Positions 1-64,000 of a stretch of DNA of 64,000 bases are shown here, in pieces. This stretch comes from Gracilibacillus salinarum. Its GTDB lineage: Bacteria > Bacillota > Bacilli > Bacillales > Amphibacillaceae. The stretch is taken from assembly GCF_022919575.1 (NCBI RefSeq), contig NZ_CP095071.1, forward strand, positions 4,474,001 to 4,538,000, given 5' to 3'. Under the pieces are notes generated by a model. It did not search any database. It saw only the letters and a program-made list of their open reading frames with translations, and had not been told where the DNA came from. The first letter of the stretch is position 1. Each line of letters begins with the position of its first letter. A program made the position numbers and the translations under genes.

Positions 1-70
1 TAAGCATATAATAATTATCAAAATGACACATTGCAATACAGTTCCACTTTTCATAATCCCTATTATAGGT
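1..70. repeat. Right end of a ~600-bp cloverleaf repeat (copy E0), cut by window edge
   Basis: The stretch matches the end of the complete repeat copy at 62971-63569: an AAAATGACNNNTTGCNA-like segment followed by CATAATCC(C/A)TATTATAGG. Only the terminal ~70 bases lie inside the window. The sequence beyond it (71 onward) lacks the CAGTCACAGCAG flank seen beside some copies. Confidence 0.75.
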
Positions 71-142
71 AGTAGTATAAAATTATTACATCATTTGAAC
101 TGATCGGGGTTATGTTTGTTTTGTCTTATTGGAGCAACATAA

Positions 143-186
143 AAGCCTCCTTACTCTTCACACTAAAGCGTGAAGAAAGGAGGCTG
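143..186 (-). terminator. Rho-independent terminator of the ABC importer operon
   Basis: On the minus strand a stem AGCCTCCTT/AAGGAGGCT encloses a second inner stem CTTCACGC/GTGTGAAG and ends in TTTT, directly after the substrate-binding protein gene. Confidence 0.8.
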
Positions 187-191
187 TAGTT

Positions 192-1262
192 TTATTCTTC
201 GTATTTTCCGATAAGATCAAGGGCTTCTTCAACGAGTGACATATCAATCACTTTATCAAAATCTAATTCTCCTTGGATAGCACCGTTCTCTTTATACAAT
301 TCGTATTGGTCGATGACGTTGTCCTCAAAAATGTAACCATTTGGATTTAATCCAGTTACACCAACTTCTTTCCAAAGTTCCTCATCTTTTAAGGCGGTGT
401 GGTTGGCCATGATCGAGATCACTTCACCACCATCATCTTCCCCTTTAACAAATACGTCGTTATAATCACGAACTCCTCGTAAATAAGCAGCCATAAAGCG
501 AAGTGCTACATCGCGTCTTTCCGTTAAAAACTTTGGAGAACCGAGAACCATCGCAATTTGAGCTTCAGGAGCATAATCAGTGGCATCTAAAAAGCGTTGA
601 TGAATGGCTTGATTTGAACCCTGTGTGATTAAAGGTTCAATTTGTAAAGCAAGGTCAACCTGCTTATTTCCCATTGCTGCCATCATGTTACCAAAATCAC
701 TCATTAATACAAATTCCACATCATCAGGTGAAATGCCAGCATGCTTTAACATTTCATGATAGATGTAGTCGTCAACTGAATTCTCTGAAGATACCGCGAT
801 TTTCTTACCTTTCACATCGGCATATTCGGTAATCTCATCCTTTAAATCTTCTCGCACGACGAATGTGAAATATGAGCTACCTTCATTATTATGCCCTTTA
901 TCCGCAATAAATCGAACGTCAATACCTTGTGCAATCGAGTTGAAGAAAGAAGCCGTGGAAATACCACCGGCGACATCTACTTCACCTGAAGCGACAGCAG
1001 GTAACATTTCGTCACTGTTACCGAATGTAGCGAATTCCACTTCAATATTGTATTCTTCAAAATAACCTTTATCCTTGGCGATATAAAAACCAGCCCCTGA
1101 AGCAGACCCGTCTTCTGCAATTACCACTTTGGCCGTCTCTTCTAACGGTGCTAACGGATCTTCATTGTCCGTTTTTTCCTTTTCCGTTGTTTCTGACGAT
1201 TGACACGCACTAAGCAATACAAACATAACAATAGCCATCATTGGAAAAATCCATTTTTTCAT
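192..1262 (-). CDS. ABC transporter substrate-binding lipoprotein (SsuA/ThiY/NMT1-like)
   Basis: This 356-residue protein has a lipoprotein signal peptide: a lysine start, a hydrophobic stretch and the lipobox LLSAC with Cys20. It should be anchored outside the membrane. The mature part has the NMT1/SsuA periplasmic-binding layout, with a DGSASGAGFYIAKDKGYF-like opening, EVEFATFGNSDEMLPAVASG and a central SVDDYIYHEMLKHAGI segment. It is last in a minus-strand operon after the permease and ATPase genes, 66 bases from the ATPase stop. Family members bind nitrate, aliphatic sulfonates, taurine or thiamine pyrimidine precursors. No riboswitch or neighbouring enzyme narrows the ligand, so it is left open. 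Confidence 0.9.
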   Translation of the reverse strand: MKKWIFPMMAIVMFVLLSACQSSETTEKEKTDNEDPLAPLEETAKVVIAEDGSASGAGFYIAKDKGYFEEYNIEVEFATFGNSDEMLPAVASGEVDVAGGISTASFFNSIAQGIDVRFIADKGHNNEGSSYFTFVVREDLKDEITEYADVKGKKIAVSSENSVDDYIYHEMLKHAGISPDDVEFVLMSDFGNMMAAMGNKQVDLALQIEPLITQGSNQAIHQRFLDATDYAPEAQIAMVLGSPKFLTERRDVALRFMAAYLRGVRDYNDVFVKGEDDGGEVISIMANHTALKDEELWKEVGVTGLNPNGYIFEDNVIDQYELYKENGAIQGELDFDKVIDMSLVEEALDLIGKYEE

Positions 1263-1280
1263 TTTTATTCCTCCATCTAA

Positions 1281-1324
1281 TTTATCACGGAGCTAACCGT
1301 CCGTAAGACCCCCGTTAGTCTCAC
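1281..1324 (-). repeat. Short dispersed repeat R1 (TTACGGACGGTTAGC type)
   Basis: On the minus strand it contains TTACGGACGGTTAGCTCCGT followed by GATAAA, preceded by GGGGGT. Near-identical blocks occur at 16876-16926 and 49881-49913. The core ACGG-TTAGCT-CCGT is self-complementary. It sits between two genes of one operon, just upstream of the binding-protein ribosome binding site. Confidence 0.75.
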
Positions 1325-1328
1325 TAAA

Positions 1329-2102
1329 TCACTTTAGCCTGGCTTTTTTGACTTCATTTTGAAGATGCTCCCATACATCTAAAAATGTTTGTGTCATCGT
1401 GGAATCGGATCGCACTTGCTCGATAGATCTCGGCCTTTCTGTATTAATGTGAATATCTTGAATGATTCTGCCGGGTTGCGCACTCATTAACAAAATTCTG
1501 TCACTGAGCAATAATGCTTCATCAATACTGTGGGTGATAAACAGAACTGTTTTTTTCGTTTCTTGCCAAATGGACAATAGTTCTTCCTGAAGTATAAATT
1601 TGTTTTGTTCATCTAAAGCAGCAAAAGGTTCATCCATTAACAGAATTTCAGGGTCGTTCGCAAAAGCGCGAGCAATGCTGACTCGCTGCTTCATACCGCC
1701 AGATAATTCTTTAGGATAAAGGTGCTTAAATTGCGTTAAGCCAACCTTCTCTAAATAATAATCAGTACGTTCTCGAATGTAGTTTTTCGGTAAATGCCTC
1801 ATTTTTAATCCAAACGCTACATTGTCTTCAACGCTGAGCCATGGAATAATACCGTTCTCTTGGAATACCATGGACTGTAGTGGCTTCTTTTTATCATTTT
1901 GTTGAATGTGGACAGATCCGTTAGTTGGCTTTTCTAAATCAGCTAATATTCTCAGTAAAGTTGTTTTTCCACAGCCGCTCGGTCCGAGTAAACAAACGAA
2001 CTCCCCTTGATTAATCGTTAAGGTAATCTGTTCAACTGCCTGAATGTACTTATCCCGTTTAATAAATTGCTTTGATAAATCATCGATCACTATTTTTGAC
2101 AT
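1329..2102 (-). CDS. ABC transporter ATP-binding protein (SsuB/TauB type)
   Basis: This 257-residue ATPase powers the importer encoded with it. It carries Walker A GPSGCGKTT (residues 40-48), the Q-loop VFQENGIIPWLSV (Gln81), the signature LSGGMKQRVSIARA (from residue 133), Walker B ILLMDEP (153-159), a D-loop AALDEQ and the switch histidine in FITHSIDEAL. The Q-loop form FQENGIIPWLSV and the length are typical of the nitrate/sulfonate/taurine family. It lies 21 bases after the permease gene and acts on the cytoplasmic membrane face. Confidence 0.95.
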   Translation of the reverse strand: MSKIVIDDLSKQFIKRDKYIQAVEQITLTINQGEFVCLLGPSGCGKTTLLRILADLEKPTNGSVHIQQNDKKKPLQSMVFQENGIIPWLSVEDNVAFGLKMRHLPKNYIRERTDYYLEKVGLTQFKHLYPKELSGGMKQRVSIARAFANDPEILLMDEPFAALDEQNKFILQEELLSIWQETKKTVLFITHSIDEALLLSDRILLMSAQPGRIIQDIHINTERPRSIEQVRSDSTMTQTFLDVWEHLQNEVKKARLK

Positions 2103-2123
2103 ACTTTATCCCTCTTTTCTGCT

Positions 2124-2879
2124 TTATTTCCACGGTAATAATTTCCGCTCGAGCCCTCTAAGTAATAAGGAGAAAAAGTAACCAAAAAACGAAATAAGAA
2201 TTAAACCGACATACATTTCTGGTAATAAAAATGCTCTGTAATTCATCCAGATCAAATAACCAATCCCGGATGTTGCCCCAATCATTTCTGCTGCAACGAT
2301 GGTTAGTAAAGCAATTGCCTGACCCATCTGAATTCCTTCTAACATTACTGGAAGTGAACCCGGCAGAGCAATTTTGAAAAAGAAGTCCTTTGCGCTAGCT
2401 TGATAATTTTTTGCAACATCTAAATAGATCTTATCTATATTGGCGACACCAGCTGCAGTGTTAATCGCGACCGGGAAAAAGACACTAATCGCAATAGTGA
2501 TCATTTTTGAAAATTCTCCGATACCAAAAAGAATTAAAATAATTGGCAGCATTGCAATAGTTGGGATTGGCATAAAAATCATAATAATTGGTGAAAAGAA
2601 CTGTCGGAAATAACGGTACATTCCCATCAATAATCCTATGCAAATCGCTGGTATCACACCAAGCAAGAAACCTAGTACAATACGTCTTAAACTGATCGAA
2701 ATGTGATGAAATAGTTCACCAGACTCTCCCATTTGTATAAGTGTTTTCAGTATTAATGTTGGTGGTGGAAAGAATCGTGGATCCAGTATGGAAAATTGGG
2801 AACAAAATTCCCATATTACTAGTAAACACAATGGGGAGGAGATGGTGATCAACTGTGCTAAAGAAATTTTTATACGCAT
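2124..2879 (-). CDS. ABC transporter permease (SsuC/TauC type)
   Basis: This 251-residue membrane protein has about six hydrophobic helices. Its cytoplasmic EAA-type loop (around YQASAKDFFFKIALPGSLPVMLEG) contacts the ATPase. It is the first gene of the importer operon. Its start follows a GAGGAAGAGGGATC ribosome-binding region. The N-terminal helix and RFFPPPTLILKTLIQMGESGEL-type segment are standard for BPD_transp_1 permeases of the sulfonate/nitrate class. Substrate is not determined. Confidence 0.93.
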   Translation of the reverse strand: MRIKISLAQLITISSPLCLLVIWEFCSQFSILDPRFFPPPTLILKTLIQMGESGELFHHISISLRRIVLGFLLGVIPAICIGLLMGMYRYFRQFFSPIIMIFMPIPTIAMLPIILILFGIGEFSKMITIAISVFFPVAINTAAGVANIDKIYLDVAKNYQASAKDFFFKIALPGSLPVMLEGIQMGQAIALLTIVAAEMIGATSGIGYLIWMNYRAFLLPEMYVGLILISFFGYFFSLLLRGLERKLLPWK

Positions 2880-2992
2880 GATCCCTCTTCCTCTCTTTAT
2901 ATGCCTATCATATGTATTCGCCCATAAGGTGTGCCAAAAAATATGTTGAAAAACCTTACAAAGAAGGGGGGGGAGATAGTGATTTATAACTA

Positions 2993-3590
2993 CCTATAAT
3001 ATGGATTATGTAAACTAGCCATCGCTGCCAAGCATCCATATTGAGATATTTAATGTGCTGGGATACCGCTTCGGCCAACCACTCCGCATCCTGTGGGGCA
3101 CGGCTGAAGCTAACTTTGTGAAGAAGATCGCTTCACAAAGTGGATCTTCAGCGCCTGCATAAACCCGCGGGAGTCTCCGTGGTTGGCCTACGCTAGGAGT
3201 GGTACTCCACAACGTTTGTAAGAGTTAGCATATTGATCACTCATCACTATATATAACAGGAATTGAATGAATAATAACATAATGCATAGAACCACTGCTT
3301 TTAGCTGTTCCATACGTTGTAGCACTTCCCTAAAGCGTAGGAAATAGGCGGAGACTCCTCATGCCTCAGCACGAGCTGAAGATCCATTTATTTGTGCCTG
3401 TGTCTGCAAGTAACGCTTCGAAGTGAGCTTCCTCGGCACAAGGCAGCACAGATGTTATTCAAGTAGTAGCCTAGCTGAAGCCGTGCCCACAGGAATCGGA
3501 GCCTATTTCCGGAGCTTTGCAACGCAGATAAAATATTTCAAAATGACCGTTTTGCCATACAGCCTTAGTTTACATAATCCATATTATAGG
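2993..3590. repeat. Cloverleaf repeat copy E1 (~600 bp, inverted ends)
   Basis: The element is bounded by a perfect 23-bp inverted repeat (2993-3015 and 3568-3590) of the form CCTATAATATGGATTATG + TAAAC. Inside are three abutting hairpins. Stem B is GGCCAACCAC 3073-3082 with 3179-3188. Stem C is CCTACGCT 3187-3194 with 3334-3341. Stem A is AAATAGGC 3342-3349 with 3501-3508. The B tip is a short hairpin (CTTTGTGAAG/CTTCACAAAG); the A tip is the long variant. Short reading frames inside it are not kept between copies, so it is treated as non-coding. It fills the gap between the ABC operon and the prs gene. Confidence 0.85.
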
Positions 3591-3611
3591 AACTTAACTT
3601 CATGCTCCATA

Positions 3612-3643
3612 TCATTACTGCTGTGACTGCACTTATATACTTT
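3612..3643 (-). repeat. Outer flank motif of the cloverleaf repeat
   Basis: On the minus strand this reads AAGTATATAAGTGCAGT followed by CACAGCAGTAATG. Similar motifs flank the left side of the copies at 29 kb, 44 kb and 63 kb and stand alone at 26329. Here it lies beside the A side of copy E1. Confidence 0.7.
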
Positions 3644-3654
3644 ATTGATCGATA

Positions 3655-3690
3655 GAAAAAGCAGTACGATGTTTCATCGTACTGCTTTTC
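3655..3690 (-). terminator. Terminator after the PRPP synthetase gene
   Basis: A perfect stem AAAGCAGTACGATG/CATCGTACTGCTTT with a 2-3 base loop lies just past the prs stop. A/T runs on both sides make it potentially bidirectional. Confidence 0.85.
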
Positions 3691-3694
3691 ATCT

Positions 3695-4645
3695 TTACTT
3701 ATATAAAGAACTGACGGATTGTTGTTCATATAAACGGATAATGGCTTCTGCCACTACTGGTGCAACAGTCAACTGGGTTACTTTGTTTACCTGTTTTTCT
3801 TCATTTAGCGGAATTGTATTGGTAACGATCAATTCTTTAATACCGGAATCCAGGATTTTATTTACAGCAGATCCTGAAAGAACAGGGTGAGTTGTACAAG
3901 CATAAACTTGTTTTGTACCATGATTTTGTAACGATTCTGCAGTTGTTGAGATTCGATGGCCGGTATCTATAATATCGTCAATGATGATCGCTGTTTTATT
4001 TTCAACCTCACCGACAATGCTAATAGTAGATGCATTGTCCCGTGGGCCACGTCGATCGACGATGGCGATTGGAGCTTTTAACTGATCCGCTAAATGTCTA
4101 GCACGTGACACACTGCTATGATCTGGTGCTACCACAACGATATCTTCTAATTGTTTTGCATCCAGATAACTTCCGATAATTGGAACAGCGGTAATCGGGT
4201 CGACCGGAATATCAAAGAATCCTTGTGCCTGTGGGGCATGCAAGTCAATCGATATCATCCGGTGTGCACCAGCTTTTTGAATAAGATCTGCAATTAGTTT
4301 GGCAGTGATCGGCTCTCTTGCACGTGATTTGCGATCCTGGCGGGCATAGCCGTAATAAGGCATGACGACATTAATGGATCGGGCAGAAGCTCGCTTCAAT
4401 GCATCTATCATTATTAGTAATTCCATAATATGATCCTCAACTGGATCGTAAGTAGACTGAATGACAAATACATCACAGCCTCTGATACTTTCTTCAATAT
4501 TAATTTGTATTTCCCCATCACTGAACGTTTTAACAGATGATTTTCCTAAATCAATTCCGATATGTTCGACAATTTCTTCAGCAAGTGGAAGGTTTGAACT
4601 CAATGCAAATACTTTTAATTTGCTATTATGGTATGTATCATTCAA
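3695..4645 (-). CDS. prs: Ribose-phosphate pyrophosphokinase paralogue (divergent active-site loops)
   Basis: The product (316 residues) should make PRPP from ribose 5-phosphate and ATP in the cytosol. Family hallmarks are present: [33 protein letters not shown] and [17 protein letters not shown]. Several normally invariant sites differ. The PRPP-binding loop is [12 protein letters not shown] (about 223-234) instead of the usual DDxIDTAGTI. DHGGVTRAR is replaced by DHSSVSRAR (175-183). The flexible loop reads VDRRGPRDN rather than DKRRPRPN. The usual bacillar prs sits beside glmU; here the neighbours are unrelated, so this is probably a second copy. Activity is plausible but not assured. Confidence 0.88.
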
Positions 4646-4741
4646 GCAAAAGACCTCCTCATTGTTGTTGTTTCCATTCCATATTATCGCAAAAAGCCAA
4701 CTGTGTCACAAGTTATCCATCTTAGTCCGTAATATCACGAC

Positions 4742-5863
4742 TTATTTATATGCTTGTATAAGTGAGATAATTTGTTTGACTTGCTCTGATAAGAGGGCAG
4801 ATGTGTTCGACATGCATTCTGCGAGTGATAAAGGGCGATTTACGATCGAGAAACAGCCGGCAAAATGTTTGCGTAATTTTGTTGTATCTCCACCAATGCT
4901 ACCAGAAAGCAGGACAGCTGGAACATGATAATTATTGGCAAGTTCTGCTACATATCCTGGTGCTTTTCCGTATAGCGTTTGTTCATCACTCTGTCCTTCA
5001 CCAGTGATGACCAAGTCAGCCTGTTTAATAGCCTCAGGTAATGCAATTGCTTCTCCTATCAGCTTCGCCCCTGATTGCAAGCTGCCGCCAAGAGTAAGGA
5101 ATGCAAAGCCTAGACCACCGGCTGCTCCAGCACCAGCAATGTCTTTAAAAGTAGTACCCATCTGGTTCTCTATCAGTTTTGCGAATTGATCTAATGCCTG
5201 ATCATATTGACGTATTTGATCAGTTGTGGCACCTTTTTGCGGACCATATACATTGCTTGCTCCAAGCTCACCACACAACGGGTTGTCTACATCACAAGCG
5301 ATCCGTAAATCGATCTTAGCTAATCTTGGATCTAGTTTTTCCAGATTAACAGACGTGATACGCAATAAGTCCTTTCCAAATATATCTACTGTATTTCCAT
5401 CCTCGTCATAGGCCTCTAGGCCAAGCGCCTGTAATAAGCCGAGACCGCCATCATTGGTAGCACTTCCGCCTAATCCAACTATAATTTTCTTGCAGCCCTT
5501 ATCAAGTGCATCGAGTATCGCTTGACCCATTCCGTATGTAGTAGTTAAATCAGGGTTTCTTTTATCTTCTGTCACTTGATACAGTCCTGCATGCATAGCT
5601 GTTTCAATAATCGCGTTTTTTTGATCGATAATAGCGTAGCTTGTCTGAATGGTTTCACCTAACGGACCTGACGTGGACAGTTGGATTTCTTCACCTGATG
5701 AGGCGGATAAGATGGCTTCTATCGTTCCTTCGCCACCGTCTGCCATAGGTTTAGTAATAACGTTGTGATCACCTAATGCTTCAATTGCCTGTTTGATGGT
5801 TTCGGCTACATCTGTTGCGGACAGGCTCCCTTTGTATGAATCTGGTGCTACAACAATTTGCAT
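4742..5863 (-). CDS. Glycerate kinase (GlxK/GarK family)
   Basis: The 373-residue protein matches the GckA-unrelated, type-2 glycerate kinase family. It phosphorylates D-glycerate (to 2- or 3-phosphoglycerate) with ATP. It opens with VVAPDSYKGSLSATDVAE, followed by ADGGEGTIEA, GLGGSATNDGGLGLLQALG, CDVDNPLCGELGAS, AGAAGGLGFAFL and LVITGEGQSDEQTLYGKAP. All are signature segments in the expected order and the length is normal. It lies 96 bases from prs on the same strand, without a clear terminator between them, so the two could share a transcript. Confidence 0.93.
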   Translation of the reverse strand: MQIVVAPDSYKGSLSATDVAETIKQAIEALGDHNVITKPMADGGEGTIEAILSASSGEEIQLSTSGPLGETIQTSYAIIDQKNAIIETAMHAGLYQVTEDKRNPDLTTTYGMGQAILDALDKGCKKIIVGLGGSATNDGGLGLLQALGLEAYDEDGNTVDIFGKDLLRITSVNLEKLDPRLAKIDLRIACDVDNPLCGELGASNVYGPQKGATTDQIRQYDQALDQFAKLIENQMGTTFKDIAGAGAAGGLGFAFLTLGGSLQSGAKLIGEAIALPEAIKQADLVITGEGQSDEQTLYGKAPGYVAELANNYHVPAVLLSGSIGGDTTKLRKHFAGCFSIVNRPLSLAECMSNTSALLSEQVKQIISLIQAYK

Positions 5864-5951
5864 AGTTGTCCCTCCATAATTTAAAACGATTTGTTTAAAT
5901 TATACCGAAGATATCGCTTTCACACAATCGAAGTCGAAGTACAATTTATAA

Positions 5952-5983
5952 ATAAAAAAAGTGATGTACATTGACATCACTTG
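5952..5983 (-). terminator. Terminator of the small membrane protein gene
   Basis: On the minus strand AAGTGATGT-CAATGT-ACATCACTT is followed by a run of T. The stem overlaps the stop codon of the 5977-6267 gene. Confidence 0.8.
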
Positions 5984-6267
5984 GAAAACTCTACTGATTT
6001 TTTTATGATTTGTTTTTGTTTAATTGTTTTGCGCATTTCAAGCAATACGATGGTAAATGCGATATGGCCGTATACGATATTAGCAAAGAAGATACCCCAC
6101 AGCAGCATTTCGCCAGTCCCGATTCCTGCAGTCATATGCTGATAGAAGGTGTACCATGCACCAACGACCAATGGAATTTGCCCGATGGCTGTTTTTTTCC
6201 AATTATCTCCCCATAATATAAATGGTGTACAACTAAATACTAATAAAAAGATTAACAATATATCCAT
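5977..6267 (-). CDS. Small four-helix-like membrane protein, unknown
   Basis: About 96 residues with three hydrophobic segments: ILLIFLLVFSCTPFILWG, IGQIPLVVGAWYTFY and LLWGIFFANIVYGHIAFTIVLL. A basic tail follows (RKTIKQKQIIKKS). The function is not recognised. The start is ambiguous: three tandem ATG codons (first bases 6273, 6270, 6267) follow a GAGGTGAT ribosome-binding site, and a GTG at 6276 overlaps that site. The third ATG has the best spacing (8 bases from GG) and is used here. The stop codon is embedded in a strong terminator, which supports a real monocistronic gene. Confidence 0.7.
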   Translation of the reverse strand: MDILLIFLLVFSCTPFILWGDNWKKTAIGQIPLVVGAWYTFYQHMTAGIGTGEMLLWGIFFANIVYGHIAFTIVLLEMRKTIKQKQIIKKSVEFSK

Positions 6268-6520
6268 CATCATCACCTCAATGAATAAAATTTAAATCTG
6301 TAAGTGTTTACAATAATAGTATATCATAGTTGTTCATAAAGTTGTAACATTTAATTCAAAATTTAGACACAAATTTGTTAAAAAAAATTCACGATATAGT
6401 TATTGTTTCCCTTATTTGAATAAAAATAAAAGTGAATTCACGAAAAAATTTTAGAAAATGGAGAAAGCATTCAAGCCAGAAGGATGTTTATGGGGTACTA
6501 ACATTTTTTTTGCATAGAAA
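6268..6520. other. AT-rich intergenic region
   Basis: It probably holds the promoter of the small membrane gene on the minus strand. A near-palindromic GTGAATTCAC lies around 6431-6440. No gene, repeat copy or riboswitch was seen. Confidence 0.5.
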
Positions 6521-6556
6521 AAAACAGCCAGTACGTTAAAAAGTACTGGCTGTTTA
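6521..6556 (-). terminator. Terminator after ppc
   Basis: Perfect stem AAACAGCCAGTAC/GTACTGGCTGTTT with an 8-base loop, followed on the minus strand by T-rich sequence. It lies 14 bases past the ppc stop. Confidence 0.85.
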
Positions 6557-6570
6557 ATATACAGGATGGA

Positions 6571-9324
6571 TCAGCCTGTGTTGCGAAGGCCTGCTGCTAC
6601 ACCGTTTATGGTAAGCAGTGCTTCCATTAATAATTCGTCATAATGTTCACTTTCTTCACCTTCTGCACGTAATTGTGAGACAAGCTGCACTTGTAATAAG
6701 TTTAACGGATCTACTAGTGGATTACGTAGTCTTACCGAGTCCTTAATGTTAGAGCGATTATCCAACAATTCATCTTGTCCGGTAATTTTAAGAACAATGT
6801 CTTTTGTAACTTGATATTCTTCTTTAATTGCACCGAAAATGCGGGAGCTGATTTCTTTATCTTCCATCATATCCGCATAGCCCTGAGCTGTATTAATATC
6901 TGCTTTAGTTAGTGCCATTTGCAGATTATTAATAGTTGCATGGAAGAATGGCCATTGCTGATACATCTTCTGCAGTAATTCCAGGTTTCCTGTCTGATCA
7001 ATATATTGTTTGAAGCCTGTACCGGCTGCATACCAAGCTGGCAATAATTGACGGCTCTGTGTCCATGCGAATACCCATGGAATGGCGCGTAAGTCTTCAA
7101 ATCGATTGCTGCCTTTACGTTTCATTGGACGAGAACCGATATTTAAGTCGCCAAGTTCATGTAAAGGTGTCGCTTCGTTAAAGTACTGAATAAATCCTGG
7201 ATCTTCAAATACAAGGGACTGATACTTTTTCAGTGCGTATTCTGAGATAGTACTCATAGCTTCCACTTCTTCTTGGACCGGAACCATATTTTCATGGTCA
7301 TCGTTAAGTCCCATAATACCTGTTAGTAAAGTAGATGTAGCCTGCTCAAGACTGCGGTAAGCAATATCTTCTAATAAATAGCGGGAAGACAATACTTCAC
7401 CTTGCTCGGTAATTTTTACACCATCACCTAACGTAACCGCTGGTTGTGAGAGTAGACTTGAGTAAAGAGGTCCACCACCACGGCCGAGTGATCCGCCACG
7501 TCCATGGAAGTATTTTAATTTAACCCCATAGCTTGAGGCAATATCATGAATTTCTTGTTGTGCTTGATACAATTCCCAGTTAGCCGTAATATTTCCGCCG
7601 TCTTTACTGCTGTCAGAATAACCAAGCATGATCTCTTGCAAGTCACCACGAGCTTCTAAGTGTTTGCGATACAGCGGAATGTTAAATAATTTTTTAATCA
7701 TTTCCGGACCGTTCTTGAGATCATCGATTGTTTCAAGAAGGGGAGCAACATGAATTCTGCTGACAACTCTTCCATCAGGATGAACACGATATAGTCCTGC
7801 TTCTTTAGCAAGTACTAATACTTCTAATAAGTCACTCACATTATCTGTCATACTAATTAAATACACTTCAATAGCACGAAGTCCGAACGTCTCCTGTGCT
7901 CTGTTAATCATACGGAATGTATCGATGACTTCGAGCGTTTCTGGTGTGAATTCATCATAAATAGAGATCATCGGACGAGGATTCTCTAGAGTTGATGTTA
8001 ATATATTTACTTTTTCCTCTTCATCCAGAGAATTATACTCTTTGACAATGTCTACTTTTTCAAAAATTTCAGTCAACGCAGATTCATGTTCGCCACTGTG
8101 ATTACGTATATCAAGTGAGGCAAGGTGGAAACCGAATAAATCAACTTGACGAATCACTTTACGTAATAATTTAACAGGGTTATGTGTCGGATGGTGAACC
8201 TTCATGCTTTCACGGATCAGGTATAAATCTGCCAGTAACTCTTCTGATTTTGCATAACCTAGGTCATGATCTTGTTCCGTATAGTCTAATTTCTTAAGCA
8301 TTAATGATAATTTTACCCGGTACACTTCGTCTTCTTTGTGCCAGCCATTATACTGTAAAGCTTGCTGATCCTTTAAAATCGATTCTCTTAGATCTTCGCT
8401 GATTTCAATCTTAGAAACAGAATGACTGAGTCTGTCTTTTAATGTTTCTAATGACTCTTTATATTTTTTAAGTACTAATGCACGATGGTTTTTTAATGTT
8501 TCAAAAGTTGTCGTAGCTTTTACATTCGGGTTACCATCACGATCCCCGCCGATCCATGAACCAAATCGAAGGAAAGAAGGTATTTTCCAGCGATGTTTAT
8601 AGCGTTCGTACAGTAAATCCTCTAAATCGTCATGAATTTTTGGTAAAACATCAAAAAGAACCCTATCAAAATAGTAGAGGCCATTCGAAACTTCTTTCAT
8701 GACAGATGGTTTCTTTTGTCTGATTTCTTGCGTTTGCCATAAGAACGTAATTTCATTTGCAATTCGTTCCTGAAGCATTTTCTTTTCGTAACGTGTATAA
8801 GAATAGTCCCACTGTGTTAACAGGCGAGCAATTCGTTTGTGAATTTGCAGAATAGTTCGTCTCGTAGCCTCTGTTGGGTGGGCAGTCATAATAAGTTCTA
8901 GCGATAATTTCTCTAATAAGTCGGTAATTTGTTCAGGAGTTACATTGTTATCAATTAAAGTCTTTACCCCTGCTTCAAGCGAGCCAGGTTGAATAATATT
9001 CGTGTCCTGTGCCTGATATTCACGACGTCTTCTTGATCTGTAATTTTGCTCAGCGATATTAAGTAAGTGTAAGTGAATGGAAAATGCGCGAATAACCATT
9101 TTTCGTAACTCAGGCTCTAATTCACTGATTTTTTCTTTAATTTTGTTTTGTGTTGTCGTATCTTGTTTGTCTCTAGATTCGGTAGATAGTACACGTATCT
9201 CTTTTACTGTGTTTAGTAGTGCCTCTCCACCTTCGTGTAATAATACATCGTCCAGGATTTTCGATAAGTAGTCAGCGTCTTTCATTAATGAAATATTAGA
9301 TTTCTCCTCAAAGCTTGTTGCCAT
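6571..9324 (-). CDS. ppc: Phosphoenolpyruvate carboxylase
   Basis: This 917-residue cytosolic enzyme converts PEP and bicarbonate to oxaloacetate and phosphate, refilling the TCA cycle. The catalytic regions are all visible: TAHPTEATRRTILQ with the essential histidine, FGSWIGGDRDGNPNV, GYSDSSKDGGNITANWELYQ, FHGRGGSLGRGGGP, and AIPWVFAWTQSR near the C-terminus, which ends INGVAAGLRNTG as expected. The length fits bacterial PEPC. It is transcribed alone, with a terminator downstream. Many bacilli rely on pyruvate carboxylase instead, so its presence is a metabolic trait of the strain. Confidence 0.98.
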   Translation of the reverse strand: MATSFEEKSNISLMKDADYLSKILDDVLLHEGGEALLNTVKEIRVLSTESRDKQDTTTQNKIKEKISELEPELRKMVIRAFSIHLHLLNIAEQNYRSRRRREYQAQDTNIIQPGSLEAGVKTLIDNNVTPEQITDLLEKLSLELIMTAHPTEATRRTILQIHKRIARLLTQWDYSYTRYEKKMLQERIANEITFLWQTQEIRQKKPSVMKEVSNGLYYFDRVLFDVLPKIHDDLEDLLYERYKHRWKIPSFLRFGSWIGGDRDGNPNVKATTTFETLKNHRALVLKKYKESLETLKDRLSHSVSKIEISEDLRESILKDQQALQYNGWHKEDEVYRVKLSLMLKKLDYTEQDHDLGYAKSEELLADLYLIRESMKVHHPTHNPVKLLRKVIRQVDLFGFHLASLDIRNHSGEHESALTEIFEKVDIVKEYNSLDEEEKVNILTSTLENPRPMISIYDEFTPETLEVIDTFRMINRAQETFGLRAIEVYLISMTDNVSDLLEVLVLAKEAGLYRVHPDGRVVSRIHVAPLLETIDDLKNGPEMIKKLFNIPLYRKHLEARGDLQEIMLGYSDSSKDGGNITANWELYQAQQEIHDIASSYGVKLKYFHGRGGSLGRGGGPLYSSLLSQPAVTLGDGVKITEQGEVLSSRYLLEDIAYRSLEQATSTLLTGIMGLNDDHENMVPVQEEVEAMSTISEYALKKYQSLVFEDPGFIQYFNEATPLHELGDLNIGSRPMKRKGSNRFEDLRAIPWVFAWTQSRQLLPAWYAAGTGFKQYIDQTGNLELLQKMYQQWPFFHATINNLQMALTKADINTAQGYADMMEDKEISSRIFGAIKEEYQVTKDIVLKITGQDELLDNRSNIKDSVRLRNPLVDPLNLLQVQLVSQLRAEGEESEHYDELLMEALLTINGVAAGLRNTG

Positions 9325-9691
9325 TGTATCCCACTTCCTTTCAAGTTTTCATTCAACAATGATGTTACGTTTTAAGTATTAAGTTCATAATGTTGTGCAT
9401 CTGAATTGTCTTCAGTAGATAAATTGGCTGGAATTGGTTAGAGGACTTGATTTGAGCATATGAAATGCACGATTCATATAATTGCACTACAAAATAAATG
9501 AAAATACGACATAAAATAGACACATCTATTATCATAACATGTTTTTCAGAAAATGAGTAATAATTTTTCTTTATTATCTTAATTATCTGAAAATCAAACT
9601 AAAAAAAGTAGAATAGTTGTGTACCATTCTCTATTAAGTTTATGCTAAATAATAGATATTCGCAAATGTTCAGTAGACAGGGGTGGAAGGC
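9325..9691. other. Intergenic region between divergent ppc and glpP
   Basis: It must contain both promoters. A long imperfect stem-loop built from TTTTCAG...CTGAAAA with inner TAATAA/TTATTA lies at about 9542-9594. No coding potential was seen. Confidence 0.5.
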
Positions 9692-10231
9692 ATGGAGCTG
9701 CAAGGGGTTTTGCCAGCAGTGCGAAAAATGAAAGATTTTGAAGTTTTGTTAAAAAATGACGAGCAGTCTTTAATTATCTTATTGGAAACAAGAATAGCAC
9801 AATTACCACAACTGGTTCATTATGCTAAAAAGAGAGGAAAGCGTGTTTTGGTCCACGCTGATCTTATTAATGGATTGAAGGTTGATCAATATGGCATGGA
9901 ATTTCTTGTGCGCCAGATCAAAGTAGATGGTATCGTTTCCACCAGAGCTAGCGTGATTGCTTTGGCTAAGAAAAATGGTATTGTAGCCATTCAAAGATTG
10001 TTTGCTATTGATAGTTCTGCAGTTACTAAAAATATTGCGTTAATAACAAAGTCGAAACCTGATTATATCGAAGTGTTACCAGGTATAATCCCATCGGTAA
10101 TCAGTGAAATAGCAGAGGAAACAAAAATCCCAGTTATAGCAGGAGGATTAATCAAAACGGAAGAGGAGATTGCCAGCGCTATGCAAAGTGGAGCGGTCGC
10201 TGTTACGACATCTCGCCGGTCTTTATGGTGA
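9692..10231 (+). CDS. glpP: Glycerol-3-phosphate-responsive antiterminator GlpP
   Basis: GlpP (179 residues) binds glycerol 3-phosphate and lets RNA polymerase read through leader terminators of glp operons. The TIM-barrel protein shows family segments LLETRIAQL, VLVHADLINGLK, DGIVSTRASVIALAKKN, AIQRLFAIDSSA, KPDYIEVLPGIIP and VIAGGLIKTEEEI. The ATG at 9692 is chosen because it follows AGGGGTGG with normal spacing and gives the usual family length; a GTG at 9683 is the alternative. It sits immediately upstream of the glpF leader, the expected place for its target. Confidence 0.95.
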   Translation: MELQGVLPAVRKMKDFEVLLKNDEQSLIILLETRIAQLPQLVHYAKKRGKRVLVHADLINGLKVDQYGMEFLVRQIKVDGIVSTRASVIALAKKNGIVAIQRLFAIDSSAVTKNIALITKSKPDYIEVLPGIIPSVISEIAEETKIPVIAGGLIKTEEEIASAMQSGAVAVTTSRRSLW

Positions 10232-10250
10232 GGTACATTCCATAAAATGT

Positions 10251-10279
10251 TTGACGTATGTCAAAAGATTCGATATGCT
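10251..10279 (+). promoter_or_regulatory. Sigma-A-type promoter of the glpFKD operon
   Basis: TTGACG at 10251-10256 and TATGCT at 10274-10279 are separated by 17 bases. They lie 40 bases ahead of the leader terminator. Confidence 0.7.
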
Positions 10280-10318
10280 TATACACACAAGTTAAAAAAC
10301 GTGTCGGAGAATTGGAGT

Positions 10319-10383
10319 CCACACAGCACTTATTCGTATCAAGAGTTTACTCGTGATACGTCAGTCGCTGTGTGGATTTTTTT
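10319..10383 (+). terminator. GlpP-controlled leader terminator
   Basis: The stem CCACACAGC (10319-10327) pairs with GCTGTGTGG (10367-10375), followed by a T run to 10383. A second inner stem is CGTATCA/TGATACG. It lies between the promoter and glpF, the position and form of the glp antitermination leaders of B. subtilis. Confidence 0.85.
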
Positions 10384-10434
10384 GTTAGGTAAGAAAGCAT
10401 AAAATGATAAGTTGTCGTATCGCTTTCTAACCTG

Positions 10435-10605
10435 AACAGCCATGTCCAGCTGCAGCGCCAAGAAACTAGGCGACTTCCTGCATCGCCCTTATGCCCTTGG
10501 GCGAAAGTCATCATCAGCATCACTTGCTCACCGTGATTCCTTTATCTCAGTTGATGCCGTCCAGTCGCTACGTTTCTAAACGGTCGCTTGCGCTTTTCTT
10601 ATTTT
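10435..10605 (+). repeat. GTCCAGCTGCAGCGCC-type intergenic repeat in the glpF leader
   Basis: The block starts GTCCAGCTGCAGCGCC-AAGAAACTAGGCGAC. It also contains GCCCTTATGCCCTTGGGC and ends CGCTACGTTTCTAAACGGTCGCTTGCGC. It is more GC-rich than its surroundings and non-coding. It resembles a dispersed structured repeat remembered from many Bacillaceae genomes (family knowledge, not checked here). It lengthens the glpF leader to about 400 bases. Confidence 0.6.
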
Positions 10606-10675
10606 TCGGCAAAAAGTGCATCTATGCGTCAAAATATGGGTATAGATTACTAACATACTGTGAAGGAGTGTTAGA

Positions 10676-11527
10676 ATGTCTGAGTTTCTAGCAGAATTAA
10701 TCGGAACCATGATCTTAATTATACTAGGTGGTGGCGTAGTCGGCGGTGTGTCGCTAAAGAAATCGAAAGCAGAAGGAGGCGGATGGATTGTCGTTACACT
10801 AGGATGGGGACTTGGTGTAGCAATGGGGGTGTATGCAGTTGGAAGCGTATCCGATGCTCACATTAACCCGGCGGTAACTTTAGGATTTGCCAGTATCGGA
10901 GAATTTCCTTGGGAAAAAGTGCCGATGTATATTTTAGCCCAAATGATTGGTGCCATTATTGGTGGTGTTATTGTCTTCTTTCAATACCTGCCACATTGGA
11001 AAGAAACGGATGATCCAGCAGCAAAATTATCCGTTTTTGCAACGGATCCTGCGATAAAAAGTGCGCCTGCGAACCTAGTTAGTGAAATGATCGGGACATT
11101 TGTCTTAGTAATGGGTTTGCTGTTCATTGGTGCAAACGATTTTACGGAAGGGCTAAATCCAGCAATTGTCGGGCTGCTGATTGTTGCAATCGGTTTATCC
11201 CTAGGTGGACCGACGGGTTATGCCATTAATCCGGCTCGTGATTTAGGACCAAGAATTGCACATGCTTTTTTACCGATTATCGGAAAAGGAGATTCCAATT
11301 GGAAATATGCCGCAATACCGGTACTAGGGCCAATCATTGGTGGTGTCTATGGAGCTGTTTTTTATAAAGCATTTTTTGAAGGCGATTTTACACCATTGTT
11401 TTGGATAATGTCTTTAGTGGTACTAATACTACTAGGAGTAGCATTAGCCGACGAACAAAAAAAACAACATACGCAATTGGCAGTATCTAAGCAGTCTTCT
11501 CAAGAAACAAGCTATACAAATCATTAA
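10676..11527 (+). CDS. glpF: Glycerol uptake facilitator (aquaglyceroporin)
   Basis: A 283-residue MIP-family channel that lets glycerol diffuse across the cytoplasmic membrane. Both pore signatures are present: HINPAVT in the first half and AINPARD in the second, with six predicted helices. A GAAGGAG ribosome binding site precedes the ATG by 9 bases. It is first in the glpF-glpK-glpD cluster behind the antiterminated leader. The C-terminus has a longer hydrophilic tail (DEQKKQHTQLAVSKQSSQ) than many relatives. Confidence 0.97.
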   Translation: MSEFLAELIGTMILIILGGGVVGGVSLKKSKAEGGGWIVVTLGWGLGVAMGVYAVGSVSDAHINPAVTLGFASIGEFPWEKVPMYILAQMIGAIIGGVIVFFQYLPHWKETDDPAAKLSVFATDPAIKSAPANLVSEMIGTFVLVMGLLFIGANDFTEGLNPAIVGLLIVAIGLSLGGPTGYAINPARDLGPRIAHAFLPIIGKGDSNWKYAAIPVLGPIIGGVYGAVFYKAFFEGDFTPLFWIMSLVVLILLGVALADEQKKQHTQLAVSKQSSQETSYTNH

Positions 11528-11532
11528 TTTAG

Positions 11533-13035
<1,503 letters not shown>

Positions 13036-13069
13036 TCTTAATCAATTCAATTTTTTGGGGGCGAAATCT

Positions 13070-14722
13070 ATGACTTTTTCAAGTAAACAACGAACAGAAA
13101 TGTACCAAGAGATGAAAAAAGAACAATTGGACATGGTCGTTATTGGTGGAGGTATCACTGGTGCAGGAATTGCATTGGACGCAGTCATGCGCGGGCTGAA
13201 AGTAGCTGTCGTAGAAATGCAGGATTTTGCGGCAGGTACCTCGAGCCGCTCCACTAAGCTAGTACATGGTGGGTTGCGTTATTTAAAACAATTTGAAGTG
13301 AAGATGGTAGCTGAAGTTGGAAAAGAGCGTGAAATTGTATACGAAAATGGTCCACATGTTACGGTTCCTGAATGGATGATGTTGCCATTTTATGATCAAG
13401 GAACATTTGGTCCGTTTTCCACTAATATCGGATTACGGGTTTATGATTTTCTCGCAGGTGTCAAGAAATCAGAGCGCCGCAAAATGTTAAACAGTCAGGA
13501 AGCAATCAAACGCGAACCACTCTTGAAAGAAAATGGCTTAAAAGGTGCCGGTTATTATGTAGAGTATCGTACAGATGATGCTCGTTTAACGATGGAAGTC
13601 ATGAAAAAAGCGGTGGAGAAAGGTGCTCTATCGATCAATTATACCAAGGTGACGGAATTACTTTATGAGCACGGCAAGGTTACTGGTGTAGAAGTAACAG
13701 ATCAATTGACTGATGAGACACATGAACTTGATGCAAAATATATCGTGAACGCCGCTGGTCCATGGGTAGATACAATCCGTGAGAAAGATCAGTCTAAGAA
13801 GGGCAAAACGTTACAATTAACAAAAGGGATTCACCTTGTATTCGATCATTCACGCTTTCCATTAGAACAAGCGATCTACTTCGATACACCTGATGGCCGG
13901 ATGGTGTTTGCTATTCCACGTGATGGAAAAGCCTATGTTGGTACGACAGATACGGTGTATGAAGGTAATATTGCACATCCAACAATGACGGAGGCAGACC
14001 GTGATTATGTCTTAAATGCAATTGATTTCATGTTCCCTGATTTGAAGATAACGGCGGATGATGTCGAATCAAGCTGGTCTGGTTTACGTCCATTGATTCA
14101 TGAAGAGGGCAAAGACCCGTCTGAGATTTCACGTAAAGATGAGATTTTTGAATCAGATTCAGGCCTTATTTCTATTGCAGGTGGTAAGTTAACCGGGTAC
14201 CGAAAAATGGCTGAACATGTTGTGAATGTTATTCATGATAAAATGGTAGAAGCTGAACGTAAAGTGTTTTATCCAAGTGATACGAAAAAATTGCCGATCT
14301 CTGGCGGTGATGTTGGAGGCTCTGCAGGATTCAAACAATTTAAGGAAGAACAAATTCCAAAAGGTGTAGAACTTGGCCTGACGACGGAAGAAGCGGAAAT
14401 GCTCGTCCAACGCTATGGTTCAAATGTTGAGACAGTATTTGATTATTATCAGCAAGCAGTGAAAAATCCTGGTGAACTGGGAGCCTTAACAAGTGCTATG
14501 CTTACCTACAGTTTAGAACACGAAGCGGCATGTAAACCGGTTGACTTTTTCATTCGCAGAACAGGTGCGTTGTTCTTTGATATTAATTGGGTACAACAAG
14601 AAAAGGATGCTGTGATAAAAGAAATGGAACAGCAATTAGGATGGACAGCATTACAAACGACAGAGTATACAAAGGAATTAGATCAACTGCTCTATGAAGC
14701 CGTACATCCAAAAACGTCGTGA
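13070..14722 (+). CDS. glpD: Aerobic glycerol-3-phosphate dehydrogenase
   Basis: A 550-residue FAD enzyme oxidising glycerol 3-phosphate to dihydroxyacetone phosphate at the membrane, passing electrons to quinone. It has the FAD-binding DMVVIGGGITGAGIALDA motif, SSRSTKLVHGGLRYLKQFE, AGPWVDTIR, GTTDTVYEG, SWSGLRPLI and SIAGGKLTGYRKMAE. The ATG at 13070 is preferred; it follows a GGGGGCG site. A TTG at 13055 overlaps that site. It is the last gene of the glp cluster. Confidence 0.97.
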   Translation: MTFSSKQRTEMYQEMKKEQLDMVVIGGGITGAGIALDAVMRGLKVAVVEMQDFAAGTSSRSTKLVHGGLRYLKQFEVKMVAEVGKEREIVYENGPHVTVPEWMMLPFYDQGTFGPFSTNIGLRVYDFLAGVKKSERRKMLNSQEAIKREPLLKENGLKGAGYYVEYRTDDARLTMEVMKKAVEKGALSINYTKVTELLYEHGKVTGVEVTDQLTDETHELDAKYIVNAAGPWVDTIREKDQSKKGKTLQLTKGIHLVFDHSRFPLEQAIYFDTPDGRMVFAIPRDGKAYVGTTDTVYEGNIAHPTMTEADRDYVLNAIDFMFPDLKITADDVESSWSGLRPLIHEEGKDPSEISRKDEIFESDSGLISIAGGKLTGYRKMAEHVVNVIHDKMVEAERKVFYPSDTKKLPISGGDVGGSAGFKQFKEEQIPKGVELGLTTEEAEMLVQRYGSNVETVFDYYQQAVKNPGELGALTSAMLTYSLEHEAACKPVDFFIRRTGALFFDINWVQQEKDAVIKEMEQQLGWTALQTTEYTKELDQLLYEAVHPKTS

Positions 14723-14750
14723 GGCATTAGTCTCGCGGCTTTTTTCTCCT
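14716..14750 (+). terminator. Probable terminator after glpD
   Basis: An imperfect CGTGAG/CTCGCG stem spanning the glpD stop is followed by GGCTTTTTTCTCCTTTT. Confidence 0.55.
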
Positions 14751-14837
14751 TTTGTATCGAATTGCACATGATATATTTGGAATATTTGCTCATTTTTGTT
14801 TACGATAGAACTATACGATGTGAAGAGGTGATCTGTT

Positions 14838-15824
14838 TTGAAGAAAGTGATAAATCATACGGATGCAGTAGTGGAAGAAATGCTTGATGGATTTGTGAAA
14901 GCTCATAGTAACACCTTGAAACGATTACCGGATACAACTGTAGTGGTGAGGAAAGATGCTCCGGTATCCGGAAAAGTAGGCATTGTCAGTGGTGGCGGAA
15001 GCGGGCATGAGCCAGCCCATGCTGGTTATGTAGGTAAGGGTATGCTCGATGCCGCTGTTGCAGGAGAAGTTTTTACATCTCCGACACCAGATCAAGTATT
15101 AGAAGCCATCAAGGCTGTTGATAGTGGAGAAGGCGTCTTGCTCATTATTAAGAACTATACAGGTGATGTGATGAACTTTGATATGGCGGCAGAATTGGCG
15201 GAGGCAGAAGGAATTACAGTTGAGAAAGTAATCGTAAATGATGATGTAGCCGTGGAGGACAGTACGTTTACCTCTGGCAGAAGAGGAATTGCCGGAACAG
15301 TCTTTGTTCATAAAGTAGCTGGGGCAGTTGCAGATACAAATGCCCCATTATCGGAAGTGAAAGCAGCTGCAGAAAATGTAAAGAATAATGTGCGTTCCAT
15401 GGGTGTTGCGTTATCACCATGTACCGTCCCAGCTTCAGGAAAACCAAGCTTTACACTGGAAGAAGATGAAATGGAAATAGGTACTGGTATCCATGGAGAA
15501 CCAGGAATAGAACGTGTACCACTCCAGTCAGCAGATCGTATTGCACATACGCTTTTGGAAAAAATTCTGGCAGATCATGATTATGATAATAGTGAAGTTG
15601 CTGTTATGATCAACGGAATGGGCGCTACACCTGAGATGGAGCTCTATATCGTGTATCGGCAAGTTGCTGGATTACTAAAGGAAAGAGGAATTACGATTTA
15701 TGCAAACTGGGTTGGTGAATACATGACATCTCTAGAGATGGCTGGATTCTCTATTACTGTTTTAAAAGTGGACGATCAGATTAAATCCGCATTGTCAGCA
15801 AAAACAGATGCACCAGCTTTTTGA
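14838..15824 (+). CDS. dhaK: Dihydroxyacetone kinase substrate-binding subunit DhaK
   Basis: DhaK (328 residues) covalently holds dihydroxyacetone while DhaL transfers phosphate. Family segments are GIVSGGGSGHEPAHAGYVG, KNYTGDVMNFDMAAE and GTGIHGEPGIER, where His219 is the expected hemiaminal-forming histidine. It starts with TTG after a strong AGAGGTGATC site. dhaK-dhaL-dhaM form one operon (spacings 30 and 2 bases) directly after the glp genes. This gives a second entry of C3 polyols into glycolysis. Confidence 0.97.
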   Translation: MKKVINHTDAVVEEMLDGFVKAHSNTLKRLPDTTVVVRKDAPVSGKVGIVSGGGSGHEPAHAGYVGKGMLDAAVAGEVFTSPTPDQVLEAIKAVDSGEGVLLIIKNYTGDVMNFDMAAELAEAEGITVEKVIVNDDVAVEDSTFTSGRRGIAGTVFVHKVAGAVADTNAPLSEVKAAAENVKNNVRSMGVALSPCTVPASGKPSFTLEEDEMEIGTGIHGEPGIERVPLQSADRIAHTLLEKILADHDYDNSEVAVMINGMGATPEMELYIVYRQVAGLLKERGITIYANWVGEYMTSLEMAGFSITVLKVDDQIKSALSAKTDAPAF

Positions 15825-15854
15825 TTAAAATGATGTTTCAAGAAGGAGAATGTA

Positions 15855-16475
15855 ATGATGATATTGACGGTGGAAAAGACAAAACAATGGATGAAAGAAA
15901 TTCATAAAAGAATGGAAACGAACAAAGAACAATTAACCGCCTTAGATCAGGCAATCGGTGATGGAGATCATGGAATTAACATGGCACGGGGCTTCGGTGA
16001 AGTAGTGGCAAAAATTGATGGTACAGAATATGATTCAGTCGCAGATGTATTAAAATCTGCAGCGATGACATTAACAGCTAAAGTTGGAGGTGCCTCCGGT
16101 CCACTTTATGGCACAGCTTTTTTGAAAATGGCAACAGCATTGCAAGGGCAAGAAGTAAATCAACAAAATCTTAAAGCTGCAACAGATCAGGCATTGGAGG
16201 GGATAAAAATGCGTGGCAATGCCGAATTTGGAGAAAAAACGTTATATGATGTATGGTATCAGGTGGCTGAATTCCTAGGTAGCGAAAAAGTAGAAGATTG
16301 GCAGGAAATGCTCGAGGTATGTCAGGCAACGATTGAAGATACACGTGAGCTGAAGGCGACTAAAGGCAGGGCTTCTTATTTAAATGAGCGCTCCCGTGGG
16401 CACGTAGATCCCGGTTCTATGTCATCTTTTTATATTTTTGAAGCACTGGCAACGGTTATCGAAATGGAGGACTAA
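15855..16475 (+). CDS. dhaL: Dihydroxyacetone kinase ADP-binding subunit DhaL
   Basis: A 206-residue Dak2-domain protein. In the PTS-linked system it carries a tightly bound ADP that is rephosphorylated by DhaM. The nucleotide and metal site is seen as LDQAIGDGDHGINMARGF (three aspartates), with GGASGPLYGTAF and a C-terminal HVDPGSMSSFYIFEA. Tandem ATG codons at 15855 and 15858 follow an AAGGAG site. It lies between dhaK and dhaM. Confidence 0.96.
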   Translation: MMILTVEKTKQWMKEIHKRMETNKEQLTALDQAIGDGDHGINMARGFGEVVAKIDGTEYDSVADVLKSAAMTLTAKVGGASGPLYGTAFLKMATALQGQEVNQQNLKAATDQALEGIKMRGNAEFGEKTLYDVWYQVAEFLGSEKVEDWQEMLEVCQATIEDTRELKATKGRASYLNERSRGHVDPGSMSSFYIFEALATVIEMED

Positions 16476-16477
16476 AA

Positions 16478-16867
16478 ATGGCGGACAAAGTAGGACTTGT
16501 TATCATTTCTCACAGTAAGAAGATAGGAGAGGGTGTCTGCGACTTGATCAGTCAAGTCATCTCAGATGTTCCCATTGCTATTGCTGCAGGAACAGACGAT
16601 GGAGAAATTGGAACAAGTATGGAGTTAATCGGTAAGGCAATTGAGGATGTGGATCAAGGGAAAGGTGTCATTCTTCTCTATGATTTGGGCAGTGCAAAAA
16701 TGAATGCGGAAATGGCCATCGAATTTTCCGAACGTGACCAAATCAAACTTGCAAATCACGTTCCTTTAGTAGAAGGAGCATACATTGCCGCAGTCGAGGC
16801 TAATATGGGCTATTCTTTAGAGAAAATTATGAAGAGCCTAACGAAGCTTGAGTTAGAAGATATGTAA
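16478..16867 (+). CDS. dhaM: PTS-dependent dihydroxyacetone kinase phosphotransferase subunit DhaM
   Basis: A 129-residue EIIA-mannose-like domain that passes phosphate from HPr to the ADP of DhaL. The phosphorylatable histidine is His12 in VIISHSKKIGEG, and DLGSAKMNAEMA is the typical second motif. It is the short single-domain form, without fused HPr or EI domains, as in other Firmicutes. It is 2 bases from dhaL and followed by a repeat and a terminator. Confidence 0.95.
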   Translation: MADKVGLVIISHSKKIGEGVCDLISQVISDVPIAIAAGTDDGEIGTSMELIGKAIEDVDQGKGVILLYDLGSAKMNAEMAIEFSERDQIKLANHVPLVEGAYIAAVEANMGYSLEKIMKSLTKLELEDM

Positions 16868-16875
16868 TACAACTA

Positions 16876-16926
16876 AGTAAGACTTCAATCAGTGGGGGTA
16901 TTACGGACGGTTAGCGCCGTGATAAA
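16876..16926 (+). repeat. Short dispersed repeat R2
   Basis: Contains GGGGGTATTACGGACGG followed by TTAGCGCCGTGATAAA. It closely matches the block at 1281-1324 (minus) and the weaker one at 49881-49913. It lies just after dhaM. Confidence 0.75.
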
Positions 16927-16981
16927 AGCCGGACATGACACGAATTTATGATAGCTACCATACGTGTCGAGTCCGGCTTTT
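16924..16981 (+). terminator. Terminator of the dhaKLM operon
   Basis: AAAAGCCGGAC (16924-16934) pairs with GTCCGGCTTTT (16971-16981), with an inner ACACG/CGTGT stem. Confidence 0.85.
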
Positions 16982-17048
16982 GCTCTGCATAATTACCTCA
17001 TGAAAGCGGAATTACAATATTTTAGTTTAGAAAATGAAAGTAAAGGTT

Positions 17049-17056
17049 CTTATAAT
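17049..17056. repeat. Target-site duplication, left copy (CTTATAAT)
   Basis: The eight bases are identical to 19214-19221 on the other side of the IS66 element. Eight bases is the usual IS66 duplication length. Confidence 0.9.
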
Positions 17057-17141
17057 GTAAGCGCCCAATAACGAAGTATCTATAAGAACCAATCATTCTC
17101 CTATACACTTATCTTAAGACAATTGTATAGGAGGTTTTGGA

Positions 17142-17492
17142 TTGATTGTAAATGTAGAGGATGCGAAAAGATGTTATATCGTATGTGGTAAAACGGATAT
17201 GCGCTATGGCATTGATTCATTAGCTTATACCGTCCAATCACAGTTTGACTTAGATCCATTCCAGGATGCTTTGTTTTTCTTTTGTGGGAACAAACAAGAT
17301 CGCTTTAAAGCACTCTATTGGGATGGGGAGGGTTTTTGGTTACTGTATAAGCGGTTTGAGAACGGCCAATTAAAATGGCCTCGAACCATAAGAGAAGCGA
17401 GATCATTGACGGCCCAACAAGTGGATTGGTTACTGCGTGGTTTCGCTATAGATCCGCCGATAAAAGAGGCGTCTCACCGTGTCTTTTATTAA
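17142..17492 (+). CDS. tnpB: IS66 accessory protein TnpB
   Basis: A 116-residue IS66 Orf2 protein required with TnpC for transposition. It shows the family core CGKTDMRYGIDSLAYTVQ, FFCGNKQDRFKALYWDGEGFWLLYKRFENGQLKWP and the LLRGFAI ending. It starts with TTG eight bases after an AGGAGG site. It lies 85 bases from the left end of the element and 69 bases before tnpC. Confidence 0.93.
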   Translation: MIVNVEDAKRCYIVCGKTDMRYGIDSLAYTVQSQFDLDPFQDALFFFCGNKQDRFKALYWDGEGFWLLYKRFENGQLKWPRTIREARSLTAQQVDWLLRGFAIDPPIKEASHRVFY

Positions 17493-17561
17493 CGTTTGGG
17501 TCGCCTTGTTCCCTTTCCTTTGATATACTATACGTATTAATCGAAAGAGGGAGAAACGTGT

Positions 17562-19145
17562 ATGAGTTCCGTCGATGCTTTAACGCAAGTCATCCAAGCG
17601 CAAGCGAAACAAATAGACCAATTAACGGCTCAACTCGCTCATCAAGCGAATGAGTTGAAATTGTTGCGTGAACAAGCAGAGTACTTAACGCAAAAGCTAT
17701 TTGGAAAGTCAAAAGAATCCATTCCCACAGATGATAACCAGCTTTCGTTATTTGACGCACCGGAAGCACCGGTACCCTTGGAAGAAGAAAAGGAAACCAT
17801 TACATATCATCGAAAAAAGTCTAAAGGCAGAAAACAAGCTATTTTACATCAATTTTCGGAACATCCTGTTCATCATGAACTGGTTGGGGATGCTTGTGCA
17901 TGCCCAACTTGTGAGACAACCATGAAAGAGATAGGAAGTTATCCCGTGCGAGAAGAACTGGTTTATATCCCAGCTCAGCTCAACCGGCATGTCCACTACC
18001 AACACGCCTATAAATGTGAGGGTTGTTCTCAAAAAGGAATGACAGATAAGATTGTCAAAGCGCCTGTTCCGAAAGCACCGATGGATAATAGCTTGGGTTC
18101 TGCCTCTATTATTGCTCAAACGATTCATCAGAAATTTTCGTTAAAAGTACCCGCGTACCGCCAGGAAGAGGATTGGCATCGGATGGGATTACCGATTACG
18201 CGACAACATATTACCAACTGGCATATCAAAGTCTCTCAATATTATTTAGAACCGTTTTATCAGGTATTGAAAGAAAAGCTGGTGGAACAAGATATCTTAC
18301 ATGCGGATGAAACCTCTTATCACGTATTGGAAAGTGATACAAAAAAGACGTACTACTGGACCTTTTTAAGTGGTAAACATAGCGAGCACCCCATCACCCT
18401 TTATCATCATGATGCAAGTCGGGGATCGCATGTCGCCAAAGACTTCCTCTCCCATTATAAGGGATATGTTCATTGTGATATGTGGTCCGCTTATCAAGCC
18501 TTAGAGGAGGCAGAATTAGCTGGCTGTTGGGCGCATGTACGCCGTAAATTCTGGGAAGCGATGCCGAAAGATTGTCCGGCCGATGCGGTAAGTCGACAAG
18601 GGGTAGAAGCTTGTGATCGGTTCTTTCGATATGAACGATCGTGGGAATCGCTATCACCGAACGATCGGCTGAAAAAGCGAGAAGAAGTCCTTCAACCAGA
18701 AATGGATAACTTCTTCGGTTGGTTGCGTGCACAACCCGTCCTCTCTGGCAGTAAATTAGGAACGGCCATTGAGTATGCACTGAAATATGAAGCTACTTTC
18801 CGCACTGTATTAAAAGATAATCGATTAGTGCTTGATAACAATCGAGCAGAACGTGCGATGAAAGCTTTCGTGACAGGTCGGAAAAATTGGTTGTTCAGCG
18901 CTACCTTTGAAGGAGCAAAGGCAGCAGCCGTTATCATGAGTCTCATCGAAACAGCGAAACAAAACAACCTGATTCCGGAAACCTATATTACATATTTACT
19001 TGAAGAACTACCAAACCTAGAGATCCTTGCCGATTCTGGGAAATTGGAAGCTTATTTGCCATGGCATCCGACAGTACAAGCTCGCTGCCAAAAAAATAGG
19101 AAACTGAAACGAAATGAACAGGAGCATACCCAACACATTCGCTAA
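17562..19145 (+). CDS. tnpC: IS66-family transposase TnpC
   Basis: A 527-residue DDE transposase. An N-terminal coiled coil (QIDQLTAQLAHQANELKLLREQ) leads to a cysteine-rich zinc motif (CACPTCETT and CEGCSQKG). The catalytic core then shows Asp in DILHADETSYHVLE, Asp in YVHCDMWSAYQAL, and Glu in LVLDNNRAERAMKAFVTGRKNWLFS. A C-terminal IS66_C segment ends EAYLPWHP. Full length with no frameshift seen, so the element may still be active. Confidence 0.95.
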   Translation: MSSVDALTQVIQAQAKQIDQLTAQLAHQANELKLLREQAEYLTQKLFGKSKESIPTDDNQLSLFDAPEAPVPLEEEKETITYHRKKSKGRKQAILHQFSEHPVHHELVGDACACPTCETTMKEIGSYPVREELVYIPAQLNRHVHYQHAYKCEGCSQKGMTDKIVKAPVPKAPMDNSLGSASIIAQTIHQKFSLKVPAYRQEEDWHRMGLPITRQHITNWHIKVSQYYLEPFYQVLKEKLVEQDILHADETSYHVLESDTKKTYYWTFLSGKHSEHPITLYHHDASRGSHVAKDFLSHYKGYVHCDMWSAYQALEEAELAGCWAHVRRKFWEAMPKDCPADAVSRQGVEACDRFFRYERSWESLSPNDRLKKREEVLQPEMDNFFGWLRAQPVLSGSKLGTAIEYALKYEATFRTVLKDNRLVLDNNRAERAMKAFVTGRKNWLFSATFEGAKAAAVIMSLIETAKQNNLIPETYITYLLEELPNLEILADSGKLEAYLPWHPTVQARCQKNRKLKRNEQEHTQHIR

Positions 19146-19213
19146 CCTATCTCAAGTCTAAGTTTAGCTCAGTGTTGGGTATTTTTCTATATACTTGAGT
19201 ATTGGGCGCTTAC

Positions 19214-19221
19214 CTTATAAT
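19214..19221. repeat. Target-site duplication, right copy (CTTATAAT)
   Basis: Identical to 17049-17056. It continues into ATGGTTTATG, the remainder of a cloverleaf-repeat end. Confidence 0.9.
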
Positions 19222-19311
19222 ATGGTTTATGCTCACTTTTTCTTTATATTTCGTAAAGTGATAGGGAGAATTAATGGAGTAATGCTCATTGACAAAGTAT
19301 CAAAATGAGTG

Positions 19312-19339
19312 GATCCGGAAAAATAGTCTTTTCCGGATC
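19312..19339 (-). terminator. Terminator after the 19352-20539 oxidoreductase
   Basis: Stem GATCCGGAAAA/TTTTCCGGATC with a short loop, 13 bases past the stop codon on the minus strand. Confidence 0.75.
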
Positions 19340-19351
19340 GCATTAATACAA

Positions 19352-20539
19352 TTAAAATTTGATAATTTCACCCGTTTGACTCCACTCCACGCCAAGGTCG
19401 TTCGGCAGGCAGAATTGGTCATAGCATTGTGTGAAAATGCTGTCTAGATTTTCGACGGTTGTTAATTTGCGATCTTCATGATACTCAATCACATCCTTAG
19501 GGAAATGAGGAATGTCCTTTACGGATTGATGCATGCCATAAATCGCGTTCACATGAGCACGGGCTGCTTCTGGGCCACATAAAATACTTTGCTGCTCGTT
19601 TTGTATCGCTTCTAACATAACCCCCAGTTTGGCATTATGTTTCTTCTCGGGATCATCATGATAAATTTTTTCTCTGCCGTCTTTCCATTTTACAATTATT
19701 TCATTTTCGCTCTCTTCAGGGTGATACGTAATCGTCGCATTTTCAAACTCCATCTGATATTTTGGCTCATGTTCATCTTCCACAGCATGGGTGGCTAAGT
19801 AAATCATTTCTACATTGTTTTTCGTATAAAGATGAACCGCACATGTATCAAATGTTTCGATCGGGTTAGCACGATATAACTCTGCTGATAATTGCTCGAT
19901 TTCTGCGCTTGTCTCGATAGTATCTCCTGCTAAGTAGAGGAGGTGAAGAAGGAAATGAGCGGTGGCATTATTAGCCACACTGTCAAAAATCATTTCTCCA
20001 TCTGGACTATATTTTTTGCCAGCCCAGCTTGAACGGTTGAAATAATCAGCATTTCTAGGCCACAGCACTACACTTTTCATGCGTAGCGGTTTTCCGAAAT
20101 CACCGTCCAAAATGGCTTGTTTTAACTTTTGTATGGATTCAATAAAGCACCAGTTAAAACCGATAGCCAACCGCTTTCCTGTTCGATCTCTTGTATCAAT
20201 CATTTCTTGCAAATGTGCTGGATTAGCTGTTGCTGGTTTTTCACACAGAACATGACTGCCCTTTTCCATGGCTAAACAAGCTTGCTGTTTATGTAAATGG
20301 ATCGGTGTAGAAATGATAGCCAGATCTGCTTGATGCTCTTGATAGAATTGCTCCAAAGAATCATAGATTGGTATCTTTTTATCGATAATTTCCTGATGGT
20401 AATCAGACCGTTCGGGACTAACATCGACAACCCCTGCAACGAATGCGCTTTCAAATTCACCACTAAATAAATTGCGTAAATATACGTTTCCATATCCCCC
20501 TATACCAACTAATACAACAGAAATTTTTTGATTCATCAT
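19352..20539 (-). CDS. Gfo/Idh/MocA-family oxidoreductase
   Basis: About 395 residues. The N-terminal Rossmann domain opens SVVLVGIGGYGNVYLRNLF and contains the family CEKPATANPAHLQEMID segment. The C-terminal GFO_IDH_MocA fold contains GFNWCFIESIQKLKQAI. Such enzymes oxidise or reduce sugars, inositols or amino sugars with NAD(P). The ATG at 20539 follows GAGGAGAATCC. A longer upstream frame to 20623 lacks a ribosome binding site. It is divergent from the AraC regulator at 20655, which probably controls it. The substrate is unknown. Confidence 0.9.
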   Translation of the reverse strand: MMNQKISVVLVGIGGYGNVYLRNLFSGEFESAFVAGVVDVSPERSDYHQEIIDKKIPIYDSLEQFYQEHQADLAIISTPIHLHKQQACLAMEKGSHVLCEKPATANPAHLQEMIDTRDRTGKRLAIGFNWCFIESIQKLKQAILDGDFGKPLRMKSVVLWPRNADYFNRSSWAGKKYSPDGEMIFDSVANNATAHFLLHLLYLAGDTIETSAEIEQLSAELYRANPIETFDTCAVHLYTKNNVEMIYLATHAVEDEHEPKYQMEFENATITYHPEESENEIIVKWKDGREKIYHDDPEKKHNAKLGVMLEAIQNEQQSILCGPEAARAHVNAIYGMHQSVKDIPHFPKDVIEYHEDRKLTTVENLDSIFTQCYDQFCLPNDLGVEWSQTGEIIKF

Positions 20540-20654
20540 TGGATTCTCCTCACTTTTTCTATTCAACACTTTATAATATAATAGCAATATATCACAACTT
20601 CTTTTTTTTCGCAGTAAAAGCAAATTAAATTCTATAAAAAAGTGGAGCGGTTAC

Positions 20655-21488
20655 ATGTTAAAAGATGTCAGAATGGAACCATACGGAATTCAATTATACG
20701 AGAGTAAACATACAGGCGGAGACAGAATTGAAGAGCATCATCATCAGGTGTACCAGCTGATTTATGCACTCGAAGGAACGGGTAAGATCATACTGGACGG
20801 AAAAGAGTTTCAATTCGAACAAGATCATTTGAGTTTTATTACGCCGTTAACCTCTCATGCGATCGTGTCTAATCATAAATTAACGGTTCTGGTATTAGCA
20901 TTTGATGGACGTATCATCAATAGCAGTAATCGAGCCTTGTTCGATAAAACGTTATACGAGTCGAAATTCATCGGATTAAATCCATTTAACAGTAGTGAAA
21001 TCCGCCAGCTATTAAGGACGATGTTATATGAACAGGCGAATCCAAGCTTACATCAAGAAACGGCGTTGCAAACCTTTCTCTCCCATCTGCTGCTTTTAAT
21101 CGCACGTGGAGAGCAGCACTCCGAGACGGTTGATGCTAATACTTTACGTTCTGAAAGGTTAAAAGAATACATTGACAGTCATTACTTTGATTGGATTCAT
21201 GCTGAAGATTTGGCAGCGAGACTGGGAATGAGTACGAGACACATGAATACCATTTTCAAAGAAACCTATCAAATTACTCCTATACAATATTTAACGGAAG
21301 TACGGATCGGATTGGCAAAGAAAATGCTCGCAGAGACCGAGAAAGATATCGCTTCGATCTGTTTCGAGGTAGGCTTTGAATCGATCTCTACCTTTTACCG
21401 GACGTTCAAAAACAGTACCGATATATCGCCACATAAATATCGGACGAAACAACGCCATATGGAACAGTTACCAGAGACACATGACTAA
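20655..21488 (+). CDS. AraC-family transcriptional regulator with N-terminal cupin
   Basis: A 277-residue regulator. The N-terminal half is a cupin sensor (EEHHHQVYQLIYALEGTGKIILDG, with a His-rich metal-like cluster). The C-terminal ~100 residues hold two helix-turn-helix units (LAARLGMSTRHMNTIFKETYQITP and IASICFEVGFESISTFYRTFKN). It sits between two divergent Gfo/Idh genes and is the likely local regulator of both, responding to a sugar derivative. The ligand is not inferable from sequence. Confidence 0.9.
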   Translation: MLKDVRMEPYGIQLYESKHTGGDRIEEHHHQVYQLIYALEGTGKIILDGKEFQFEQDHLSFITPLTSHAIVSNHKLTVLVLAFDGRIINSSNRALFDKTLYESKFIGLNPFNSSEIRQLLRTMLYEQANPSLHQETALQTFLSHLLLLIARGEQHSETVDANTLRSERLKEYIDSHYFDWIHAEDLAARLGMSTRHMNTIFKETYQITPIQYLTEVRIGLAKKMLAETEKDIASICFEVGFESISTFYRTFKNSTDISPHKYRTKQRHMEQLPETHD

Positions 21489-21525
21489 TTTTTGTTTTTC
21501 GACATAATTCATTTCCGAAATTAAG

Positions 21526-21561
21526 AAATTCGTTCTTAGATTAATAAGACGAATTTTTTTT
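21526..21561 (+). terminator. Terminator after the AraC regulator
   Basis: AAATTCGTTCTTA pairs with TAAGACGAATTT, followed by a run of T. Confidence 0.75.
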
Positions 21562-21609
21562 ATTACGCTAAGATAGGGGTAACTTAGCAATTGAAAGGGG
21601 CAATAAGGA

Positions 21610-22761
21610 ATGGCACAACATAAAATTGGAATTATTATGAATGGGGTTACGGGAAGAATGGGAACGAACCAGCACTTGATTCGTTCCATTAAAGCGATTA
21701 GAGAGCAAGGCGGTGTCCTGCTTAAAAATGAAGATACATTAATGCCTGATCCGATTCTTGTCGGTCGTAATGAGAAGAAATTGAAAGCGTTGGCAGAAGA
21801 ACATGGTATCGAACGTTACTCTACTGATCTTGAATCAGCATTAGCTGACGATTACAACGAAATCTATTTTGACTCACAAACTACTGTCAGAAGAGCAGAA
21901 TCTATTAAACAGGCAATTGCTGCTGGTAAACATATTTATTGTGAGAAGCCAACCGCAACTAATTTAGAAGGTTCTGTAGAATTAGCCAGATTAGCAAGAG
22001 AAGCTGGTGTAAAAAATGGTGTTGTCCAGGATAAATTGTTCTTACCAGGTCTTCTGAAATTAAAGCGCCTGATTGATTCTGGTTTCTTTGGAGAAATGCT
22101 TTCCGTCAGAATGGAATTTGGTTATTGGGTATTTGAAGGGGATTGGCAAGAAGCACAGCGTCCATCCTGGAATTATCGTAAAGAAGATGGCGGCGGAATT
22201 ATCGTTGATATGTTTGCACATTGGCGCTATGTGATTGATAATCTGTTCGGTAATGTAAAATCAGTTTCCTGTCTGGGTGCCACACACATTCCGGAGCGTA
22301 TCGATGAAAATGGTGAAGCCTATAAGGCTACCGCAGATGATGCTGCATATGGAACATTTGAACTGGATAATGGCGTAATCGTGCAAGCCAACTCTTCATG
22401 GGCTGTTCGTGTTAATCGCGATGACTTATTAACCATCCAGGTTGATGGTACAGAAGGTAGTGCAGTGGCAGGTCTGCGTGATTGTAAAGTACAGCACCGT
22501 GTCAATACTCCGAAGCCAACTTGGAATCCGGATATTGATAATCCATTTGACTTCCAGGATCAATGGCAGGAAGTACCAGCAAATGATGTATTTGATAACG
22601 GCTTTAAAGTGCAATGGGAACTGTTCTTAAAGCATGTGTTCACAGGCGAAGCATTCCCTTGGGATCTATTAGAAGGGGCAAAAGGAACACAGCTGTCTGA
22701 CCTTGGTTTGAAATCATGGGAAGAAAGACGTTGGGTAGACGTACCGGATATTAAATTGTAA
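21610..22761 (+). CDS. Gfo/Idh/MocA-family oxidoreductase (first gene of DUF993 operon)
   Basis: 383 residues. The nucleotide-binding start is IGIIMNGVTGRMGTNQHLIRSI, an unusual GxTGRMG form more like dihydrodipicolinate reductase openings. It then has the IYCEKPTATNLEGSVELARLA motif and GVVQDKLFLPGLLKLKRLID. A WNYRKEDGGGIIVDMFAHWRYVIDNLFG segment carries the conserved catalytic-domain residues. It is in one operon with the DUF993 and isomerase genes, only 12 bases upstream of the former. Likely oxidises a sugar or glycoside hydroxyl to a keto group. Confidence 0.9.
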   Translation: MAQHKIGIIMNGVTGRMGTNQHLIRSIKAIREQGGVLLKNEDTLMPDPILVGRNEKKLKALAEEHGIERYSTDLESALADDYNEIYFDSQTTVRRAESIKQAIAAGKHIYCEKPTATNLEGSVELARLAREAGVKNGVVQDKLFLPGLLKLKRLIDSGFFGEMLSVRMEFGYWVFEGDWQEAQRPSWNYRKEDGGGIIVDMFAHWRYVIDNLFGNVKSVSCLGATHIPERIDENGEAYKATADDAAYGTFELDNGVIVQANSSWAVRVNRDDLLTIQVDGTEGSAVAGLRDCKVQHRVNTPKPTWNPDIDNPFDFQDQWQEVPANDVFDNGFKVQWELFLKHVFTGEAFPWDLLEGAKGTQLSDLGLKSWEERRWVDVPDIKL

Positions 22762-22773
22762 GGAGGTACAACA

Positions 22774-23952
22774 ATGACGAAGTTAATTTTGCCAAATAAA
22801 GATCGAAGCATATATACGTATGAAGCAAGTGCTTATACACCTTTTGACATTCCAAAGGATAAACCATTTGAGAAGAGAACCGCATTTTCAGCTGCCCATG
22901 TGGTAGCTGATCCATTGGCGGATGCGGATCCTACCTTAAATGCTCAAATCGATTGGGACAAAACAATGGAATACCGTCACTATTTATGGTCGCTTGGATT
23001 ATCTGTTGCAGAGGCAATGGATACGGCACAGCGTGGCATGGGGCTAAGCTGGGAAGGTGCGAAAGAATTAATTTCCCGCTCCACAAAAGAAGCAAAAGCG
23101 GTAGGAGGCAATATCGCGAGTGGGGTAGGGACCGATCATTTAGAACCTTCCCCATCTGTCACTTTAGAAGATGTCGAGAGAGCGTATGAAGAGCAGGTAT
23201 CTTTTGTCGAAGGTGAAGGTGGAAAAATTATTTTAATGGCAAGCCGTGCGCTTGCAGCTTGCGCAAAAGGACCAGAGGATTACCAGCGTGTCTACAATAA
23301 AATCTTGCAAAACGTATCCGAGCCTGTTATTTTGCATTGGTTAGGTGATATGTTTGATCCCGCACTGAAAGGTTATTGGGGATATGAAGATGTAGACAAG
23401 GCGATGGAAGTATGCTTACAGATAATCCGCGATAATGAATCAAAAGTGGATGGTATTAAGATTTCATTATTAGATGATCAGAAAGAAATCCAAATGCGCA
23501 GATTACTACCTGATAGTGTTCGCATGTATACGGGAGACGACTTTAATTATCCAGAATTAATTAAAGGTGATGAGAAGGGCTACAGTCATGCTTTGTTGGG
23601 TATCTTTGATGCGATCGCACCAGCTGCTGCGGCAGCAATGCATGCATTAGATGCTGGAGACATGCAAAAGTATGATCAGTTATTGGAAAAAACGGTACCA
23701 TTATCGCGACATATTTTCCAATCACCTACTTTTTCTTATAAAACAGGTGTTGTCTTTATGGCTTATTTAAATGGTCACCAAGATCACTTCCGCATGATAG
23801 GTGGAAAAGAAAGTGCGCGTTCGATTGTACATTTATCTGATCTGTTTGTAATGGCAGATGAAGCTGGCTTGTTACGAGATCCAGCACTGGCAACGGAAAG
23901 AATGCGTCTTGCTCTTGAACTAGCAGGTGTGAAACAGGAGGGTGTGCGATGA
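22774..23952 (+). CDS. DUF993 / dihydrodipicolinate-synthase-like aldolase-fold protein
   Basis: 392 residues, matching the DUF993 family, a distant branch of the DapA/NAL TIM-barrel lyases. Features are GGNIASGVGTDHLEP, VILHWLGDMFDPALKGYWGY and KVDGIKISLLDD. Lys229 in the last motif is placed like the Schiff-base lysine of DapA-type aldolases (inference). The gene overlaps the next start by four bases (ATGA), so translation is coupled. No biochemical role is established to my knowledge. In context it may cleave or rearrange the keto product of the upstream dehydrogenase. Confidence 0.88.
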   Translation: MTKLILPNKDRSIYTYEASAYTPFDIPKDKPFEKRTAFSAAHVVADPLADADPTLNAQIDWDKTMEYRHYLWSLGLSVAEAMDTAQRGMGLSWEGAKELISRSTKEAKAVGGNIASGVGTDHLEPSPSVTLEDVERAYEEQVSFVEGEGGKIILMASRALAACAKGPEDYQRVYNKILQNVSEPVILHWLGDMFDPALKGYWGYEDVDKAMEVCLQIIRDNESKVDGIKISLLDDQKEIQMRRLLPDSVRMYTGDDFNYPELIKGDEKGYSHALLGIFDAIAPAAAAAMHALDAGDMQKYDQLLEKTVPLSRHIFQSPTFSYKTGVVFMAYLNGHQDHFRMIGGKESARSIVHLSDLFVMADEAGLLRDPALATERMRLALELAGVKQEGVR

Positions 23953-24770
23953 CAGATCAGCAATTAATGAGTCGTCTTAGTCTCAATCAAATTACAATTG
24001 AGCAATGGACACTAGAGGAAGCAGTGCAGGGCTGTGTCCGAAATGAAGTACCATGGATTTCGGTCTGGCGTCATAAGATTGCGGAAATAGGACTATCGAA
24101 ATCTAAAAAATTAATTCAAGATGCTGGCTTGCAGGTGTCCAGTATATGTCGTGGTGGAATGTTCCCTGCGGCGACAGCGAAAGAACGGGCAGATCGTATC
24201 GACGATAATAAACGTGCCGTCGAAGAAGCAGCAGAGTTGGGAACCGATACATTAGTATTAGTGTGTGGACCCAGCGCAGATAAAGATATTTTAACGGCGA
24301 GAGAGCAAGTAGCAGAAGGCATTGATCAGCTTGTTCCTTTTGCTAAAGATCACGGTGTTAAATTGGCGATCGAACCGCTTCATCCAATGTTTGCTGCCGA
24401 CAGATCGGTTATTAATACGATGGATCAGGCATCTACCATCGCCGAAAAGTATGCAGCAGATGAAGTAGGTGTGGTAGTCGACGTCTATCATGTCTGGTGG
24501 GATCCGAATCTTTATGCGGAAATCGAAAGAGCAAAAGGAAGAATTCTTGGCTTCCATGTATCAGACTGGAAAGTCCCAATGGATGATATGTTCAAAGGCC
24601 GTTCTATGATGGGTGATGGCGTGATCGAGATCAATAAAATGCGAAAAGCAGTAGAGACAGCAAGATATCATGGTCCAATTGAAGTGGAGATTATTAACCA
24701 ATCTTTATGGGACCGTGATGGGGATGATGTACTGAAAGAAGTCAAGCAAAGTTTCGCAAAGCACGTATAA
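23949..24770 (+). CDS. Sugar phosphate isomerase/epimerase (AP_endonuc_2 TIM barrel)
   Basis: 273 residues of the xylose-isomerase-like TIM-barrel superfamily. Metal-binding segments are visible: LAIEPLHPMFAADRS (Glu), VGVVVDVYHVWWDPNLY (Asp, His), ILGFHVSDWK (His, Asp) and GPIEVEIINQ (Glu). These suit a divalent-metal isomerase, epimerase or keto-glycoside lyase. It is third in the operon, overlapping the DUF993 gene by four bases. The precise substrate is unknown. Confidence 0.9.
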   Translation: MTDQQLMSRLSLNQITIEQWTLEEAVQGCVRNEVPWISVWRHKIAEIGLSKSKKLIQDAGLQVSSICRGGMFPAATAKERADRIDDNKRAVEEAAELGTDTLVLVCGPSADKDILTAREQVAEGIDQLVPFAKDHGVKLAIEPLHPMFAADRSVINTMDQASTIAEKYAADEVGVVVDVYHVWWDPNLYAEIERAKGRILGFHVSDWKVPMDDMFKGRSMMGDGVIEINKMRKAVETARYHGPIEVEIINQSLWDRDGDDVLKEVKQSFAKHV

Positions 24771-24793
24771 GATAGTTAGGGATGGGATGGAAA

Positions 24794-24826
24794 GAGTGTA
24801 TCTTGCTAATAAGATACACTTTTTTC
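24794..24826 (+). terminator. Terminator after the DUF993 operon
   Basis: GTGTATCTT-GCTAAT-AAGATACAC followed by TTTTTT. It separates the operon from the GH43-like gene. Confidence 0.85.
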
Positions 24827-24851
24827 TATATATATGGAGGAGGTTAGCAGT

Positions 24852-25763
24852 ATGACAGAGAAATTTGCACCCGCACCACTTTTTCGGGATCCAATCTATG
24901 ATGGCGCTGCAGATCCAACAGTCATATGGAACCACTTAGAACAGAAATGGTGGATGTTATATACAAATAGAAGAACAACAAGTCCTGGAATTGGCGTTTC
25001 ATGGGTTCATGGTACGGATTTAGGAATTGCGAGTTCTGAAGATGGTTGTGATTGGTTATATCGAGGTACTGTCTCAGGGTTAGATGTGCAAAATGGCCGA
25101 AACACTTTTTGGGCCCCTGAAGTCATCTATCATGAAGGGATGTATCACATGTATGTCAGTTACATTGAAGGAATTCCTTCCAAATGGGAGGGGCACTACA
25201 GGTCTATTTTGCATTATACAAGTAGAGATTTATGGCAATGGAACTATCAAAGCACCCTAGATTTAAGCTCTGCTTTTGTGATCGATGCGGCTGTACACAG
25301 ACTTCCAAACGGTAAATGGCGGATGTGGTATAAAGATGAAAGAAATGGGAGTCATACCTATGCTGCAGATAGTGATGACTTGTATAACTGGACAACAGGC
25401 GAGCCTGTGATAACAGATTTTCCGCATGAAGGAGCAAATGTGTTTAAGTGGCAAGGATTCTATTGGCTGATCGTTGATGAATGGAATGGACAAGGTGTCT
25501 ATCAATCTGATGATGCGATAGAGTGGAGAAGACACAACAAAATTCTCAGTGAGGACGGTAATAGAAGGGATGACCAAGGCCCCGCGCTTCATGCGGATGT
25601 TCTGGTAGTAAAGGAGAAAGCGTATATCTTTTATTTTACACATCCAGACAGGAACAAAGGATATACGGAGGAGAGTTATCAAGCAAAAAGGTCATCGATT
25701 CAAATTGCTGAACTTGAGTTAGTGAATGGCAGATTAATATGTGATCGTAACAAAAAAGTATAA
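24852..25763 (+). CDS. GH43-like five-bladed beta-propeller glycoside hydrolase
   Basis: 303 residues without a signal peptide, so probably cytosolic. The fold is indicated by repeated W/Y-rich blades and by three acidic residues placed as in the GH43/GH32/GH117 clans: Asp in GAADPTVIWN, Asp in FVIDAAVHRL, and Glu in FPHEGANVFKW. The ATG at 24852 follows GGAGGAGG. It sits behind a terminator, but close to the DUF993 operon, so it may feed that pathway by releasing a glycoside. The substrate is not identifiable from sequence. Confidence 0.82.
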   Translation: MTEKFAPAPLFRDPIYDGAADPTVIWNHLEQKWWMLYTNRRTTSPGIGVSWVHGTDLGIASSEDGCDWLYRGTVSGLDVQNGRNTFWAPEVIYHEGMYHMYVSYIEGIPSKWEGHYRSILHYTSRDLWQWNYQSTLDLSSAFVIDAAVHRLPNGKWRMWYKDERNGSHTYAADSDDLYNWTTGEPVITDFPHEGANVFKWQGFYWLIVDEWNGQGVYQSDDAIEWRRHNKILSEDGNRRDDQGPALHADVLVVKEKAYIFYFTHPDRNKGYTEESYQAKRSSIQIAELELVNGRLICDRNKKV

Positions 25764-25781
25764 TTTGTATAGGAGGAGCAG

Positions 25782-25805
25782 ATGATTAACTTTTTGGGAA
25801 AATAA
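25782..25805 (+). pseudogene. Seven-codon reading frame behind a strong RBS (gene-start remnant?)
   Basis: An AGGAGGAGCAG site is followed by ATG and the short frame MINFLGK then TAA. It looks like the surviving start of a deleted gene after the GH43-like gene, or a tiny leader. Nothing recognisable follows up to 25907. Confidence 0.35.
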
Positions 25806-25907
25806 CAAGTTTACTGATTCAAGGTAACTAGGATAAAAGAAAAAGAGTAGGAAAATAATCTGATAGTCTTTACATTATTAGCTAGTAATGGTAATTTGGT
25901 AGTGTAA

Positions 25908-26303
25908 ATGTCGTGTGTTGTGGAGGGGAGAATACTGAGAAAAGTTCATGATTCATTTGCAATATACATAACCATAGCAGTTAGTATTACACTGCTGATT
26001 GGTATTGGCTGGTTCGTTCTAAGCTATTATCAAGGAAAGACCGTGTTTAATCAAAATGCAATTAAAGAGTATCCCTATCATCTTCATGAAACGAAGTTAA
26101 TCTCCTCATCCTCACAAATTTCTGTTACAGAAATGAATACGGATCGGATAGAGGAATCAGAAGAAGAAGAAGAATTGGAGTCGGAAGAGCCATCTGAAGA
26201 TGCAGAGGAGCTTGATCAAGAAGAGATTGAACAAGAAAATAGCTATTATAATAACTCTTACTCAACAGATGAAAGTATCCGCCAAGATGTTTACGGTAAC
26301 TAG
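25908..26303 (+). CDS. Single-pass membrane protein with acidic tail, unknown
   Basis: Up to 131 residues: a short basic N-terminus, one transmembrane helix (IYITIAVSITLLIGIGWFVLSYY), then an extracytoplasmic part with a run of Glu (EESEEEEELESEEPSEDAEELDQEE). The ATG at 25908 has no ribosome binding site. A GGAGGGGAG site lies just inside, so initiation at the CTG of residue 10 (25935) or the adjacent ATA is possible. No homologous family is recognised. Low-complexity tail makes function assignment unsafe. Confidence 0.55.
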   Translation: MSCVVEGRILRKVHDSFAIYITIAVSITLLIGIGWFVLSYYQGKTVFNQNAIKEYPYHLHETKLISSSSQISVTEMNTDRIEESEEEEELESEEPSEDAEELDQEEIEQENSYYNNSYSTDESIRQDVYGN

Positions 26304-26328
26304 GTTAAATTTTTCTATCAGCAAATAA

Positions 26329-26359
26329 AGTATAAAAGTGCAGTTACAGCAGTAATCAC
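26329..26359 (+). repeat. Solo outer-flank motif of the cloverleaf repeat
   Basis: Reads AAGTATAAAAGTGCAGT then TACAGCAGTAATCA, the same motif that flanks the repeat copies at 29.2, 43.8 and 62.9 kb. No inverted end or hairpin module follows; instead a gene starts 18 bases later. Confidence 0.75.
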
Positions 26360-26376
26360 ACTTGTTAAAAGGTGAA

Positions 26377-26670
26377 ATGATGCCGAGTTTTTCTTTTTTA
26401 ATACAGCGGAGGTACCATGTGAATAGGAAACGTTATCGTGTCATTCCTGCCATGCTTGTGTTTTTGGGTTTTGTGATTACATATTATGTTCCATCTGCAT
26501 ATCCTTATGTATTTATAGTGATTGCAATATTTGTATTGATTTTCGGTTGGAAGGAAGTAAAAATGAAGTTACAACAAGCCACGACGGAAGATGAAATACG
26601 ACCAATTGTAGTACCCGTCATACTCACTGCCATGGTATTTATTATCGGGATTTTGTCACTAGTGCTGTAG
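26377..26670 (+). CDS. Small membrane protein with three hydrophobic segments, unknown
   Basis: About 97 residues: a basic N-terminus (QRRYHVNRKRYR) then helices VIPAMLVFLGFVITYYV, YPYVFIVIAIFVLIFGW and VPVILTAMVFIIGILSLVL. An AAAGGTGA site precedes tandem ATG codons at 26377 and 26380. It lies between a solo cloverleaf flank motif and a degenerate hairpin remnant. No family recognised. Confidence 0.65.
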   Translation: MMPSFSFLIQRRYHVNRKRYRVIPAMLVFLGFVITYYVPSAYPYVFIVIAIFVLIFGWKEVKMKLQQATTEDEIRPIVVPVILTAMVFIIGILSLVL

Positions 26671-26683
26671 AGTCTATTCATTA

Positions 26684-26733
26684 GCTCCGGCCAGCCTTGC
26701 AGGACGGGAAGTGGCTGGCAGGAGCGGGTATCT
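26684..26733. repeat. Degenerate cloverleaf-repeat hairpin remnant
   Basis: GCTCCGGCCAGCC pairs with GGCTGGCAGGAGC around TTGCAGGACGGGAAGT. It resembles the right arm of stem B in full copies (GCAGGACGCGAAGTGGTTGG then CCGGAG). Confidence 0.55.
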
Positions 26734-26842
26734 TATCACAAAAAAACATGTCAAAATAAGCTAGAGAGCTATACTTTTGAACCTGAAGTATATTGGTGCT
26801 AATCGAGGATAAATCCCATTCTTTTGTTCGTTTCAACCTCGA

Positions 26843-27763
26843 TCACCTGGATTGAGGATGATCGTTTGCAACCAATTCTAAATCTGCAGCTCTAGCATTG
26901 GCAATGACCTGTTCGGGACTTTTACAACCGGGAATGACGGTGGTAACGGCCTCATGCTTTAAACACCATGCAAGTGCCCAGCTTGCCATATTGACACCTT
27001 CAGGGACTTCATGACGAGCAATTTCTTCCACCATATTTAACACACGTTCCGTCTGATTTTGATCGTGTTTTGATCGGACATCGTTACTTTCAAAAGTAGC
27101 GCCTGGCTTATATTTTCCTGATAAGTAGCCACTTGCTAATGGTACTCTTGCTAAAACGCCTAGATCTTGCTGGATAGCTGCTGGATAAATCGCTTCTTCT
27201 GGAGCTCGATCAAGACGATTATATACTACTTGAATGGCATCAGCCCCCACTTCTGACGCTTTCTCTGTCTGGAACGGATCATCATTATCTTTTAATGAAA
27301 TAGCAAGATGTTTAATCTTTCCTGCCTGCTTCTGTTTATCCAGCATGGTCCACAGCTCGTCATTCTGGAATTCGTCATTACTGCAGGAATGGGCCTGATA
27401 AACATCGATATAATCCGTTTTTAAAGATTTTAAAGAAGCATCCAGTTGTGTTAAGACTTCGTCAGCGCTCCAATGACGTGTTCTTTCAAAATTGCCATGA
27501 AAATGATGTCCGAATTTTGTTGCGACAATCCAGTCTTCCCGATTATCCCGGCTAAAGAAATCACCGATAAATCGCTCTGATAAGTGGTCACCATAACATT
27601 CTGCAGTATCAATTAAGTTAATGCCTTCGGTTTTTGCCTGATGTAGAATCTGGTCTACTTCGAGCTGTGTAAAGTCCATTCCCCATTCACCACCATACTG
27701 CCATGTACCAAGTCCAACAACAGATACGTTTACATTTGTTTTTCCAAGTCTGCGATATTTCAT
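26843..27763 (-). CDS. Aldo/keto reductase
   Basis: 306 residues of the AKR TIM-barrel family; an NADPH-dependent carbonyl reductase in the cytosol. The catalytic tetrad is visible: Asp and Tyr in NLIDTAECYGDHLSERFIG, Lys in WIVATKFGHHF, and His in YIDVYQAHSCS. The N-terminus MKYRRLGKTNVNVSVVGLGTWQYGG is typical of the IolS/YccK group. The substrate is not predictable. It is transcribed alone and divergently from the DoxX pair. Confidence 0.93.
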   Translation of the reverse strand: MKYRRLGKTNVNVSVVGLGTWQYGGEWGMDFTQLEVDQILHQAKTEGINLIDTAECYGDHLSERFIGDFFSRDNREDWIVATKFGHHFHGNFERTRHWSADEVLTQLDASLKSLKTDYIDVYQAHSCSNDEFQNDELWTMLDKQKQAGKIKHLAISLKDNDDPFQTEKASEVGADAIQVVYNRLDRAPEEAIYPAAIQQDLGVLARVPLASGYLSGKYKPGATFESNDVRSKHDQNQTERVLNMVEEIARHEVPEGVNMASWALAWCLKHEAVTTVIPGCKSPEQVIANARAADLELVANDHPQSR

Positions 27764-27852
27764 TTGGACACCTCACTTTATATAGTCATATACCTATAGC
27801 ATACCCGATAAAAGTATGCAAGTCACAAAATTGACATAAATCTATGAATAAA

Positions 27853-27870
27853 TTGTGAAGTATTGAACAA
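27853..27870 (+). promoter_or_regulatory. Candidate operator copy 1 (TGTGAAgTATTGAACAA)
   Basis: TTGTGAAGTATTGAACAA lies just upstream of the likely DoxX promoter. The same 17-mer type recurs at 27935 and 28499. Confidence 0.5.
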
Positions 27871-27875
27871 TGTTG

Positions 27876-27903
27876 TTGCAGAATGACAATAATTTGATAT
27901 GAT
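27876..27903 (+). promoter_or_regulatory. Probable promoter of the DoxX pair
   Basis: TTGCAG (27876-27881) and TATGAT (27898-27903), 16-base spacer, between the first two candidate operators. Confidence 0.5.
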
Positions 27904-27934
27904 GAAAGTGTAGTAAAACAATTATTTAAATACA

Positions 27935-27951
27935 TGTGAAACATTGAACAA
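27935..27951 (+). promoter_or_regulatory. Candidate operator copy 2 overlapping the first DoxX leader
   Basis: TGTGAAACATTGAACAA directly abuts the GGAGGAG ribosome binding site. Confidence 0.5.
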
Positions 27952-27966
27952 GGAGGAGTGAGGAAA

Positions 27967-28485
27967 ATGTTTTTCGAGTTTCTCAGAGAAAATCGTGTTG
28001 TTGCAGGGCTGCTGGCATTTATTAGAGTCTACTTAGGTTATCAATGGATGACAGCAGGCTGGGGTAAAATTACCGGTGAAGGTTTTGATGCATCAGGATT
28101 TATTCAAGGAGCTATCGCAGGTGCAACGGGTGAACATCCGAGTGTTCAAGGATGGTGGGCTACATTTTTAGAAAACATAGCTTTACCAGGTGCAAGTGTA
28201 TTTAGCTTCATAGTGATGTGGGGTGAATTGTTAGTAGGTATCGCACTAATATTAGGCATTTTTACTAATTTTGCAGCATTGATGGGAATTATCATGAACT
28301 TTGCTTTTGTTCTAAGTGGAACCGTAAGTACAAACGGACAAATGATTTTATTAACTGCTATATTACTAGTTGCTGGTTATAATGCAGGTAGGTTTGGATT
28401 AGACAGATATGTGATTCCGTTTTTACACCAATTCATGGAGAAAAGAAGAAATAACGTGAAGCATTTGGTAGCAGGTAGTCATTAA
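27967..28485 (+). CDS. DoxX-family membrane protein, paralogue 1
   Basis: 172 residues with four predicted helices. The DoxX core shows IRVYLGYQWMTAGWGKITG, MWGELLVGIALILGIFTNFAA and NGQMILLTAILLVAGYNAGRFGLDR. The family includes quinol-related thiosulfate oxidation subunits and stress proteins such as CatD and MhqP; no catalytic role is certain. The ATG at 27967 is chosen because the downstream paralogue then aligns end to end and is equal in length. A GTG at 27958 is the alternative. Confidence 0.92.
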   Translation: MFFEFLRENRVVAGLLAFIRVYLGYQWMTAGWGKITGEGFDASGFIQGAIAGATGEHPSVQGWWATFLENIALPGASVFSFIVMWGELLVGIALILGIFTNFAALMGIIMNFAFVLSGTVSTNGQMILLTAILLVAGYNAGRFGLDRYVIPFLHQFMEKRRNNVKHLVAGSH

Positions 28486-28498
28486 GCACAGTATTTTA

Positions 28499-28515
28499 TG
28501 TGAAATATTGAACAA
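28499..28515 (+). promoter_or_regulatory. Candidate operator copy 3 before the second DoxX gene
   Basis: TGTGAAATATTGAACAA, in the same position relative to its gene as copy 2. The leader was therefore duplicated with the gene. Confidence 0.5.
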
Positions 28516-28530
28516 AAAGGGGAGATTAAA

Positions 28531-29049
28531 GTGTTTACGAATTTATTAAGAAATAATAAAGTTGTTGCAGGTGTGTTGACGTTTATCCGAGTATATTTAG
28601 GCTATCAATGGCTGACAGGCGGTTGGGGGAAAATAACAGGCGGTGGATTTGATGCAAGTGGTTTTATTCAAGGTGCGATTGGCCAGGCAACAGGCGATCA
28701 CCCAGCAGTTCAAGGATGGTGGGCAGCTTTCTTAGAAAATGTCGCAATGCCAGGTGCGAACGTCTTCAGCTTTATGGTAATGTGGGGAGAGTTTCTCGTA
28801 GGCTTAGCTTTAATTTTAGGTTTGTTTACTAACTTTGCAGCATTAATGGGAATCATTATGAATTTCGCATTTCTTTTCAGTGGCACCGTAAGCACAAACG
28901 GCCAAATGATTTTACTAACGATCTTCATTCTTGTAGCAGGATATAACGCAGGAAGATTCGGTCTGGATCGTTACGTCATCCCATTTTTAAAAAATAAAAT
29001 AAACCATAGCAACGAAAAAAAATATATTAGACACGCAGAGGCACACTGA
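28531..29049 (+). CDS. DoxX-family membrane protein, paralogue 2
   Basis: 172 residues, very similar to the upstream gene along its whole length (shared IRVYLGYQW, DASGFIQGAI, VSTNGQMILLT, AGYNAGRFGLDRYVIPFL). It arose by tandem duplication that included the leader. It starts with GTG after AAGGGGAG. The tails differ: this copy ends in KNKINHSNEKKYIRHAEAH. Third-position differences are frequent, so the duplication is not recent. Probably redox or quinone-stress related, by family only. Confidence 0.92.
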   Translation: MFTNLLRNNKVVAGVLTFIRVYLGYQWLTGGWGKITGGGFDASGFIQGAIGQATGDHPAVQGWWAAFLENVAMPGANVFSFMVMWGEFLVGLALILGLFTNFAALMGIIMNFAFLFSGTVSTNGQMILLTIFILVAGYNAGRFGLDRYVIPFLKNKINHSNEKKYIRHAEAH

Positions 29050-29189
29050 CAAAAAGATAGCTATTACCAAATAGAAGTCCTTAAACTTCCATCCTGAAGA
29101 TTAGAAAGCGATTTTGGATGAGCTTTCACTAAAATCTTCTATTATCTAAAATAGATCTGTTAGCAATACCCAGTAAATCCTATACTCAG

Positions 29190-29225
29190 ACCACACGCTC
29201 GAACGTTAATGCGTGTGGTTTTTGA
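29190..29225 (+). terminator. Terminator after the DoxX pair
   Basis: ACCACACGC/GCGTGTGGT stem with a 12-base loop followed by TTTTTGATTTT. Confidence 0.85.
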
Positions 29226-29235
29226 TTTTAACAGA

Positions 29236-29266
29236 AAGTATAAAAATGCAGTCTCACCAGTAATCA
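29236..29266 (+). repeat. Outer flank motif left of repeat copy E2
   Basis: AAAGTATAAAAATGCAG followed by TCTCACCAGTAATCA, as beside other copies. It lies about 20 bases before the inverted end, next to the A side. Confidence 0.7.
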
Positions 29267-29285
29267 TAGTGAACATGAAGTTTCG

Positions 29286-29931
29286 TTCCTATAATATGGA
29301 TTATGTTAACAAAGGCTGTATTGCATAATGGTCATTTTGATATTGATTATCTGCTTAGCAAAGCTCCAGAAATAGGCTCCGCGTCCTGTGGGAACGGCTT
29401 CAGCTAGGCTACTACTTTGAACGACTTCTTTACTGCCTTGTGCCGAGGAAGCTTACTTCAAAGCGATAATAGTAGACACAGGCACAAACTAAGTGGATCT
29501 TCATCTCGCGCTGATTCCACGGGAGTCTCCGCCTATTTCTTACGCTTATGGGAAGTGCTACAACGTATGGAACAGCTAAAAGCAGTAATTCTAGGCATTT
29601 TTCAATAGCTATTATATATGCATACGATCAATATGCTAGCTCTTACAAAAATTGTAGAGTCCCAATTCTAGCGTAGGCCAACTACGGAGACTCCCGCGGG
29701 ATTATGCAGGCGCTGAAGATCCACAACGTCTGCACCTGCGTCTTCTAGTAACGCTTCGAAGTAGGCTTCCTCGGTGCAAGGCAGCAGAGAAGTATTTCGG
29801 GTAGTAGCCTAGCTTCAGCCGTGCCCCGCAGGACGCGGAGTGGTTGGACGGAGCGGTATCCCAGCACATTAAATATCTCAATATGGATGCTTGGCTGCTA
29901 TGGCTAGTTAACATAATCCATATTATAGGAA
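29286..29931. repeat. Cloverleaf repeat copy E2 (646 bp, perfect 25-bp inverted ends)
   Basis: The ends are perfect 25-bp inverted repeats (29286-29310 and 29907-29931): TTCCTATAATATGGATTATG then TTAAC. Order is A-C-B. Stem A uses AAATAGGC/GCCTATTT, C uses CTACAAC/GTTGTAG and the GCGTAGG arm, and B lies near the right end. Both A and B carry the long tip variant (GGCTACTAC ... GTAGTAGCC type). It is non-coding; short frames within it are not conserved between copies. Confidence 0.88.
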
Positions 29932-30041
29932 GCTCAAATAGTTGTATTCCAAAAATGACAAAGTATTTCCATTTTAATTTTTCTGGACTCATAACAATTT
30001 TTAGAAACGTATACCTTAATTAGTAGAAATTTCAGAAAGAC

Positions 30042-30071
30042 AAAAAAAGGCACCCTGCATTTGCAGGGTGC
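30042..30071 (-). terminator. Terminator of the candidate sRNA
   Basis: Perfect 10-bp stem GCACCCTGCA/TGCAGGGTGC (30050-30071), then on the minus strand C and TTTTTTT. No protein gene lies upstream on this strand, which implies a non-coding transcript. Confidence 0.85.
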
Positions 30072-30168
30072 AAAGGGGGACAATCTATTTTGAATCAAAA
30101 TACTGTACATCTATCCACATCTGGAATGACGTGAACAGTATATGTACACAACAACTATTATTGTAACC
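30042..30168 (-). ncRNA. Candidate CcpA-repressed small regulatory RNA (RsaI-like)
   Basis: A minus-strand transcription unit with no reading frame. A promoter at 30203-30175 predicts a start near 30168. A first hairpin is formed by ATACTGT/ACAGTAT (30100-30141). An unpaired C-rich segment follows (GTCCCCCTTTG, 30082-30071 region). The unit ends in a perfect terminator with seven T. Length is about 125 nt. Two cre boxes cover the promoter. This layout recalls the CcpA-repressed, C-rich sRNA RsaI of staphylococci (family knowledge); homology was not tested. CCCCCTTT can pair with AAAGGGGG Shine-Dalgarno sequences. Confidence 0.65.
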
Positions 30169-30175
30169 GATTTCA
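30162..30175. promoter_or_regulatory. cre box 1 at the sRNA promoter
   Basis: TGTAACCGATTTCA matches the consensus TGWAANCGNTNWCA at every position. It covers the predicted start and touches the -10 box. Confidence 0.75.
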
Positions 30176-30203
30176 TTATATAAAATTTAGAAAACGATTA
30201 CAA
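30175..30203 (-). promoter_or_regulatory. Sigma-A promoter of the candidate sRNA
   Basis: On the minus strand TTGTAA (30203-30198), a 17-base spacer, then TATAAT (30180-30175). Confidence 0.75.
30189..30202. promoter_or_regulatory. cre box 2 over the -35 region
   Basis: AGAAAACGATTACA differs from the cre consensus only at its first base. It overlaps the -35 box of the minus-strand promoter. Confidence 0.7.
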
Positions 30204-30315
30204 TAGGTCTTTTGAACTAAATTTATTCAAATTATAGAAATAATAAAATTTTTTTCCTTGAATAAGCTTTAGTATAGAGCTCGTTTTAAAATACGCAAAG
30301 CAGTGGGTGATCAGC

Positions 30316-30801
30316 ATGAAAAAACGGCATTTCTATGATCGGCAGCAACGGAAAATTCTATTTTTTATTGGACTTGGTGCTTTTATCCTTGTATTAGCTT
30401 TTATCATTTATGGTATTGTTTATCTGTTTTCAGAAGAGCGTCAGGTGGTGCAGGTAGCGGAGCAGTTTTATGAATATGAACAGGAAGGCGATTTCGGTAA
30501 CTCATGGGAATTATTTCATTCCTCGATGAAAAAAAGATTTAATAAAGGAACGTATATGCAAGATCGTGCCCATGTGTTTCTTAATCATTTTGGTGTGGAT
30601 TCATTTGATTTTAGTCTTGGAGATCCTTCTGAAATCAAAAACTTTCAATTAACAGAGGATCCTACTGTCGAGTACACGGTGTACCAGATTGATGTTACAT
30701 CTATGTACAATAGTAAATATGGCTATCTGGAAATAAGGCAGCCGGTGATTTTAATTGAAGAAGATTCGGAGTGGAAAGTTTTGTGGGATTATGACCACTA
30801 A
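30316..30801 (+). CDS. Single-pass membrane protein, NTF2-like extracytoplasmic domain
   Basis: About 161 residues: basic N-terminus (KKRHFYDRQQRK), one helix (ILFFIGLGAFILVLAFIIYGIVYLF), then a ~120-residue outer domain. That domain has AEQFYEYEQEGDFGNSWELFHSSMKKRF and ends in EEDSEWKVLWDYDH, a layout like NTF2-fold/DUF4878 proteins. The ATG at 30316 follows GGGTGAT; a GTG at 30307 is the alternative. Function unknown. It is monocistronic or shares a transcript with the GntR gene 77 bases on. Confidence 0.7.
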   Translation: MKKRHFYDRQQRKILFFIGLGAFILVLAFIIYGIVYLFSEERQVVQVAEQFYEYEQEGDFGNSWELFHSSMKKRFNKGTYMQDRAHVFLNHFGVDSFDFSLGDPSEIKNFQLTEDPTVEYTVYQIDVTSMYNSKYGYLEIRQPVILIEEDSEWKVLWDYDH

Positions 30802-30833
30802 GAACGGTAAATGTTGTATTTTCTGTTCATTCA

Positions 30834-30863
30834 TTGTATACTGGTAACTACCATACTAGTATA
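30834..30863 (+). promoter_or_regulatory. Candidate GntR operator upstream of the glucuronate operon
   Basis: TTGTATACTGGTA-ACTACC-ATACTAGTATAA forms an imperfect palindrome directly before the GntR gene. The half-site TTGTATACT(A/G)GT recurs at 54171-54182. Confidence 0.5.
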
Positions 30864-30878
30864 AAAGGTGATGAAGAA

Positions 30879-31556
30879 ATGGCGAATTTAGGTCAACGAG
30901 CAAGGGGATCCTCAAGAGATTACGTGTATAACACGATTAAAGCACAAATCATGAATGGTGAGATACCACCTGGAACAAAATTATCTGAAAAAGAGATTTC
31001 TGACAAACTGGAAGTAAGCAGGACGCCAGTAAGGGAAGCGATTCTTAAATTGAATCAGGAAGAGCTGCTGGGCGTTTATCCGCAGATTGGCACAATTGTA
31101 ACCAAAATTGATTTGAAGTTAGTGGAAGAAGGCAGATTTATTAGAGAGAATATCGAAAAAGCGATTGTCCGGGAAGCGGCAGAAATGATGGATGAGGAAG
31201 CACTTCTTCAATTAGAAACCAATCTCACTTTACAGGAATTCTCTCTGGAGAAAGAGTCGTTTCAACGTCTCTTTGAACTAGATGATGAATTTCATCAATT
31301 ATTATATACAGGGTGCGGGAAAGACCGTACGTGGGAAATGATAAAACGAATGAATATCCAGTTTGACCGACTGCGTTTATTACGTCTTTCCGTTAATCAT
31401 GATTGGCAGATTATTGTAAGTCAGCATCGAGAGATATTTGAAGCAATCTCTGCTAAAGATGGCGTATTAGCAGAAAAATTAGTAATGGATCACCTTAAAC
31501 TTGTGAATGTGGAAAAAGATGATTTGAAACTGGACAATCCAGAATTTTTTATTTAG
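30879..31556 (+). CDS. GntR-family (FCD domain) regulator of glucuronate use
   Basis: A 225-residue repressor. The winged-helix domain spans roughly residues 10-75 (YVYNTIKAQIMNGEIPPGTKLSEKEI, LEVSRTPVREAILKL). An all-helical FCD ligand domain follows (DDEFHQLLYTGCG, ISQHREIFEAI-like). The ATG at 30879 follows AAAGGTGATG. It is the first gene ahead of aguA-uxuA-uxuB-kdgK-kdgA and matches UxuR/KdgR-type regulators in place and type. Its effector is probably a hexuronate intermediate (inference). Confidence 0.9.
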   Translation: MANLGQRARGSSRDYVYNTIKAQIMNGEIPPGTKLSEKEISDKLEVSRTPVREAILKLNQEELLGVYPQIGTIVTKIDLKLVEEGRFIRENIEKAIVREAAEMMDEEALLQLETNLTLQEFSLEKESFQRLFELDDEFHQLLYTGCGKDRTWEMIKRMNIQFDRLRLLRLSVNHDWQIIVSQHREIFEAISAKDGVLAEKLVMDHLKLVNVEKDDLKLDNPEFFI

Positions 31557-31568
31557 GGGTGACAGCTA

Positions 31569-33614
31569 ATGGATAGCAGTAAATATAAGATGTGGTTACA
31601 GTATGAAATATGTACAGTAGAACAGGTGAATGTGCAATATCAGAGTCTGTTGCGTAATGTCGTGATCAAAGGAAACGATCCAATCATTTTTTCGGCAAAG
31701 GATGAATTGCAGAGAGCTGTAAAAGGAATGTTAGATCATGAGTTAAGCTGGACTGAGAATGTCCAGGAGGCGAATTTTGTAATCGGTAACATAAATGAAG
31801 TAGCTGATTTTCTAAAAGAGGAGCAGCGTCAGTTGTTAACCGATTTAACCGAGGAAGGCTACATAGTTCAAACAAGTAATCAAAAAACGTATATTGTAGG
31901 AAATACTGATAAAGGTGTATTGTATGGAGTCCATCATTTTATACGACTAATGCAAATCAATTCAGATCTTTCACAATTGCAAATAGTGGAACAGCCAAAG
32001 AATCAGTTTCGGATGATCAATCAATGGGATAATCTGGATGGTACTGTGGAGAGAGGTTATTCAGGTCAATCGATTTTTTATCAAAACGGAAAAATTGTGA
32101 AGGATAAAAAGAGAATACGCGATTATGCAAGATACTTATCCTCTGTTGGAATTAATGCGATTTCCATTAATAATGTGAATGTATGGGAAGAGGAAACTTA
32201 TTTTATTACCAACAAATATCTTGCCGAAATAAAAGCAATAGCGGATATTTTTAGTGCTTATGCTATCAGGCTTTATTTAAGCATCAATTTTGCAAGCCCA
32301 ATGGCGATTGATGGTTTGTCAACAGCAGATCCTTTAAATAAAGAGGTAAAGCAGTGGTGGAAAGAAAAGGTCGCGGAAATATATGAATACATACCTGATT
32401 TTGGTGGTTTTGTTGTTAAAGCGGATTCAGAACATCGCCCGGGCCCGTTTACATATAATCGTGATCATGCAGATGGTGCTAATATGTTAGCCGAGGCATT
32501 GGAGCCCTATGATGGTAAAGTCGTTTGGCGCTGTTTTGTCTATAATTGTCTGCAGGATTGGCGTGATCGTGCAACTGATCGTGCAAGGGCTGCTTATGAT
32601 CACTTTAAACCATTGGACGGAAGATTCCATGAAAATGTCTTGCTGCAAATAAAGAATGGTCCGATGGATTTTCAGGTGCGTGAGCCTGTTTCACCTTTAT
32701 TAGGTGCGATGCCTCAGACGAATCAATTAGTCGAATTCCAGGTGGCACAGGAGTATACAGGTCAGCAAATCGACCTCTGTTATTTAATACCACAGTGGAA
32801 ACAGGTGTTAGATTTCGATACCCATATAAAAGGGACAGGATCCACTATTTCAGAAATTGTTGCGGGAAACATACACGCGTATAAGTACAGTGGTATTGCT
32901 GCTGTTTCAAACATTGGAGACGATGAAAATTGGACTGGACATACACTTGCTCAAGCAAATTTGTATGGGTATGGGCGCTTAATCTGGGACCCATCATTAT
33001 CTTCTCAGGAAATCGCAGAGGAATGGATAAGCCAAACATTCGGTAACCAGAAAGAAGTAGTTGAAAAAATTGGAAGCATGCTATTATCTTCGTGGACAAT
33101 ATATGAAAATTATACTGCACCGCTCGGGGTTGGCTGGATGGTGACACCAGGCATCCATTATGGCCCTAATATTGATGGCTATGAATATTCAAGATGGGGT
33201 ACATACCATTTTGCAGATCGTGAAGGAATAGGTGTAGATCGAACGATAGAAACAGGAACAGGGTACACGGATCAATATGAAGAGCCCAACCGGTCCATTT
33301 ATAATATTCTCAGTGAATGTCCGGATGAGCTGCTTTTATTTTTTCATCATGTACCATACAAGTATACGTTAAAGAATGGAGAAACTGTTATTCAACATAT
33401 TTACAACACTCACTTTAAAGGCTATGAGCAAGTAGAAGACTTAATGGATAGTTGGAATAGTCTGGAGTCATTGATGGACAACGACCGATTTAAAAATGTG
33501 CAAGATCGATTCCGCAGACAGAAAATAAACGCTAAAGAATGGAGAGACCAGATCAATAGCTACTTTTACCGGAAATCAGGGATTGCAGACCAATATAATC
33601 GAACAATTTACTAG
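31569..33614 (+). CDS. aguA: GH67 alpha-glucuronidase
   Basis: 681 residues, no signal peptide, therefore cytosolic. It removes 4-O-methyl-glucuronic acid from the non-reducing end of imported aldouronic acids. Catalytic residues align with the Geobacillus enzyme: Glu288 in [10 protein letters not shown] (acid), Asp367 in [10 protein letters not shown] and Glu395 in [10 protein letters not shown], each three positions later than the known 285/364/392. It lies 12 bases from the GntR gene and heads the uronate operon, which processes the acid it releases. Confidence 0.97.
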
Positions 33615-33671
33615 TGAATCGATTGTTAGAATAAAAACAACATATATGTCATGCAGAAATAGATTAACAGT

Positions 33672-33701
33672 TTGATAGTCGTTTCGGAGCAAGCGGCTAT
33701 C
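33672..33701 (+). other. Intercistronic hairpin between aguA and uxuA
   Basis: TGATAGTCG pairs with CGGCTATCA (one G-U) around a 12-base loop. There is no T run, so it is more likely a processing or mRNA-stabilising hairpin than a terminator. Confidence 0.5.
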
Positions 33702-33754
33702 AGTTTCTCGCATAACACGCAGAACTGGATCTTTGTTATAGAGGAGGAATGCAC

Positions 33755-34861
33755 ATGCGCATGGTATTTCGCTGGTTTGGTGAAGGCAATGATAGTATCA
33801 GTCTTTCACAAGTTAAACAGATCCCTGGTGTAGAAGGAATTGTTTGGGCATTGCATAATGTGCCGGTTGGAGAAATTTGGCCACTGGATAGAATGCAAGA
33901 GATAAAAAAACAAGCAAATAAATATAATCTGCACCTGGATGTCGTAGAGAGTGTCAATATTCATGAAACTATTAAACTCGGTACACCGGAACGGGATCAC
34001 TATATTAATAATTATCTGGAAACGATAAAAAATTTAGCCACAGTCGGTGTGAAAGTAATTTGCTATAACTTTATGCCTGTTTTTGATTGGGTGCGTACTG
34101 ATTTATTTGGAAAACTATCAGATGACTCGACAGCGTTATTTTATGAGAAAGCGAAAGTAGATGACATGGATCCGATGGAATTGGTAGAGAAAATCGCATC
34201 AAATCCAGATTATACAATGCCTGGATGGGAACCGGAGCGATTGGAAACATTGAAGGAGCTATTCCATGCCTATCATGAGGTTAGTACTACAGACTTAATG
34301 AATAATCTGGCATATTTTCTAGAGCGGGTTATACCCGTTTGTGAAGCGTATGATATTAAACTAGCTATTCATCCGGATGATCCGCCATGGGAAATTTTCG
34401 GCTTACCGCGTATTGTGACGACACAGGAAAGATTGAGAGAAATTATTAATCTAGTACCCAGTCATTGTAACGGGATCACCTTATGTTCAGGTGCGCTTGG
34501 TGTCCGAGCAGATAATGATATTGTTTCCATGATTCATGAATTTGCTGATCATATACATTTTGCCCATATTCGAAATGTGAAGTTATTTGATAATGGTGAT
34601 TTTATCGAAACATCCCACATGACAAGGGATGGTTCCATTGCGATAGACGACATTGTAAAAGCGTATAATCAGATCAGTTTTAAGGGGTATGTGAGACCAG
34701 ATCATGGCAGACACATTTGGGAAGAACAATGCCGACCTGGTTACGGATTATACGATCGTGCCTTAGGGATTATGTATTTATCTGGGTTGTGGGATGCCTA
34801 TCAATCGATGAAAAGAAGGGATGAAACTCATGTTACCGATACACAGCAATTTAAAGGATAA
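33755..34861 (+). CDS. uxuA: Mannonate dehydratase
   Basis: 368 residues. It dehydrates D-mannonate to 2-keto-3-deoxygluconate, using Mn2+ or Fe2+ in a TIM barrel. Family segments are [40 protein letters not shown], [37 protein letters not shown] and [14 protein letters not shown]. Of three near ATGs, 33755 has the right distance from GAGGAGG. The gene overlaps uxuB by about 30 bases. Confidence 0.97.
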
Positions 34862-35675
34862 AGTAGCGGTTGTTACTGGTGGAGGAGGTGTCCTATGTGG
34901 AGCAATGGCAAAAGAACTTGCAAGACAAGGAATGAAGGTGGCCATCCTTAATCGGACCTTTGTTAAAGCAGAAAAGGTTGTTAATGAAATCAAGCAGGAA
35001 AAAGGTGAGGCGATGGCAATAGCGTGCGATGTATTGGATCGTAATGCTGTTATTGCAGCAGAGCAGCAAGTGTTTCAGACATTTGGCGCTTGTGATGTAC
35101 TTATTAATGGCGCAGGCGGCAATCATCCAGATGGCACAACGGCTAATGAGCGATTTAGCAAAGAGGATCAAAGTGATCCAGCCATTCGCAGTTTTTTTGA
35201 TATGACAACAGAAGGGTTCTCGTCTGTTTTTAATTTAAATTTCATTGGCACCTTGATTCCGACACAAATCTTTGCTGAACGGATGGTGAACCGGCGTACG
35301 ACGGTTATAAACATTTCTTCAATGAGTGCGCCAAGTCCGATGACCAAAGTACCGGCTTACAGTGCAGCCAAAGCAGCGATCAATAATTTTACTCAATGGC
35401 TTGCAGTACATATGGCAGAGGCAAATGTTCGAGTAAATGCGATTGCGCCTGGCTTCTTCTTAACCGATCAAAACAGACCATTATTAACGAAGGAAGATGG
35501 TTCACCTACGCCGAGAATGCAAAAAATCATCGATCATACACCAATGGAAAGGCTCGGATCGGCAGAAGATCTATTAGGAACGCTTTTATGGTTGACTGAC
35601 GAGGAAGCTAGTGGCTTTGTGACGGGCACATGTATTCCGGTAGATGGCGGATTTATGGCGTATAGCGGGGTGTAG
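34830..35675 (+). CDS. uxuB: D-mannonate oxidoreductase / fructuronate reductase (SDR type)
   Basis: 281 residues of the short-chain dehydrogenase family. It interconverts D-fructuronate and D-mannonate with NAD(P)H. It has the Rossmann [27 protein letters not shown] and the catalytic YSAAK ([14 protein letters not shown]) with Ser in NISSMSAPS. It belongs to the YjmF-like SDR type found in bacilli, not the long-chain E. coli type. The ATG at 34830 follows AAGGGATG and gives an overlap with uxuA. Confidence 0.93.
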
Positions 35676-35677
35676 GG

Positions 35678-36634
35678 ATGAAAGATGTCATTACAGTTGG
35701 TGAATCAATGATTTTATTCACACCTGCTACGTCGCCGATGCTGAGATATGCAGAGACTTTCTCGAAAGATATAGGTGGTGCAGAGTCTAACGTCGCAATC
35801 GGATTAGCTCGATTAGGTCATGATGTCGGCTGGATCAGCAGGCTTGGTAATGATGAGTTTGGCACTTTTATTATGAACAGAATTCGGGGGGAAGGGGTGG
35901 ATGTCAGTCAGGTAAAGCGGGATGACGAATATCCAACCGGTTTATATTTTAAAGAGATCCGTCATGCAAGAGATGTGCGTGTCCAATATTACCGAAAAGG
36001 ATCAGCCGCCAGTCAGCTTTCAATTAATGATATCGATGAGACATATTGGATAGAGGCAAAATACCTTCATTTGACAGGGATAACGCCTGCTCTCAGCGAC
36101 TCAGCCTATGAAACAGTAGTGTTACTAATGAAGCAGGCAATAGCAAATAACGTTAAAATTGTCTTTGATCCTAACATACGTCGGAAGCTGTGGCCTGATA
36201 TTAAAGCACGTTCCGTATTGAAGGAATTAATTAGTTATGCAGATATTGTGCTACCAGGCATGGAGGAAGCAACTTTTTTATTTGGTGAAGAGGACCCGGA
36301 GAAAGCAGCTGCGTTATTTTTAGAAGCTGGCAGTGAGCAGGTGATCATCAAGTTAGGCGAGCGAGGTGCCTATTATAAAACAGCAAACGAAAATGGATTT
36401 GTTTCTCCGTATCAAGTGAAAGAGGTTATCGATCCGGTCGGTGCTGGTGACGGTTTTGCGGCAGGATTCATCTCTGGATTACTTGACGGTTTACCGACGG
36501 AACAAGCTGTGAAGCGAGCGAATGCAGTTGGCGCCATTCAGACGCAAATAGCAGGAGATTATCAAGGTTTACCAGATCGGGGAGAATTAGAGCAGTTTAT
36601 GTATAGACAATCAAATCAGGATGTCAAAAGGTAG
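35678..36634 (+). CDS. kdgK: 2-keto-3-deoxygluconate kinase
   Basis: 318-residue PfkB/ribokinase-family kinase giving KDPG from KDG and ATP. Signatures are GGAESNVAIGLARLGHDVGWISRLGNDEFG near the N-terminus and DPVGAGDGFAAGFISGLL with the catalytic Asp near the C-terminus. It lies 2 bases after uxuB and directly before kdgA, confirming the hexuronate route. Confidence 0.96.
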   Translation: MKDVITVGESMILFTPATSPMLRYAETFSKDIGGAESNVAIGLARLGHDVGWISRLGNDEFGTFIMNRIRGEGVDVSQVKRDDEYPTGLYFKEIRHARDVRVQYYRKGSAASQLSINDIDETYWIEAKYLHLTGITPALSDSAYETVVLLMKQAIANNVKIVFDPNIRRKLWPDIKARSVLKELISYADIVLPGMEEATFLFGEEDPEKAAALFLEAGSEQVIIKLGERGAYYKTANENGFVSPYQVKEVIDPVGAGDGFAAGFISGLLDGLPTEQAVKRANAVGAIQTQIAGDYQGLPDRGELEQFMYRQSNQDVKR

Positions 36635-36643
36635 GTGGCCGAT

Positions 36644-37282
36644 ATGGAGGGTTTACAGAGAATGACTGATACAGGGGTTATTGCCGTTATGCGGGATATG
36701 ACGCCTGAGACAATTATTCCAGTTGCGCAAGCATTGTATGATGGTGGCGTAACCATTTTAGAAATTACTGTGGAAACACCAAAGGTTTTAACATTAATGG
36801 AAATGGTCAAAGACAGATTTGGCGATGATGTGATGGTAGGTGCTGGTACGGTATTGGATGCAGAAACGGCAAGAGCAGCTCTAATGGCTGGAGCATCCTT
36901 TATATTTTCCCCAATAGTAAGAAAAGAGACGATTCAGATGACCAAGCGTTATGGTGCTGTTTCCGTTGCTGGTGCCTTTACACCAACGGAAATAGTAACG
37001 GCATATGAGAATGGTGCAGATATGATCAAGGTATTCCCAGCCAGTGTACTTGGACCACGTTTTTTTAAAGATTTAAAAGGTCCTTTACCCCATATCCCTG
37101 TGATGCCAACCGGTGGAATCGATCCCCGCAACGCAGGAGAGTATATCCAAGCCGGAGCGGTAGCGATAGGTGCTGGAAGTACATTGGTGAAAGGAACGAC
37201 TGAACTGTCGGAAGCATATTTAACCGATATTTCTGTAAAAGCAAAACAATTTATCACTGAAGTGAAAAAAGCAAGAAAATAG
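36644..37282 (+). CDS. kdgA: KDPG / 4-hydroxy-2-oxoglutarate aldolase
   Basis: 212-residue class I aldolase splitting KDPG into pyruvate and glyceraldehyde 3-phosphate. The Schiff-base lysine is in DMIKVFPASVLGP, and the catalytic glutamate in ILEITVETP. GAGTVLDAETARAALMAGA is also typical. The ATG at 36644 is preferred after AGGTGG; a GTG at 36635 directly abuts the kdgK stop. Last gene of the uronate operon. Confidence 0.96.
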   Translation: MEGLQRMTDTGVIAVMRDMTPETIIPVAQALYDGGVTILEITVETPKVLTLMEMVKDRFGDDVMVGAGTVLDAETARAALMAGASFIFSPIVRKETIQMTKRYGAVSVAGAFTPTEIVTAYENGADMIKVFPASVLGPRFFKDLKGPLPHIPVMPTGGIDPRNAGEYIQAGAVAIGAGSTLVKGTTELSEAYLTDISVKAKQFITEVKKARK

Positions 37283-37375
37283 CAGGTAATACGTTCTCTT
37301 CCTTAAAAAGGATGTTTGATCTTCACGGAATTGGGTTATAACCAATAAATGAGGAGTTATGAAGGAGGAGAAAAG

Positions 37376-37684
37376 ATGGAGGAAAGATCTCAGCACTATC
37401 AACATGACTCATCACGTAAGAATTATGTAGATCAACGTATGCAGCAGCATAACCGATTTTATAAAAATATTTATCATATTTTATATACGATCAATGATTT
37501 TACCATAGCGGTCTGGTTTTTAGTCGGAAGTATCTTTTTCTATTTTGAATCATTGAAAACATGGGGTGTCACACTATTTGTCATCGCCAGTGTGCAATTC
37601 CTCATCAAACCATCGATCCGCCTCGTGCACGAGTTCTCAGCACGAAAGCATTATGGCAAAGAGTATGATCGGACACAATTATAA
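37376..37684 (+). CDS. YrhK-domain small membrane protein
   Basis: 102 residues. A hydrophilic N-terminus is followed by YrhK-type paired helices (YTINDFTIAVWFLVGSIFFYF and WGVTLFVIASVQFLIKPSIRLVHEF). The ATG at 37376 follows AAGGAGGAG. Function unknown; YrhK-like proteins are often near sugar genes or alone. A terminator follows immediately. Confidence 0.75.
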   Translation: MEERSQHYQHDSSRKNYVDQRMQQHNRFYKNIYHILYTINDFTIAVWFLVGSIFFYFESLKTWGVTLFVIASVQFLIKPSIRLVHEFSARKHYGKEYDRTQL

Positions 37685-37686
37685 TC

Positions 37687-37731
37687 AAAGAAGCAGCTTA
37701 CTTTCTTTAAGAAGAGTTGCTTCTTTTTTTA
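37687..37731 (+). terminator. Terminator after the YrhK gene
   Basis: AAGAAGCAGCTT pairs imperfectly with AAGAGTTGCTTCTT, followed by TTTTTTT. Confidence 0.7.
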
Positions 37732-37884
37732 ACGTGATGATGTAAGTAAGTGGATATAGTAGAAAAAAACAATTAAGGTATAAATAGGTGCGTTTTAACT
37801 ACTAGTTGAAGCAAACTGCGAACTAATGACAATTTGGCGATGTATCATATTTTAAGCTAAGTAAGAATCTATCTAATGCTGTAA

Positions 37885-38440
37885 GATTGTATTTCCATTT
37901 GGTGATTATGACATTTTTATTGTGCGTAGCAAAGCTCCGGAGATATGCTCCGCGTCCTGTGGGCACGACTTCAGCTAGGCTACTACTTGAATTACTTCCT
38001 TCCTGCCTTGTGCAGAGGAAGCTTACTTCGAAGCGATACTTTCAGACGCGGGCACAAATGAAGTGGATCTTCAGTTCGCGCTGTTTCCACGGGAGTCTCC
38101 GCATATTTCCTACGCTTAAGGAAGTGCTACAACGCATAGAACAGCTAAAAGCAGTGGTGCTAGGCATTATACATATTAAAGATGAGGTATAGACACTAAA
38201 GGACACCGCTCAAAATACTAGCTGTATTATCAGTTGTAGAGCAAAACCATAGCGTAGGCCAACCACGGAGACTCCCGTGGGACGTGCAGGTGCTGAAGAT
38301 CCACTTTGTGAAGCGTTCTTCTTTACAAAGTTAGCTTCAGCCGTGCCCCACAGGACGCGGAGTGGTTGGACGGAGCGATATCATAACACTAAGAACGTTT
38401 CAATATGGTCTCAAGGTTTAAGAACACACATCCTGTTACT
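37885..38440. repeat. Cloverleaf repeat copy E3, ends decayed
   Basis: The interior keeps A-C-B order: AGCAAAGCTCCGGAGATATGC, CCTACGCTTAAGGAAGTGCTACAAC, GCGTAGGCCAACCACGGAG and GGAGTGGTTGGACGGAGCG. The A tip is the long variant, the B tip the short CTTTGTGAAG/CTTTACAAAG hairpin. The CCTATAATATGG ends are no longer recognisable and no CAGTCACAGCAG flank is present. Confidence 0.75.
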
Positions 38441-38462
38441 TCGCATTATATATTTACAGCAT

Positions 38463-38523
38463 AAAAAAGCGGAAGGTACCATGAATATCGTTTGATGACA
38501 ATCATGGTACCTTCCGCTTTTAA
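38463..38523 (-). terminator. Long terminator after sodF
   Basis: A perfect 19-bp stem: AAAAGCGGAAGGTACCATG (38465-38483) pairs with 38503-38521. T-rich on the minus strand. Confidence 0.85.
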
Positions 38524-38588
38524 TTTGACTGGCAAGTAAATTATTGTTACATAGCAATGGAACGAGTGTATCGTGCAGGAAAAGTGGT

Positions 38589-39452
38589 TTAGAACAACTG
38601 CCATTTCACTTTGCTGGCTTCTTTAAAGCGGTCGTTGACATTATCCCAGTTCACTACATTCCACCAGTTATCGATGTATGCTGCTTTGTCATTATAATGC
38701 TGCAGGTAATAGGCATGTTCCCATACATCTAGTACTAGCAGTGGAATGGTATCAGGAACCTGGAATAACTGATGTTTTTCAAACGATTGAACGGCTAATT
38801 TTCCGCTTCTTGGCGTCCATAATAGCACAGCCCAGCCATCACCTTCCACGGAGTTAGCTGCTTTCGTAAACATATCTTTAAATGCTCTCCAGGAACCAAA
38901 GTCTTTCTCGATCTGCCGTAAAATAGCGCCATCCGGTTTTTTCTTGCTTTTCGGTGTCATATTGTACCAGAAAATAGTGTGTAAATAATGACCAGATCCA
39001 TGAAATGCCTGCTCCCGTAACCAATGTTTAATAGGATCTTTCTTATCAATATATAATGCTTTTTCGGCTTTGTTTAAACCATCTACATATGCCCGATGAT
39101 GCTTCTGATGGTGAAGACGCATGATTTGTTCACTAATGTATGGCTCAAGTGCATTATAGGCATACGGTAATGGTGGCAATTTGTGCTTTCCATATGGAAC
39201 ACTGCTTGCATCTTGTGGTTTTCGGAAATTTTCAACAAGTTGCTCCGCTTGCATTCTGACATCTTCTAATCGATCCATATCCTCATCCTGATTAGATGCC
39301 ATCATGTCAGACAAGTTTTCTTGCCAAATTTCCACCTGTTCAGTGGCATGTTTGATTTCTTCTTCTGTCAAATCGGAGTCTTTCAATTTTTGTTTTACTT
39401 TTTCGCCCCATTCTAATAACTTCTCCAAATAGGCTTGGTAATCTTTATCCAT
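38589..39452 (-). CDS. sodF: Fe/Mn superoxide dismutase with N-terminal coiled-coil extension
   Basis: 287 residues. The SOD domain occupies about residues 90-287: LPPLPYAYNALEPYIS, LHHQKHHRAYVDGLNKAE, GDGWAVLLW and the metal motif DVWEHAYYLQHYNDKAAY. Ahead of it is a ~85-residue charged helical region (WGEKVKQKLKDSDLTEEEIKH), as in B. subtilis SodF. The ATG at 39452 is chosen because GGGGTGATGTC precedes it. That ribosome binding site adjoins a stem (39460-39494), so translation may be regulated. Metal preference cannot be told. Confidence 0.93.
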   Translation of the reverse strand: MDKDYQAYLEKLLEWGEKVKQKLKDSDLTEEEIKHATEQVEIWQENLSDMMASNQDEDMDRLEDVRMQAEQLVENFRKPQDASSVPYGKHKLPPLPYAYNALEPYISEQIMRLHHQKHHRAYVDGLNKAEKALYIDKKDPIKHWLREQAFHGSGHYLHTIFWYNMTPKSKKKPDGAILRQIEKDFGSWRAFKDMFTKAANSVEGDGWAVLLWTPRSGKLAVQSFEKHQLFQVPDTIPLLVLDVWEHAYYLQHYNDKAAYIDNWWNVVNWDNVNDRFKEASKVKWQLF

Positions 39453-39459
39453 GACATCA

Positions 39460-39494
39460 CCCCATGTCAGCATATGATATTCGCTGACATGGGG
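39460..39494 (-). promoter_or_regulatory. Hairpin between xylR and sodF that includes the sodF RBS
   Basis: A perfect 12-bp stem CCCCATGTCAGC/GCTGACATGGGG with an 11-base loop. On the minus strand its 3' arm ends in GGGG and continues TGATGTCATG, so part of the sodF Shine-Dalgarno is paired. Confidence 0.65.
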
Positions 39495-39500
39495 TGATGA

Positions 39501-40676
39501 TTAATTCGCGATCATTTCATTTCCTGTTTCTTGAAAGAATTTTTCGATATTGAAGGCGGCGATACCTAATACAGTGGAATGCTGCTTTAATTTTGCCGGA
39601 CTAACGTGTACATCATTTTTGTTAAAACCGATTGTATTTTTTTCGATCCTCTTTTCAATCGCTGGCAGCAAGTGTTTTTCGGCGGCAAGTATCGTATTTC
39701 CGATTACGACCTGTTCTGGGTTGAAAATATGGATAATATTTGTGATGCCAACCCCAATGTAATCACCAATTTCGTGAAGAATGTTCAGTGCTTTCGCTTC
39801 TCCATTATCCGCAGCAGTTACGATTTCTTCTAACGAGCCTGTCTGATAACCGGCGTCTGCTGCTTTTTCTAGCAATGCATTTTCAGAGGCATATAATTCC
39901 CAACATCCTTGGTTTCCGCAGCGGCAGGTTTTGCCATCTTTTTCAATTGTCATGTGACCTAACTCTCCAGAGAAACCACGTAATCCCCGGTACAGCTTCC
40001 CATTTAATAATAGACCGACTCCAATTCCAATACTGATACTGGCGTAGATCAATTCGTTCGCCATTTCGCCAGCACCATACATTTTTTCCCCGTATGCTCC
40101 AGCATTGGCTTCATTTTCTACCGTGACAGGTATTTGATAGCGGTCTGTGAGTAGTTGTTTCAATGGGACCTTCTTCCATTCCAAGTTAGGAGCAAGCAAA
40201 ATTTCTCCTTCGGTTGTCACCACGCCAGGCACCCCAATGCCGATGCCGACGATGCCATATTCAGATGGCGGTGCTTCTTCTTTCAATTGATCGATCAGTT
40301 GATATAAAGAGGATAGTACTTGATCCAAGTCGTGACTTTCAAAATGCGTCTTTTTTTCTAAAATTATATTGCCGCGCAGGTCAGTTAATACAGCTAAGAT
40401 GTTCTGGACACCGAGGTCGACGGATATTGTAAATCCTGCTTTCTCATTAAGAAGAAGAATGACAGGCCTTCTTCCGCCGCTTGAAGCTGCTGTGCCAGAT
40501 TCGTGAATTAGTTTTTCGTCGATTAATTCACTGACCAGGGAAGAGACGGTTCCTTTATTTAAACCGGTAACCTGGGCTATACTTGCACGCGAGATAGGAG
40601 CTTTCCCCAAAATTGTTTTTAATACTAATGCTTTGTTTTCTTTCTTGACGACATATTGATTCCATGTTTGACTCAT
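39501..40676 (-). CDS. xylR: Xylose operon repressor (ROK family)
   Basis: 391 residues: an N-terminal winged helix (ISRASIAQVTGLNKGTVSSLVSELIDEKLI), then a ROK sugar-binding domain. That domain has SVDLGVQNILAVLTDL, GIGIGVPGVV, the zinc motif CRCGNQGCWELYASE and GELGHMTIE. It is divergent from xylA with an operator between them, so it is assigned as XylR. Sugar binding to the ROK domain should release it from DNA. Confidence 0.93.
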   Translation of the reverse strand: MSQTWNQYVVKKENKALVLKTILGKAPISRASIAQVTGLNKGTVSSLVSELIDEKLIHESGTAASSGGRRPVILLLNEKAGFTISVDLGVQNILAVLTDLRGNIILEKKTHFESHDLDQVLSSLYQLIDQLKEEAPPSEYGIVGIGIGVPGVVTTEGEILLAPNLEWKKVPLKQLLTDRYQIPVTVENEANAGAYGEKMYGAGEMANELIYASISIGIGVGLLLNGKLYRGLRGFSGELGHMTIEKDGKTCRCGNQGCWELYASENALLEKAADAGYQTGSLEEIVTAADNGEAKALNILHEIGDYIGVGITNIIHIFNPEQVVIGNTILAAEKHLLPAIEKRIEKNTIGFNKNDVHVSPAKLKQHSTVLGIAAFNIEKFFQETGNEMIAN

Positions 40677-40708
40677 GCGCTACACTCATTTCTTTATGCA
40701 TATTAAAT

Positions 40709-40744
40709 TAGAACTATTTTAACATATGATCTAAAATAATTCTA
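40709..40744. promoter_or_regulatory. Inverted repeat in the xylR promoter side
   Basis: TAGAACTATTTTA and TAAAATAATTCTA form a 13-bp arm pair (one mismatch) over a 10-base spacer. It may be an extra operator or a xylR autoregulatory site. Confidence 0.5.
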
Positions 40745-40752
40745 TTATCTTT

Positions 40753-40791
40753 GTTTATTCACTAGACAAACTTACTGTGACTTGCTATAAT
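40753..40791 (+). promoter_or_regulatory. xylA promoter and XylR operator
   Basis: The operator-like palindrome GTTTATTCACTAGACAAAC (40753-40771) resembles the XylR site with GTTTGT arms. It overlaps the -35 box TAGACA (40763-40768). TATAAT (40786-40791) follows after 17 bases. Confidence 0.75.
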
Positions 40792-40838
40792 AATCACGAA
40801 ATCAATTAAGCCTAATTAGGTGATGGAGGTATGAATAA

Positions 40839-42164
40839 ATGACATGGTTTGAAAACGTTAACAAGATTCAATATGAAGGACCTAAATCAAAAAATCCACT
40901 AGCATTTAAATTTTATAATCCGGAAGAAAAAATAAATGGTCAGACAATGGAAGAATTTCTTCGCTTCGGTGTGGCATACTGGCATACGTTCACAGAAGAT
41001 TTATCAGACCCATTTGGTACAGGTACTGCATTACGCAACTGGGATAAATATACAGGTATGGACCGTGCTAAAGCAAGAGTAGAGGCTGCTTTTGAATTCT
41101 TCGATAAGCTCGGTGTGAAGTACTTCTGTTTTCATGATGTAGATATTGCACCGGAAGGAGATTCACTACGCGAAACATATCAAAATCTTGACACGATTGT
41201 TGCCTTGATTAAAGATCATATGAAAGACAGCGATACCAAATTACTTTGGAATACGGCTAATAACTTTACTAATCCACGATTTGTACATGGTGCAGCTTCT
41301 TCTAGTAATGCTGATGTATTTGCTTATGCTGCAGCAAAAGTGAAGAAGCAATTAGAGATTGGAAAAGAATTAGGTGGAGAAAATTATGTGTTCTGGGGTG
41401 GTAGAGAAGGGTATGAAACCCTGTTAAATACAGATTTAGCTTTGGAGCAGGATAACCTTGGGCGTTTCTTCCATATGGCAGTTGATTATGCGAAAGAAAT
41501 TGGCTTTGACGCTCAATTCTTAATTGAACCAAAACCAAAAGAACCGACTACACACCAATATGATTTCGACTCGCAATCTGCCCATGCCTTTTTACTAAAA
41601 TATGGTCTGCAGGATCACTTCAAATTAAATATTGAAGCGAACCATGCGACACTTGCTGGCCACACGTTTGAGCATGAGCTCCGTTATGCACGTGTTAACG
41701 GCTTATTAGGGTCTGTAGATGCCAACCAAGGCGATCCATTATTAGGCTGGGATACCGATGAATTCCCTGCTGATATTTATTCTACAACTCTAGCAATGTA
41801 TGAAATTATTAAAAATGGCGGACTTGGTTCAGGTGGTCTGAACTTTGATGCGAAAGTACGCCGTGGCTCCTTTGAGCAAGATGATCTTTTCCATGCGCAT
41901 ATTGCTGGTATGGATCACTTCGCGGTCGGCTATAAAGTGGCAAGCCAGCTTGTAGAAGATCAAGTATTTGAAAACATCATCAATGATCGTTACGCAAGCT
42001 TCAAAGAAGGAATTGGTAAGGATATCGTAGATGGTAAAGCTGATTTCAAATCACTAGAAGAACACGCGCTCAACTTAAAAGAAATTAAAAATAAGTCTGG
42101 TCGTCAAGAGCTGATTAAAGCTACGATTAATCAATACTTACTAAATGCTTATGCAAATCAATAA
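40839..42164 (+). CDS. xylA: Xylose isomerase
   Basis: 441 residues; converts D-xylose to D-xylulose with Mg2+/Mn2+. Active-site segments are [18 protein letters not shown] (catalytic His and Asp), [49 protein letters not shown] and [23 protein letters not shown] lies 9 bases before the ATG; a tiny ATGAATAAATGA frame overlaps the start. A perfect cre box lies in codons 4-9. Confidence 0.98.
40850..40863 (+). promoter_or_regulatory. cre box inside xylA
   Basis: TGAAAACGTTAACA matches the cre consensus at all defined positions. A cre inside the start of xylA is also known in B. subtilis and Priestia, where it blocks elongation. Confidence 0.85.
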
Positions 42165-42174
42165 TCGGTAAAGA

Positions 42175-42209
42175 AAAGACTTAGCTGTCTGCGTGACGGC
42201 TAAGTCTTT
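42175..42209 (+). other. Intercistronic hairpin between xylA and xylB
   Basis: AAAGACTTAGC/GCTAAGTCTTT with a 13-base loop and a weak T stretch. It may terminate part of the transcripts or protect xylA mRNA, lowering xylB. Confidence 0.7.
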
Positions 42210-42230
42210 ACTAAAGAGAGGAGTGTTACG

Positions 42231-43730
42231 ATGAGCTATGTCATTGGGGTAGATTTAGGTACCAGTGCTGTCAAATTGCTATTAGTGAACAAGCAAGGGG
42301 AAGTAGTTCAGGAGGTTTCCAAGGAATACCCGCTGATCCAGGAAAAAACCGGTTACTCTGAACAAAAGCCGGAGGATTGGGTCCAACAGACGCTGGCAGG
42401 ATTACACGAGCTAGTCGAGCAGTTCGATGGAAATCCAGCAGAGATTGAAGGGTTAAGTTTCTCCGGGCAAATGCACGGATTAGTTTTATTAGATGAAAAT
42501 CAAGATGTGTTACGCAATGCAATTTTGTGGAATGATACGAGAACCACTGCTCAATGTAAAGAAATATATGATAAAGTCGGTAAAGACAAATTTATTAACA
42601 TTACTAAAAATCTAGCTTTAGAAGGATTTACGTTACCTAAACTATTGTGGGTAAAAGAGAATGAACCAGATTTATTTGCGAAAGCATCGACCTTTGTCTT
42701 ACCAAAGGATTATGTTCGTTATCGTCTGACTGGAACAATCCACATGGATTATTCAGATGCTGCCGGCACTAGCTTGCTAGATGTTGCTGATAAATCATGG
42801 AGTAAAGAAATCTGTGATGACTTAGGATTAGATGTATCGCTATGCCCTCCGTTAGTTGACTCACATGAAAATGTCGGAACAATAACATCTGAAATAGTAG
42901 CAGCAACGGGACTAACATCAGATACTAATGTATTTGCAGGCGGAGCGGATAATGCTTGTGGTGCGATCGGATCTGGGATTTTGTCAGAAGGAAAGACGTT
43001 TGCAAGCATCGGGACTTCTGGTGTTGTGCTGTCTTATGAGCCTTCCGGTGATAAAGACTACCAAGGGAAAGTCCATTATTTTAATCACGGGGAACAAGAT
43101 GCCTACTATGCTATGGGGGTTACATTAGCGGCAGGTCACAGTTTGAACTGGTTCAAAAAAACATTTGCACAGGAACTATCTTTTGATGAACTATTAACAG
43201 GTATTGGAGACGTGCCAGCAGGTGCTAATGGTTTGCTTTTTACACCGTATATAGCAGGGGAAAGAACGCCACATGATGATTCACAGATTCGCGGCAGTTT
43301 TGTTGGTATGGACAGTTCTCATACCTTGAAAGACTTTGCTCGTGCAGTTCTGGAAGGCATTACGTTTTCACTGAATGAATCGATTGCAATATTCAGAGAG
43401 AATGGAAAGCAAATTGATACGATTTATTCGATAGGTGGTGGCGCTAAGAATGCTGATTGGCTGCAAATGCAAGCAGATATTTTTAATGCCAACATTGTAA
43501 AACAAAAAAGTGAACAAGGTCCAGGAATGGGCGCAGCTATGCTCGCAGCTTATGGCTCAGGCTGGTTCTCTTCACTTAAAGAATGCGCTGATATGATATT
43601 AGAAGATGCTGAAACTTATCAGCCAATTCCGGAAAATGTAGAGAAATATCAGAGACTGTTTACTTTATACAAACAAGTTTATCAGCAAACAACGTCATTG
43701 AACGATGGCTTGATGGAATTTAGAAACTAA
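42231..43730 (+). CDS. xylB: Xylulokinase
   Basis: 499-residue FGGY kinase phosphorylating D-xylulose to xylulose 5-phosphate for the pentose phosphate pathway. Signatures are GVDLGTSAVKLLLV, LSFSGQMHGLVLLD, AILWNDTRT, MDYSDAAGTSLLDV, FAGGADNACGAIGSG and IYSIGGGAKNADWLQMQAD. GAGAGGAGTG precedes the ATG. It follows xylA, separated by a hairpin, and is closed by a terminator. Confidence 0.97.
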   Translation: MSYVIGVDLGTSAVKLLLVNKQGEVVQEVSKEYPLIQEKTGYSEQKPEDWVQQTLAGLHELVEQFDGNPAEIEGLSFSGQMHGLVLLDENQDVLRNAILWNDTRTTAQCKEIYDKVGKDKFINITKNLALEGFTLPKLLWVKENEPDLFAKASTFVLPKDYVRYRLTGTIHMDYSDAAGTSLLDVADKSWSKEICDDLGLDVSLCPPLVDSHENVGTITSEIVAATGLTSDTNVFAGGADNACGAIGSGILSEGKTFASIGTSGVVLSYEPSGDKDYQGKVHYFNHGEQDAYYAMGVTLAAGHSLNWFKKTFAQELSFDELLTGIGDVPAGANGLLFTPYIAGERTPHDDSQIRGSFVGMDSSHTLKDFARAVLEGITFSLNESIAIFRENGKQIDTIYSIGGGAKNADWLQMQADIFNANIVKQKSEQGPGMGAAMLAAYGSGWFSSLKECADMILEDAETYQPIPENVEKYQRLFTLYKQVYQQTTSLNDGLMEFRN

Positions 43731-43779
43731 CAGGATACACACCTGTGTACTATGGTATCTGGGATTTGCACATAAGAAG

Positions 43780-43829
43780 AACCGAACGGAATCGAATGTA
43801 GTCCATTTGATTTATCGTTCGGTTTTTTT
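43780..43829 (+). terminator. Terminator after xylB
   Basis: AACCGAACG pairs with CGTTCGGTT, with a secondary ATGGACTA-type pairing in the loop, followed by seven T. Confidence 0.8.
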
Positions 43830-43836
43830 AACAAAA

Positions 43837-43867
43837 TGTATAAAAGTGCAGTAACAGCAGTAATCAT
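43837..43867 (+). repeat. Outer flank motif left of repeat copy E4
   Basis: ATGTATAAAAGTGCAGT followed by AACAGCAGTAATCA, next to the A side of E4. Confidence 0.7.
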
Positions 43868-43879
43868 ATTGAACATGAA

Positions 43880-44394
43880 GATTAATTATGTTAACTAAGG
43901 CTTTATTGCAAAATGGTCATTTTGATATAGATTATCTGCTTAGCAAAGCTCCGGAAATAGGCTCCGCGTCCTGTGGGCACGGCTTCAGCTAACTTGGTAA
44001 AGAAAATTCTTTTCTTTACCAAGTGGATCTTCAGCTCGCGCTGATTCCACGGGAGTCTCCGCCTATTTCCTACGCTTAAGAAAAGTGCTACAACGGATGT
44101 AACAGCAAAAAGCAGTGGTTCTAGGCATTTTTCAATAGCTATTATATATGCATACGATCAACATGCTATCTCTTACAAAAGTTGTAGAGTCTACATCTTA
44201 GCGTAGGCCAACCACGTAGACTCCCGCGGGACAGGCAGGCGCTGAAGATCCACTTTGTGAAGTGATCTTCTTCACAAAGTTAGCTTCAGCCGTGCCCCGC
44301 AGGACGCGAAGTGGTTGGCCGGAGTGGTATCCCAGCACATAAATCATTTCAAAATAAACACTAAGCTGTTAGTTGTTATAATCCATATTATAGG
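43880..44394. repeat. Cloverleaf repeat copy E4
   Basis: Left end shortened (TTATGTTAAC only); right end ATAATCCATATTATAGG. Stem A: AAATAGGC 43955-43962 with GCCTATTT 44061-44068. Stem C: CCTACGCT 44069-44076 with 44200-44207. Stem B: GGCCAACCAC 44206-44215 with 44311-44320. The three stems abut with no spacer. Tips are short hairpins: CTTGGTAAAGAAAA/TTTTCTTTACCAAG (A) and CTTTGTGAAG/CTTCACAAAG (B). Confidence 0.85.
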
Positions 44395-44452
44395 TAGTTG
44401 TATATTATGTTGTTCATTAGACTGGCTGGCTCCACGTTAGGGATATTTCTGG

Positions 44453-45595
44453 CTATTCAGCAGGATACCATATTTTGAAATTGCCGCTAAGCGCTAACAA
44501 GCTGAAAAAATATAAGCAATTGTCATAATATCTTCTGATACCGGTTCGTGCCGGTGTATTCCAGAACAGGTCAACAGCTTTTCTGGCGTTTGCGCCATTC
44601 GTCGCTAGGGAAGCCATCGCATTTGCTGCGACGAGACCGACTGGATGGAGCGCTTTATCTTCAAGAGGTGTGCCATCAATAGCATATCTTCTGTATTCAT
44701 CCGGATGTTTATCAGCGAAAAAAGCTTGAATCTTTTCAGCAACTACGACAGGACAGGCATTATCCTGAAACCATAAATAATCCAAGCCAATGTTACAAGC
44801 GACCCGATAGGAGTCACTGTAAAAATGGCCAAATCCCCGTATATGATTTGGCGTCCCATCGTAAAAAGCATATTCCGGAGTTAAGCCTGTAACAGGGTGA
44901 GCGGATGCAGCGATATACTGGCGACTGCTAATAGCTGCCTGATGCCAGAATGCTTGATCATCTTCATAGCACCAGAGGGCAAACAACTCATAAAAATGGG
45001 GTAAATGATAAGATGGATCAGAAAATTCTACACTTGGGACAAATTTGATCAGCTTATTATCAGGATCCCACATTGGGTAGCCATCACCATTCTCTCCTTT
45101 GTGGAGACAACGATGCAGCAGCTCTTTTGCATGTTTACTATATTCATAGATCCCCGTGCCATTTCCCCAACGATGTGCAGCAAAAAATAATGCAAGAGCA
45201 AAATACTCCTCGCCATCTGGTGCAGGGCCGTAAGCATTTTTTGCCCCGTCCGGTTGACAAGACCAGGCAAAGTACCCGGCATTTTCTCCTTCCTCCATAT
45301 ACATATAGGTCATCGCCCAATTCCATAAACGATCAAACACATTCTTATGATCCATTTGGAGCGCCATCATCATGCCATAAGACATGCCTTCTGTCCGAAC
45401 ATCATCATTGCCTGTATCCAGTATATATCCTAGGTTTTCTCCAACTGGATAATAGATTCGAGTATCCTGTTCGCTTGGATCAAATAGCATCTTCCATGTA
45501 CTTTGCACCTTTTGGTTAATTTCTTCCTTACGATACCCGTATTCTTCTAATAGATTGCGATTATTTCTAGCCAGTTTCACAGATTTTACTTTCAT
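44453..45595 (-). CDS. GH8 reducing-end xylose-releasing exo-oligoxylanase
   Basis: 380 residues, no signal peptide, hence intracellular. It matches the B. halodurans Rex enzyme, which removes one xylose from the reducing end of xylo-oligosaccharides. Glu69 in DDVRTEGMSYGMMM is the expected acid and Asp261 in GHFYSDSYRVACNIGLDY the expected base. The (alpha/alpha)6 barrel pattern is complete through to LSGNFKIWYP. It is divergent from the DUF624/YesN/YesM genes and close to xylAB, which use its product. Confidence 0.94.
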   Translation of the reverse strand: MKVKSVKLARNNRNLLEEYGYRKEEINQKVQSTWKMLFDPSEQDTRIYYPVGENLGYILDTGNDDVRTEGMSYGMMMALQMDHKNVFDRLWNWAMTYMYMEEGENAGYFAWSCQPDGAKNAYGPAPDGEEYFALALFFAAHRWGNGTGIYEYSKHAKELLHRCLHKGENGDGYPMWDPDNKLIKFVPSVEFSDPSYHLPHFYELFALWCYEDDQAFWHQAAISSRQYIAASAHPVTGLTPEYAFYDGTPNHIRGFGHFYSDSYRVACNIGLDYLWFQDNACPVVVAEKIQAFFADKHPDEYRRYAIDGTPLEDKALHPVGLVAANAMASLATNGANARKAVDLFWNTPARTGIRRYYDNCLYFFSLLALSGNFKIWYPAE

Positions 45596-45763
45596 GTTTT
45601 TTCCTCCTTCAATGCAGAATAAAGCAAAGTGGTATAAACAATGGGTGGGTAGAATAATTATCCATAAATGATAAAATAAGAAAAAGATCTTTTCATCATA
45701 ATGAAAGTATACTATAATGAGTATGTTCGATGGATAAACAAAGTATATTTTTTTCTTTGAAAA

Positions 45764-45777
45764 TTAAAGCGTTTACA
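45764..45777 (+). promoter_or_regulatory. cre-like box upstream of the DUF624-yesN-yesM operon
   Basis: TTAAAGCGTTTACA differs from the cre consensus only at position 2. It lies between a TATAAT (45713-45718) and the ATG at 45796. Confidence 0.6.
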
Positions 45778-45795
45778 AAAATGAGGGGGAGTGAA

Positions 45796-46461
45796 ATGGA
45801 TAAAACAATAAACTCAAATCGTTTTTATCGGTTTTTAGAGTGGTTGATGTGGTTGATGTATTTGAATTTAATATGGGTTTTGACCTGTTTGACTGGTTTG
45901 ATCGTACTTGGGGTGTTTCCTGCGACGATGGCGTTGGTAATTACGATAAGAGAGTGGTGTATGCAACAAGACATGCCGTCTTTTCATAAAACGTTTCTCA
46001 AAGCCTATAAACAAACGTTCGTAAAAGCCAACCTGATTGGGTATCTCTTGTTAGCAATTGGTTATGTCTTCGTAATTGATTATCAGTGGATCATTCAAAA
46101 TCAATCTTCTTTCCAACCATTGTTCTTAGGTGTATTCATCATTTTGGGGATTGGCTTTCTCATCACATGCATGTATATATTTCCTGCTTATGCCCATTTT
46201 CAAGTATCCTTGCCACAATCGTTTAAACATGCGTTTATTCTGGGGATATCTAGCCCTCTCCTTTCTATTATCATGTTTGCAGCTTTATTTCTTCTGCAGT
46301 ATCTCTGGAGATTTATACCAGGATTACTGCCTGTGATTGGTATTAGTCTCACCTTCTATATGATTACCAGATTGTCCATTATGGCATTTGAAGGGTTTGA
46401 AAAGAAGCAACAGATGTTGGTCGAAAAAGAATACAGGAAAGGAGCAAACAAGCATGCATAA
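45796..46461 (+). CDS. DUF624 (YesL-like) membrane protein
   Basis: 221 residues with five to six hydrophobic segments. DUF624 proteins accompany YesMN/LplABC sugar systems and lack a known function. The family N-terminus (NRFYRFLEWLMWLMYLNLIWVLTCLTGL) and GVFPATMALVITIREWCM are clear. The start at 45796 follows GAGGGGGAGTGAA; a longer frame from 45730 would run through the cre-like box. It overlaps the response-regulator start by 8 bases. Confidence 0.88.
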   Translation: MDKTINSNRFYRFLEWLMWLMYLNLIWVLTCLTGLIVLGVFPATMALVITIREWCMQQDMPSFHKTFLKAYKQTFVKANLIGYLLLAIGYVFVIDYQWIIQNQSSFQPLFLGVFIILGIGFLITCMYIFPAYAHFQVSLPQSFKHAFILGISSPLLSIIMFAALFLLQYLWRFIPGLLPVIGISLTFYMITRLSIMAFEGFEKKQQMLVEKEYRKGANKHA

Positions 46462-47989
46462 GGTCTATTTGGTAGATGATGATGTCTTTGTTCGACAAGG
46501 TATTCATACGCTAATTGATTGGGAATCATATGGTTTTAATGTTTGTGGAGAGGCTGACAATGGAGAAGATGCATTGGCCGATATCCTAAAGCTCCAGCCA
46601 GATCTTGTTGTAACAGATATAAGGATGCCGGTCATTGATGGTTTAGATTTAGTGAAGCATTGTAAGGAATCCATGGAACAAACGCCAAATTTTATTGTGG
46701 TCAGTGGCTACAATGATTTTCAATATGCACAGAGAGCATTGAGGTACGGTGTAAAAGATTTTATCGTAAAGCCAATTGATCAGAATGAATTCCATCAGAC
46801 ATTGGAAAGAATAGCAGCTGCCATCATCAAAGAAAACCAATTAAAACAATTAGAGGATAAGGCAGAAGCGGTATCATTAATCAAAGACCAGATTATCCGT
46901 AATCAAGACTTGTGTGAGCATAAAGCAAAGCATCCTTTTTTTGCGGCGCATTCGTATACGTATGTGAAAGTAGAAATGAACGGCTTAAACATTGATTATC
47001 AGTATTACTTCGAACAAATGGAGCAAGCATTACAAGAACTGAAAGCGAGCAATCATTATATCTTGTTCGAAGAAAAAATGAACTGCTTTGGTTTGATAAT
47101 CAATGATAGATTTTTAACAGAAAACAATCTTTCACTTCATCCGTTTTTATTAGATTTGTACAAGGGACTTGGACTTGATCTGCATATCTATTGTGGTGAA
47201 ACGGTAGACGAAGTAGAACAGCTGCCATCTTCCTATAAAGATGCGAAAAAGTGTGTGCAATATAAATACTTGTTTCGTGAGCCCGTTATTTCAACGTCGA
47301 TGACGAAAGAGAAAGAAGTATTTTTTATAGATCTGGATCAGGCTTATTATGATGAAATGCTCGCATTTATCGAAGAAAAAAATACAGAACGTATTGAACA
47401 GCAGATGCATGTGATGATGAAAGCTTGCAAGGAATTACATTTTGCAAGGGATGCAGTGCGTACGATGGTAAACAGGCTCAATCATATGGTTTTAAAATCG
47501 ATCAAAGACATGGATGCGAACGAACAGAATATTACTAATTTAAAAGAAATGTTAGAGTGGGATCAGTATTCCTTAAGCCTTTCGCAGTTAAAAACAGTAT
47601 GGTTTGCTTTTATTATCGACGCTGCTTCGATTTTGCATCAGGCTTATCAAAACAATGGTCAAGGTACGATCTATCAGATAAAAAAATATATTCATATGCA
47701 TTTTGATCAGCCATTGACCTTGAAATCAATTGCTAACACCTTCTATATGAATCCTGTTTACATGGGTCAATTATTTAAGAAAACATATGGCGTTTATTTC
47801 AAAGATTATATTCTGACAGTGCGGATGGATGAGGCGAAGAAATTACTTCGAACAACGGATATGAAGGTATATGAAGTAGCAGAGCATGTAGGATTTACCA
47901 ACCCGGATTATTTCGTTACCCAGTTTGAAAAAATCGTGAAATCTACCCCATCACAATATCGGAAAAAATTACTAAACAGGATAAGTTAG
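46454..47989 (+). CDS. YesN-type response regulator with AraC output domain
   Basis: 511 residues. A receiver domain (about 1-120) has DDD at residues 8-10, the phosphoacceptor Asp55 in LVVTDIRMP and the late KP in FIVKPID. A middle domain follows. The AraC DNA-binding domain lies at about 410-511 (TLKSIANTFYMNPVYMGQLFKKTYGVYFKDY and EVAEHVGFTNPDYFVTQFEKI). With the adjacent YesM kinase it should activate the Lpl-type importer genes in response to external oligosaccharides. Confidence 0.93.
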   Translation: MHKVYLVDDDVFVRQGIHTLIDWESYGFNVCGEADNGEDALADILKLQPDLVVTDIRMPVIDGLDLVKHCKESMEQTPNFIVVSGYNDFQYAQRALRYGVKDFIVKPIDQNEFHQTLERIAAAIIKENQLKQLEDKAEAVSLIKDQIIRNQDLCEHKAKHPFFAAHSYTYVKVEMNGLNIDYQYYFEQMEQALQELKASNHYILFEEKMNCFGLIINDRFLTENNLSLHPFLLDLYKGLGLDLHIYCGETVDEVEQLPSSYKDAKKCVQYKYLFREPVISTSMTKEKEVFFIDLDQAYYDEMLAFIEEKNTERIEQQMHVMMKACKELHFARDAVRTMVNRLNHMVLKSIKDMDANEQNITNLKEMLEWDQYSLSLSQLKTVWFAFIIDAASILHQAYQNNGQGTIYQIKKYIHMHFDQPLTLKSIANTFYMNPVYMGQLFKKTYGVYFKDYILTVRMDEAKKLLRTTDMKVYEVAEHVGFTNPDYFVTQFEKIVKSTPSQYRKKLLNRIS

Positions 47990-47999
47990 CAGACAGCAA

Positions 48000-49751
48000 A
48001 TGAAAAAAATCCATTTCAATGATATAAGAATTCGCAATAAATTATTACTCATCTATATGTTTTCTGTCTTTTTACCGATCATTTTAACGAACGTTATTTT
48101 TTACAATGTAACATCTGAAAATGTCCGCACACAAAAAATTCATGACAACGAACTGGCTTTACGTCAGGTAGCTACCAGTTTCAAACAAGGGGTAGAGGAT
48201 GCTGTCGGGATTGCATCTGTTCTATATGCAGATGCAGTTGTCAACAAGCTGTTAGACACGAACTATGATTCTCCTGTTGACTTTATACTTGCTTATAACA
48301 ATAATTTTCGTGATATTAATAAATATACACCTGTGTACTCTTCGATTCGATCAATTCATTTGTATACCGATAATCCGACTGTCATAACAGCTGGAGGTAT
48401 TTTTCCGATTGATCAAAAACAAACATCATCGCATTGGTACCAAACAACAAAGAATATTCGATCTAAGTACCCTGTTGTAACAAGAGATATCGCAAATGAT
48501 GGTGAATTAGATCAGTTTGTAGTAGTCCGAGCGTTAGACGCAACAGGTCGGTCGAATAATGAAAAAATTGTGATGATTAATTTAAATGAACGTTTTATTG
48601 AGCAGCTCTTTGCCAATGAAACATTTGAAGGGAAAATATATCTGGTGAATGAGGATAATAACATCGAGTATTCTACTGATGATTCCGTGCAGTGGCGATC
48701 CTCGTATGCTTCCTACGATGCTGTAGATCATCCGAAAGACGCCATCTTATTTGAAGAGGACTACGATGCACAATATATGTCCGATTGGAAGGTTATCGGA
48801 GTGATACCGGAAAAGAACTTATTAGCCGAAGTGCGGAACTCGATCCCGTCGATTTTACTCTTAGCATTGTGGAATTTTGTGATACCAACTTTATTTATTA
48901 TTTACATTGCGGGAAATATCCACTTCCGGCTTAATACGATCGTAAGAAAAATGCGAAAAGTGAAGGATCAGCAATTTGAACTTATTCCGGGGAAGAACTA
49001 TAACGACGAGATTGGCGTGTTAACAAGAGAATATAATCGCATGACAAAAAAGATTAAAGACTTAATCAATGATGTCTATATCGTACGCATTCAAAAAAAA
49101 GATTTGGAATTACAAAAGAAAGAGACACAATTAAAAGCATTGCAAAGCCAGATCAATCCACACTTTTTATTTAATGTGTTAGAAACGATTAGAATGCGAA
49201 GTTTATTGAAGCAGGAACAGGAAACAGCAACAATCATACATAACATGGCGCAGTTGTTGCGAAATTCGATTACGTGGGACAGAGACTTTGTTACAGTTCG
49301 TGAAGAAGTGCATCTAATCCATGCTTTTTTAGAAGTCCAAAAGTATCGGTTTGGTGATAAAATGCAATACAATATCAAATTGGATGATTCAATCGAGAAC
49401 GTGTTGATACCCAATATGTCGATTATCCCATTTGTCGAGAACGCCAGCATTCATGGAATAGAGCCTCTAAAGGGAGGCGGTCAAATAAACATCGTCATCG
49501 AAAAAGCCTTCGATTACATAATATTTGAAATTCGAGATAACGGTGTAGGGATACCAGCTGACAAATATCATCATATTATGCAATTACTCGAGGAGGATGA
49601 AATTACAGGTGAACGTATTGGTATCTCCAACGTTTTTCAACGATTAAAAATGTATTATCTCGAAGGTGTTGAAGTGGAAATAAAGACAGGCAGAAATGAA
49701 GGAACTTTCATCCTATTAAAAATACCGATGAAGACAGATGTAGCTCATTAA
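48000..49751 (+). CDS. YesM-type sensor histidine kinase
   Basis: 583 residues. Topology: helix near residues 13-33, an extracytoplasmic dCache-like sensor to about 280, a second helix (SILLLALWNFVIPTLFIIYIAG), HAMP, then the His_kinase/HATPase domains. The phosphorylated residue is His388 in LQSQINPHFLFNVLETI. The N-box/G-box region is FVENASIHGIEPLKGGGQI and DNGVGIPADKYHHI. It is 11 bases after its partner regulator. Confidence 0.94.
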   Translation: MKKIHFNDIRIRNKLLLIYMFSVFLPIILTNVIFYNVTSENVRTQKIHDNELALRQVATSFKQGVEDAVGIASVLYADAVVNKLLDTNYDSPVDFILAYNNNFRDINKYTPVYSSIRSIHLYTDNPTVITAGGIFPIDQKQTSSHWYQTTKNIRSKYPVVTRDIANDGELDQFVVVRALDATGRSNNEKIVMINLNERFIEQLFANETFEGKIYLVNEDNNIEYSTDDSVQWRSSYASYDAVDHPKDAILFEEDYDAQYMSDWKVIGVIPEKNLLAEVRNSIPSILLLALWNFVIPTLFIIYIAGNIHFRLNTIVRKMRKVKDQQFELIPGKNYNDEIGVLTREYNRMTKKIKDLINDVYIVRIQKKDLELQKKETQLKALQSQINPHFLFNVLETIRMRSLLKQEQETATIIHNMAQLLRNSITWDRDFVTVREEVHLIHAFLEVQKYRFGDKMQYNIKLDDSIENVLIPNMSIIPFVENASIHGIEPLKGGGQINIVIEKAFDYIIFEIRDNGVGIPADKYHHIMQLLEEDEITGERIGISNVFQRLKMYYLEGVEVEIKTGRNEGTFILLKIPMKTDVAH

Positions 49752-49772
49752 GTGGGCTACATTTCCTTTTGA
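49738..49772 (+). terminator. Terminator overlapping the yesM stop
   Basis: ATGTAGC/GCTACAT stem around the stop codon, followed by TTCCTTTT. Confidence 0.6.
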
Positions 49773-49880
49773 TAAAGTAAAACTTTGTTTTAGACACCCA
49801 CTGATCATTAGCGAAACTTATCAGGGTGTTAGCGTCTGTTACTCCACTTAGCTTCTTTGTGATACTCGAAGCTTGAAATG

Positions 49881-49913
49881 AGAGTCTTACAGACGGTTAG
49901 CACCATGATAAAC
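49881..49913 (+). repeat. Short dispersed repeat R3
   Basis: AGTCTTACAGACGGTTAGC followed by ACCATGATAAAC, a diverged form of R1 and R2. It lies in the ~310-base gap after yesM. The rest of the gap holds only the cre-like box at 50019. Confidence 0.65.
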
Positions 49914-50018
49914 TAGCAAGATTTTAAGGAAAACGTCGAGTTTTTACAAACCAGCTTAATTTTTCAAAGTTTCCTCTAAAGTTTGGTAGGTAACAATAAG
50001 GTTGAATAACAGATAAAA

Positions 50019-50032
50019 TGAAAGTGCTTACA
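50019..50032 (+). promoter_or_regulatory. cre-like box upstream of the first Lpl-type importer
   Basis: TGAAAGTGCTTACA has one mismatch (C to T at position 7) to the cre consensus. It lies 33 bases before the binding-protein start. Confidence 0.65.
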
Positions 50033-50064
50033 AAAAAGATTTATTAAGGAGAGGGGAATGCAAG

Positions 50065-51762
50065 ATGAACGAAAGGAACGGCTGGTTATTGCTATTGCTG
50101 GCTTTACTGCTTTTTGCTTTAGTGGCTTGTAGTGGAGATAGTGAAGAAGCAAGCAAAGACGATACAGATAGTGATAACACCGAAACCGGAGAGGATAGCG
50201 GTGAAGTGTTTACTTATCACTTTTTTGATGCATCTGGTCCTGGTGAAGATATTAATACAGCGGAGACAACATTGGGCAAAATGTTTGAAGAAGAAACAGG
50301 CGTTAATTTTGATATTGAACATATCGTAGGGGATGTAAACCAAAAGATTGGAACAATGATTGCAAGTGGGGAGTATCCGACATTACTTAACGCCGAGCAA
50401 TCAACAGACGCTGTGATTGATGCTGGTGGCTTCATCCCTTTAAATGACCTGATTGACGAATATGCACCAAACTTAAAGGAAATGTATGCACCCTATTTAG
50501 AAATGATGAAACGCGATGATGGTAATATTTATGTTATTTCTTCCGGTGCTGCACACGGGTACAAAAAGCCCGCAAACCTTAACCAGGGGGCATGGTGGAT
50601 TAAACGCGATGTACTAAAAGAATTAGGCTATCCCGAACCTAAAACACTTGATCAATATTTCGATATTATCGAGGAATATACAACAGCTAATCCACAAATT
50701 GATGGTGCTGATACTATCGGATTTACGGCTTTAACGCACGACTGGCGCTTTTTTGCTCTCTCTAACCAGCCGATGCATTTAGCTGGATACCCGAATGATG
50801 GTGGCGCATTGATTGATATGGGAACACAAGAAGCGGAAGTATACAATGACAAAGACATTACCAAACGCTGGTTACAGAAATTAAATGAGGTAAATGATAA
50901 AGGTTTATTTGATCAAGAGTCCTTTACACAAAATTATGATGAATATTTAGCTAAGATCACATCTGGTAGAGTTGTAGGTTTCTTTGATTATCGCTGGCAA
51001 GCCGGACAGGCATTAAACACGTTACAGGAAGACGATGATCCTTATAACGATTATATGGGCTTTCCGGTTGTATTTGACGAAGATGTGAAAGATCAATATC
51101 TGGATCCAACAGGATTTACAGCATCACCTGGTATTGGAATTACAGTGGGCACACCGGAAGAGGATCAAATTCGAATCATCAAATTCCTTGATCACATGGC
51201 GAAGGAAGAATCGCAAAAGCTGATTACATGGGGAATTGAAGGCGAGACTTATGAAGTGGATGAGGATGGTCGTTATTATCGCACAGAAGAACAAATCGAA
51301 GAAACGTCCAAAACAGAATTCCGAGACAGCTTTGGTTTCTCCACTTTAGAATGGGGCTGGCCAAGAATGAATGGAGAATATGCAGATGGGAATGCTGTGG
51401 AGCCTCCAAAACAAGAAGAAGTTGCCAGCATGATGTATGACGAAGGTGATCAAGAGTTTCTTGACGCCTATGAGATTGATACCTTTACAGGTCTTTTCTC
51501 AGAACCTGATGAACGCCCTTGGTATCCGGCATACGATGCACCAATTGAAACTGGTTCAGAAGCACAGCTTTATGAACAGCAGTTAGATGATTTAATGAAA
51601 CGAAAGTTCCCTGAAATCATCTTCGCTGATCCAGGCGAATTCGATCAGCAATGGGGGGCATATGCAGAGGAATTCTCAGGACTACCGAAAGAAGCATATG
51701 AAAAAGTAATAACTGATTTTGTCCAGAATAAAGCAAAACTGATGGAAAGCAGTAAGGAATAA
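50065..51762 (+). CDS. LplA-type extracellular oligosaccharide-binding lipoprotein (importer 1)
   Basis: 565 residues with a lipoprotein signal ending LFALVAC (Cys22) and an acidic linker (DSEEASKDDTDSDN). The mature region is a family 1 solute-binding protein of the LplA/YtcQ type, well above 500 residues long, as expected for oligosaccharide binders. The neighbouring YesMN system, GH8, GH67 and xyl genes suggest aldouronates or xylo-oligosaccharides as ligands (inference). Two LplB/LplC permease genes follow after a 280-base gap with a hairpin. Confidence 0.9.
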   Translation: MNERNGWLLLLLALLLFALVACSGDSEEASKDDTDSDNTETGEDSGEVFTYHFFDASGPGEDINTAETTLGKMFEEETGVNFDIEHIVGDVNQKIGTMIASGEYPTLLNAEQSTDAVIDAGGFIPLNDLIDEYAPNLKEMYAPYLEMMKRDDGNIYVISSGAAHGYKKPANLNQGAWWIKRDVLKELGYPEPKTLDQYFDIIEEYTTANPQIDGADTIGFTALTHDWRFFALSNQPMHLAGYPNDGGALIDMGTQEAEVYNDKDITKRWLQKLNEVNDKGLFDQESFTQNYDEYLAKITSGRVVGFFDYRWQAGQALNTLQEDDDPYNDYMGFPVVFDEDVKDQYLDPTGFTASPGIGITVGTPEEDQIRIIKFLDHMAKEESQKLITWGIEGETYEVDEDGRYYRTEEQIEETSKTEFRDSFGFSTLEWGWPRMNGEYADGNAVEPPKQEEVASMMYDEGDQEFLDAYEIDTFTGLFSEPDERPWYPAYDAPIETGSEAQLYEQQLDDLMKRKFPEIIFADPGEFDQQWGAYAEEFSGLPKEAYEKVITDFVQNKAKLMESSKE

Positions 51763-51769
51763 TAACATG

Positions 51770-51792
51770 GAAGGCTGTGTTGTGCAGCCTTC
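51770..51792 (+). other. Intercistronic hairpin after binding protein 1
   Basis: GAAGGCTG/CAGCCTTC with a 7-base loop, then TTCCTTCT. Such hairpins after binding-protein genes raise their mRNA over the permease part. Confidence 0.65.
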
Positions 51793-52043
51793 TTCCTTCT
51801 ATCGAGGACGTTACAGAATCACTTTATATAAAGAGTTGTATGTTCGGACCATCTTCAAGAATAAAGAAAGCTTGGCTTATTACCAAGAACTGGCGAATAC
51901 ATTAGCTTCGTATGCTTTATTCCTAAGAATCCATACCATGTCGATTTACTACTCTGATTGAACCTACGTTTTACAAGGAGAAATTTTTGCCAGATGGTCC
52001 GAAAATGCAAAGCAGCTATTACTATTAGTAGGGGGGAAGCACG
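51793..52043 (+). other. Intercistronic gap in importer operon 1
   Basis: About 250 bases between binding protein and permease. A 64-codon frame here (from 51767) runs through the hairpin and has no ribosome binding site, so it is not accepted as a gene. No second promoter is obvious. Confidence 0.4.
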
Positions 52044-53015
52044 ATGGCAATCGAATCAAATACGTTGGAAAGCAAGACAAAAACAATTCCAACGAAAAAT
52101 AAGGGCATCAAAGCCTTTTTGAAAAAGTGTAAAGATCAACAGGCTCTATTATGGATGACCGTTCCGTTTATTATCTGGGTATTTATCTTTAAATATTTAC
52201 CGGTATGGGGCTGGACGATGGCTTTTCAGGATTTTAAACCAGCGCTAGGCTTTTCGGATCAGGAATGGGTCGGATTTAAACATTTTGCTTTTTTATTTAC
52301 TGATGATCGTTTTCTTGGAGTTCTAAGAAATACATTGGCACAGAGTTTGATCAATCTTGTATTAGGCTTTTTAACAGCTATTACTCTAGCAGTATTAATC
52401 AATGAATTATCGAATATGAAGTTTAAACGAGTAGTACAGACAATCAGTTATTTACCACATTTCCTTTCATGGGTAGTTGCTGCTGCACTTGTTTCATCAG
52501 TATTATCAATTGACGGGATTATTAATGATATTTTAATGGGGCTAGGTTTGATAGATGATGAAATTCTTTGGTTAGGAATTGGCGAATATTTCTGGGGAAT
52601 TTTAGGTGCTGCTGAAACTTGGAAAAATGTTGGCTGGAATGCGATTATTTATCTTGCTGCGATTTCGATGATCGATCAGGAGCAGTACGAAGCTGCCAAA
52701 ATTGACGGTGCTTCGAGAATCCAGCGAATATTTTACATTACGATTCCTGGTATGAAATCCGTTATTATTGTGCTGTTAATTATGAATATCGGCTACATTC
52801 TGGAAGCAGGTTTTGAGCCACAGTATTTACTTGGAAACGGGCAAAACGTCGAATACTCAGAGAACATTGATGTCTTCGTTATTAAATATGGTATTTCGAT
52901 GTTTAATTTTTCATTGGCAACCGCTGCAGGTATGTTCAAAACCGTTATCAGTTTCATCTTTTTAATTGCAGCCAACTCGTTTTCAAAGAAAATGGGTCAA
53001 GGCGGACTGTACTAG
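52044..53015 (+). CDS. LplB-type sugar ABC permease (importer 1)
   Basis: 323 residues, six predicted helices. The cytoplasmic coupling loop is EQYEAAKIDGASRIQRIFYITIPG. The N-terminal helix WMTVPFIIWVFIFKYLPVWGW and the GFKHFAFLFTD segment are typical of LplB/YteP proteins importing complex oligosaccharides. A TAGGGGGGAAG ribosome-binding region precedes it. It forms the channel with the LplC-type protein 13 bases downstream. No ATPase gene is present, so a shared MsmX-like ATPase elsewhere is likely. Confidence 0.94.
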   Translation: MAIESNTLESKTKTIPTKNKGIKAFLKKCKDQQALLWMTVPFIIWVFIFKYLPVWGWTMAFQDFKPALGFSDQEWVGFKHFAFLFTDDRFLGVLRNTLAQSLINLVLGFLTAITLAVLINELSNMKFKRVVQTISYLPHFLSWVVAAALVSSVLSIDGIINDILMGLGLIDDEILWLGIGEYFWGILGAAETWKNVGWNAIIYLAAISMIDQEQYEAAKIDGASRIQRIFYITIPGMKSVIIVLLIMNIGYILEAGFEPQYLLGNGQNVEYSENIDVFVIKYGISMFNFSLATAAGMFKTVISFIFLIAANSFSKKMGQGGLY

Positions 53016-53027
53016 GAGGGGTGCAAG

Positions 53028-53948
53028 ATGTTGAAAAAACGCAAAAAAGCAAGTTATATGAAAACAAAAGAGGATCTGATTTTCGACACATCTAATATTA
53101 TTTTTATGATTATCCTGTGTGTGTTTATGTTATATCCTTTTTTAAATCAAATTGCGATTTCCTTGAATGATGCAACCGATTCTGTACGAGGAGGGATTTA
53201 CTTATGGCCAAGAGAATTTACCTGGCATAATTATGAGCATGTATTTGAGAAAGCAGCAATCTATCAAGCTATTTTCATCTCTGTCTTACGAACGCTTGTC
53301 GGAGCTGGGGTCGGTCTGTTCTGTACTGCAATGGTAGCTTATGCCATTGCTCAGCCTCATTTTATCTTCAAAAAATCGGTCACGATCATTTTTATCATGA
53401 CGATGTATTTTAATGGTGGATTAATTCCGACTTTTTTACTAATGAGGGATTTGCACTTGATCGGATCTTTTTGGGTATATATTTTACCAACATTAATAAG
53501 TGCTTTTAACTTGATTATTATGCGTTCCTTTATAGAGGGACTGCCAAGCAGTATTTTTGAATCAGCTAAAATTGATGGAGCAGGTGATTTTAAGATATTC
53601 TTTAAGATTGTGCTGCCGTTGTCTCTACCAGTGTTAGCAACAGTAGCACTGTTTGTTGCCGTGTTCCAATGGAACCAGTGGTTTGATGTCTTCCTCTACA
53701 ATTCCAGTCAAGAACACCTGACTACTTTACAATATGAGCTAATGAAAATCTTGCAAAATTCAAGTACGACATCGAGTGGGGATATGGCTTCAGCCTTTGC
53801 TAATTCCGCTGGGGGAGAATCCAATATGGTAACACCAAAGTCGATTCAGGCAACGATGACGATTGTAGCCAGTTTACCGATCATTATGATCTATCCGTTT
53901 TTGCAGCGCTATTTTGTGAAAGGGATGACACTTGGGGCGGTGAAGTAG
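53028..53948 (+). CDS. LplC-type sugar ABC permease (importer 1)
   Basis: 306 residues, six helices, partner of the preceding permease. Family markers are ISLNDATDSVRGGIYLWPREFTWHNYEHVF, FIMTMYFNGGLIPTFLLM and the coupling loop SIFESAKIDGAGDFKIFFKIVLPLSLP. It ends KGMTLGAVK as usual for LplC/YtcP proteins. It closes importer operon 1. Confidence 0.94.
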   Translation: MLKKRKKASYMKTKEDLIFDTSNIIFMIILCVFMLYPFLNQIAISLNDATDSVRGGIYLWPREFTWHNYEHVFEKAAIYQAIFISVLRTLVGAGVGLFCTAMVAYAIAQPHFIFKKSVTIIFIMTMYFNGGLIPTFLLMRDLHLIGSFWVYILPTLISAFNLIIMRSFIEGLPSSIFESAKIDGAGDFKIFFKIVLPLSLPVLATVALFVAVFQWNQWFDVFLYNSSQEHLTTLQYELMKILQNSSTTSSGDMASAFANSAGGESNMVTPKSIQATMTIVASLPIIMIYPFLQRYFVKGMTLGAVK

Positions 53949-53959
53949 GAAAAATTATA

Positions 53960-54021
53960 TATAACCACGATAAGGTAGAATCAAGCATTTCATTACACAT
54001 CACACCTTTGTCGTGGTTATA
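53960..54021. other. Long inverted repeat between the two importers
   Basis: TATAACCACGATAAGGT pairs with ACCTTTGTCGTGGTTATA across a ~27-base loop. No clear T run on the plus strand. Possible weak terminator. Confidence 0.45.
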
Positions 54022-54094
54022 CTAGTTTAAATCAATTCTAATATATTGAATAATAGTATTATTTAACCATTTTTAAATACTACCATACAAGTTA

Positions 54095-54124
54095 TTGACA
54101 AAGTTAGTGAAAGCGCTTTACAAT
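54095..54124 (+). promoter_or_regulatory. Promoter of importer operon 2 with overlapping cre
   Basis: TTGACA (54095-54100) and TACAAT (54119-54124), 18-base spacer. The cre-like TGAAAGCGCTTTACA (54108-54122) lies between and over the -10 box. Confidence 0.75.
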
Positions 54125-54170
54125 AAAAACAGAAGCATTGTTTACCAAATAAACAAAGGTTTGGCCATTC

Positions 54171-54191
54171 TTGTATACTAGTCAGACTAGA
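54171..54191 (+). promoter_or_regulatory. Candidate GntR operator downstream of the importer 2 promoter
   Basis: TTGTATACTAGT followed by CAGACTAGA. It shares the half-site with the GntR-gene promoter at 30834. It sits about 50 bases past the -10 box, where a bound repressor could block elongation. Confidence 0.45.
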
Positions 54192-54261
54192 GTAATTAGT
54201 TGTGGTGACATTGTAGGGTTTTAGTTGTAATCCAAATATTGATTGAAGAAAGGAGTAATGT

Positions 54262-55203
54262 ATGGAGGGTGTTAGTAAAATCAGACATAATCAACTGTTG
54301 AAAAGCGGTATGTGGGGCAGTATTAAAAAAGATTGGCAATTATATTCATTGATCTTATTGCCAGTTATCTACTTAATTATTTTTAAATATGGTCCAATGT
54401 TTGGAAATATTATTGCGTTTAGAAGGTTTATGCCAGGTGGAAGCATTATTGGGGAAGAATGGGTCGGACTTCAATATTTTAAAATGTTTTTAAATGATCC
54501 TACTTTTTATAATGTGTTCGCTAACACATTTATACTTGCGTTTTTATTGCTTGTGATTACGTTTCCGGCTCCAATTATATTTGCATTACTTTTAAATGAA
54601 TTGAAGAATCAGTTATTTAAGCGGTTTATTCAAACAGCTTCTTACTTACCGCATTTTTTCTCAGTGGTGGTTGTTGCTGGTATGGTCTTTGAGATACTTT
54701 CTCTTAATGGTCCAGTAAACAGTTTACTAGCTGGCTGGGGATTTGAAAAAATTAGCTTTATGCAACTGCCCGAATGGTTCAGGACCGTTTTTGTCAGTGT
54801 TGATTTATGGCAAGGATTAGGCTGGGGTGCCATTCTATATCTGGCAGCATTGACCGGTATTAACGATGAATTATATGAAGCTGCAAAAATAGATGGTGCT
54901 AATCGTTGGCAGCAAACAATGCATATTACTATCCCGGGGTTATTGCCAACGATCGTCGTATTATTAATATTAAACATTGGGAATTTCCTACAAATAGGGT
55001 TTGAGAAAGTATTGTTACTTTATAATCCATTAACATATGAAACGGCTGATGTTATTTCAACTTATGTTTATCGAGTTGGTCTGGAATCTGGAAGTTTTAG
55101 TTATGGAGCAGCGATTGGACTATTTGAATCTATAATTGGCTTAATACTTGTACTAGGCGCCAATTATCTCTCCAAAAGAATCACGGATAACAGTCTCTGG
55201 TAG
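54262..55203 (+). CDS. LplB-type sugar ABC permease (importer 2)
   Basis: 313 residues, six helices. N-terminal DWQLYSLILLPVIYLIIFKYGPMFGNIIAFR, coupling loop ELYEAAKIDGANRWQQTMHITIPGLLP, and C-terminal YVYRVGLESGSFSYGAAIGLFESI are typical of LplB/YteP. It is the first gene of a second operon with the order permease-permease-binding protein, unlike importer 1. Confidence 0.94.
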   Translation: MEGVSKIRHNQLLKSGMWGSIKKDWQLYSLILLPVIYLIIFKYGPMFGNIIAFRRFMPGGSIIGEEWVGLQYFKMFLNDPTFYNVFANTFILAFLLLVITFPAPIIFALLLNELKNQLFKRFIQTASYLPHFFSVVVVAGMVFEILSLNGPVNSLLAGWGFEKISFMQLPEWFRTVFVSVDLWQGLGWGAILYLAALTGINDELYEAAKIDGANRWQQTMHITIPGLLPTIVVLLILNIGNFLQIGFEKVLLLYNPLTYETADVISTYVYRVGLESGSFSYGAAIGLFESIIGLILVLGANYLSKRITDNSLW

Positions 55204-55215
55204 GAGGTATGAGAA

Positions 55216-56085
55216 ATGGAATCATGGCAATATAAGGTGTTTAAGGTTTTTAATGTAACATTATTACTTTTTATCGTATTTGTTACTTTGTTTCCTTTTA
55301 TTAATATTGTGGCACAGTCATTTAGTTCAGAGTCATATATCAATGCTGGGGAAGTCAGTCTCTGGCCAAAAGGGTTCAATTTTGATACTTATGAAGTGAT
55401 CATGTCAGATACGATGTTTTGGATCAATTATAAAAATACAGTTATTTATACATTGGTAGGTACGTTCATTTCTTTAGTTTTATCAACGATGATTGCGTAT
55501 CCTTTGTCTAAAACAAGATTGAGAGGAAGAAGATTTTTAACATTATTCTTCGTTTTTACAATGTTTTTTAACGGAGGTTTAATTCCTAACTATGTACTTG
55601 TTACTTCTTTAGGATTTGGTAACAGTCTTTGGGCAATTGTTATCCCAAATGCGATAAGCGTTTTTAACATGCTAATTATGAGGACATTTTTTCAGAATAT
55701 TCCAGATGAATTGGAAGAAGCGGCTATTATGGATGGATGTAATACATTTGGGATTCTGTTCAAGATCATTTTACCTTTGTCTAAACCGATTATCGCAACA
55801 ATGATGCTATTCTATGCAGTTGCACACTGGAACTCCTGGTTCCCGGCGTTTATCTTCTTTACGGATAAAGAATTGTTCCCCGTTTCCATTTATTTAAGGA
55901 ATATGATTAAAGGTGCTGAAACAGCGCTTGGTGCTGGTGCAACCAGTGCAGATAACATGGTTCAGATTTCAGCCAATATTAAATCAGTCACGATGGTGCT
56001 AACGGTATTACCTATCTTATTAGTTTATCCATATATTCAAAAGTATTTTGTTTCGGGTGTCATGCTTGGTTCTGTTAAAGGTTAG
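55216..56085 (+). CDS. LplC-type sugar ABC permease (importer 2)
   Basis: 289 residues, six helices, paired with the preceding permease 12 bases upstream. Markers are VAQSFSSESYINAGEVSLWPKGFNFDTYEVI, FFVFTMFFNGGLIPNYVLV and the coupling loop DELEEAAIMDGCNTFGILFKIILPLSKP (IMDG instead of the more common KIDG). It ends SGVMLGSVKG. Confidence 0.94.
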   Translation: MESWQYKVFKVFNVTLLLFIVFVTLFPFINIVAQSFSSESYINAGEVSLWPKGFNFDTYEVIMSDTMFWINYKNTVIYTLVGTFISLVLSTMIAYPLSKTRLRGRRFLTLFFVFTMFFNGGLIPNYVLVTSLGFGNSLWAIVIPNAISVFNMLIMRTFFQNIPDELEEAAIMDGCNTFGILFKIILPLSKPIIATMMLFYAVAHWNSWFPAFIFFTDKELFPVSIYLRNMIKGAETALGAGATSADNMVQISANIKSVTMVLTVLPILLVYPYIQKYFVSGVMLGSVKG

Positions 56086-56199
56086 CTTCTCTCAAGAGCC
56101 AGAGGAGGTGATTCAATTACATTCATTCGCTTAGCTGCGGATAGCTCATTTTGCCATCAGATGGTTCGCTGAATTTTTAAAAAAAGAGGGGGAATTATA

Positions 56200-57825
56200 A
56201 TGTCTAAAAAAGGTATTGGATACTCGTTTTTAACATTTATTTTATCAGTAGTTTTGCTGGGAAGTTTAGTGGCATGCAGTGATTCGGAGTCATCAAACGA
56301 GCAAGATAACAGCTCAGCTGAAAGTGTTGCAATGGATGATTATCAAGCGGGGGACAGTTTTAAAGCGAAAGAACCTGTTACGTTTTCAACGCTTTTCAGT
56401 GATCATCCAAACTATCCATTGAAGGAAGACTGGACTTTTTTGCAGGAATTAACAGAAAAAACAAATGTCACGTTAGATATAACATCCGTACCATTTAGTG
56501 ATTATACGGAGAAACGAAGCTTGCTGATCAGCAGTGGTGATGCACCATATATTATTCCAAAAACATATCCAGGTGAAGAAACACAATTTGTTGCTTCTGG
56601 CGCTATTATACCGATTAGTGATTATGTTGACATGATGCCAAACTATCAAAAAAAGGTGGAGGAATGGGAGATTGAACCGTTCCTGGAAGGGCTCCGTCAA
56701 AAGGATGGAAAATATTATGTATTACCTGGTCTTCATGAAGATGTCTGGCCGGATTACAGTTTAGCAGTTCGAACAGATATTATGGAAGAATTGGGACTGG
56801 AAGAACCTACTACATGGGAAGAAGTGGAAGAGATGCTTCAAGAGATGAAAAAAGCTTATCCTGATTCTTATCCTTTCTCAGACCGGTTTCAATTTAATAG
56901 TACTCTAGGAATAGCAGCGACTGGTTTCGGTACCAAAGCCGGCTGGGGTCTAGGAAACATGCTAGAGTATGTAGAAGAAGACGACGAATTTATTTTTTCT
57001 CCAACAACAGACGAATATCGGTCAATGGTGGAATACTTCAGTGGTCTCGTTGAACAGGGATTACTGGATCCTGAGAGTGTTACACAAGAAGATGATCAAG
57101 CAATCGAAAAATTCACAAATGGTAAATCTTTTGTCATTAATACAAATGGTCAAACGTTAACCCAATATCGTGATACGATGGACGATACCCTAGGTGAAGG
57201 TAATTATGAAATTAAGAAAATTGTAGTACCAGGTGGTCCTGCGGGGCAGTTAATGGAAGGTGGTAAATTGGAGAATGGTATTATGTTTACCAAAGCCGCT
57301 GCAGAAGATCCAAACTTTGAAGCGATGCTGCAATTTATCGATTGGTTACTTTATAGTGACGAAGGGTTAGAATTTGCTAAATGGGGAGTAGAAGGGGAAA
57401 CTTTCACGAAAGAAAATGGTGAACGTCAATTAACGGAAAACATTACGTTCCGTGGAATGAATCCAGACGGAGAGGAAGATCTTCAGATTGATCATGGCTT
57501 CTCTGGTGGTAATTTCTCTTATGGCGGTCCAACTGAACTCCTACATTCTATGTTTAGTGAAGAAGAAGTGGAATTCCAGAATGCCATGCATGAAACAAAG
57601 GAATTGATTTTGCCTGATCCACCAATCCGTTATGATGCAACGCAGTTAGAGCAATCAACACTGTTAAGCACACCAATAAAAGATTCAGTGGAACAAAATA
57701 CGTTGAAGTTTATTGTTGGTGACCGAAGTATGGATGAATGGGATACCTTTGTAAAAGAAATCGAAGCAAAAAATGTTCAAGGATACGTGGATTTAGCAAA
57801 TGAAGTGTACCAGAATAATAAATAA
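56200..57825 (+). CDS. LplA-type extracellular oligosaccharide-binding lipoprotein (importer 2)
   Basis: 541 residues with a lipoprotein signal ending LLGSLVAC (Cys26) and a Ser/Glu/Asn-rich linker. The mature domain has the LplA/YtcQ pattern (TNVTLDITSVPFSDYTEKRSLLISSGDAPYI, DYSLAVRTDIMEELGL, TNGQTLTQYRDT). It is distinct from binding protein 1, so the two importers probably take different oligosaccharides. The GH2 enzyme downstream suggests a beta-linked galactoside or glucuronide (inference). The ribosome binding site is an unusually long AGAGGGGGGAA. Confidence 0.9.
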   Translation: MSKKGIGYSFLTFILSVVLLGSLVACSDSESSNEQDNSSAESVAMDDYQAGDSFKAKEPVTFSTLFSDHPNYPLKEDWTFLQELTEKTNVTLDITSVPFSDYTEKRSLLISSGDAPYIIPKTYPGEETQFVASGAIIPISDYVDMMPNYQKKVEEWEIEPFLEGLRQKDGKYYVLPGLHEDVWPDYSLAVRTDIMEELGLEEPTTWEEVEEMLQEMKKAYPDSYPFSDRFQFNSTLGIAATGFGTKAGWGLGNMLEYVEEDDEFIFSPTTDEYRSMVEYFSGLVEQGLLDPESVTQEDDQAIEKFTNGKSFVINTNGQTLTQYRDTMDDTLGEGNYEIKKIVVPGGPAGQLMEGGKLENGIMFTKAAAEDPNFEAMLQFIDWLLYSDEGLEFAKWGVEGETFTKENGERQLTENITFRGMNPDGEEDLQIDHGFSGGNFSYGGPTELLHSMFSEEEVEFQNAMHETKELILPDPPIRYDATQLEQSTLLSTPIKDSVEQNTLKFIVGDRSMDEWDTFVKEIEAKNVQGYVDLANEVYQNNK

Positions 57826-57844
57826 GCAATGTTAATGATCCTAT

Positions 57845-57877
57845 AACACGGAGAGTTTCTTTCTCCGTGTTCTCTTT
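57845..57877 (+). terminator. Terminator-like hairpin after binding protein 2
   Basis: AACACGGAGA/TCTCCGTGTT stem, 7-base loop, tail CTCTTTAAA. Read-through into the next genes is likely since they have no obvious promoter. Confidence 0.7.
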
Positions 57878-57913
57878 AAATATGTTGGAAGATTAGAAAA
57901 GGTGGTTAGTTGA

Positions 57914-58702
57914 ATGGTGACAGTTCAACAGGTTATAAATGATTTGAGAAGCAACACTCCATCTCATGTTCCTACTGTAGATACGATAAAGTTTGGTGAC
58001 AAGAATAAAGATGTGAAAGGAATAGCAGTAGCTTATATGCCGAGTTATCAAGCTATCCTAAAGGCGATAAGCAATGATGCTAATATGCTTATCTGTCATG
58101 AAGGACTGTTTTATCGTCATGATGACAATAGCGTGGAAGATAAAAGTGATGTATTTATCGAAAAAAAGAGATTGATTGAAGAATCTGGGTTAACTGTTTT
58201 CCGTTATCATGATCACATTCACAGATTACAGCCTGATGGTATCGAACAAGGAATGATCAACACACTTGCCTGGCAACCTTTTTTAATAGAGCATCAATCG
58301 GTATATTCGTTATTTAAGCTGCCGACACAAACATTAGAACTGTTATTAACAGAGTTGAAGCAGAAATTAGTAGTTGATCGATTACGATATGTGGGAAATT
58401 TGACTGCAAATATTAGTAAAGTGGCATTGTTAGTAGGATACAGGGGAGGTGGAGCTACAGCACTTCCACCATTTGTTCATGATGATGTTGATGCTGTTAT
58501 TTATGGAGAAGGGCCTGAATGGGAAACGCCAGAATATGTAAGGGATGCAAACGCAATCGGGAATAACAAAGCAGCAATTATACTTGGGCATTTAGAAAGC
58601 GAAGAGCCAGGCATGTACTATCTAGCCGAAAAACTGAGACAGAGATACCCCGGTATACCCGTATCATTTATAGCTTCAGAGAATTGTATAAAAACGATGT
58701 AA
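57914..58702 (+). CDS. Nif3-like dinuclear metal centre protein
   Basis: 262 residues of the NIF3/YqfO fold. Metal-binding segments expected for the family are visible: NMLICHEGLFYRHDD (His in place of the usual HHP), VFRYHDHIHR, and near the end IILGHLESEEPGMYYLAEKL with the late His and Glu. Its function is unknown; relatives bind two metals in a hexameric ring. Versions of this gene recur in sugar-importer operons of bacilli and paenibacilli (family memory), so a role in carbohydrate handling is possible. Confidence 0.82.
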   Translation: MVTVQQVINDLRSNTPSHVPTVDTIKFGDKNKDVKGIAVAYMPSYQAILKAISNDANMLICHEGLFYRHDDNSVEDKSDVFIEKKRLIEESGLTVFRYHDHIHRLQPDGIEQGMINTLAWQPFLIEHQSVYSLFKLPTQTLELLLTELKQKLVVDRLRYVGNLTANISKVALLVGYRGGGATALPPFVHDDVDAVIYGEGPEWETPEYVRDANAIGNNKAAIILGHLESEEPGMYYLAEKLRQRYPGIPVSFIASENCIKTM

Positions 58703-58732
58703 ATGAAATGATAAAAAGAAAGGGGTTTGACA

Positions 58733-59431
58733 TTGGAGTATAATCAAGGTGGATTTTTTCGATTTTCTTATTATGTATATCAGTTGCTAATTTTAAATCT
58801 TTTATTCGTTCTGACAAATATTTTGCTGTTTGCGGCATTAATTATACTGATACCTAGCATCTCTAATGCTTTACTGTACTACATTGCTTTCATTCCAACT
58901 GGTCCCTCATTAGCTGCTTTATTTCACAGTTTGTCGTCCGTAATGAAAGAGAATGGTCATTCTTTTGTGAAAGATTTTTTATCAGCATACAAGAACAATT
59001 TTGTCGATGTATTAAAAGTATGGGTTCCAATCATTACTGTTTTTTTTATATTATTAATTGATATTCAGTATTTTAATCAGAATCCTACACTAATAAATCA
59101 GGTATTGAATGGCATATTTATCGTATTGTTATTACTACTGGTTTTATTATCTATCTATTCACTTATGATTACGACACACTATACATTTAGATTAAGAGAT
59201 ACGTATCGTCTCTCTATTTTTTACATGTTGACGTGGATCAAACGCTCAACAGGAAATATTGCGATATTATTTTTAACGGTTGTGTTTATGTTTTTTACAT
59301 CAGATTTTATTATTCTCTTTATTTCCAGCCTTGTAGCATGGTTCCTGGTGTTAAATACACTACCGGTTATTCACGATGTTGGAACAAGTTTTGTCAAAAC
59401 GGAAAAAGAAGGCCAAACACAAACAATATAG
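58733..59431 (+). CDS. DUF624 (YesL-like) membrane protein, second copy
   Basis: About 232 residues with five to six hydrophobic segments: FRFSYYVYQLLILNLLFVLTNILLFAAL, FIPTGPSLAALFHSLSSVMKENGHS, and long C-terminal helices. It is only distantly similar to the DUF624 protein at 45.8 kb. No ATG is available; TTG at 58733 is 7 bases from AAAGGGG and is preferred over TTG at 58727. It sits between the Nif3-like and GH2 genes. Confidence 0.82.
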   Translation: MEYNQGGFFRFSYYVYQLLILNLLFVLTNILLFAALIILIPSISNALLYYIAFIPTGPSLAALFHSLSSVMKENGHSFVKDFLSAYKNNFVDVLKVWVPIITVFFILLIDIQYFNQNPTLINQVLNGIFIVLLLLLVLLSIYSLMITTHYTFRLRDTYRLSIFYMLTWIKRSTGNIAILFLTVVFMFFTSDFIILFISSLVAWFLVLNTLPVIHDVGTSFVKTEKEGQTQTI

Positions 59432-59461
59432 CATAATTACAAATGGAAAGTGCGGTGTAGT

Positions 59462-62400
59462 ATGAAAAATCAACTGTTATTATTTAATGATAATTGGTTA
59501 TTTGCTAAAACTGATGTAGACGTTACGAATAGTTCATTACCAGACTTTAAGCCGGTGGATATTCCACATGATTGGCTTATTTACGATGCAAATCAATTAT
59601 ATGAAAATAGCATAGGATGGTATAAGAAAGGCTATCATTTTAATGGATCGAGTAAAGAAGTACTATTGACTTTTGATGGGGTTTACATGGATTCTGTGTT
59701 GTATGTTAACGATCAGCAGGTGGGTGAGTGGAAGTATGGTTATTCCAGATTTGAACATAACATCACCCCATATCTTCAGGAAGGTAACAACACGATTTTA
59801 TTAAAAGTTACCTACAAAAGTCCGAATAGCAGATGGTACACAGGTGCTGGTATCTATCGGAATGTGTGGTTAAAAGAAAGAAGTGCTAATTATATAGAAA
59901 CAGATGGTATCTATGTATCTTCTTTTAAACAGAAGGACGTTTGGAAGTTAGCTATTGAAACAAGTGTTTTTGCCGCAGAGTCACTAACAGTAAACCATGA
60001 ACTAATAAGAAATGGGGAAGTAATGAATACATATTCAGGTGAAGTATCGGTGGGAAGGGGTGTGGAAAAGGCAGAACTAACCATTAAAGACCCTTTTGTT
60101 TGGAGTGTGGAATCACCTCATTTGTATCAACTGGATACTTCTATAAGTGTGAATGGTACTGTCATTGAAATGATTTCCCAACGAATTGGATTTAAAGAAG
60201 TGACATTAGATCCAGACAAAGGCTTTTTTCTTAATGGACAACACATGAAGTTAAATGGTGTTTGTGAGCATCATGATTTGGGAGCTTTAGGCGCAGCTTT
60301 TAACCCGGTAGCATTGAAAAGAAGGTTAGAGATCTTAAAGGACATGGGTGTGAATGCAATTCGGACTGCACATAATATGCCGGCTAAGGAATTGATGGAT
60401 CTAGCAGATGAGATGGGATTCCTGATCGTTTCAGAAGCGTTTGATATGTGGGAAAGACCGAAGACACCTTATGATTATGCCCGTTTTTTTAAAGACTGGG
60501 CATACGTTGATATTAAAAGTTGGGTGAAACGTGATCGAAATCATGTCAGTTTAATTATGTGGAGCATTGGTAATGAGATCTATGATACGCATGCGGATGA
60601 ACAAGGGCAGCGAATAACAGAGAAGCTGGTGAATTACGTTCAGGAATTTGATCCAGAAAAAAACGCAGTGATAACAATCGGATCTAACTATATGCCATGG
60701 GAAAATGCACAGAAATGCGCAGATATAGTGAAAATCGCTGGTTATAATTATGCTGAAAAATATTATGATAGGCATCATCAAGCGCATCCCGATTGGGTAA
60801 TATATGGGAGTGAAACAGCTTCTACCGTTCAAAGTAGAGGTATTTATCATTTTCCTTTTGAGAAATCAATCTTAACAGATGATGATCAACAGTGTTCAGC
60901 TCTAGGTAACAGTGCCACAAGCTGGGGCGCCAAATCTGCAGAAGCATGTATACTCGCTGAACGGGATACCCCCTTTTCGCTAGGCCAATTTATTTGGACT
61001 GGATTTGATTATATTGGTGAACCAACACCATATCATACTAAAAATTCCTATCTTGGACAGATTGATACTGCAACATTTCCGAAAGACTCCTATTATATTT
61101 ATCAGGCTGCATGGACCGATTATAAAAAAGCGCCGATGGTTCATATTTTTCCTTATTGGGATTTTAATAATGGGCAACTCATTGATGTGAGGGCCTGCTC
61201 GAATGCCCCCAAAGTTGAGCTGCAATTTAATGGAGAAACAATAGGAACTTTTCATACCAATTATCAAAATGGTAATCAGTTGACAGGCTGGTGGAAGCTG
61301 CCATATGAGGATGGCACTGTTACTGCACTGGGTTACGATGAAGATGATAACATCATTGCAACAGAAAGCAGGCACTCTTTTGGTGAAGCAAAGACGATGA
61401 AATTAACTCCTGACAAATTGACAATGGAGGCGGATGGTACAGATTTAATTTTTGTTGAGATCACGATGGAAGATGAAGCAGGCAATCCGGTAGAGAATGC
61501 GGCGAACAGGGTCGATGTTCAAGTTTCAGGGGCCGGTCGATTAATCGGTTTGGATAATGGTGACAGTACTGATTATGACCAATACAAGGGAACAAGCAGG
61601 CGATTATTTAGTGGAAAATTGATGGCAATTATTGCGGCAAGATTACAACCGGGCGAAATCGAAATGGAAGTAACATCGGAAGGCATACCTGCCGAGAAAT
61701 TAGTTATGCAGTCTATTGTGACAGAAAAAGATGTTACAGGTGTATCAGCAAATATGGAAAATAAACACGTCCCAGTCGTAATGGGGAACGAAAAAGAAAT
61801 CCCTGTTCGCAACATAAAAATTCACAGTGAAGAGGGGCAACACTTGAATGATCAACAACAAGACTTGATTGTCAGTGCGTCGGTTCAGCCATCCAATGCC
61901 TCTTATCAGGAATTGGAGTGGAGTGTCGTTACAGATACCGGAATCACCTCTAATATAGCAACCCTCGAAGCTTTCGGTAATAGAGCCAAGATTACTGCAT
62001 TTGGTGACGGCACTTTCCGTGTTCGCTGTACAAGTACCAATGGCACCAGCAACATTAGGATTATTTCGGAATTGGAATTTCATGCAGAAGGAATTGGCAC
62101 AGCTTATAAAGATCCATATGATTTTGTTTCAGCCGGTCTTTTTGATTATAGCGAAGGGGATTTAGGAAATGGAAACGAACGAGGCGTTGCCACAAGCAGA
62201 GACGGTGTTACGGTAGTTACTTTTCATGATATCAACTTCGGTTCAATTGGATCAGAACAGATAACTGTACCGATCTTTGCATTATCCAGTGAGGAATATC
62301 CATTGCAAATATGGGAAGGTGTTCCTGGTGGCGAGAAAAGTGAATTATTAGCTGATGCAATCTATCAGAAGCCTTCCAAATGGAATGTCTATCAATCTGA

Positions 62401-62866
62401 AACCTTCCAATTAACACGCAGGATCAAAGGAATTAGATCGTTATCGTTCGTCACCACCAAAAAAATGCATATCAAAGGTTTCCAATTTACGGAGGCGAAT
62501 CGAGCGTTAGATTGGAATTTAGCGGCAGAAGCGGATCATATTTATGGTGATCGTTATCGGATCGAGAATGATACAGTTGAACAGATCGGCAATAACGTAT
62601 CATTAACGTTTGAGCGATTTGATTTTGGTGAAAAAGGAGTGACTAAGATTGCTATAACGGGCCATTCTCCGATTGAAAAAAATACCATTCATATTCGACT
62701 TGAAGGTGATCAACGTGAAAGTGATCAAATTATAGAGTTTTCTTTTTCAGAAGATTACCAGGAGAGAATATTTGCTCTCGAGCATGTTCACGGAGTACAG
62801 AATGTCACGTTTTTATTCTTGCCTGGCTCCGATTTTCACTTCCGCGCTTTCCGCTTTATTGAATAG
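59462..62866 (+). CDS. GH2 beta-galactosidase/glucuronidase-like enzyme, multidomain
   Basis: 1134 residues, no signal peptide, so intracellular. Order: N-terminal jelly roll (FNDNWLFAKTD, IPHDWLIYD, GVYMDSVLYVND), immunoglobulin-like domain, TIM barrel (to about residue 530), then DUF4982-like and other beta domains. The C-terminal ~300 residues form two further beta-sandwich modules. Catalytic Glu372 lies in LIMWSIGNEIYD and Glu451 in WVIYGSETASTVQSRG. Long DUF4982-type GH2 enzymes act on galactosides or uronides; the exact substrate is unknown. Last gene of importer operon 2, closed by a terminator. Confidence 0.9.
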   Translation: MKNQLLLFNDNWLFAKTDVDVTNSSLPDFKPVDIPHDWLIYDANQLYENSIGWYKKGYHFNGSSKEVLLTFDGVYMDSVLYVNDQQVGEWKYGYSRFEHNITPYLQEGNNTILLKVTYKSPNSRWYTGAGIYRNVWLKERSANYIETDGIYVSSFKQKDVWKLAIETSVFAAESLTVNHELIRNGEVMNTYSGEVSVGRGVEKAELTIKDPFVWSVESPHLYQLDTSISVNGTVIEMISQRIGFKEVTLDPDKGFFLNGQHMKLNGVCEHHDLGALGAAFNPVALKRRLEILKDMGVNAIRTAHNMPAKELMDLADEMGFLIVSEAFDMWERPKTPYDYARFFKDWAYVDIKSWVKRDRNHVSLIMWSIGNEIYDTHADEQGQRITEKLVNYVQEFDPEKNAVITIGSNYMPWENAQKCADIVKIAGYNYAEKYYDRHHQAHPDWVIYGSETASTVQSRGIYHFPFEKSILTDDDQQCSALGNSATSWGAKSAEACILAERDTPFSLGQFIWTGFDYIGEPTPYHTKNSYLGQIDTATFPKDSYYIYQAAWTDYKKAPMVHIFPYWDFNNGQLIDVRACSNAPKVELQFNGETIGTFHTNYQNGNQLTGWWKLPYEDGTVTALGYDEDDNIIATESRHSFGEAKTMKLTPDKLTMEADGTDLIFVEITMEDEAGNPVENAANRVDVQVSGAGRLIGLDNGDSTDYDQYKGTSRRLFSGKLMAIIAARLQPGEIEMEVTSEGIPAEKLVMQSIVTEKDVTGVSANMENKHVPVVMGNEKEIPVRNIKIHSEEGQHLNDQQQDLIVSASVQPSNASYQELEWSVVTDTGITSNIATLEAFGNRAKITAFGDGTFRVRCTSTNGTSNIRIISELEFHAEGIGTAYKDPYDFVSAGLFDYSEGDLGNGNERGVATSRDGVTVVTFHDINFGSIGSEQITVPIFALSSEEYPLQIWEGVPGGEKSELLADAIYQKPSKWNVYQSETFQLTRRIKGIRSLSFVTTKKMHIKGFQFTEANRALDWNLAAEADHIYGDRYRIENDTVEQIGNNVSLTFERFDFGEKGVTKIAITGHSPIEKNTIHIRLEGDQRESDQIIEFSFSEDYQERIFALEHVHGVQNVTFLFLPGSDFHFRAFRFIE

Positions 62867-62873
62867 ATCAGTC

Positions 62874-62910
62874 AAGCTGTTATCATTTATAAGTGGTAAC
62901 AGCTTTTTTA
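62874..62910 (+). terminator. Terminator after the GH2 gene
   Basis: AAGCTGTTA/TAACAGCTT stem with a T run, 8 bases past the stop. Confidence 0.85.
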
Positions 62911-62919
62911 AAAAGTCAA

Positions 62920-62954
62920 AAAAGTACATAAGCGCAGTCACAGCAGCAAACTAT
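62920..62954 (+). repeat. Outer flank motif left of repeat copy E5
   Basis: AAGTACATAAGCGCAGT followed by CACAGCAGCAAAC. Here the flank is next to the B side of the element, unlike other copies. Confidence 0.65.
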
Positions 62955-62970
62955 TGAACAAGAAGTTGAG

Positions 62971-63569
62971 TTCCTATAATATGGATTATGTCTACTAGCC
63001 ATTGCTAGCCGAGCATCCATATTGAGATATTTAATGTGCTGGGATACCACTCCGGCCAACCACTTCGCGTCCTGCGGGGCACGGCTGAAGCTAGGCTACT
63101 ACCCGAAATACTTCTCTGCTGCCTTGCACCGAGGAAGCCTACTTCGAAGCTTTACTAGTAGACGCAGGTGCAGACGTTGTGGATCTTCAGCACCTGCATA
63201 ATCCCGCGGGAGTCTACGTGGTTGGCCTACGCTAGGTTAAGGACTCTACAACTTCTGGAAGAACTAGCATATTGGTCGCTGCATTTATAACAGCAATTGA
63301 ATAAAAAACAAATGTCTAGAACCACTGCTTTTTGCAGTTACATAAGTTGTAGCACTTCCCTCAAGCGTAGGAAATATGCGGAGACTCCCGTGGAATCAGC
63401 GCGAGCTGAAGATCCATTTAGGAAAGAAAAGAAATTTCTTTCCTAAATTAGCTGAAGCCGTGCCCACAGGACGCGGAGCTTATTTCCGGAGCTTTGCTAA
63501 GCTGATAATCTATATCAAAATGACCATTTGGCAACACAGTTCTACTTAACATAATCCATATTATAGGAA
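62971..63569. repeat. Cloverleaf repeat copy E5 (interior in opposite orientation to flank)
   Basis: Inverted ends: TTCCTATAATATGGATTATG (62971) and its complement ending at 63569. Interior order is B-C-A. B: GGCCAACCAC 63054-63063 with 63218-63227, long tip. C: CCTACGCT 63226-63233 with 63364-63371. A: AAATATGC 63372-63379 with GCTTATTT 63478-63485, tip TTTAGGAAAGAAA/TTTCTTTCCTAAA. It fills the gap between the GH2 and GH3 genes. Confidence 0.85.
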
Positions 63570-63680
63570 GTAGGGGATTTCTTCTGACTCTGCCACAAAA
63601 CCATTTGATATTGCTTTTTATGACAAAGTTATTTATAATGTACTTAATTCAAACGATAGACGATCTTATTTTTTTGCCTG

Positions 63681-63701
63681 AAAAGGAAACCGTTTTCCTT
63701 T
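63681..63701 (+). promoter_or_regulatory. cre-like palindrome upstream of the GH3 gene
   Basis: AAAGGAAACCGTTTTCCTTT contains GGAAACCGTTTTCC, which fits the cre core but differs at both outer bases. It lies about 40 bases before the start. Confidence 0.45.
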
Positions 63702-63736
63702 GAGTTTATCAATCTATTTAGGAAAGGTATGATGAC

Positions 63737-64000
63737 GTGACTAGTCAGACATTTCATTCTCCAAAACTTTCTTTGGAACAACGCGTGACCGCATTAATGG
63801 AAGCGTTAACTTTCGAAGAGAAAATATCACTGTTAAGTACCCATCAAAGTGCGATTCCCCGACTTGGCATCAAAGAATACTTCATTGGTGGTGAAGCAGC
63901 ACATGGTGTAGTGGATCGCCAAGGGACAAAGACGACTGTTTTCCCGCAGCCGCTTGGTTTATCCAATACATGGAATAAACTATTAATGCATCAAGTCGGC
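63737..64000 (+). CDS. GH3 beta-glycosidase, N-terminal part (runs off window)
   Basis: Only the first 88 codons are present. They read as a GH3 N-terminal domain: RVTALMEALTFEEKISLLST, IPRLGIKEYFIGGEAAHGV and TVFPQPLGLSNTWNKLLM. No signal peptide, so probably an intracellular beta-xylosidase or beta-glucosidase; the catalytic Asp lies beyond the window. GTG start at 63737, 8 bases after GGAAAGGT. An ATG at 63732 in another frame stops at once. Confidence 0.85.
   Translation, partial: MTSQTFHSPKLSLEQRVTALMEALTFEEKISLLSTHQSAIPRLGIKEYFIGGEAAHGVVDRQGTKTTVFPQPLGLSNTWNKLLMHQVG

Follow-up and report, generated by a model that had tools for sequence, protein, structure and literature searches.

MITEs and the BOX, RUP and bcr repeats are short, non-coding, intergenic sequences of high copy number with inverted ends. 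In Acinetobacter, the dif or pdif modules (also xrs cassettes) are segments between inverted 28-bp XerC/XerD sites apart from the main dif, which bear genes, are mostly known from plasmids, stand in arrays and frequently diverge in their central regions (PMC12907356, PMC11705084, PMC6449649, PMC13141974). The Xer cassettes of Acinetobacter plasmids underwent no excision, and cleavage was mostly FtsK-dependent (PMC11705084). IMEX phages such as CTX-phi carry two inverted dif-like sites able to pair in single-stranded DNA (PMC5357621). In Ureaplasma, inversion at short inverted repeats of the mba locus was proposed to involve XerC/CodV/RipX-type recombinases, and such inversions concern single loci with genes (PMC3599477). 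The single occurrence of dif per chromosome was itself used as a criterion to find it (PMC3025954).

The repeat family of Gracilibacillus salinarum described here has features of each of these systems. Like an Acinetobacter module, each element is a segment between two inverted putative Xer sites; however, its cargo is non-coding, hundreds of copies are dispersed on the chromosome and the two cores mostly agree. Unlike CTX-phi, the elements have no phage genes, each end alone resembles a full site, and the copies are scattered over the chromosome instead of lying at the host dif. They share with MITEs, BOX, RUP and bcr repeats their short length, lack of coding capacity, copy number, intergenic position and inverted ends, but differ in their Xer-like ends, in an interior that lies either way in a fixed frame, and in that no transposase partner was found in the three long interiors read. 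In contrast to the mba locus, they are dispersed and non-coding with dif-like ends. A literature search with little reach into subscription papers returned no description of such a family.

The elements form a dispersed family of non-coding DNA that extends far beyond the window, the 64,000-nucleotide stretch that was analysed. The 4.8-Mb source genome (G000) contains 456-505 end sites, depending on the pattern. With up to 2 mismatches, 256 + 249 sites were found genome-wide while the reversed pattern gave 0 + 0, hence the end sites do not occur by chance. Among 17 genomes of the genus searched with a looser pattern, three are rich in end sites, namely the source genome (235 + 257), a sister species, G011 (163 + 157), and G007 (60 + 68), with reversed-pattern controls of 0, 9 and 2, respectively; the remaining 14 have 0-5. 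Sites included, most elements measure 430-650 bp, and shortened copies can be as small as 65 bp. A preliminary description of the window had seen no conserved reading frame, and indeed none of at least 120 aa exists within the five window copies; here, too, the elements depart from the gene-carrying dif modules. In plasmids, a single weak match, to a hairpin, was found in Radiobacillus kanasensis, and phages gave none.

Built from 168 ends of 84 elements, the end consensus shares 21 of its 22 arm positions with the consensus of dif from 28 genomes. The sole difference falls on the D-arm position that is most variable among dif sites, and the central hexamer reads TATGGA in the ends and TATATA in dif. 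The layout is that of a Xer site (28 bp, an 11-bp arm, a 6-bp centre and an 11-bp arm, with dif-like arms), and the most informative 28-mer of the ends lies in the dif register with 41.7 bits, against 41.5-41.6 when shifted one base either way. Both arms and core are conserved far above the flanking sequence. The outermost arm positions (e.g., 2, 4, 27 and 28) are looser than in dif, and per-position variability showed no significant correlation between ends and dif (rho 0.34, p = 0.12). A search for dif in 31 genomes, allowing up to 3 mismatches, returned one site in 26 genomes, none in three, 85 in the source genome and 6 in G011 (controls 0). From these comparisons, the inverted ends are dif-like, putative Xer sites; by analogy with dif, the outward arm is presumably that of XerC and the inward arm that of XerD. 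The genome encodes XerD (profile score 394.7 bits, cut-off 329.6) and a second Xer-like open frame of 302 aa. XerS was rejected as the driver: its gene adjoins dif in the source genome, yet scores above cut-off only there and in G004 among the 17 genomes.

The five copies first described (2993, 29286, 37885, 43880 and 62971) are all present in the window (Table). Their inverted ends could be upheld for three, with intact pairs at 2989/3594, 29284/29933 and 62969/63571, but not for the others: copy 43880 keeps its right site (3 mismatches), but its left site is reduced to the inner part, with outer arm and core lost, and in copy 37885 no end site was recognised at up to 7 mismatches. The end placed at 1-70 does contain a right-hand dif-like site (4 mismatches), whereas 17045 and 19214, taken for two ends, belong to one end split by an IS66 element.

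Table. Positions of the repeat elements and their parts in the window.
Feature	Position	Strand	Remarks
Right dif-like site of a copy starting left of the window	46..73	-	
E1 dif-like Xer site (putative)	2989..3016	+	1 mismatch to the end consensus
E1 quasi-palindromic interior	3017..3566	-	hairpins B, C, A in + strand order; missing from the orthologous locus in the sister genome
E1 second dif-like Xer site (putative), inverted	3567..3594	-	
E1 left outer arm (g)	3591..3648	-	behind the terminator after minus-strand ORF 3695-4645
Single degenerate end cut by an IS66 element	17045..19236	+	transposase 17562-19145; flanked by 8-bp repeats CTTATAAT
E2 left outer arm (g)	29233..29287	+	
E2 dif-like Xer site (putative)	29284..29311	+	3 mismatches
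E2 interior	29312..29905	+	
E2 second dif-like Xer site (putative), inverted	29906..29933	-	
E3 interior	37885..38408	+	end sites unrecognisable; sister-genome remnant here in the opposite direction
E4 left outer arm (g)	43832..43887	+	behind the terminator after ORF 42231-43730
E4 interior	43888..44370	+	A 43955-44068, C 44069-44205, B 44206-44320; sister-genome element here opposite
E4 right dif-like Xer site (putative)	44371..44398	-	left counterpart without outer arm and core
E5 left outer arm (g)	62915..62972	+	
E5 dif-like Xer site (putative)	62969..62996	+	2 mismatches
E5 interior	62997..63543	-	opposite to its own outer arm
E5 second dif-like Xer site (putative), inverted	63544..63571	-	

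The sites lie within an outer frame. Its left arm, about 58 bp long, starts directly behind an intrinsic terminator, and among 64 of the 84 elements the left frame edge lies just behind such a terminator in 45 copies (controls 0-1 of 64). The right arm, of about 57 bp, ends in a terminator of its own; copies in the window show the left arm only. Both frame marks agree with each other in 44 of 44 copies of the source genome and 8 of 8 in G011. A promoter in the left arm is not claimed, as promoter-like sites around copy 29286 are no commoner than in shuffled sequence. The frame, its place behind terminators and the two directions of the interior had escaped the preliminary description.

Inside the fixed frame, the interior lies either way. 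In the source genome, 29 interiors run with the frame and 41 against it (p = 0.19 against 1:1; 70 of 84 elements scored, drawn from 90 loci and four window stretches, some loci having been chosen for an exact right end). The ratio is 9:9 in G011, where 18 of 47 elements were scored for orientation and 43 of 47 for the third core base. Between collinear genomes, interiors are opposite at 5 of the 10 places readable in both (15 looked at), about four of the ten on weak marks. Together with the dif-like ends, the two directions suggest that XerC and XerD flip the elements.

The reading favoured here, with somewhat better than even confidence, is that of a non-coding, Xer-invertible module in three layers: an outer frame whose left arm stands behind a terminator and whose right arm ends in one; within it, two putative inverted 28-bp Xer sites with the XerC-type arm outward; and between these, a quasi-palindrome of three hairpins. 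Host XerC and XerD would bind both ends and, given that the two cores of an element agree, exchange strands and thereby invert what lies between, while a private core would stop the end sites from recombining with dif. Less firmly, the framed unit may spread whole into post-terminator places by other machinery, Xer acting afterwards. A broader proposal, to which we give even chances, is that of selfish palindromes that acquired the site at which the host resolves chromosome dimers, with a hexamer private to them. In at least three species of one genus they would have multiplied behind terminators, to 60-250 copies if half the number of sites is taken as the estimate, and they would be kept flippable by matched cores yet insulated from dif. 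If so, at least one rearrangement in this family would depend on a house-keeping recombinase and not on a transposase. Dif is taken to be single per chromosome; a genome with hundreds of near-dif pairs is a natural experiment on what makes a Xer site active or inert (core identity, FtsK, local topology), and so large a family would allow Xer inversion to be measured locus by locus. The plasmid result of PMC11705084 counts against Xer inversion, as do relatives in which the same interior is bounded by ends unlike dif.

Agreement between the two ends of an element was assessed on sites picked by seven C-arm and six D-arm bases, ignoring the core. In G011, core positions 14-16 agree between the ends (p = 0.0002 each), as do arm positions 7 and 19 (p = 0.007 and 0.02), with no match at variable arm positions 1, 2, 4, 6, 24 and 27; whole hexamers match in 30 of 51 elements against 14.2 expected (p = 1e-4). 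A matched core beside mostly free variable arm positions is what Xer strand exchange would require. In the source genome, hexamers match in 59 of 93 elements against 51.9 expected (p = 0.0003), which is less telling because arm positions 3, 6, 24, 25 and 27 match too (p 0.004-0.03); a non-TATGGA end occurs in 24 of 96 pairs, and only 1 of these 24 has matching cores. In G007, the core match is 14 of 21 listed pairs against 5.1 expected when sites were preselected at up to 1 mismatch, and 7 of 18 against 5.6 (p = 0.21) for pairs from loci; arm positions 6, 24 and 28 match there.

Matching arms, seen in the source genome and there also in a comparison of ends from 74 of the 84 elements, would be expected if no site-specific recombinase took part and the spacer were flipped, and the ends homogenised, through homologous recombination or through template switching in replication, between the inverted ends and along the quasi-palindrome. 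In yeast genes, template switching between inverted repeats was described to invert short spacers and homogenise the arms (PMC8604942), and the whole element is a giant imperfect palindrome. This explanation is nevertheless unlikely: hairpin arms A and B are no more alike within one copy than between copies (p = 0.81 and 0.74, and 0.15 for the end regions, over 39 copies), hence homogenisation does not extend over the whole palindrome, the variable arm positions beside the matched core of G011 are mostly free, and the resemblance of the ends to dif is left unexplained.

Alternatively, orientation could be fixed at entry, the interior and its two sites inserting either way and then staying. This could happen through insertion or swapping of cassettes at Xer sites, perhaps in the form of folded single strands as for CTX-phi. 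Left-arm subtypes differ at the shared sites that were aligned between collinear genomes, including those with opposite interiors, so that the opposite directions could stem from independent insertions into a single hot spot. Such entry would also fit the pairing of the two ends in the predicted fold of copy 29286 and the absence of correlation between left-arm and interior subtypes (Mantel r -0.11 to 0.08, p 0.23-0.85; 33 of 84 elements). However, within the same 33 elements some interior segments do correlate with the right arm (r 0.16-0.32, p 0.01-0.05), and no empty frame, in which a single site alone would separate the left from the right arm, appears among the marks of 60 loci, each selected for its intact right site, which makes fixed entry rather doubtful. 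Two further results count against Xer inversion: the direction of the interior is linked to the subtype of the left arm (p = 0.02; one of seven segments tested), and recombination between elements left no clear trace across about 490 sites, one copy only (L058) having scored a left arm on both sides.

The preliminary description had proposed a non-autonomous mobile element moved by a transposase that recognises the ends. A non-autonomous dispersed element is supported by the hundreds of copies and by a collinear sister genome that lacks copy 2993 at the orthologous locus. A transposase acting on the ends is not supported, these being dif-like, putative Xer sites. An ordinary MITE of a DDE transposase, with terminal repeats from a captured dif site and Xer arms now without a role, would likewise be non-coding with inverted ends and many copies, and would suit the relatives with other ends. 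It is improbable given that no target duplication is visible at the clearest empty site (copy 2993; four other empty/filled places are blurred by remnants or further differences), that end arms and core are so well conserved, and that the three long interiors read hold no parent transposase. None of these is an autonomous copy: a group II intron reverse transcriptase is present at two loci, and the other genes are transposases of the IS3 type (rve/HTH) and the IS110 type, all of them probably later inserts.

The cloverleaf first predicted is a possible fold. In copy E4, hairpins A, C and B each fold alone (-48.4, -30.3 and -66.0 kcal/mol), but, A and B being inverted relatives, the minimum-energy fold is a single long hairpin (-208.1 against -176.8 for a cloverleaf-type fold, as RNA). 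Among 39 of 58 full-length interiors, double changes occur in 7 of 81 predicted pairs, above all 500 column shuffles (mean 1.7), whereas the covariation term is near zero (0.24), so that covariation support for the fold is weak. No described RNA family was matched in the window at the Rfam gathering score, nor by copy 29286 at E <= 1; an ORF-less group II intron was discarded, as no intron model matched in the window at that score. A family of structured RNA genes with incidental DNA ends, for which stability and double changes would speak, is very improbable in view of the Rfam result, the covariation term, promoter-like sites at shuffle level around copy 29286 and an interior that lies in either direction. 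The stability itself is marked, with z = -18.5 for E2 as RNA (20 shuffles) and z = -11.7 for E4 as DNA.

On sequence grounds, the family is probably best accounted for as a non-coding module with Xer-site ends, the interior of which is inverted by XerC and XerD. These two recombinases, which the genome seems to encode, would act on both ends to invert the interior; a private core would keep the element apart from dif, and dispersal behind terminators would be a process separate from Xer inversion. The wider reading, in which genome-wide non-coding Xer-invertible modules with a private core are multiplied behind terminators and insulated from dif, seems to us about evenly poised. Confidence in both was lowered slightly because arm positions, too, match between element ends in the source genome and in the genus genome G007. 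The closest kind of known system is the Acinetobacter dif modules, which carry genes whereas the element is non-coding; no comparable non-coding family was found in the literature searched, which has most subscription papers outside its coverage.

The five copies claimed for the window in the preliminary description are all present, three of them with both inverted ends. The 17045/19214 positions, also taken for element ends, proved to be a single end interrupted by an IS66 element. Across the 4.8-Mb genome, the end motif with ≤2 mismatches occurs at 256 + 249 sites and its reversed pattern at 0, and two alternative patterns gave totals of 456 and 492.

Coordinates of the element copies and associated features
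Feature	Location	Remark
Copy 2993	window 2993	both inverted ends present
Copy 29286	window 29286	both inverted ends present
Copy 37885	window 37885	both ends gone
Copy 43880	window 43880	left end mostly gone
Copy 62971	window 62971	both inverted ends present
Isolated left arm	window 26324-26364	no element recognised; shortly behind ORF ending at 26303
dif-type site	source genome 530032-530059	single
XerS-type recombinase gene	L122 343-1431 (G000:C1 528863-529921)	full-length; adjoins dif; 402.5 bits, cut-off 267
Group II intron reverse transcriptase, 442 aa	L119 7292-8620; L120 5852-7180	within two element interiors
Exact match to end pattern	L250 10982-11002	one; viral contig IMGVR_UViG_3300002460_000243

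A dif search of 31 genomes found exactly one site in 26 and none in three. Allowing ≤3 mismatches to dif, there are 85 sites in the source genome and six in its collinear sister G011 and, among the matches listed, the centre is altered in all the additional ones. A consensus of 168 element ends and one of 28 dif sites share 21 of 22 arm positions but differ in the core, which is TATGGA in element ends and TATATA in dif. The dif register is, narrowly, the most informative 28-mer (41.7 bits; a shift by one base gives 41.6 and 41.5). Element ends are less conserved than dif at the outermost arm positions, and position-by-position variability of the arms showed no significant correlation between the two (rho 0.34, p = 0.12). 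Dif-like sites are multiplied in three of 17 genus genomes (492, 320 and 128; reversed-pattern controls 0, 9 and 2), the remaining 14 having 0-5 each. The G007 ends that were read carry CCGATAA, as does the C arm of the dif in G007 itself, an observation resting mainly on three loci; another G007 search had GATAA preset in its pattern. The source genome, with its XerS-type gene, also has XerC/XerD-type genes; only it and G004 among the 17 pass the XerS-type cut-off.

Many copies have a common left arm and right arm beyond the ends. The marks of the two arms are concordant in all 44 copies of the source genome having both, and relative to this frame the interior lies in the same sense in 29 and the opposite sense in 41 (14 of 84 unscored; in one copy, L058, the left arm scored on both sides). 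In G011, frame marks agree in 8/8 and interiors divide 9:9, with 29 of 47 unscored. Ten places could be read in both genomes, and at five of them the interiors are opposite. Independent insertions at one position are an alternative to inversion here, because left-arm subtypes differ at the common sites that were aligned. Left-arm subtypes show no correlation with interior subtypes, but in one of seven tests they were associated with orientation (p = 0.02).

Xer strand exchange would require matching cores at the two ends of an element. In G011, both hexamers are identical in 30 of 51 elements vs 14.2 expected, and core positions 14-16 match (p = 0.0002 each); the majority of the variable arm positions do not match or differ regularly, though arm positions 7 and 19 do match (p = 0.007 and 0.02). 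In the source genome, hexamers match in 59/93 vs 51.9 expected (p = 0.0003), as do arm positions 3, 6, 24, 25 and 27; the core is altered in 24 of 96 pairs, only one of which matches, which looks like decay. Core matches in G007 number 14 among 21 listed pairs (5.1 expected) and seven among 18 pairs from loci (5.6 expected). Subfamily descent could be the source of part of this matching.

Among the 64 copies with a placeable left arm, an intrinsic terminator lies ≤90 nt upstream of it in 46 and ≤25 nt in 45, most commonly 7 nt from the AAGAAAG mark (18 copies). Within 25 nt, four control stretches had a terminator in 1, 0, 1 and 1 of 64, and over the full 90 nt the antisense control had 24/64. 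The right arm has its own terminator. G011 is 82-91% identical to the source genome in 33 of 37 blocks; it is missing copy 2993, and the flanks join behind a terminator common to both. A second repeat family, 'o' (ATAAGTCAAGAAAGTATAAATTTTGGGC...), opens with the same left-edge motif, often in tandem behind the element's own terminator (downstream of the right arm at L030, L060, L067 and L095). A third, 'p' (GTAGGAAAGTATAAAATTTTAGC...; L056, L086, L102, L109), resembles them at the left edge and apparently finishes in a terminator. Other repeats with this motif in the same kind of place hint at common machinery, as if the element and families such as 'p' had one terminator-directed means of spreading.

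Of the cloverleaf in the preliminary description, the three hairpins (A, C, B) fold individually in copy 43880, but the lowest energy belongs to a long hairpin (-208.1 vs -176.8 kcal/mol for a cloverleaf-type fold). The covariation test proposed there, run on 39 of 58 full-length interiors, was divided: double changes occur in 7 of 81 predicted pairs, a number reached in 0/500 shuffles, but the covariation term is ~0. A and B are inverted relatives, no more alike within one copy than between copies. Genus relatives have the same three-hairpin interior but different inverted ends; the dif-like ends are therefore probably younger than the interior they enclose. Such non-dif-like ends occur at L034, L036, L041, L042 and loci of G002 and G004; some G015 loci have TCGTAGTA-GATATA-TACTGCGA ends, also non-dif-like, and in G010 and G014 the ends are palindromic.
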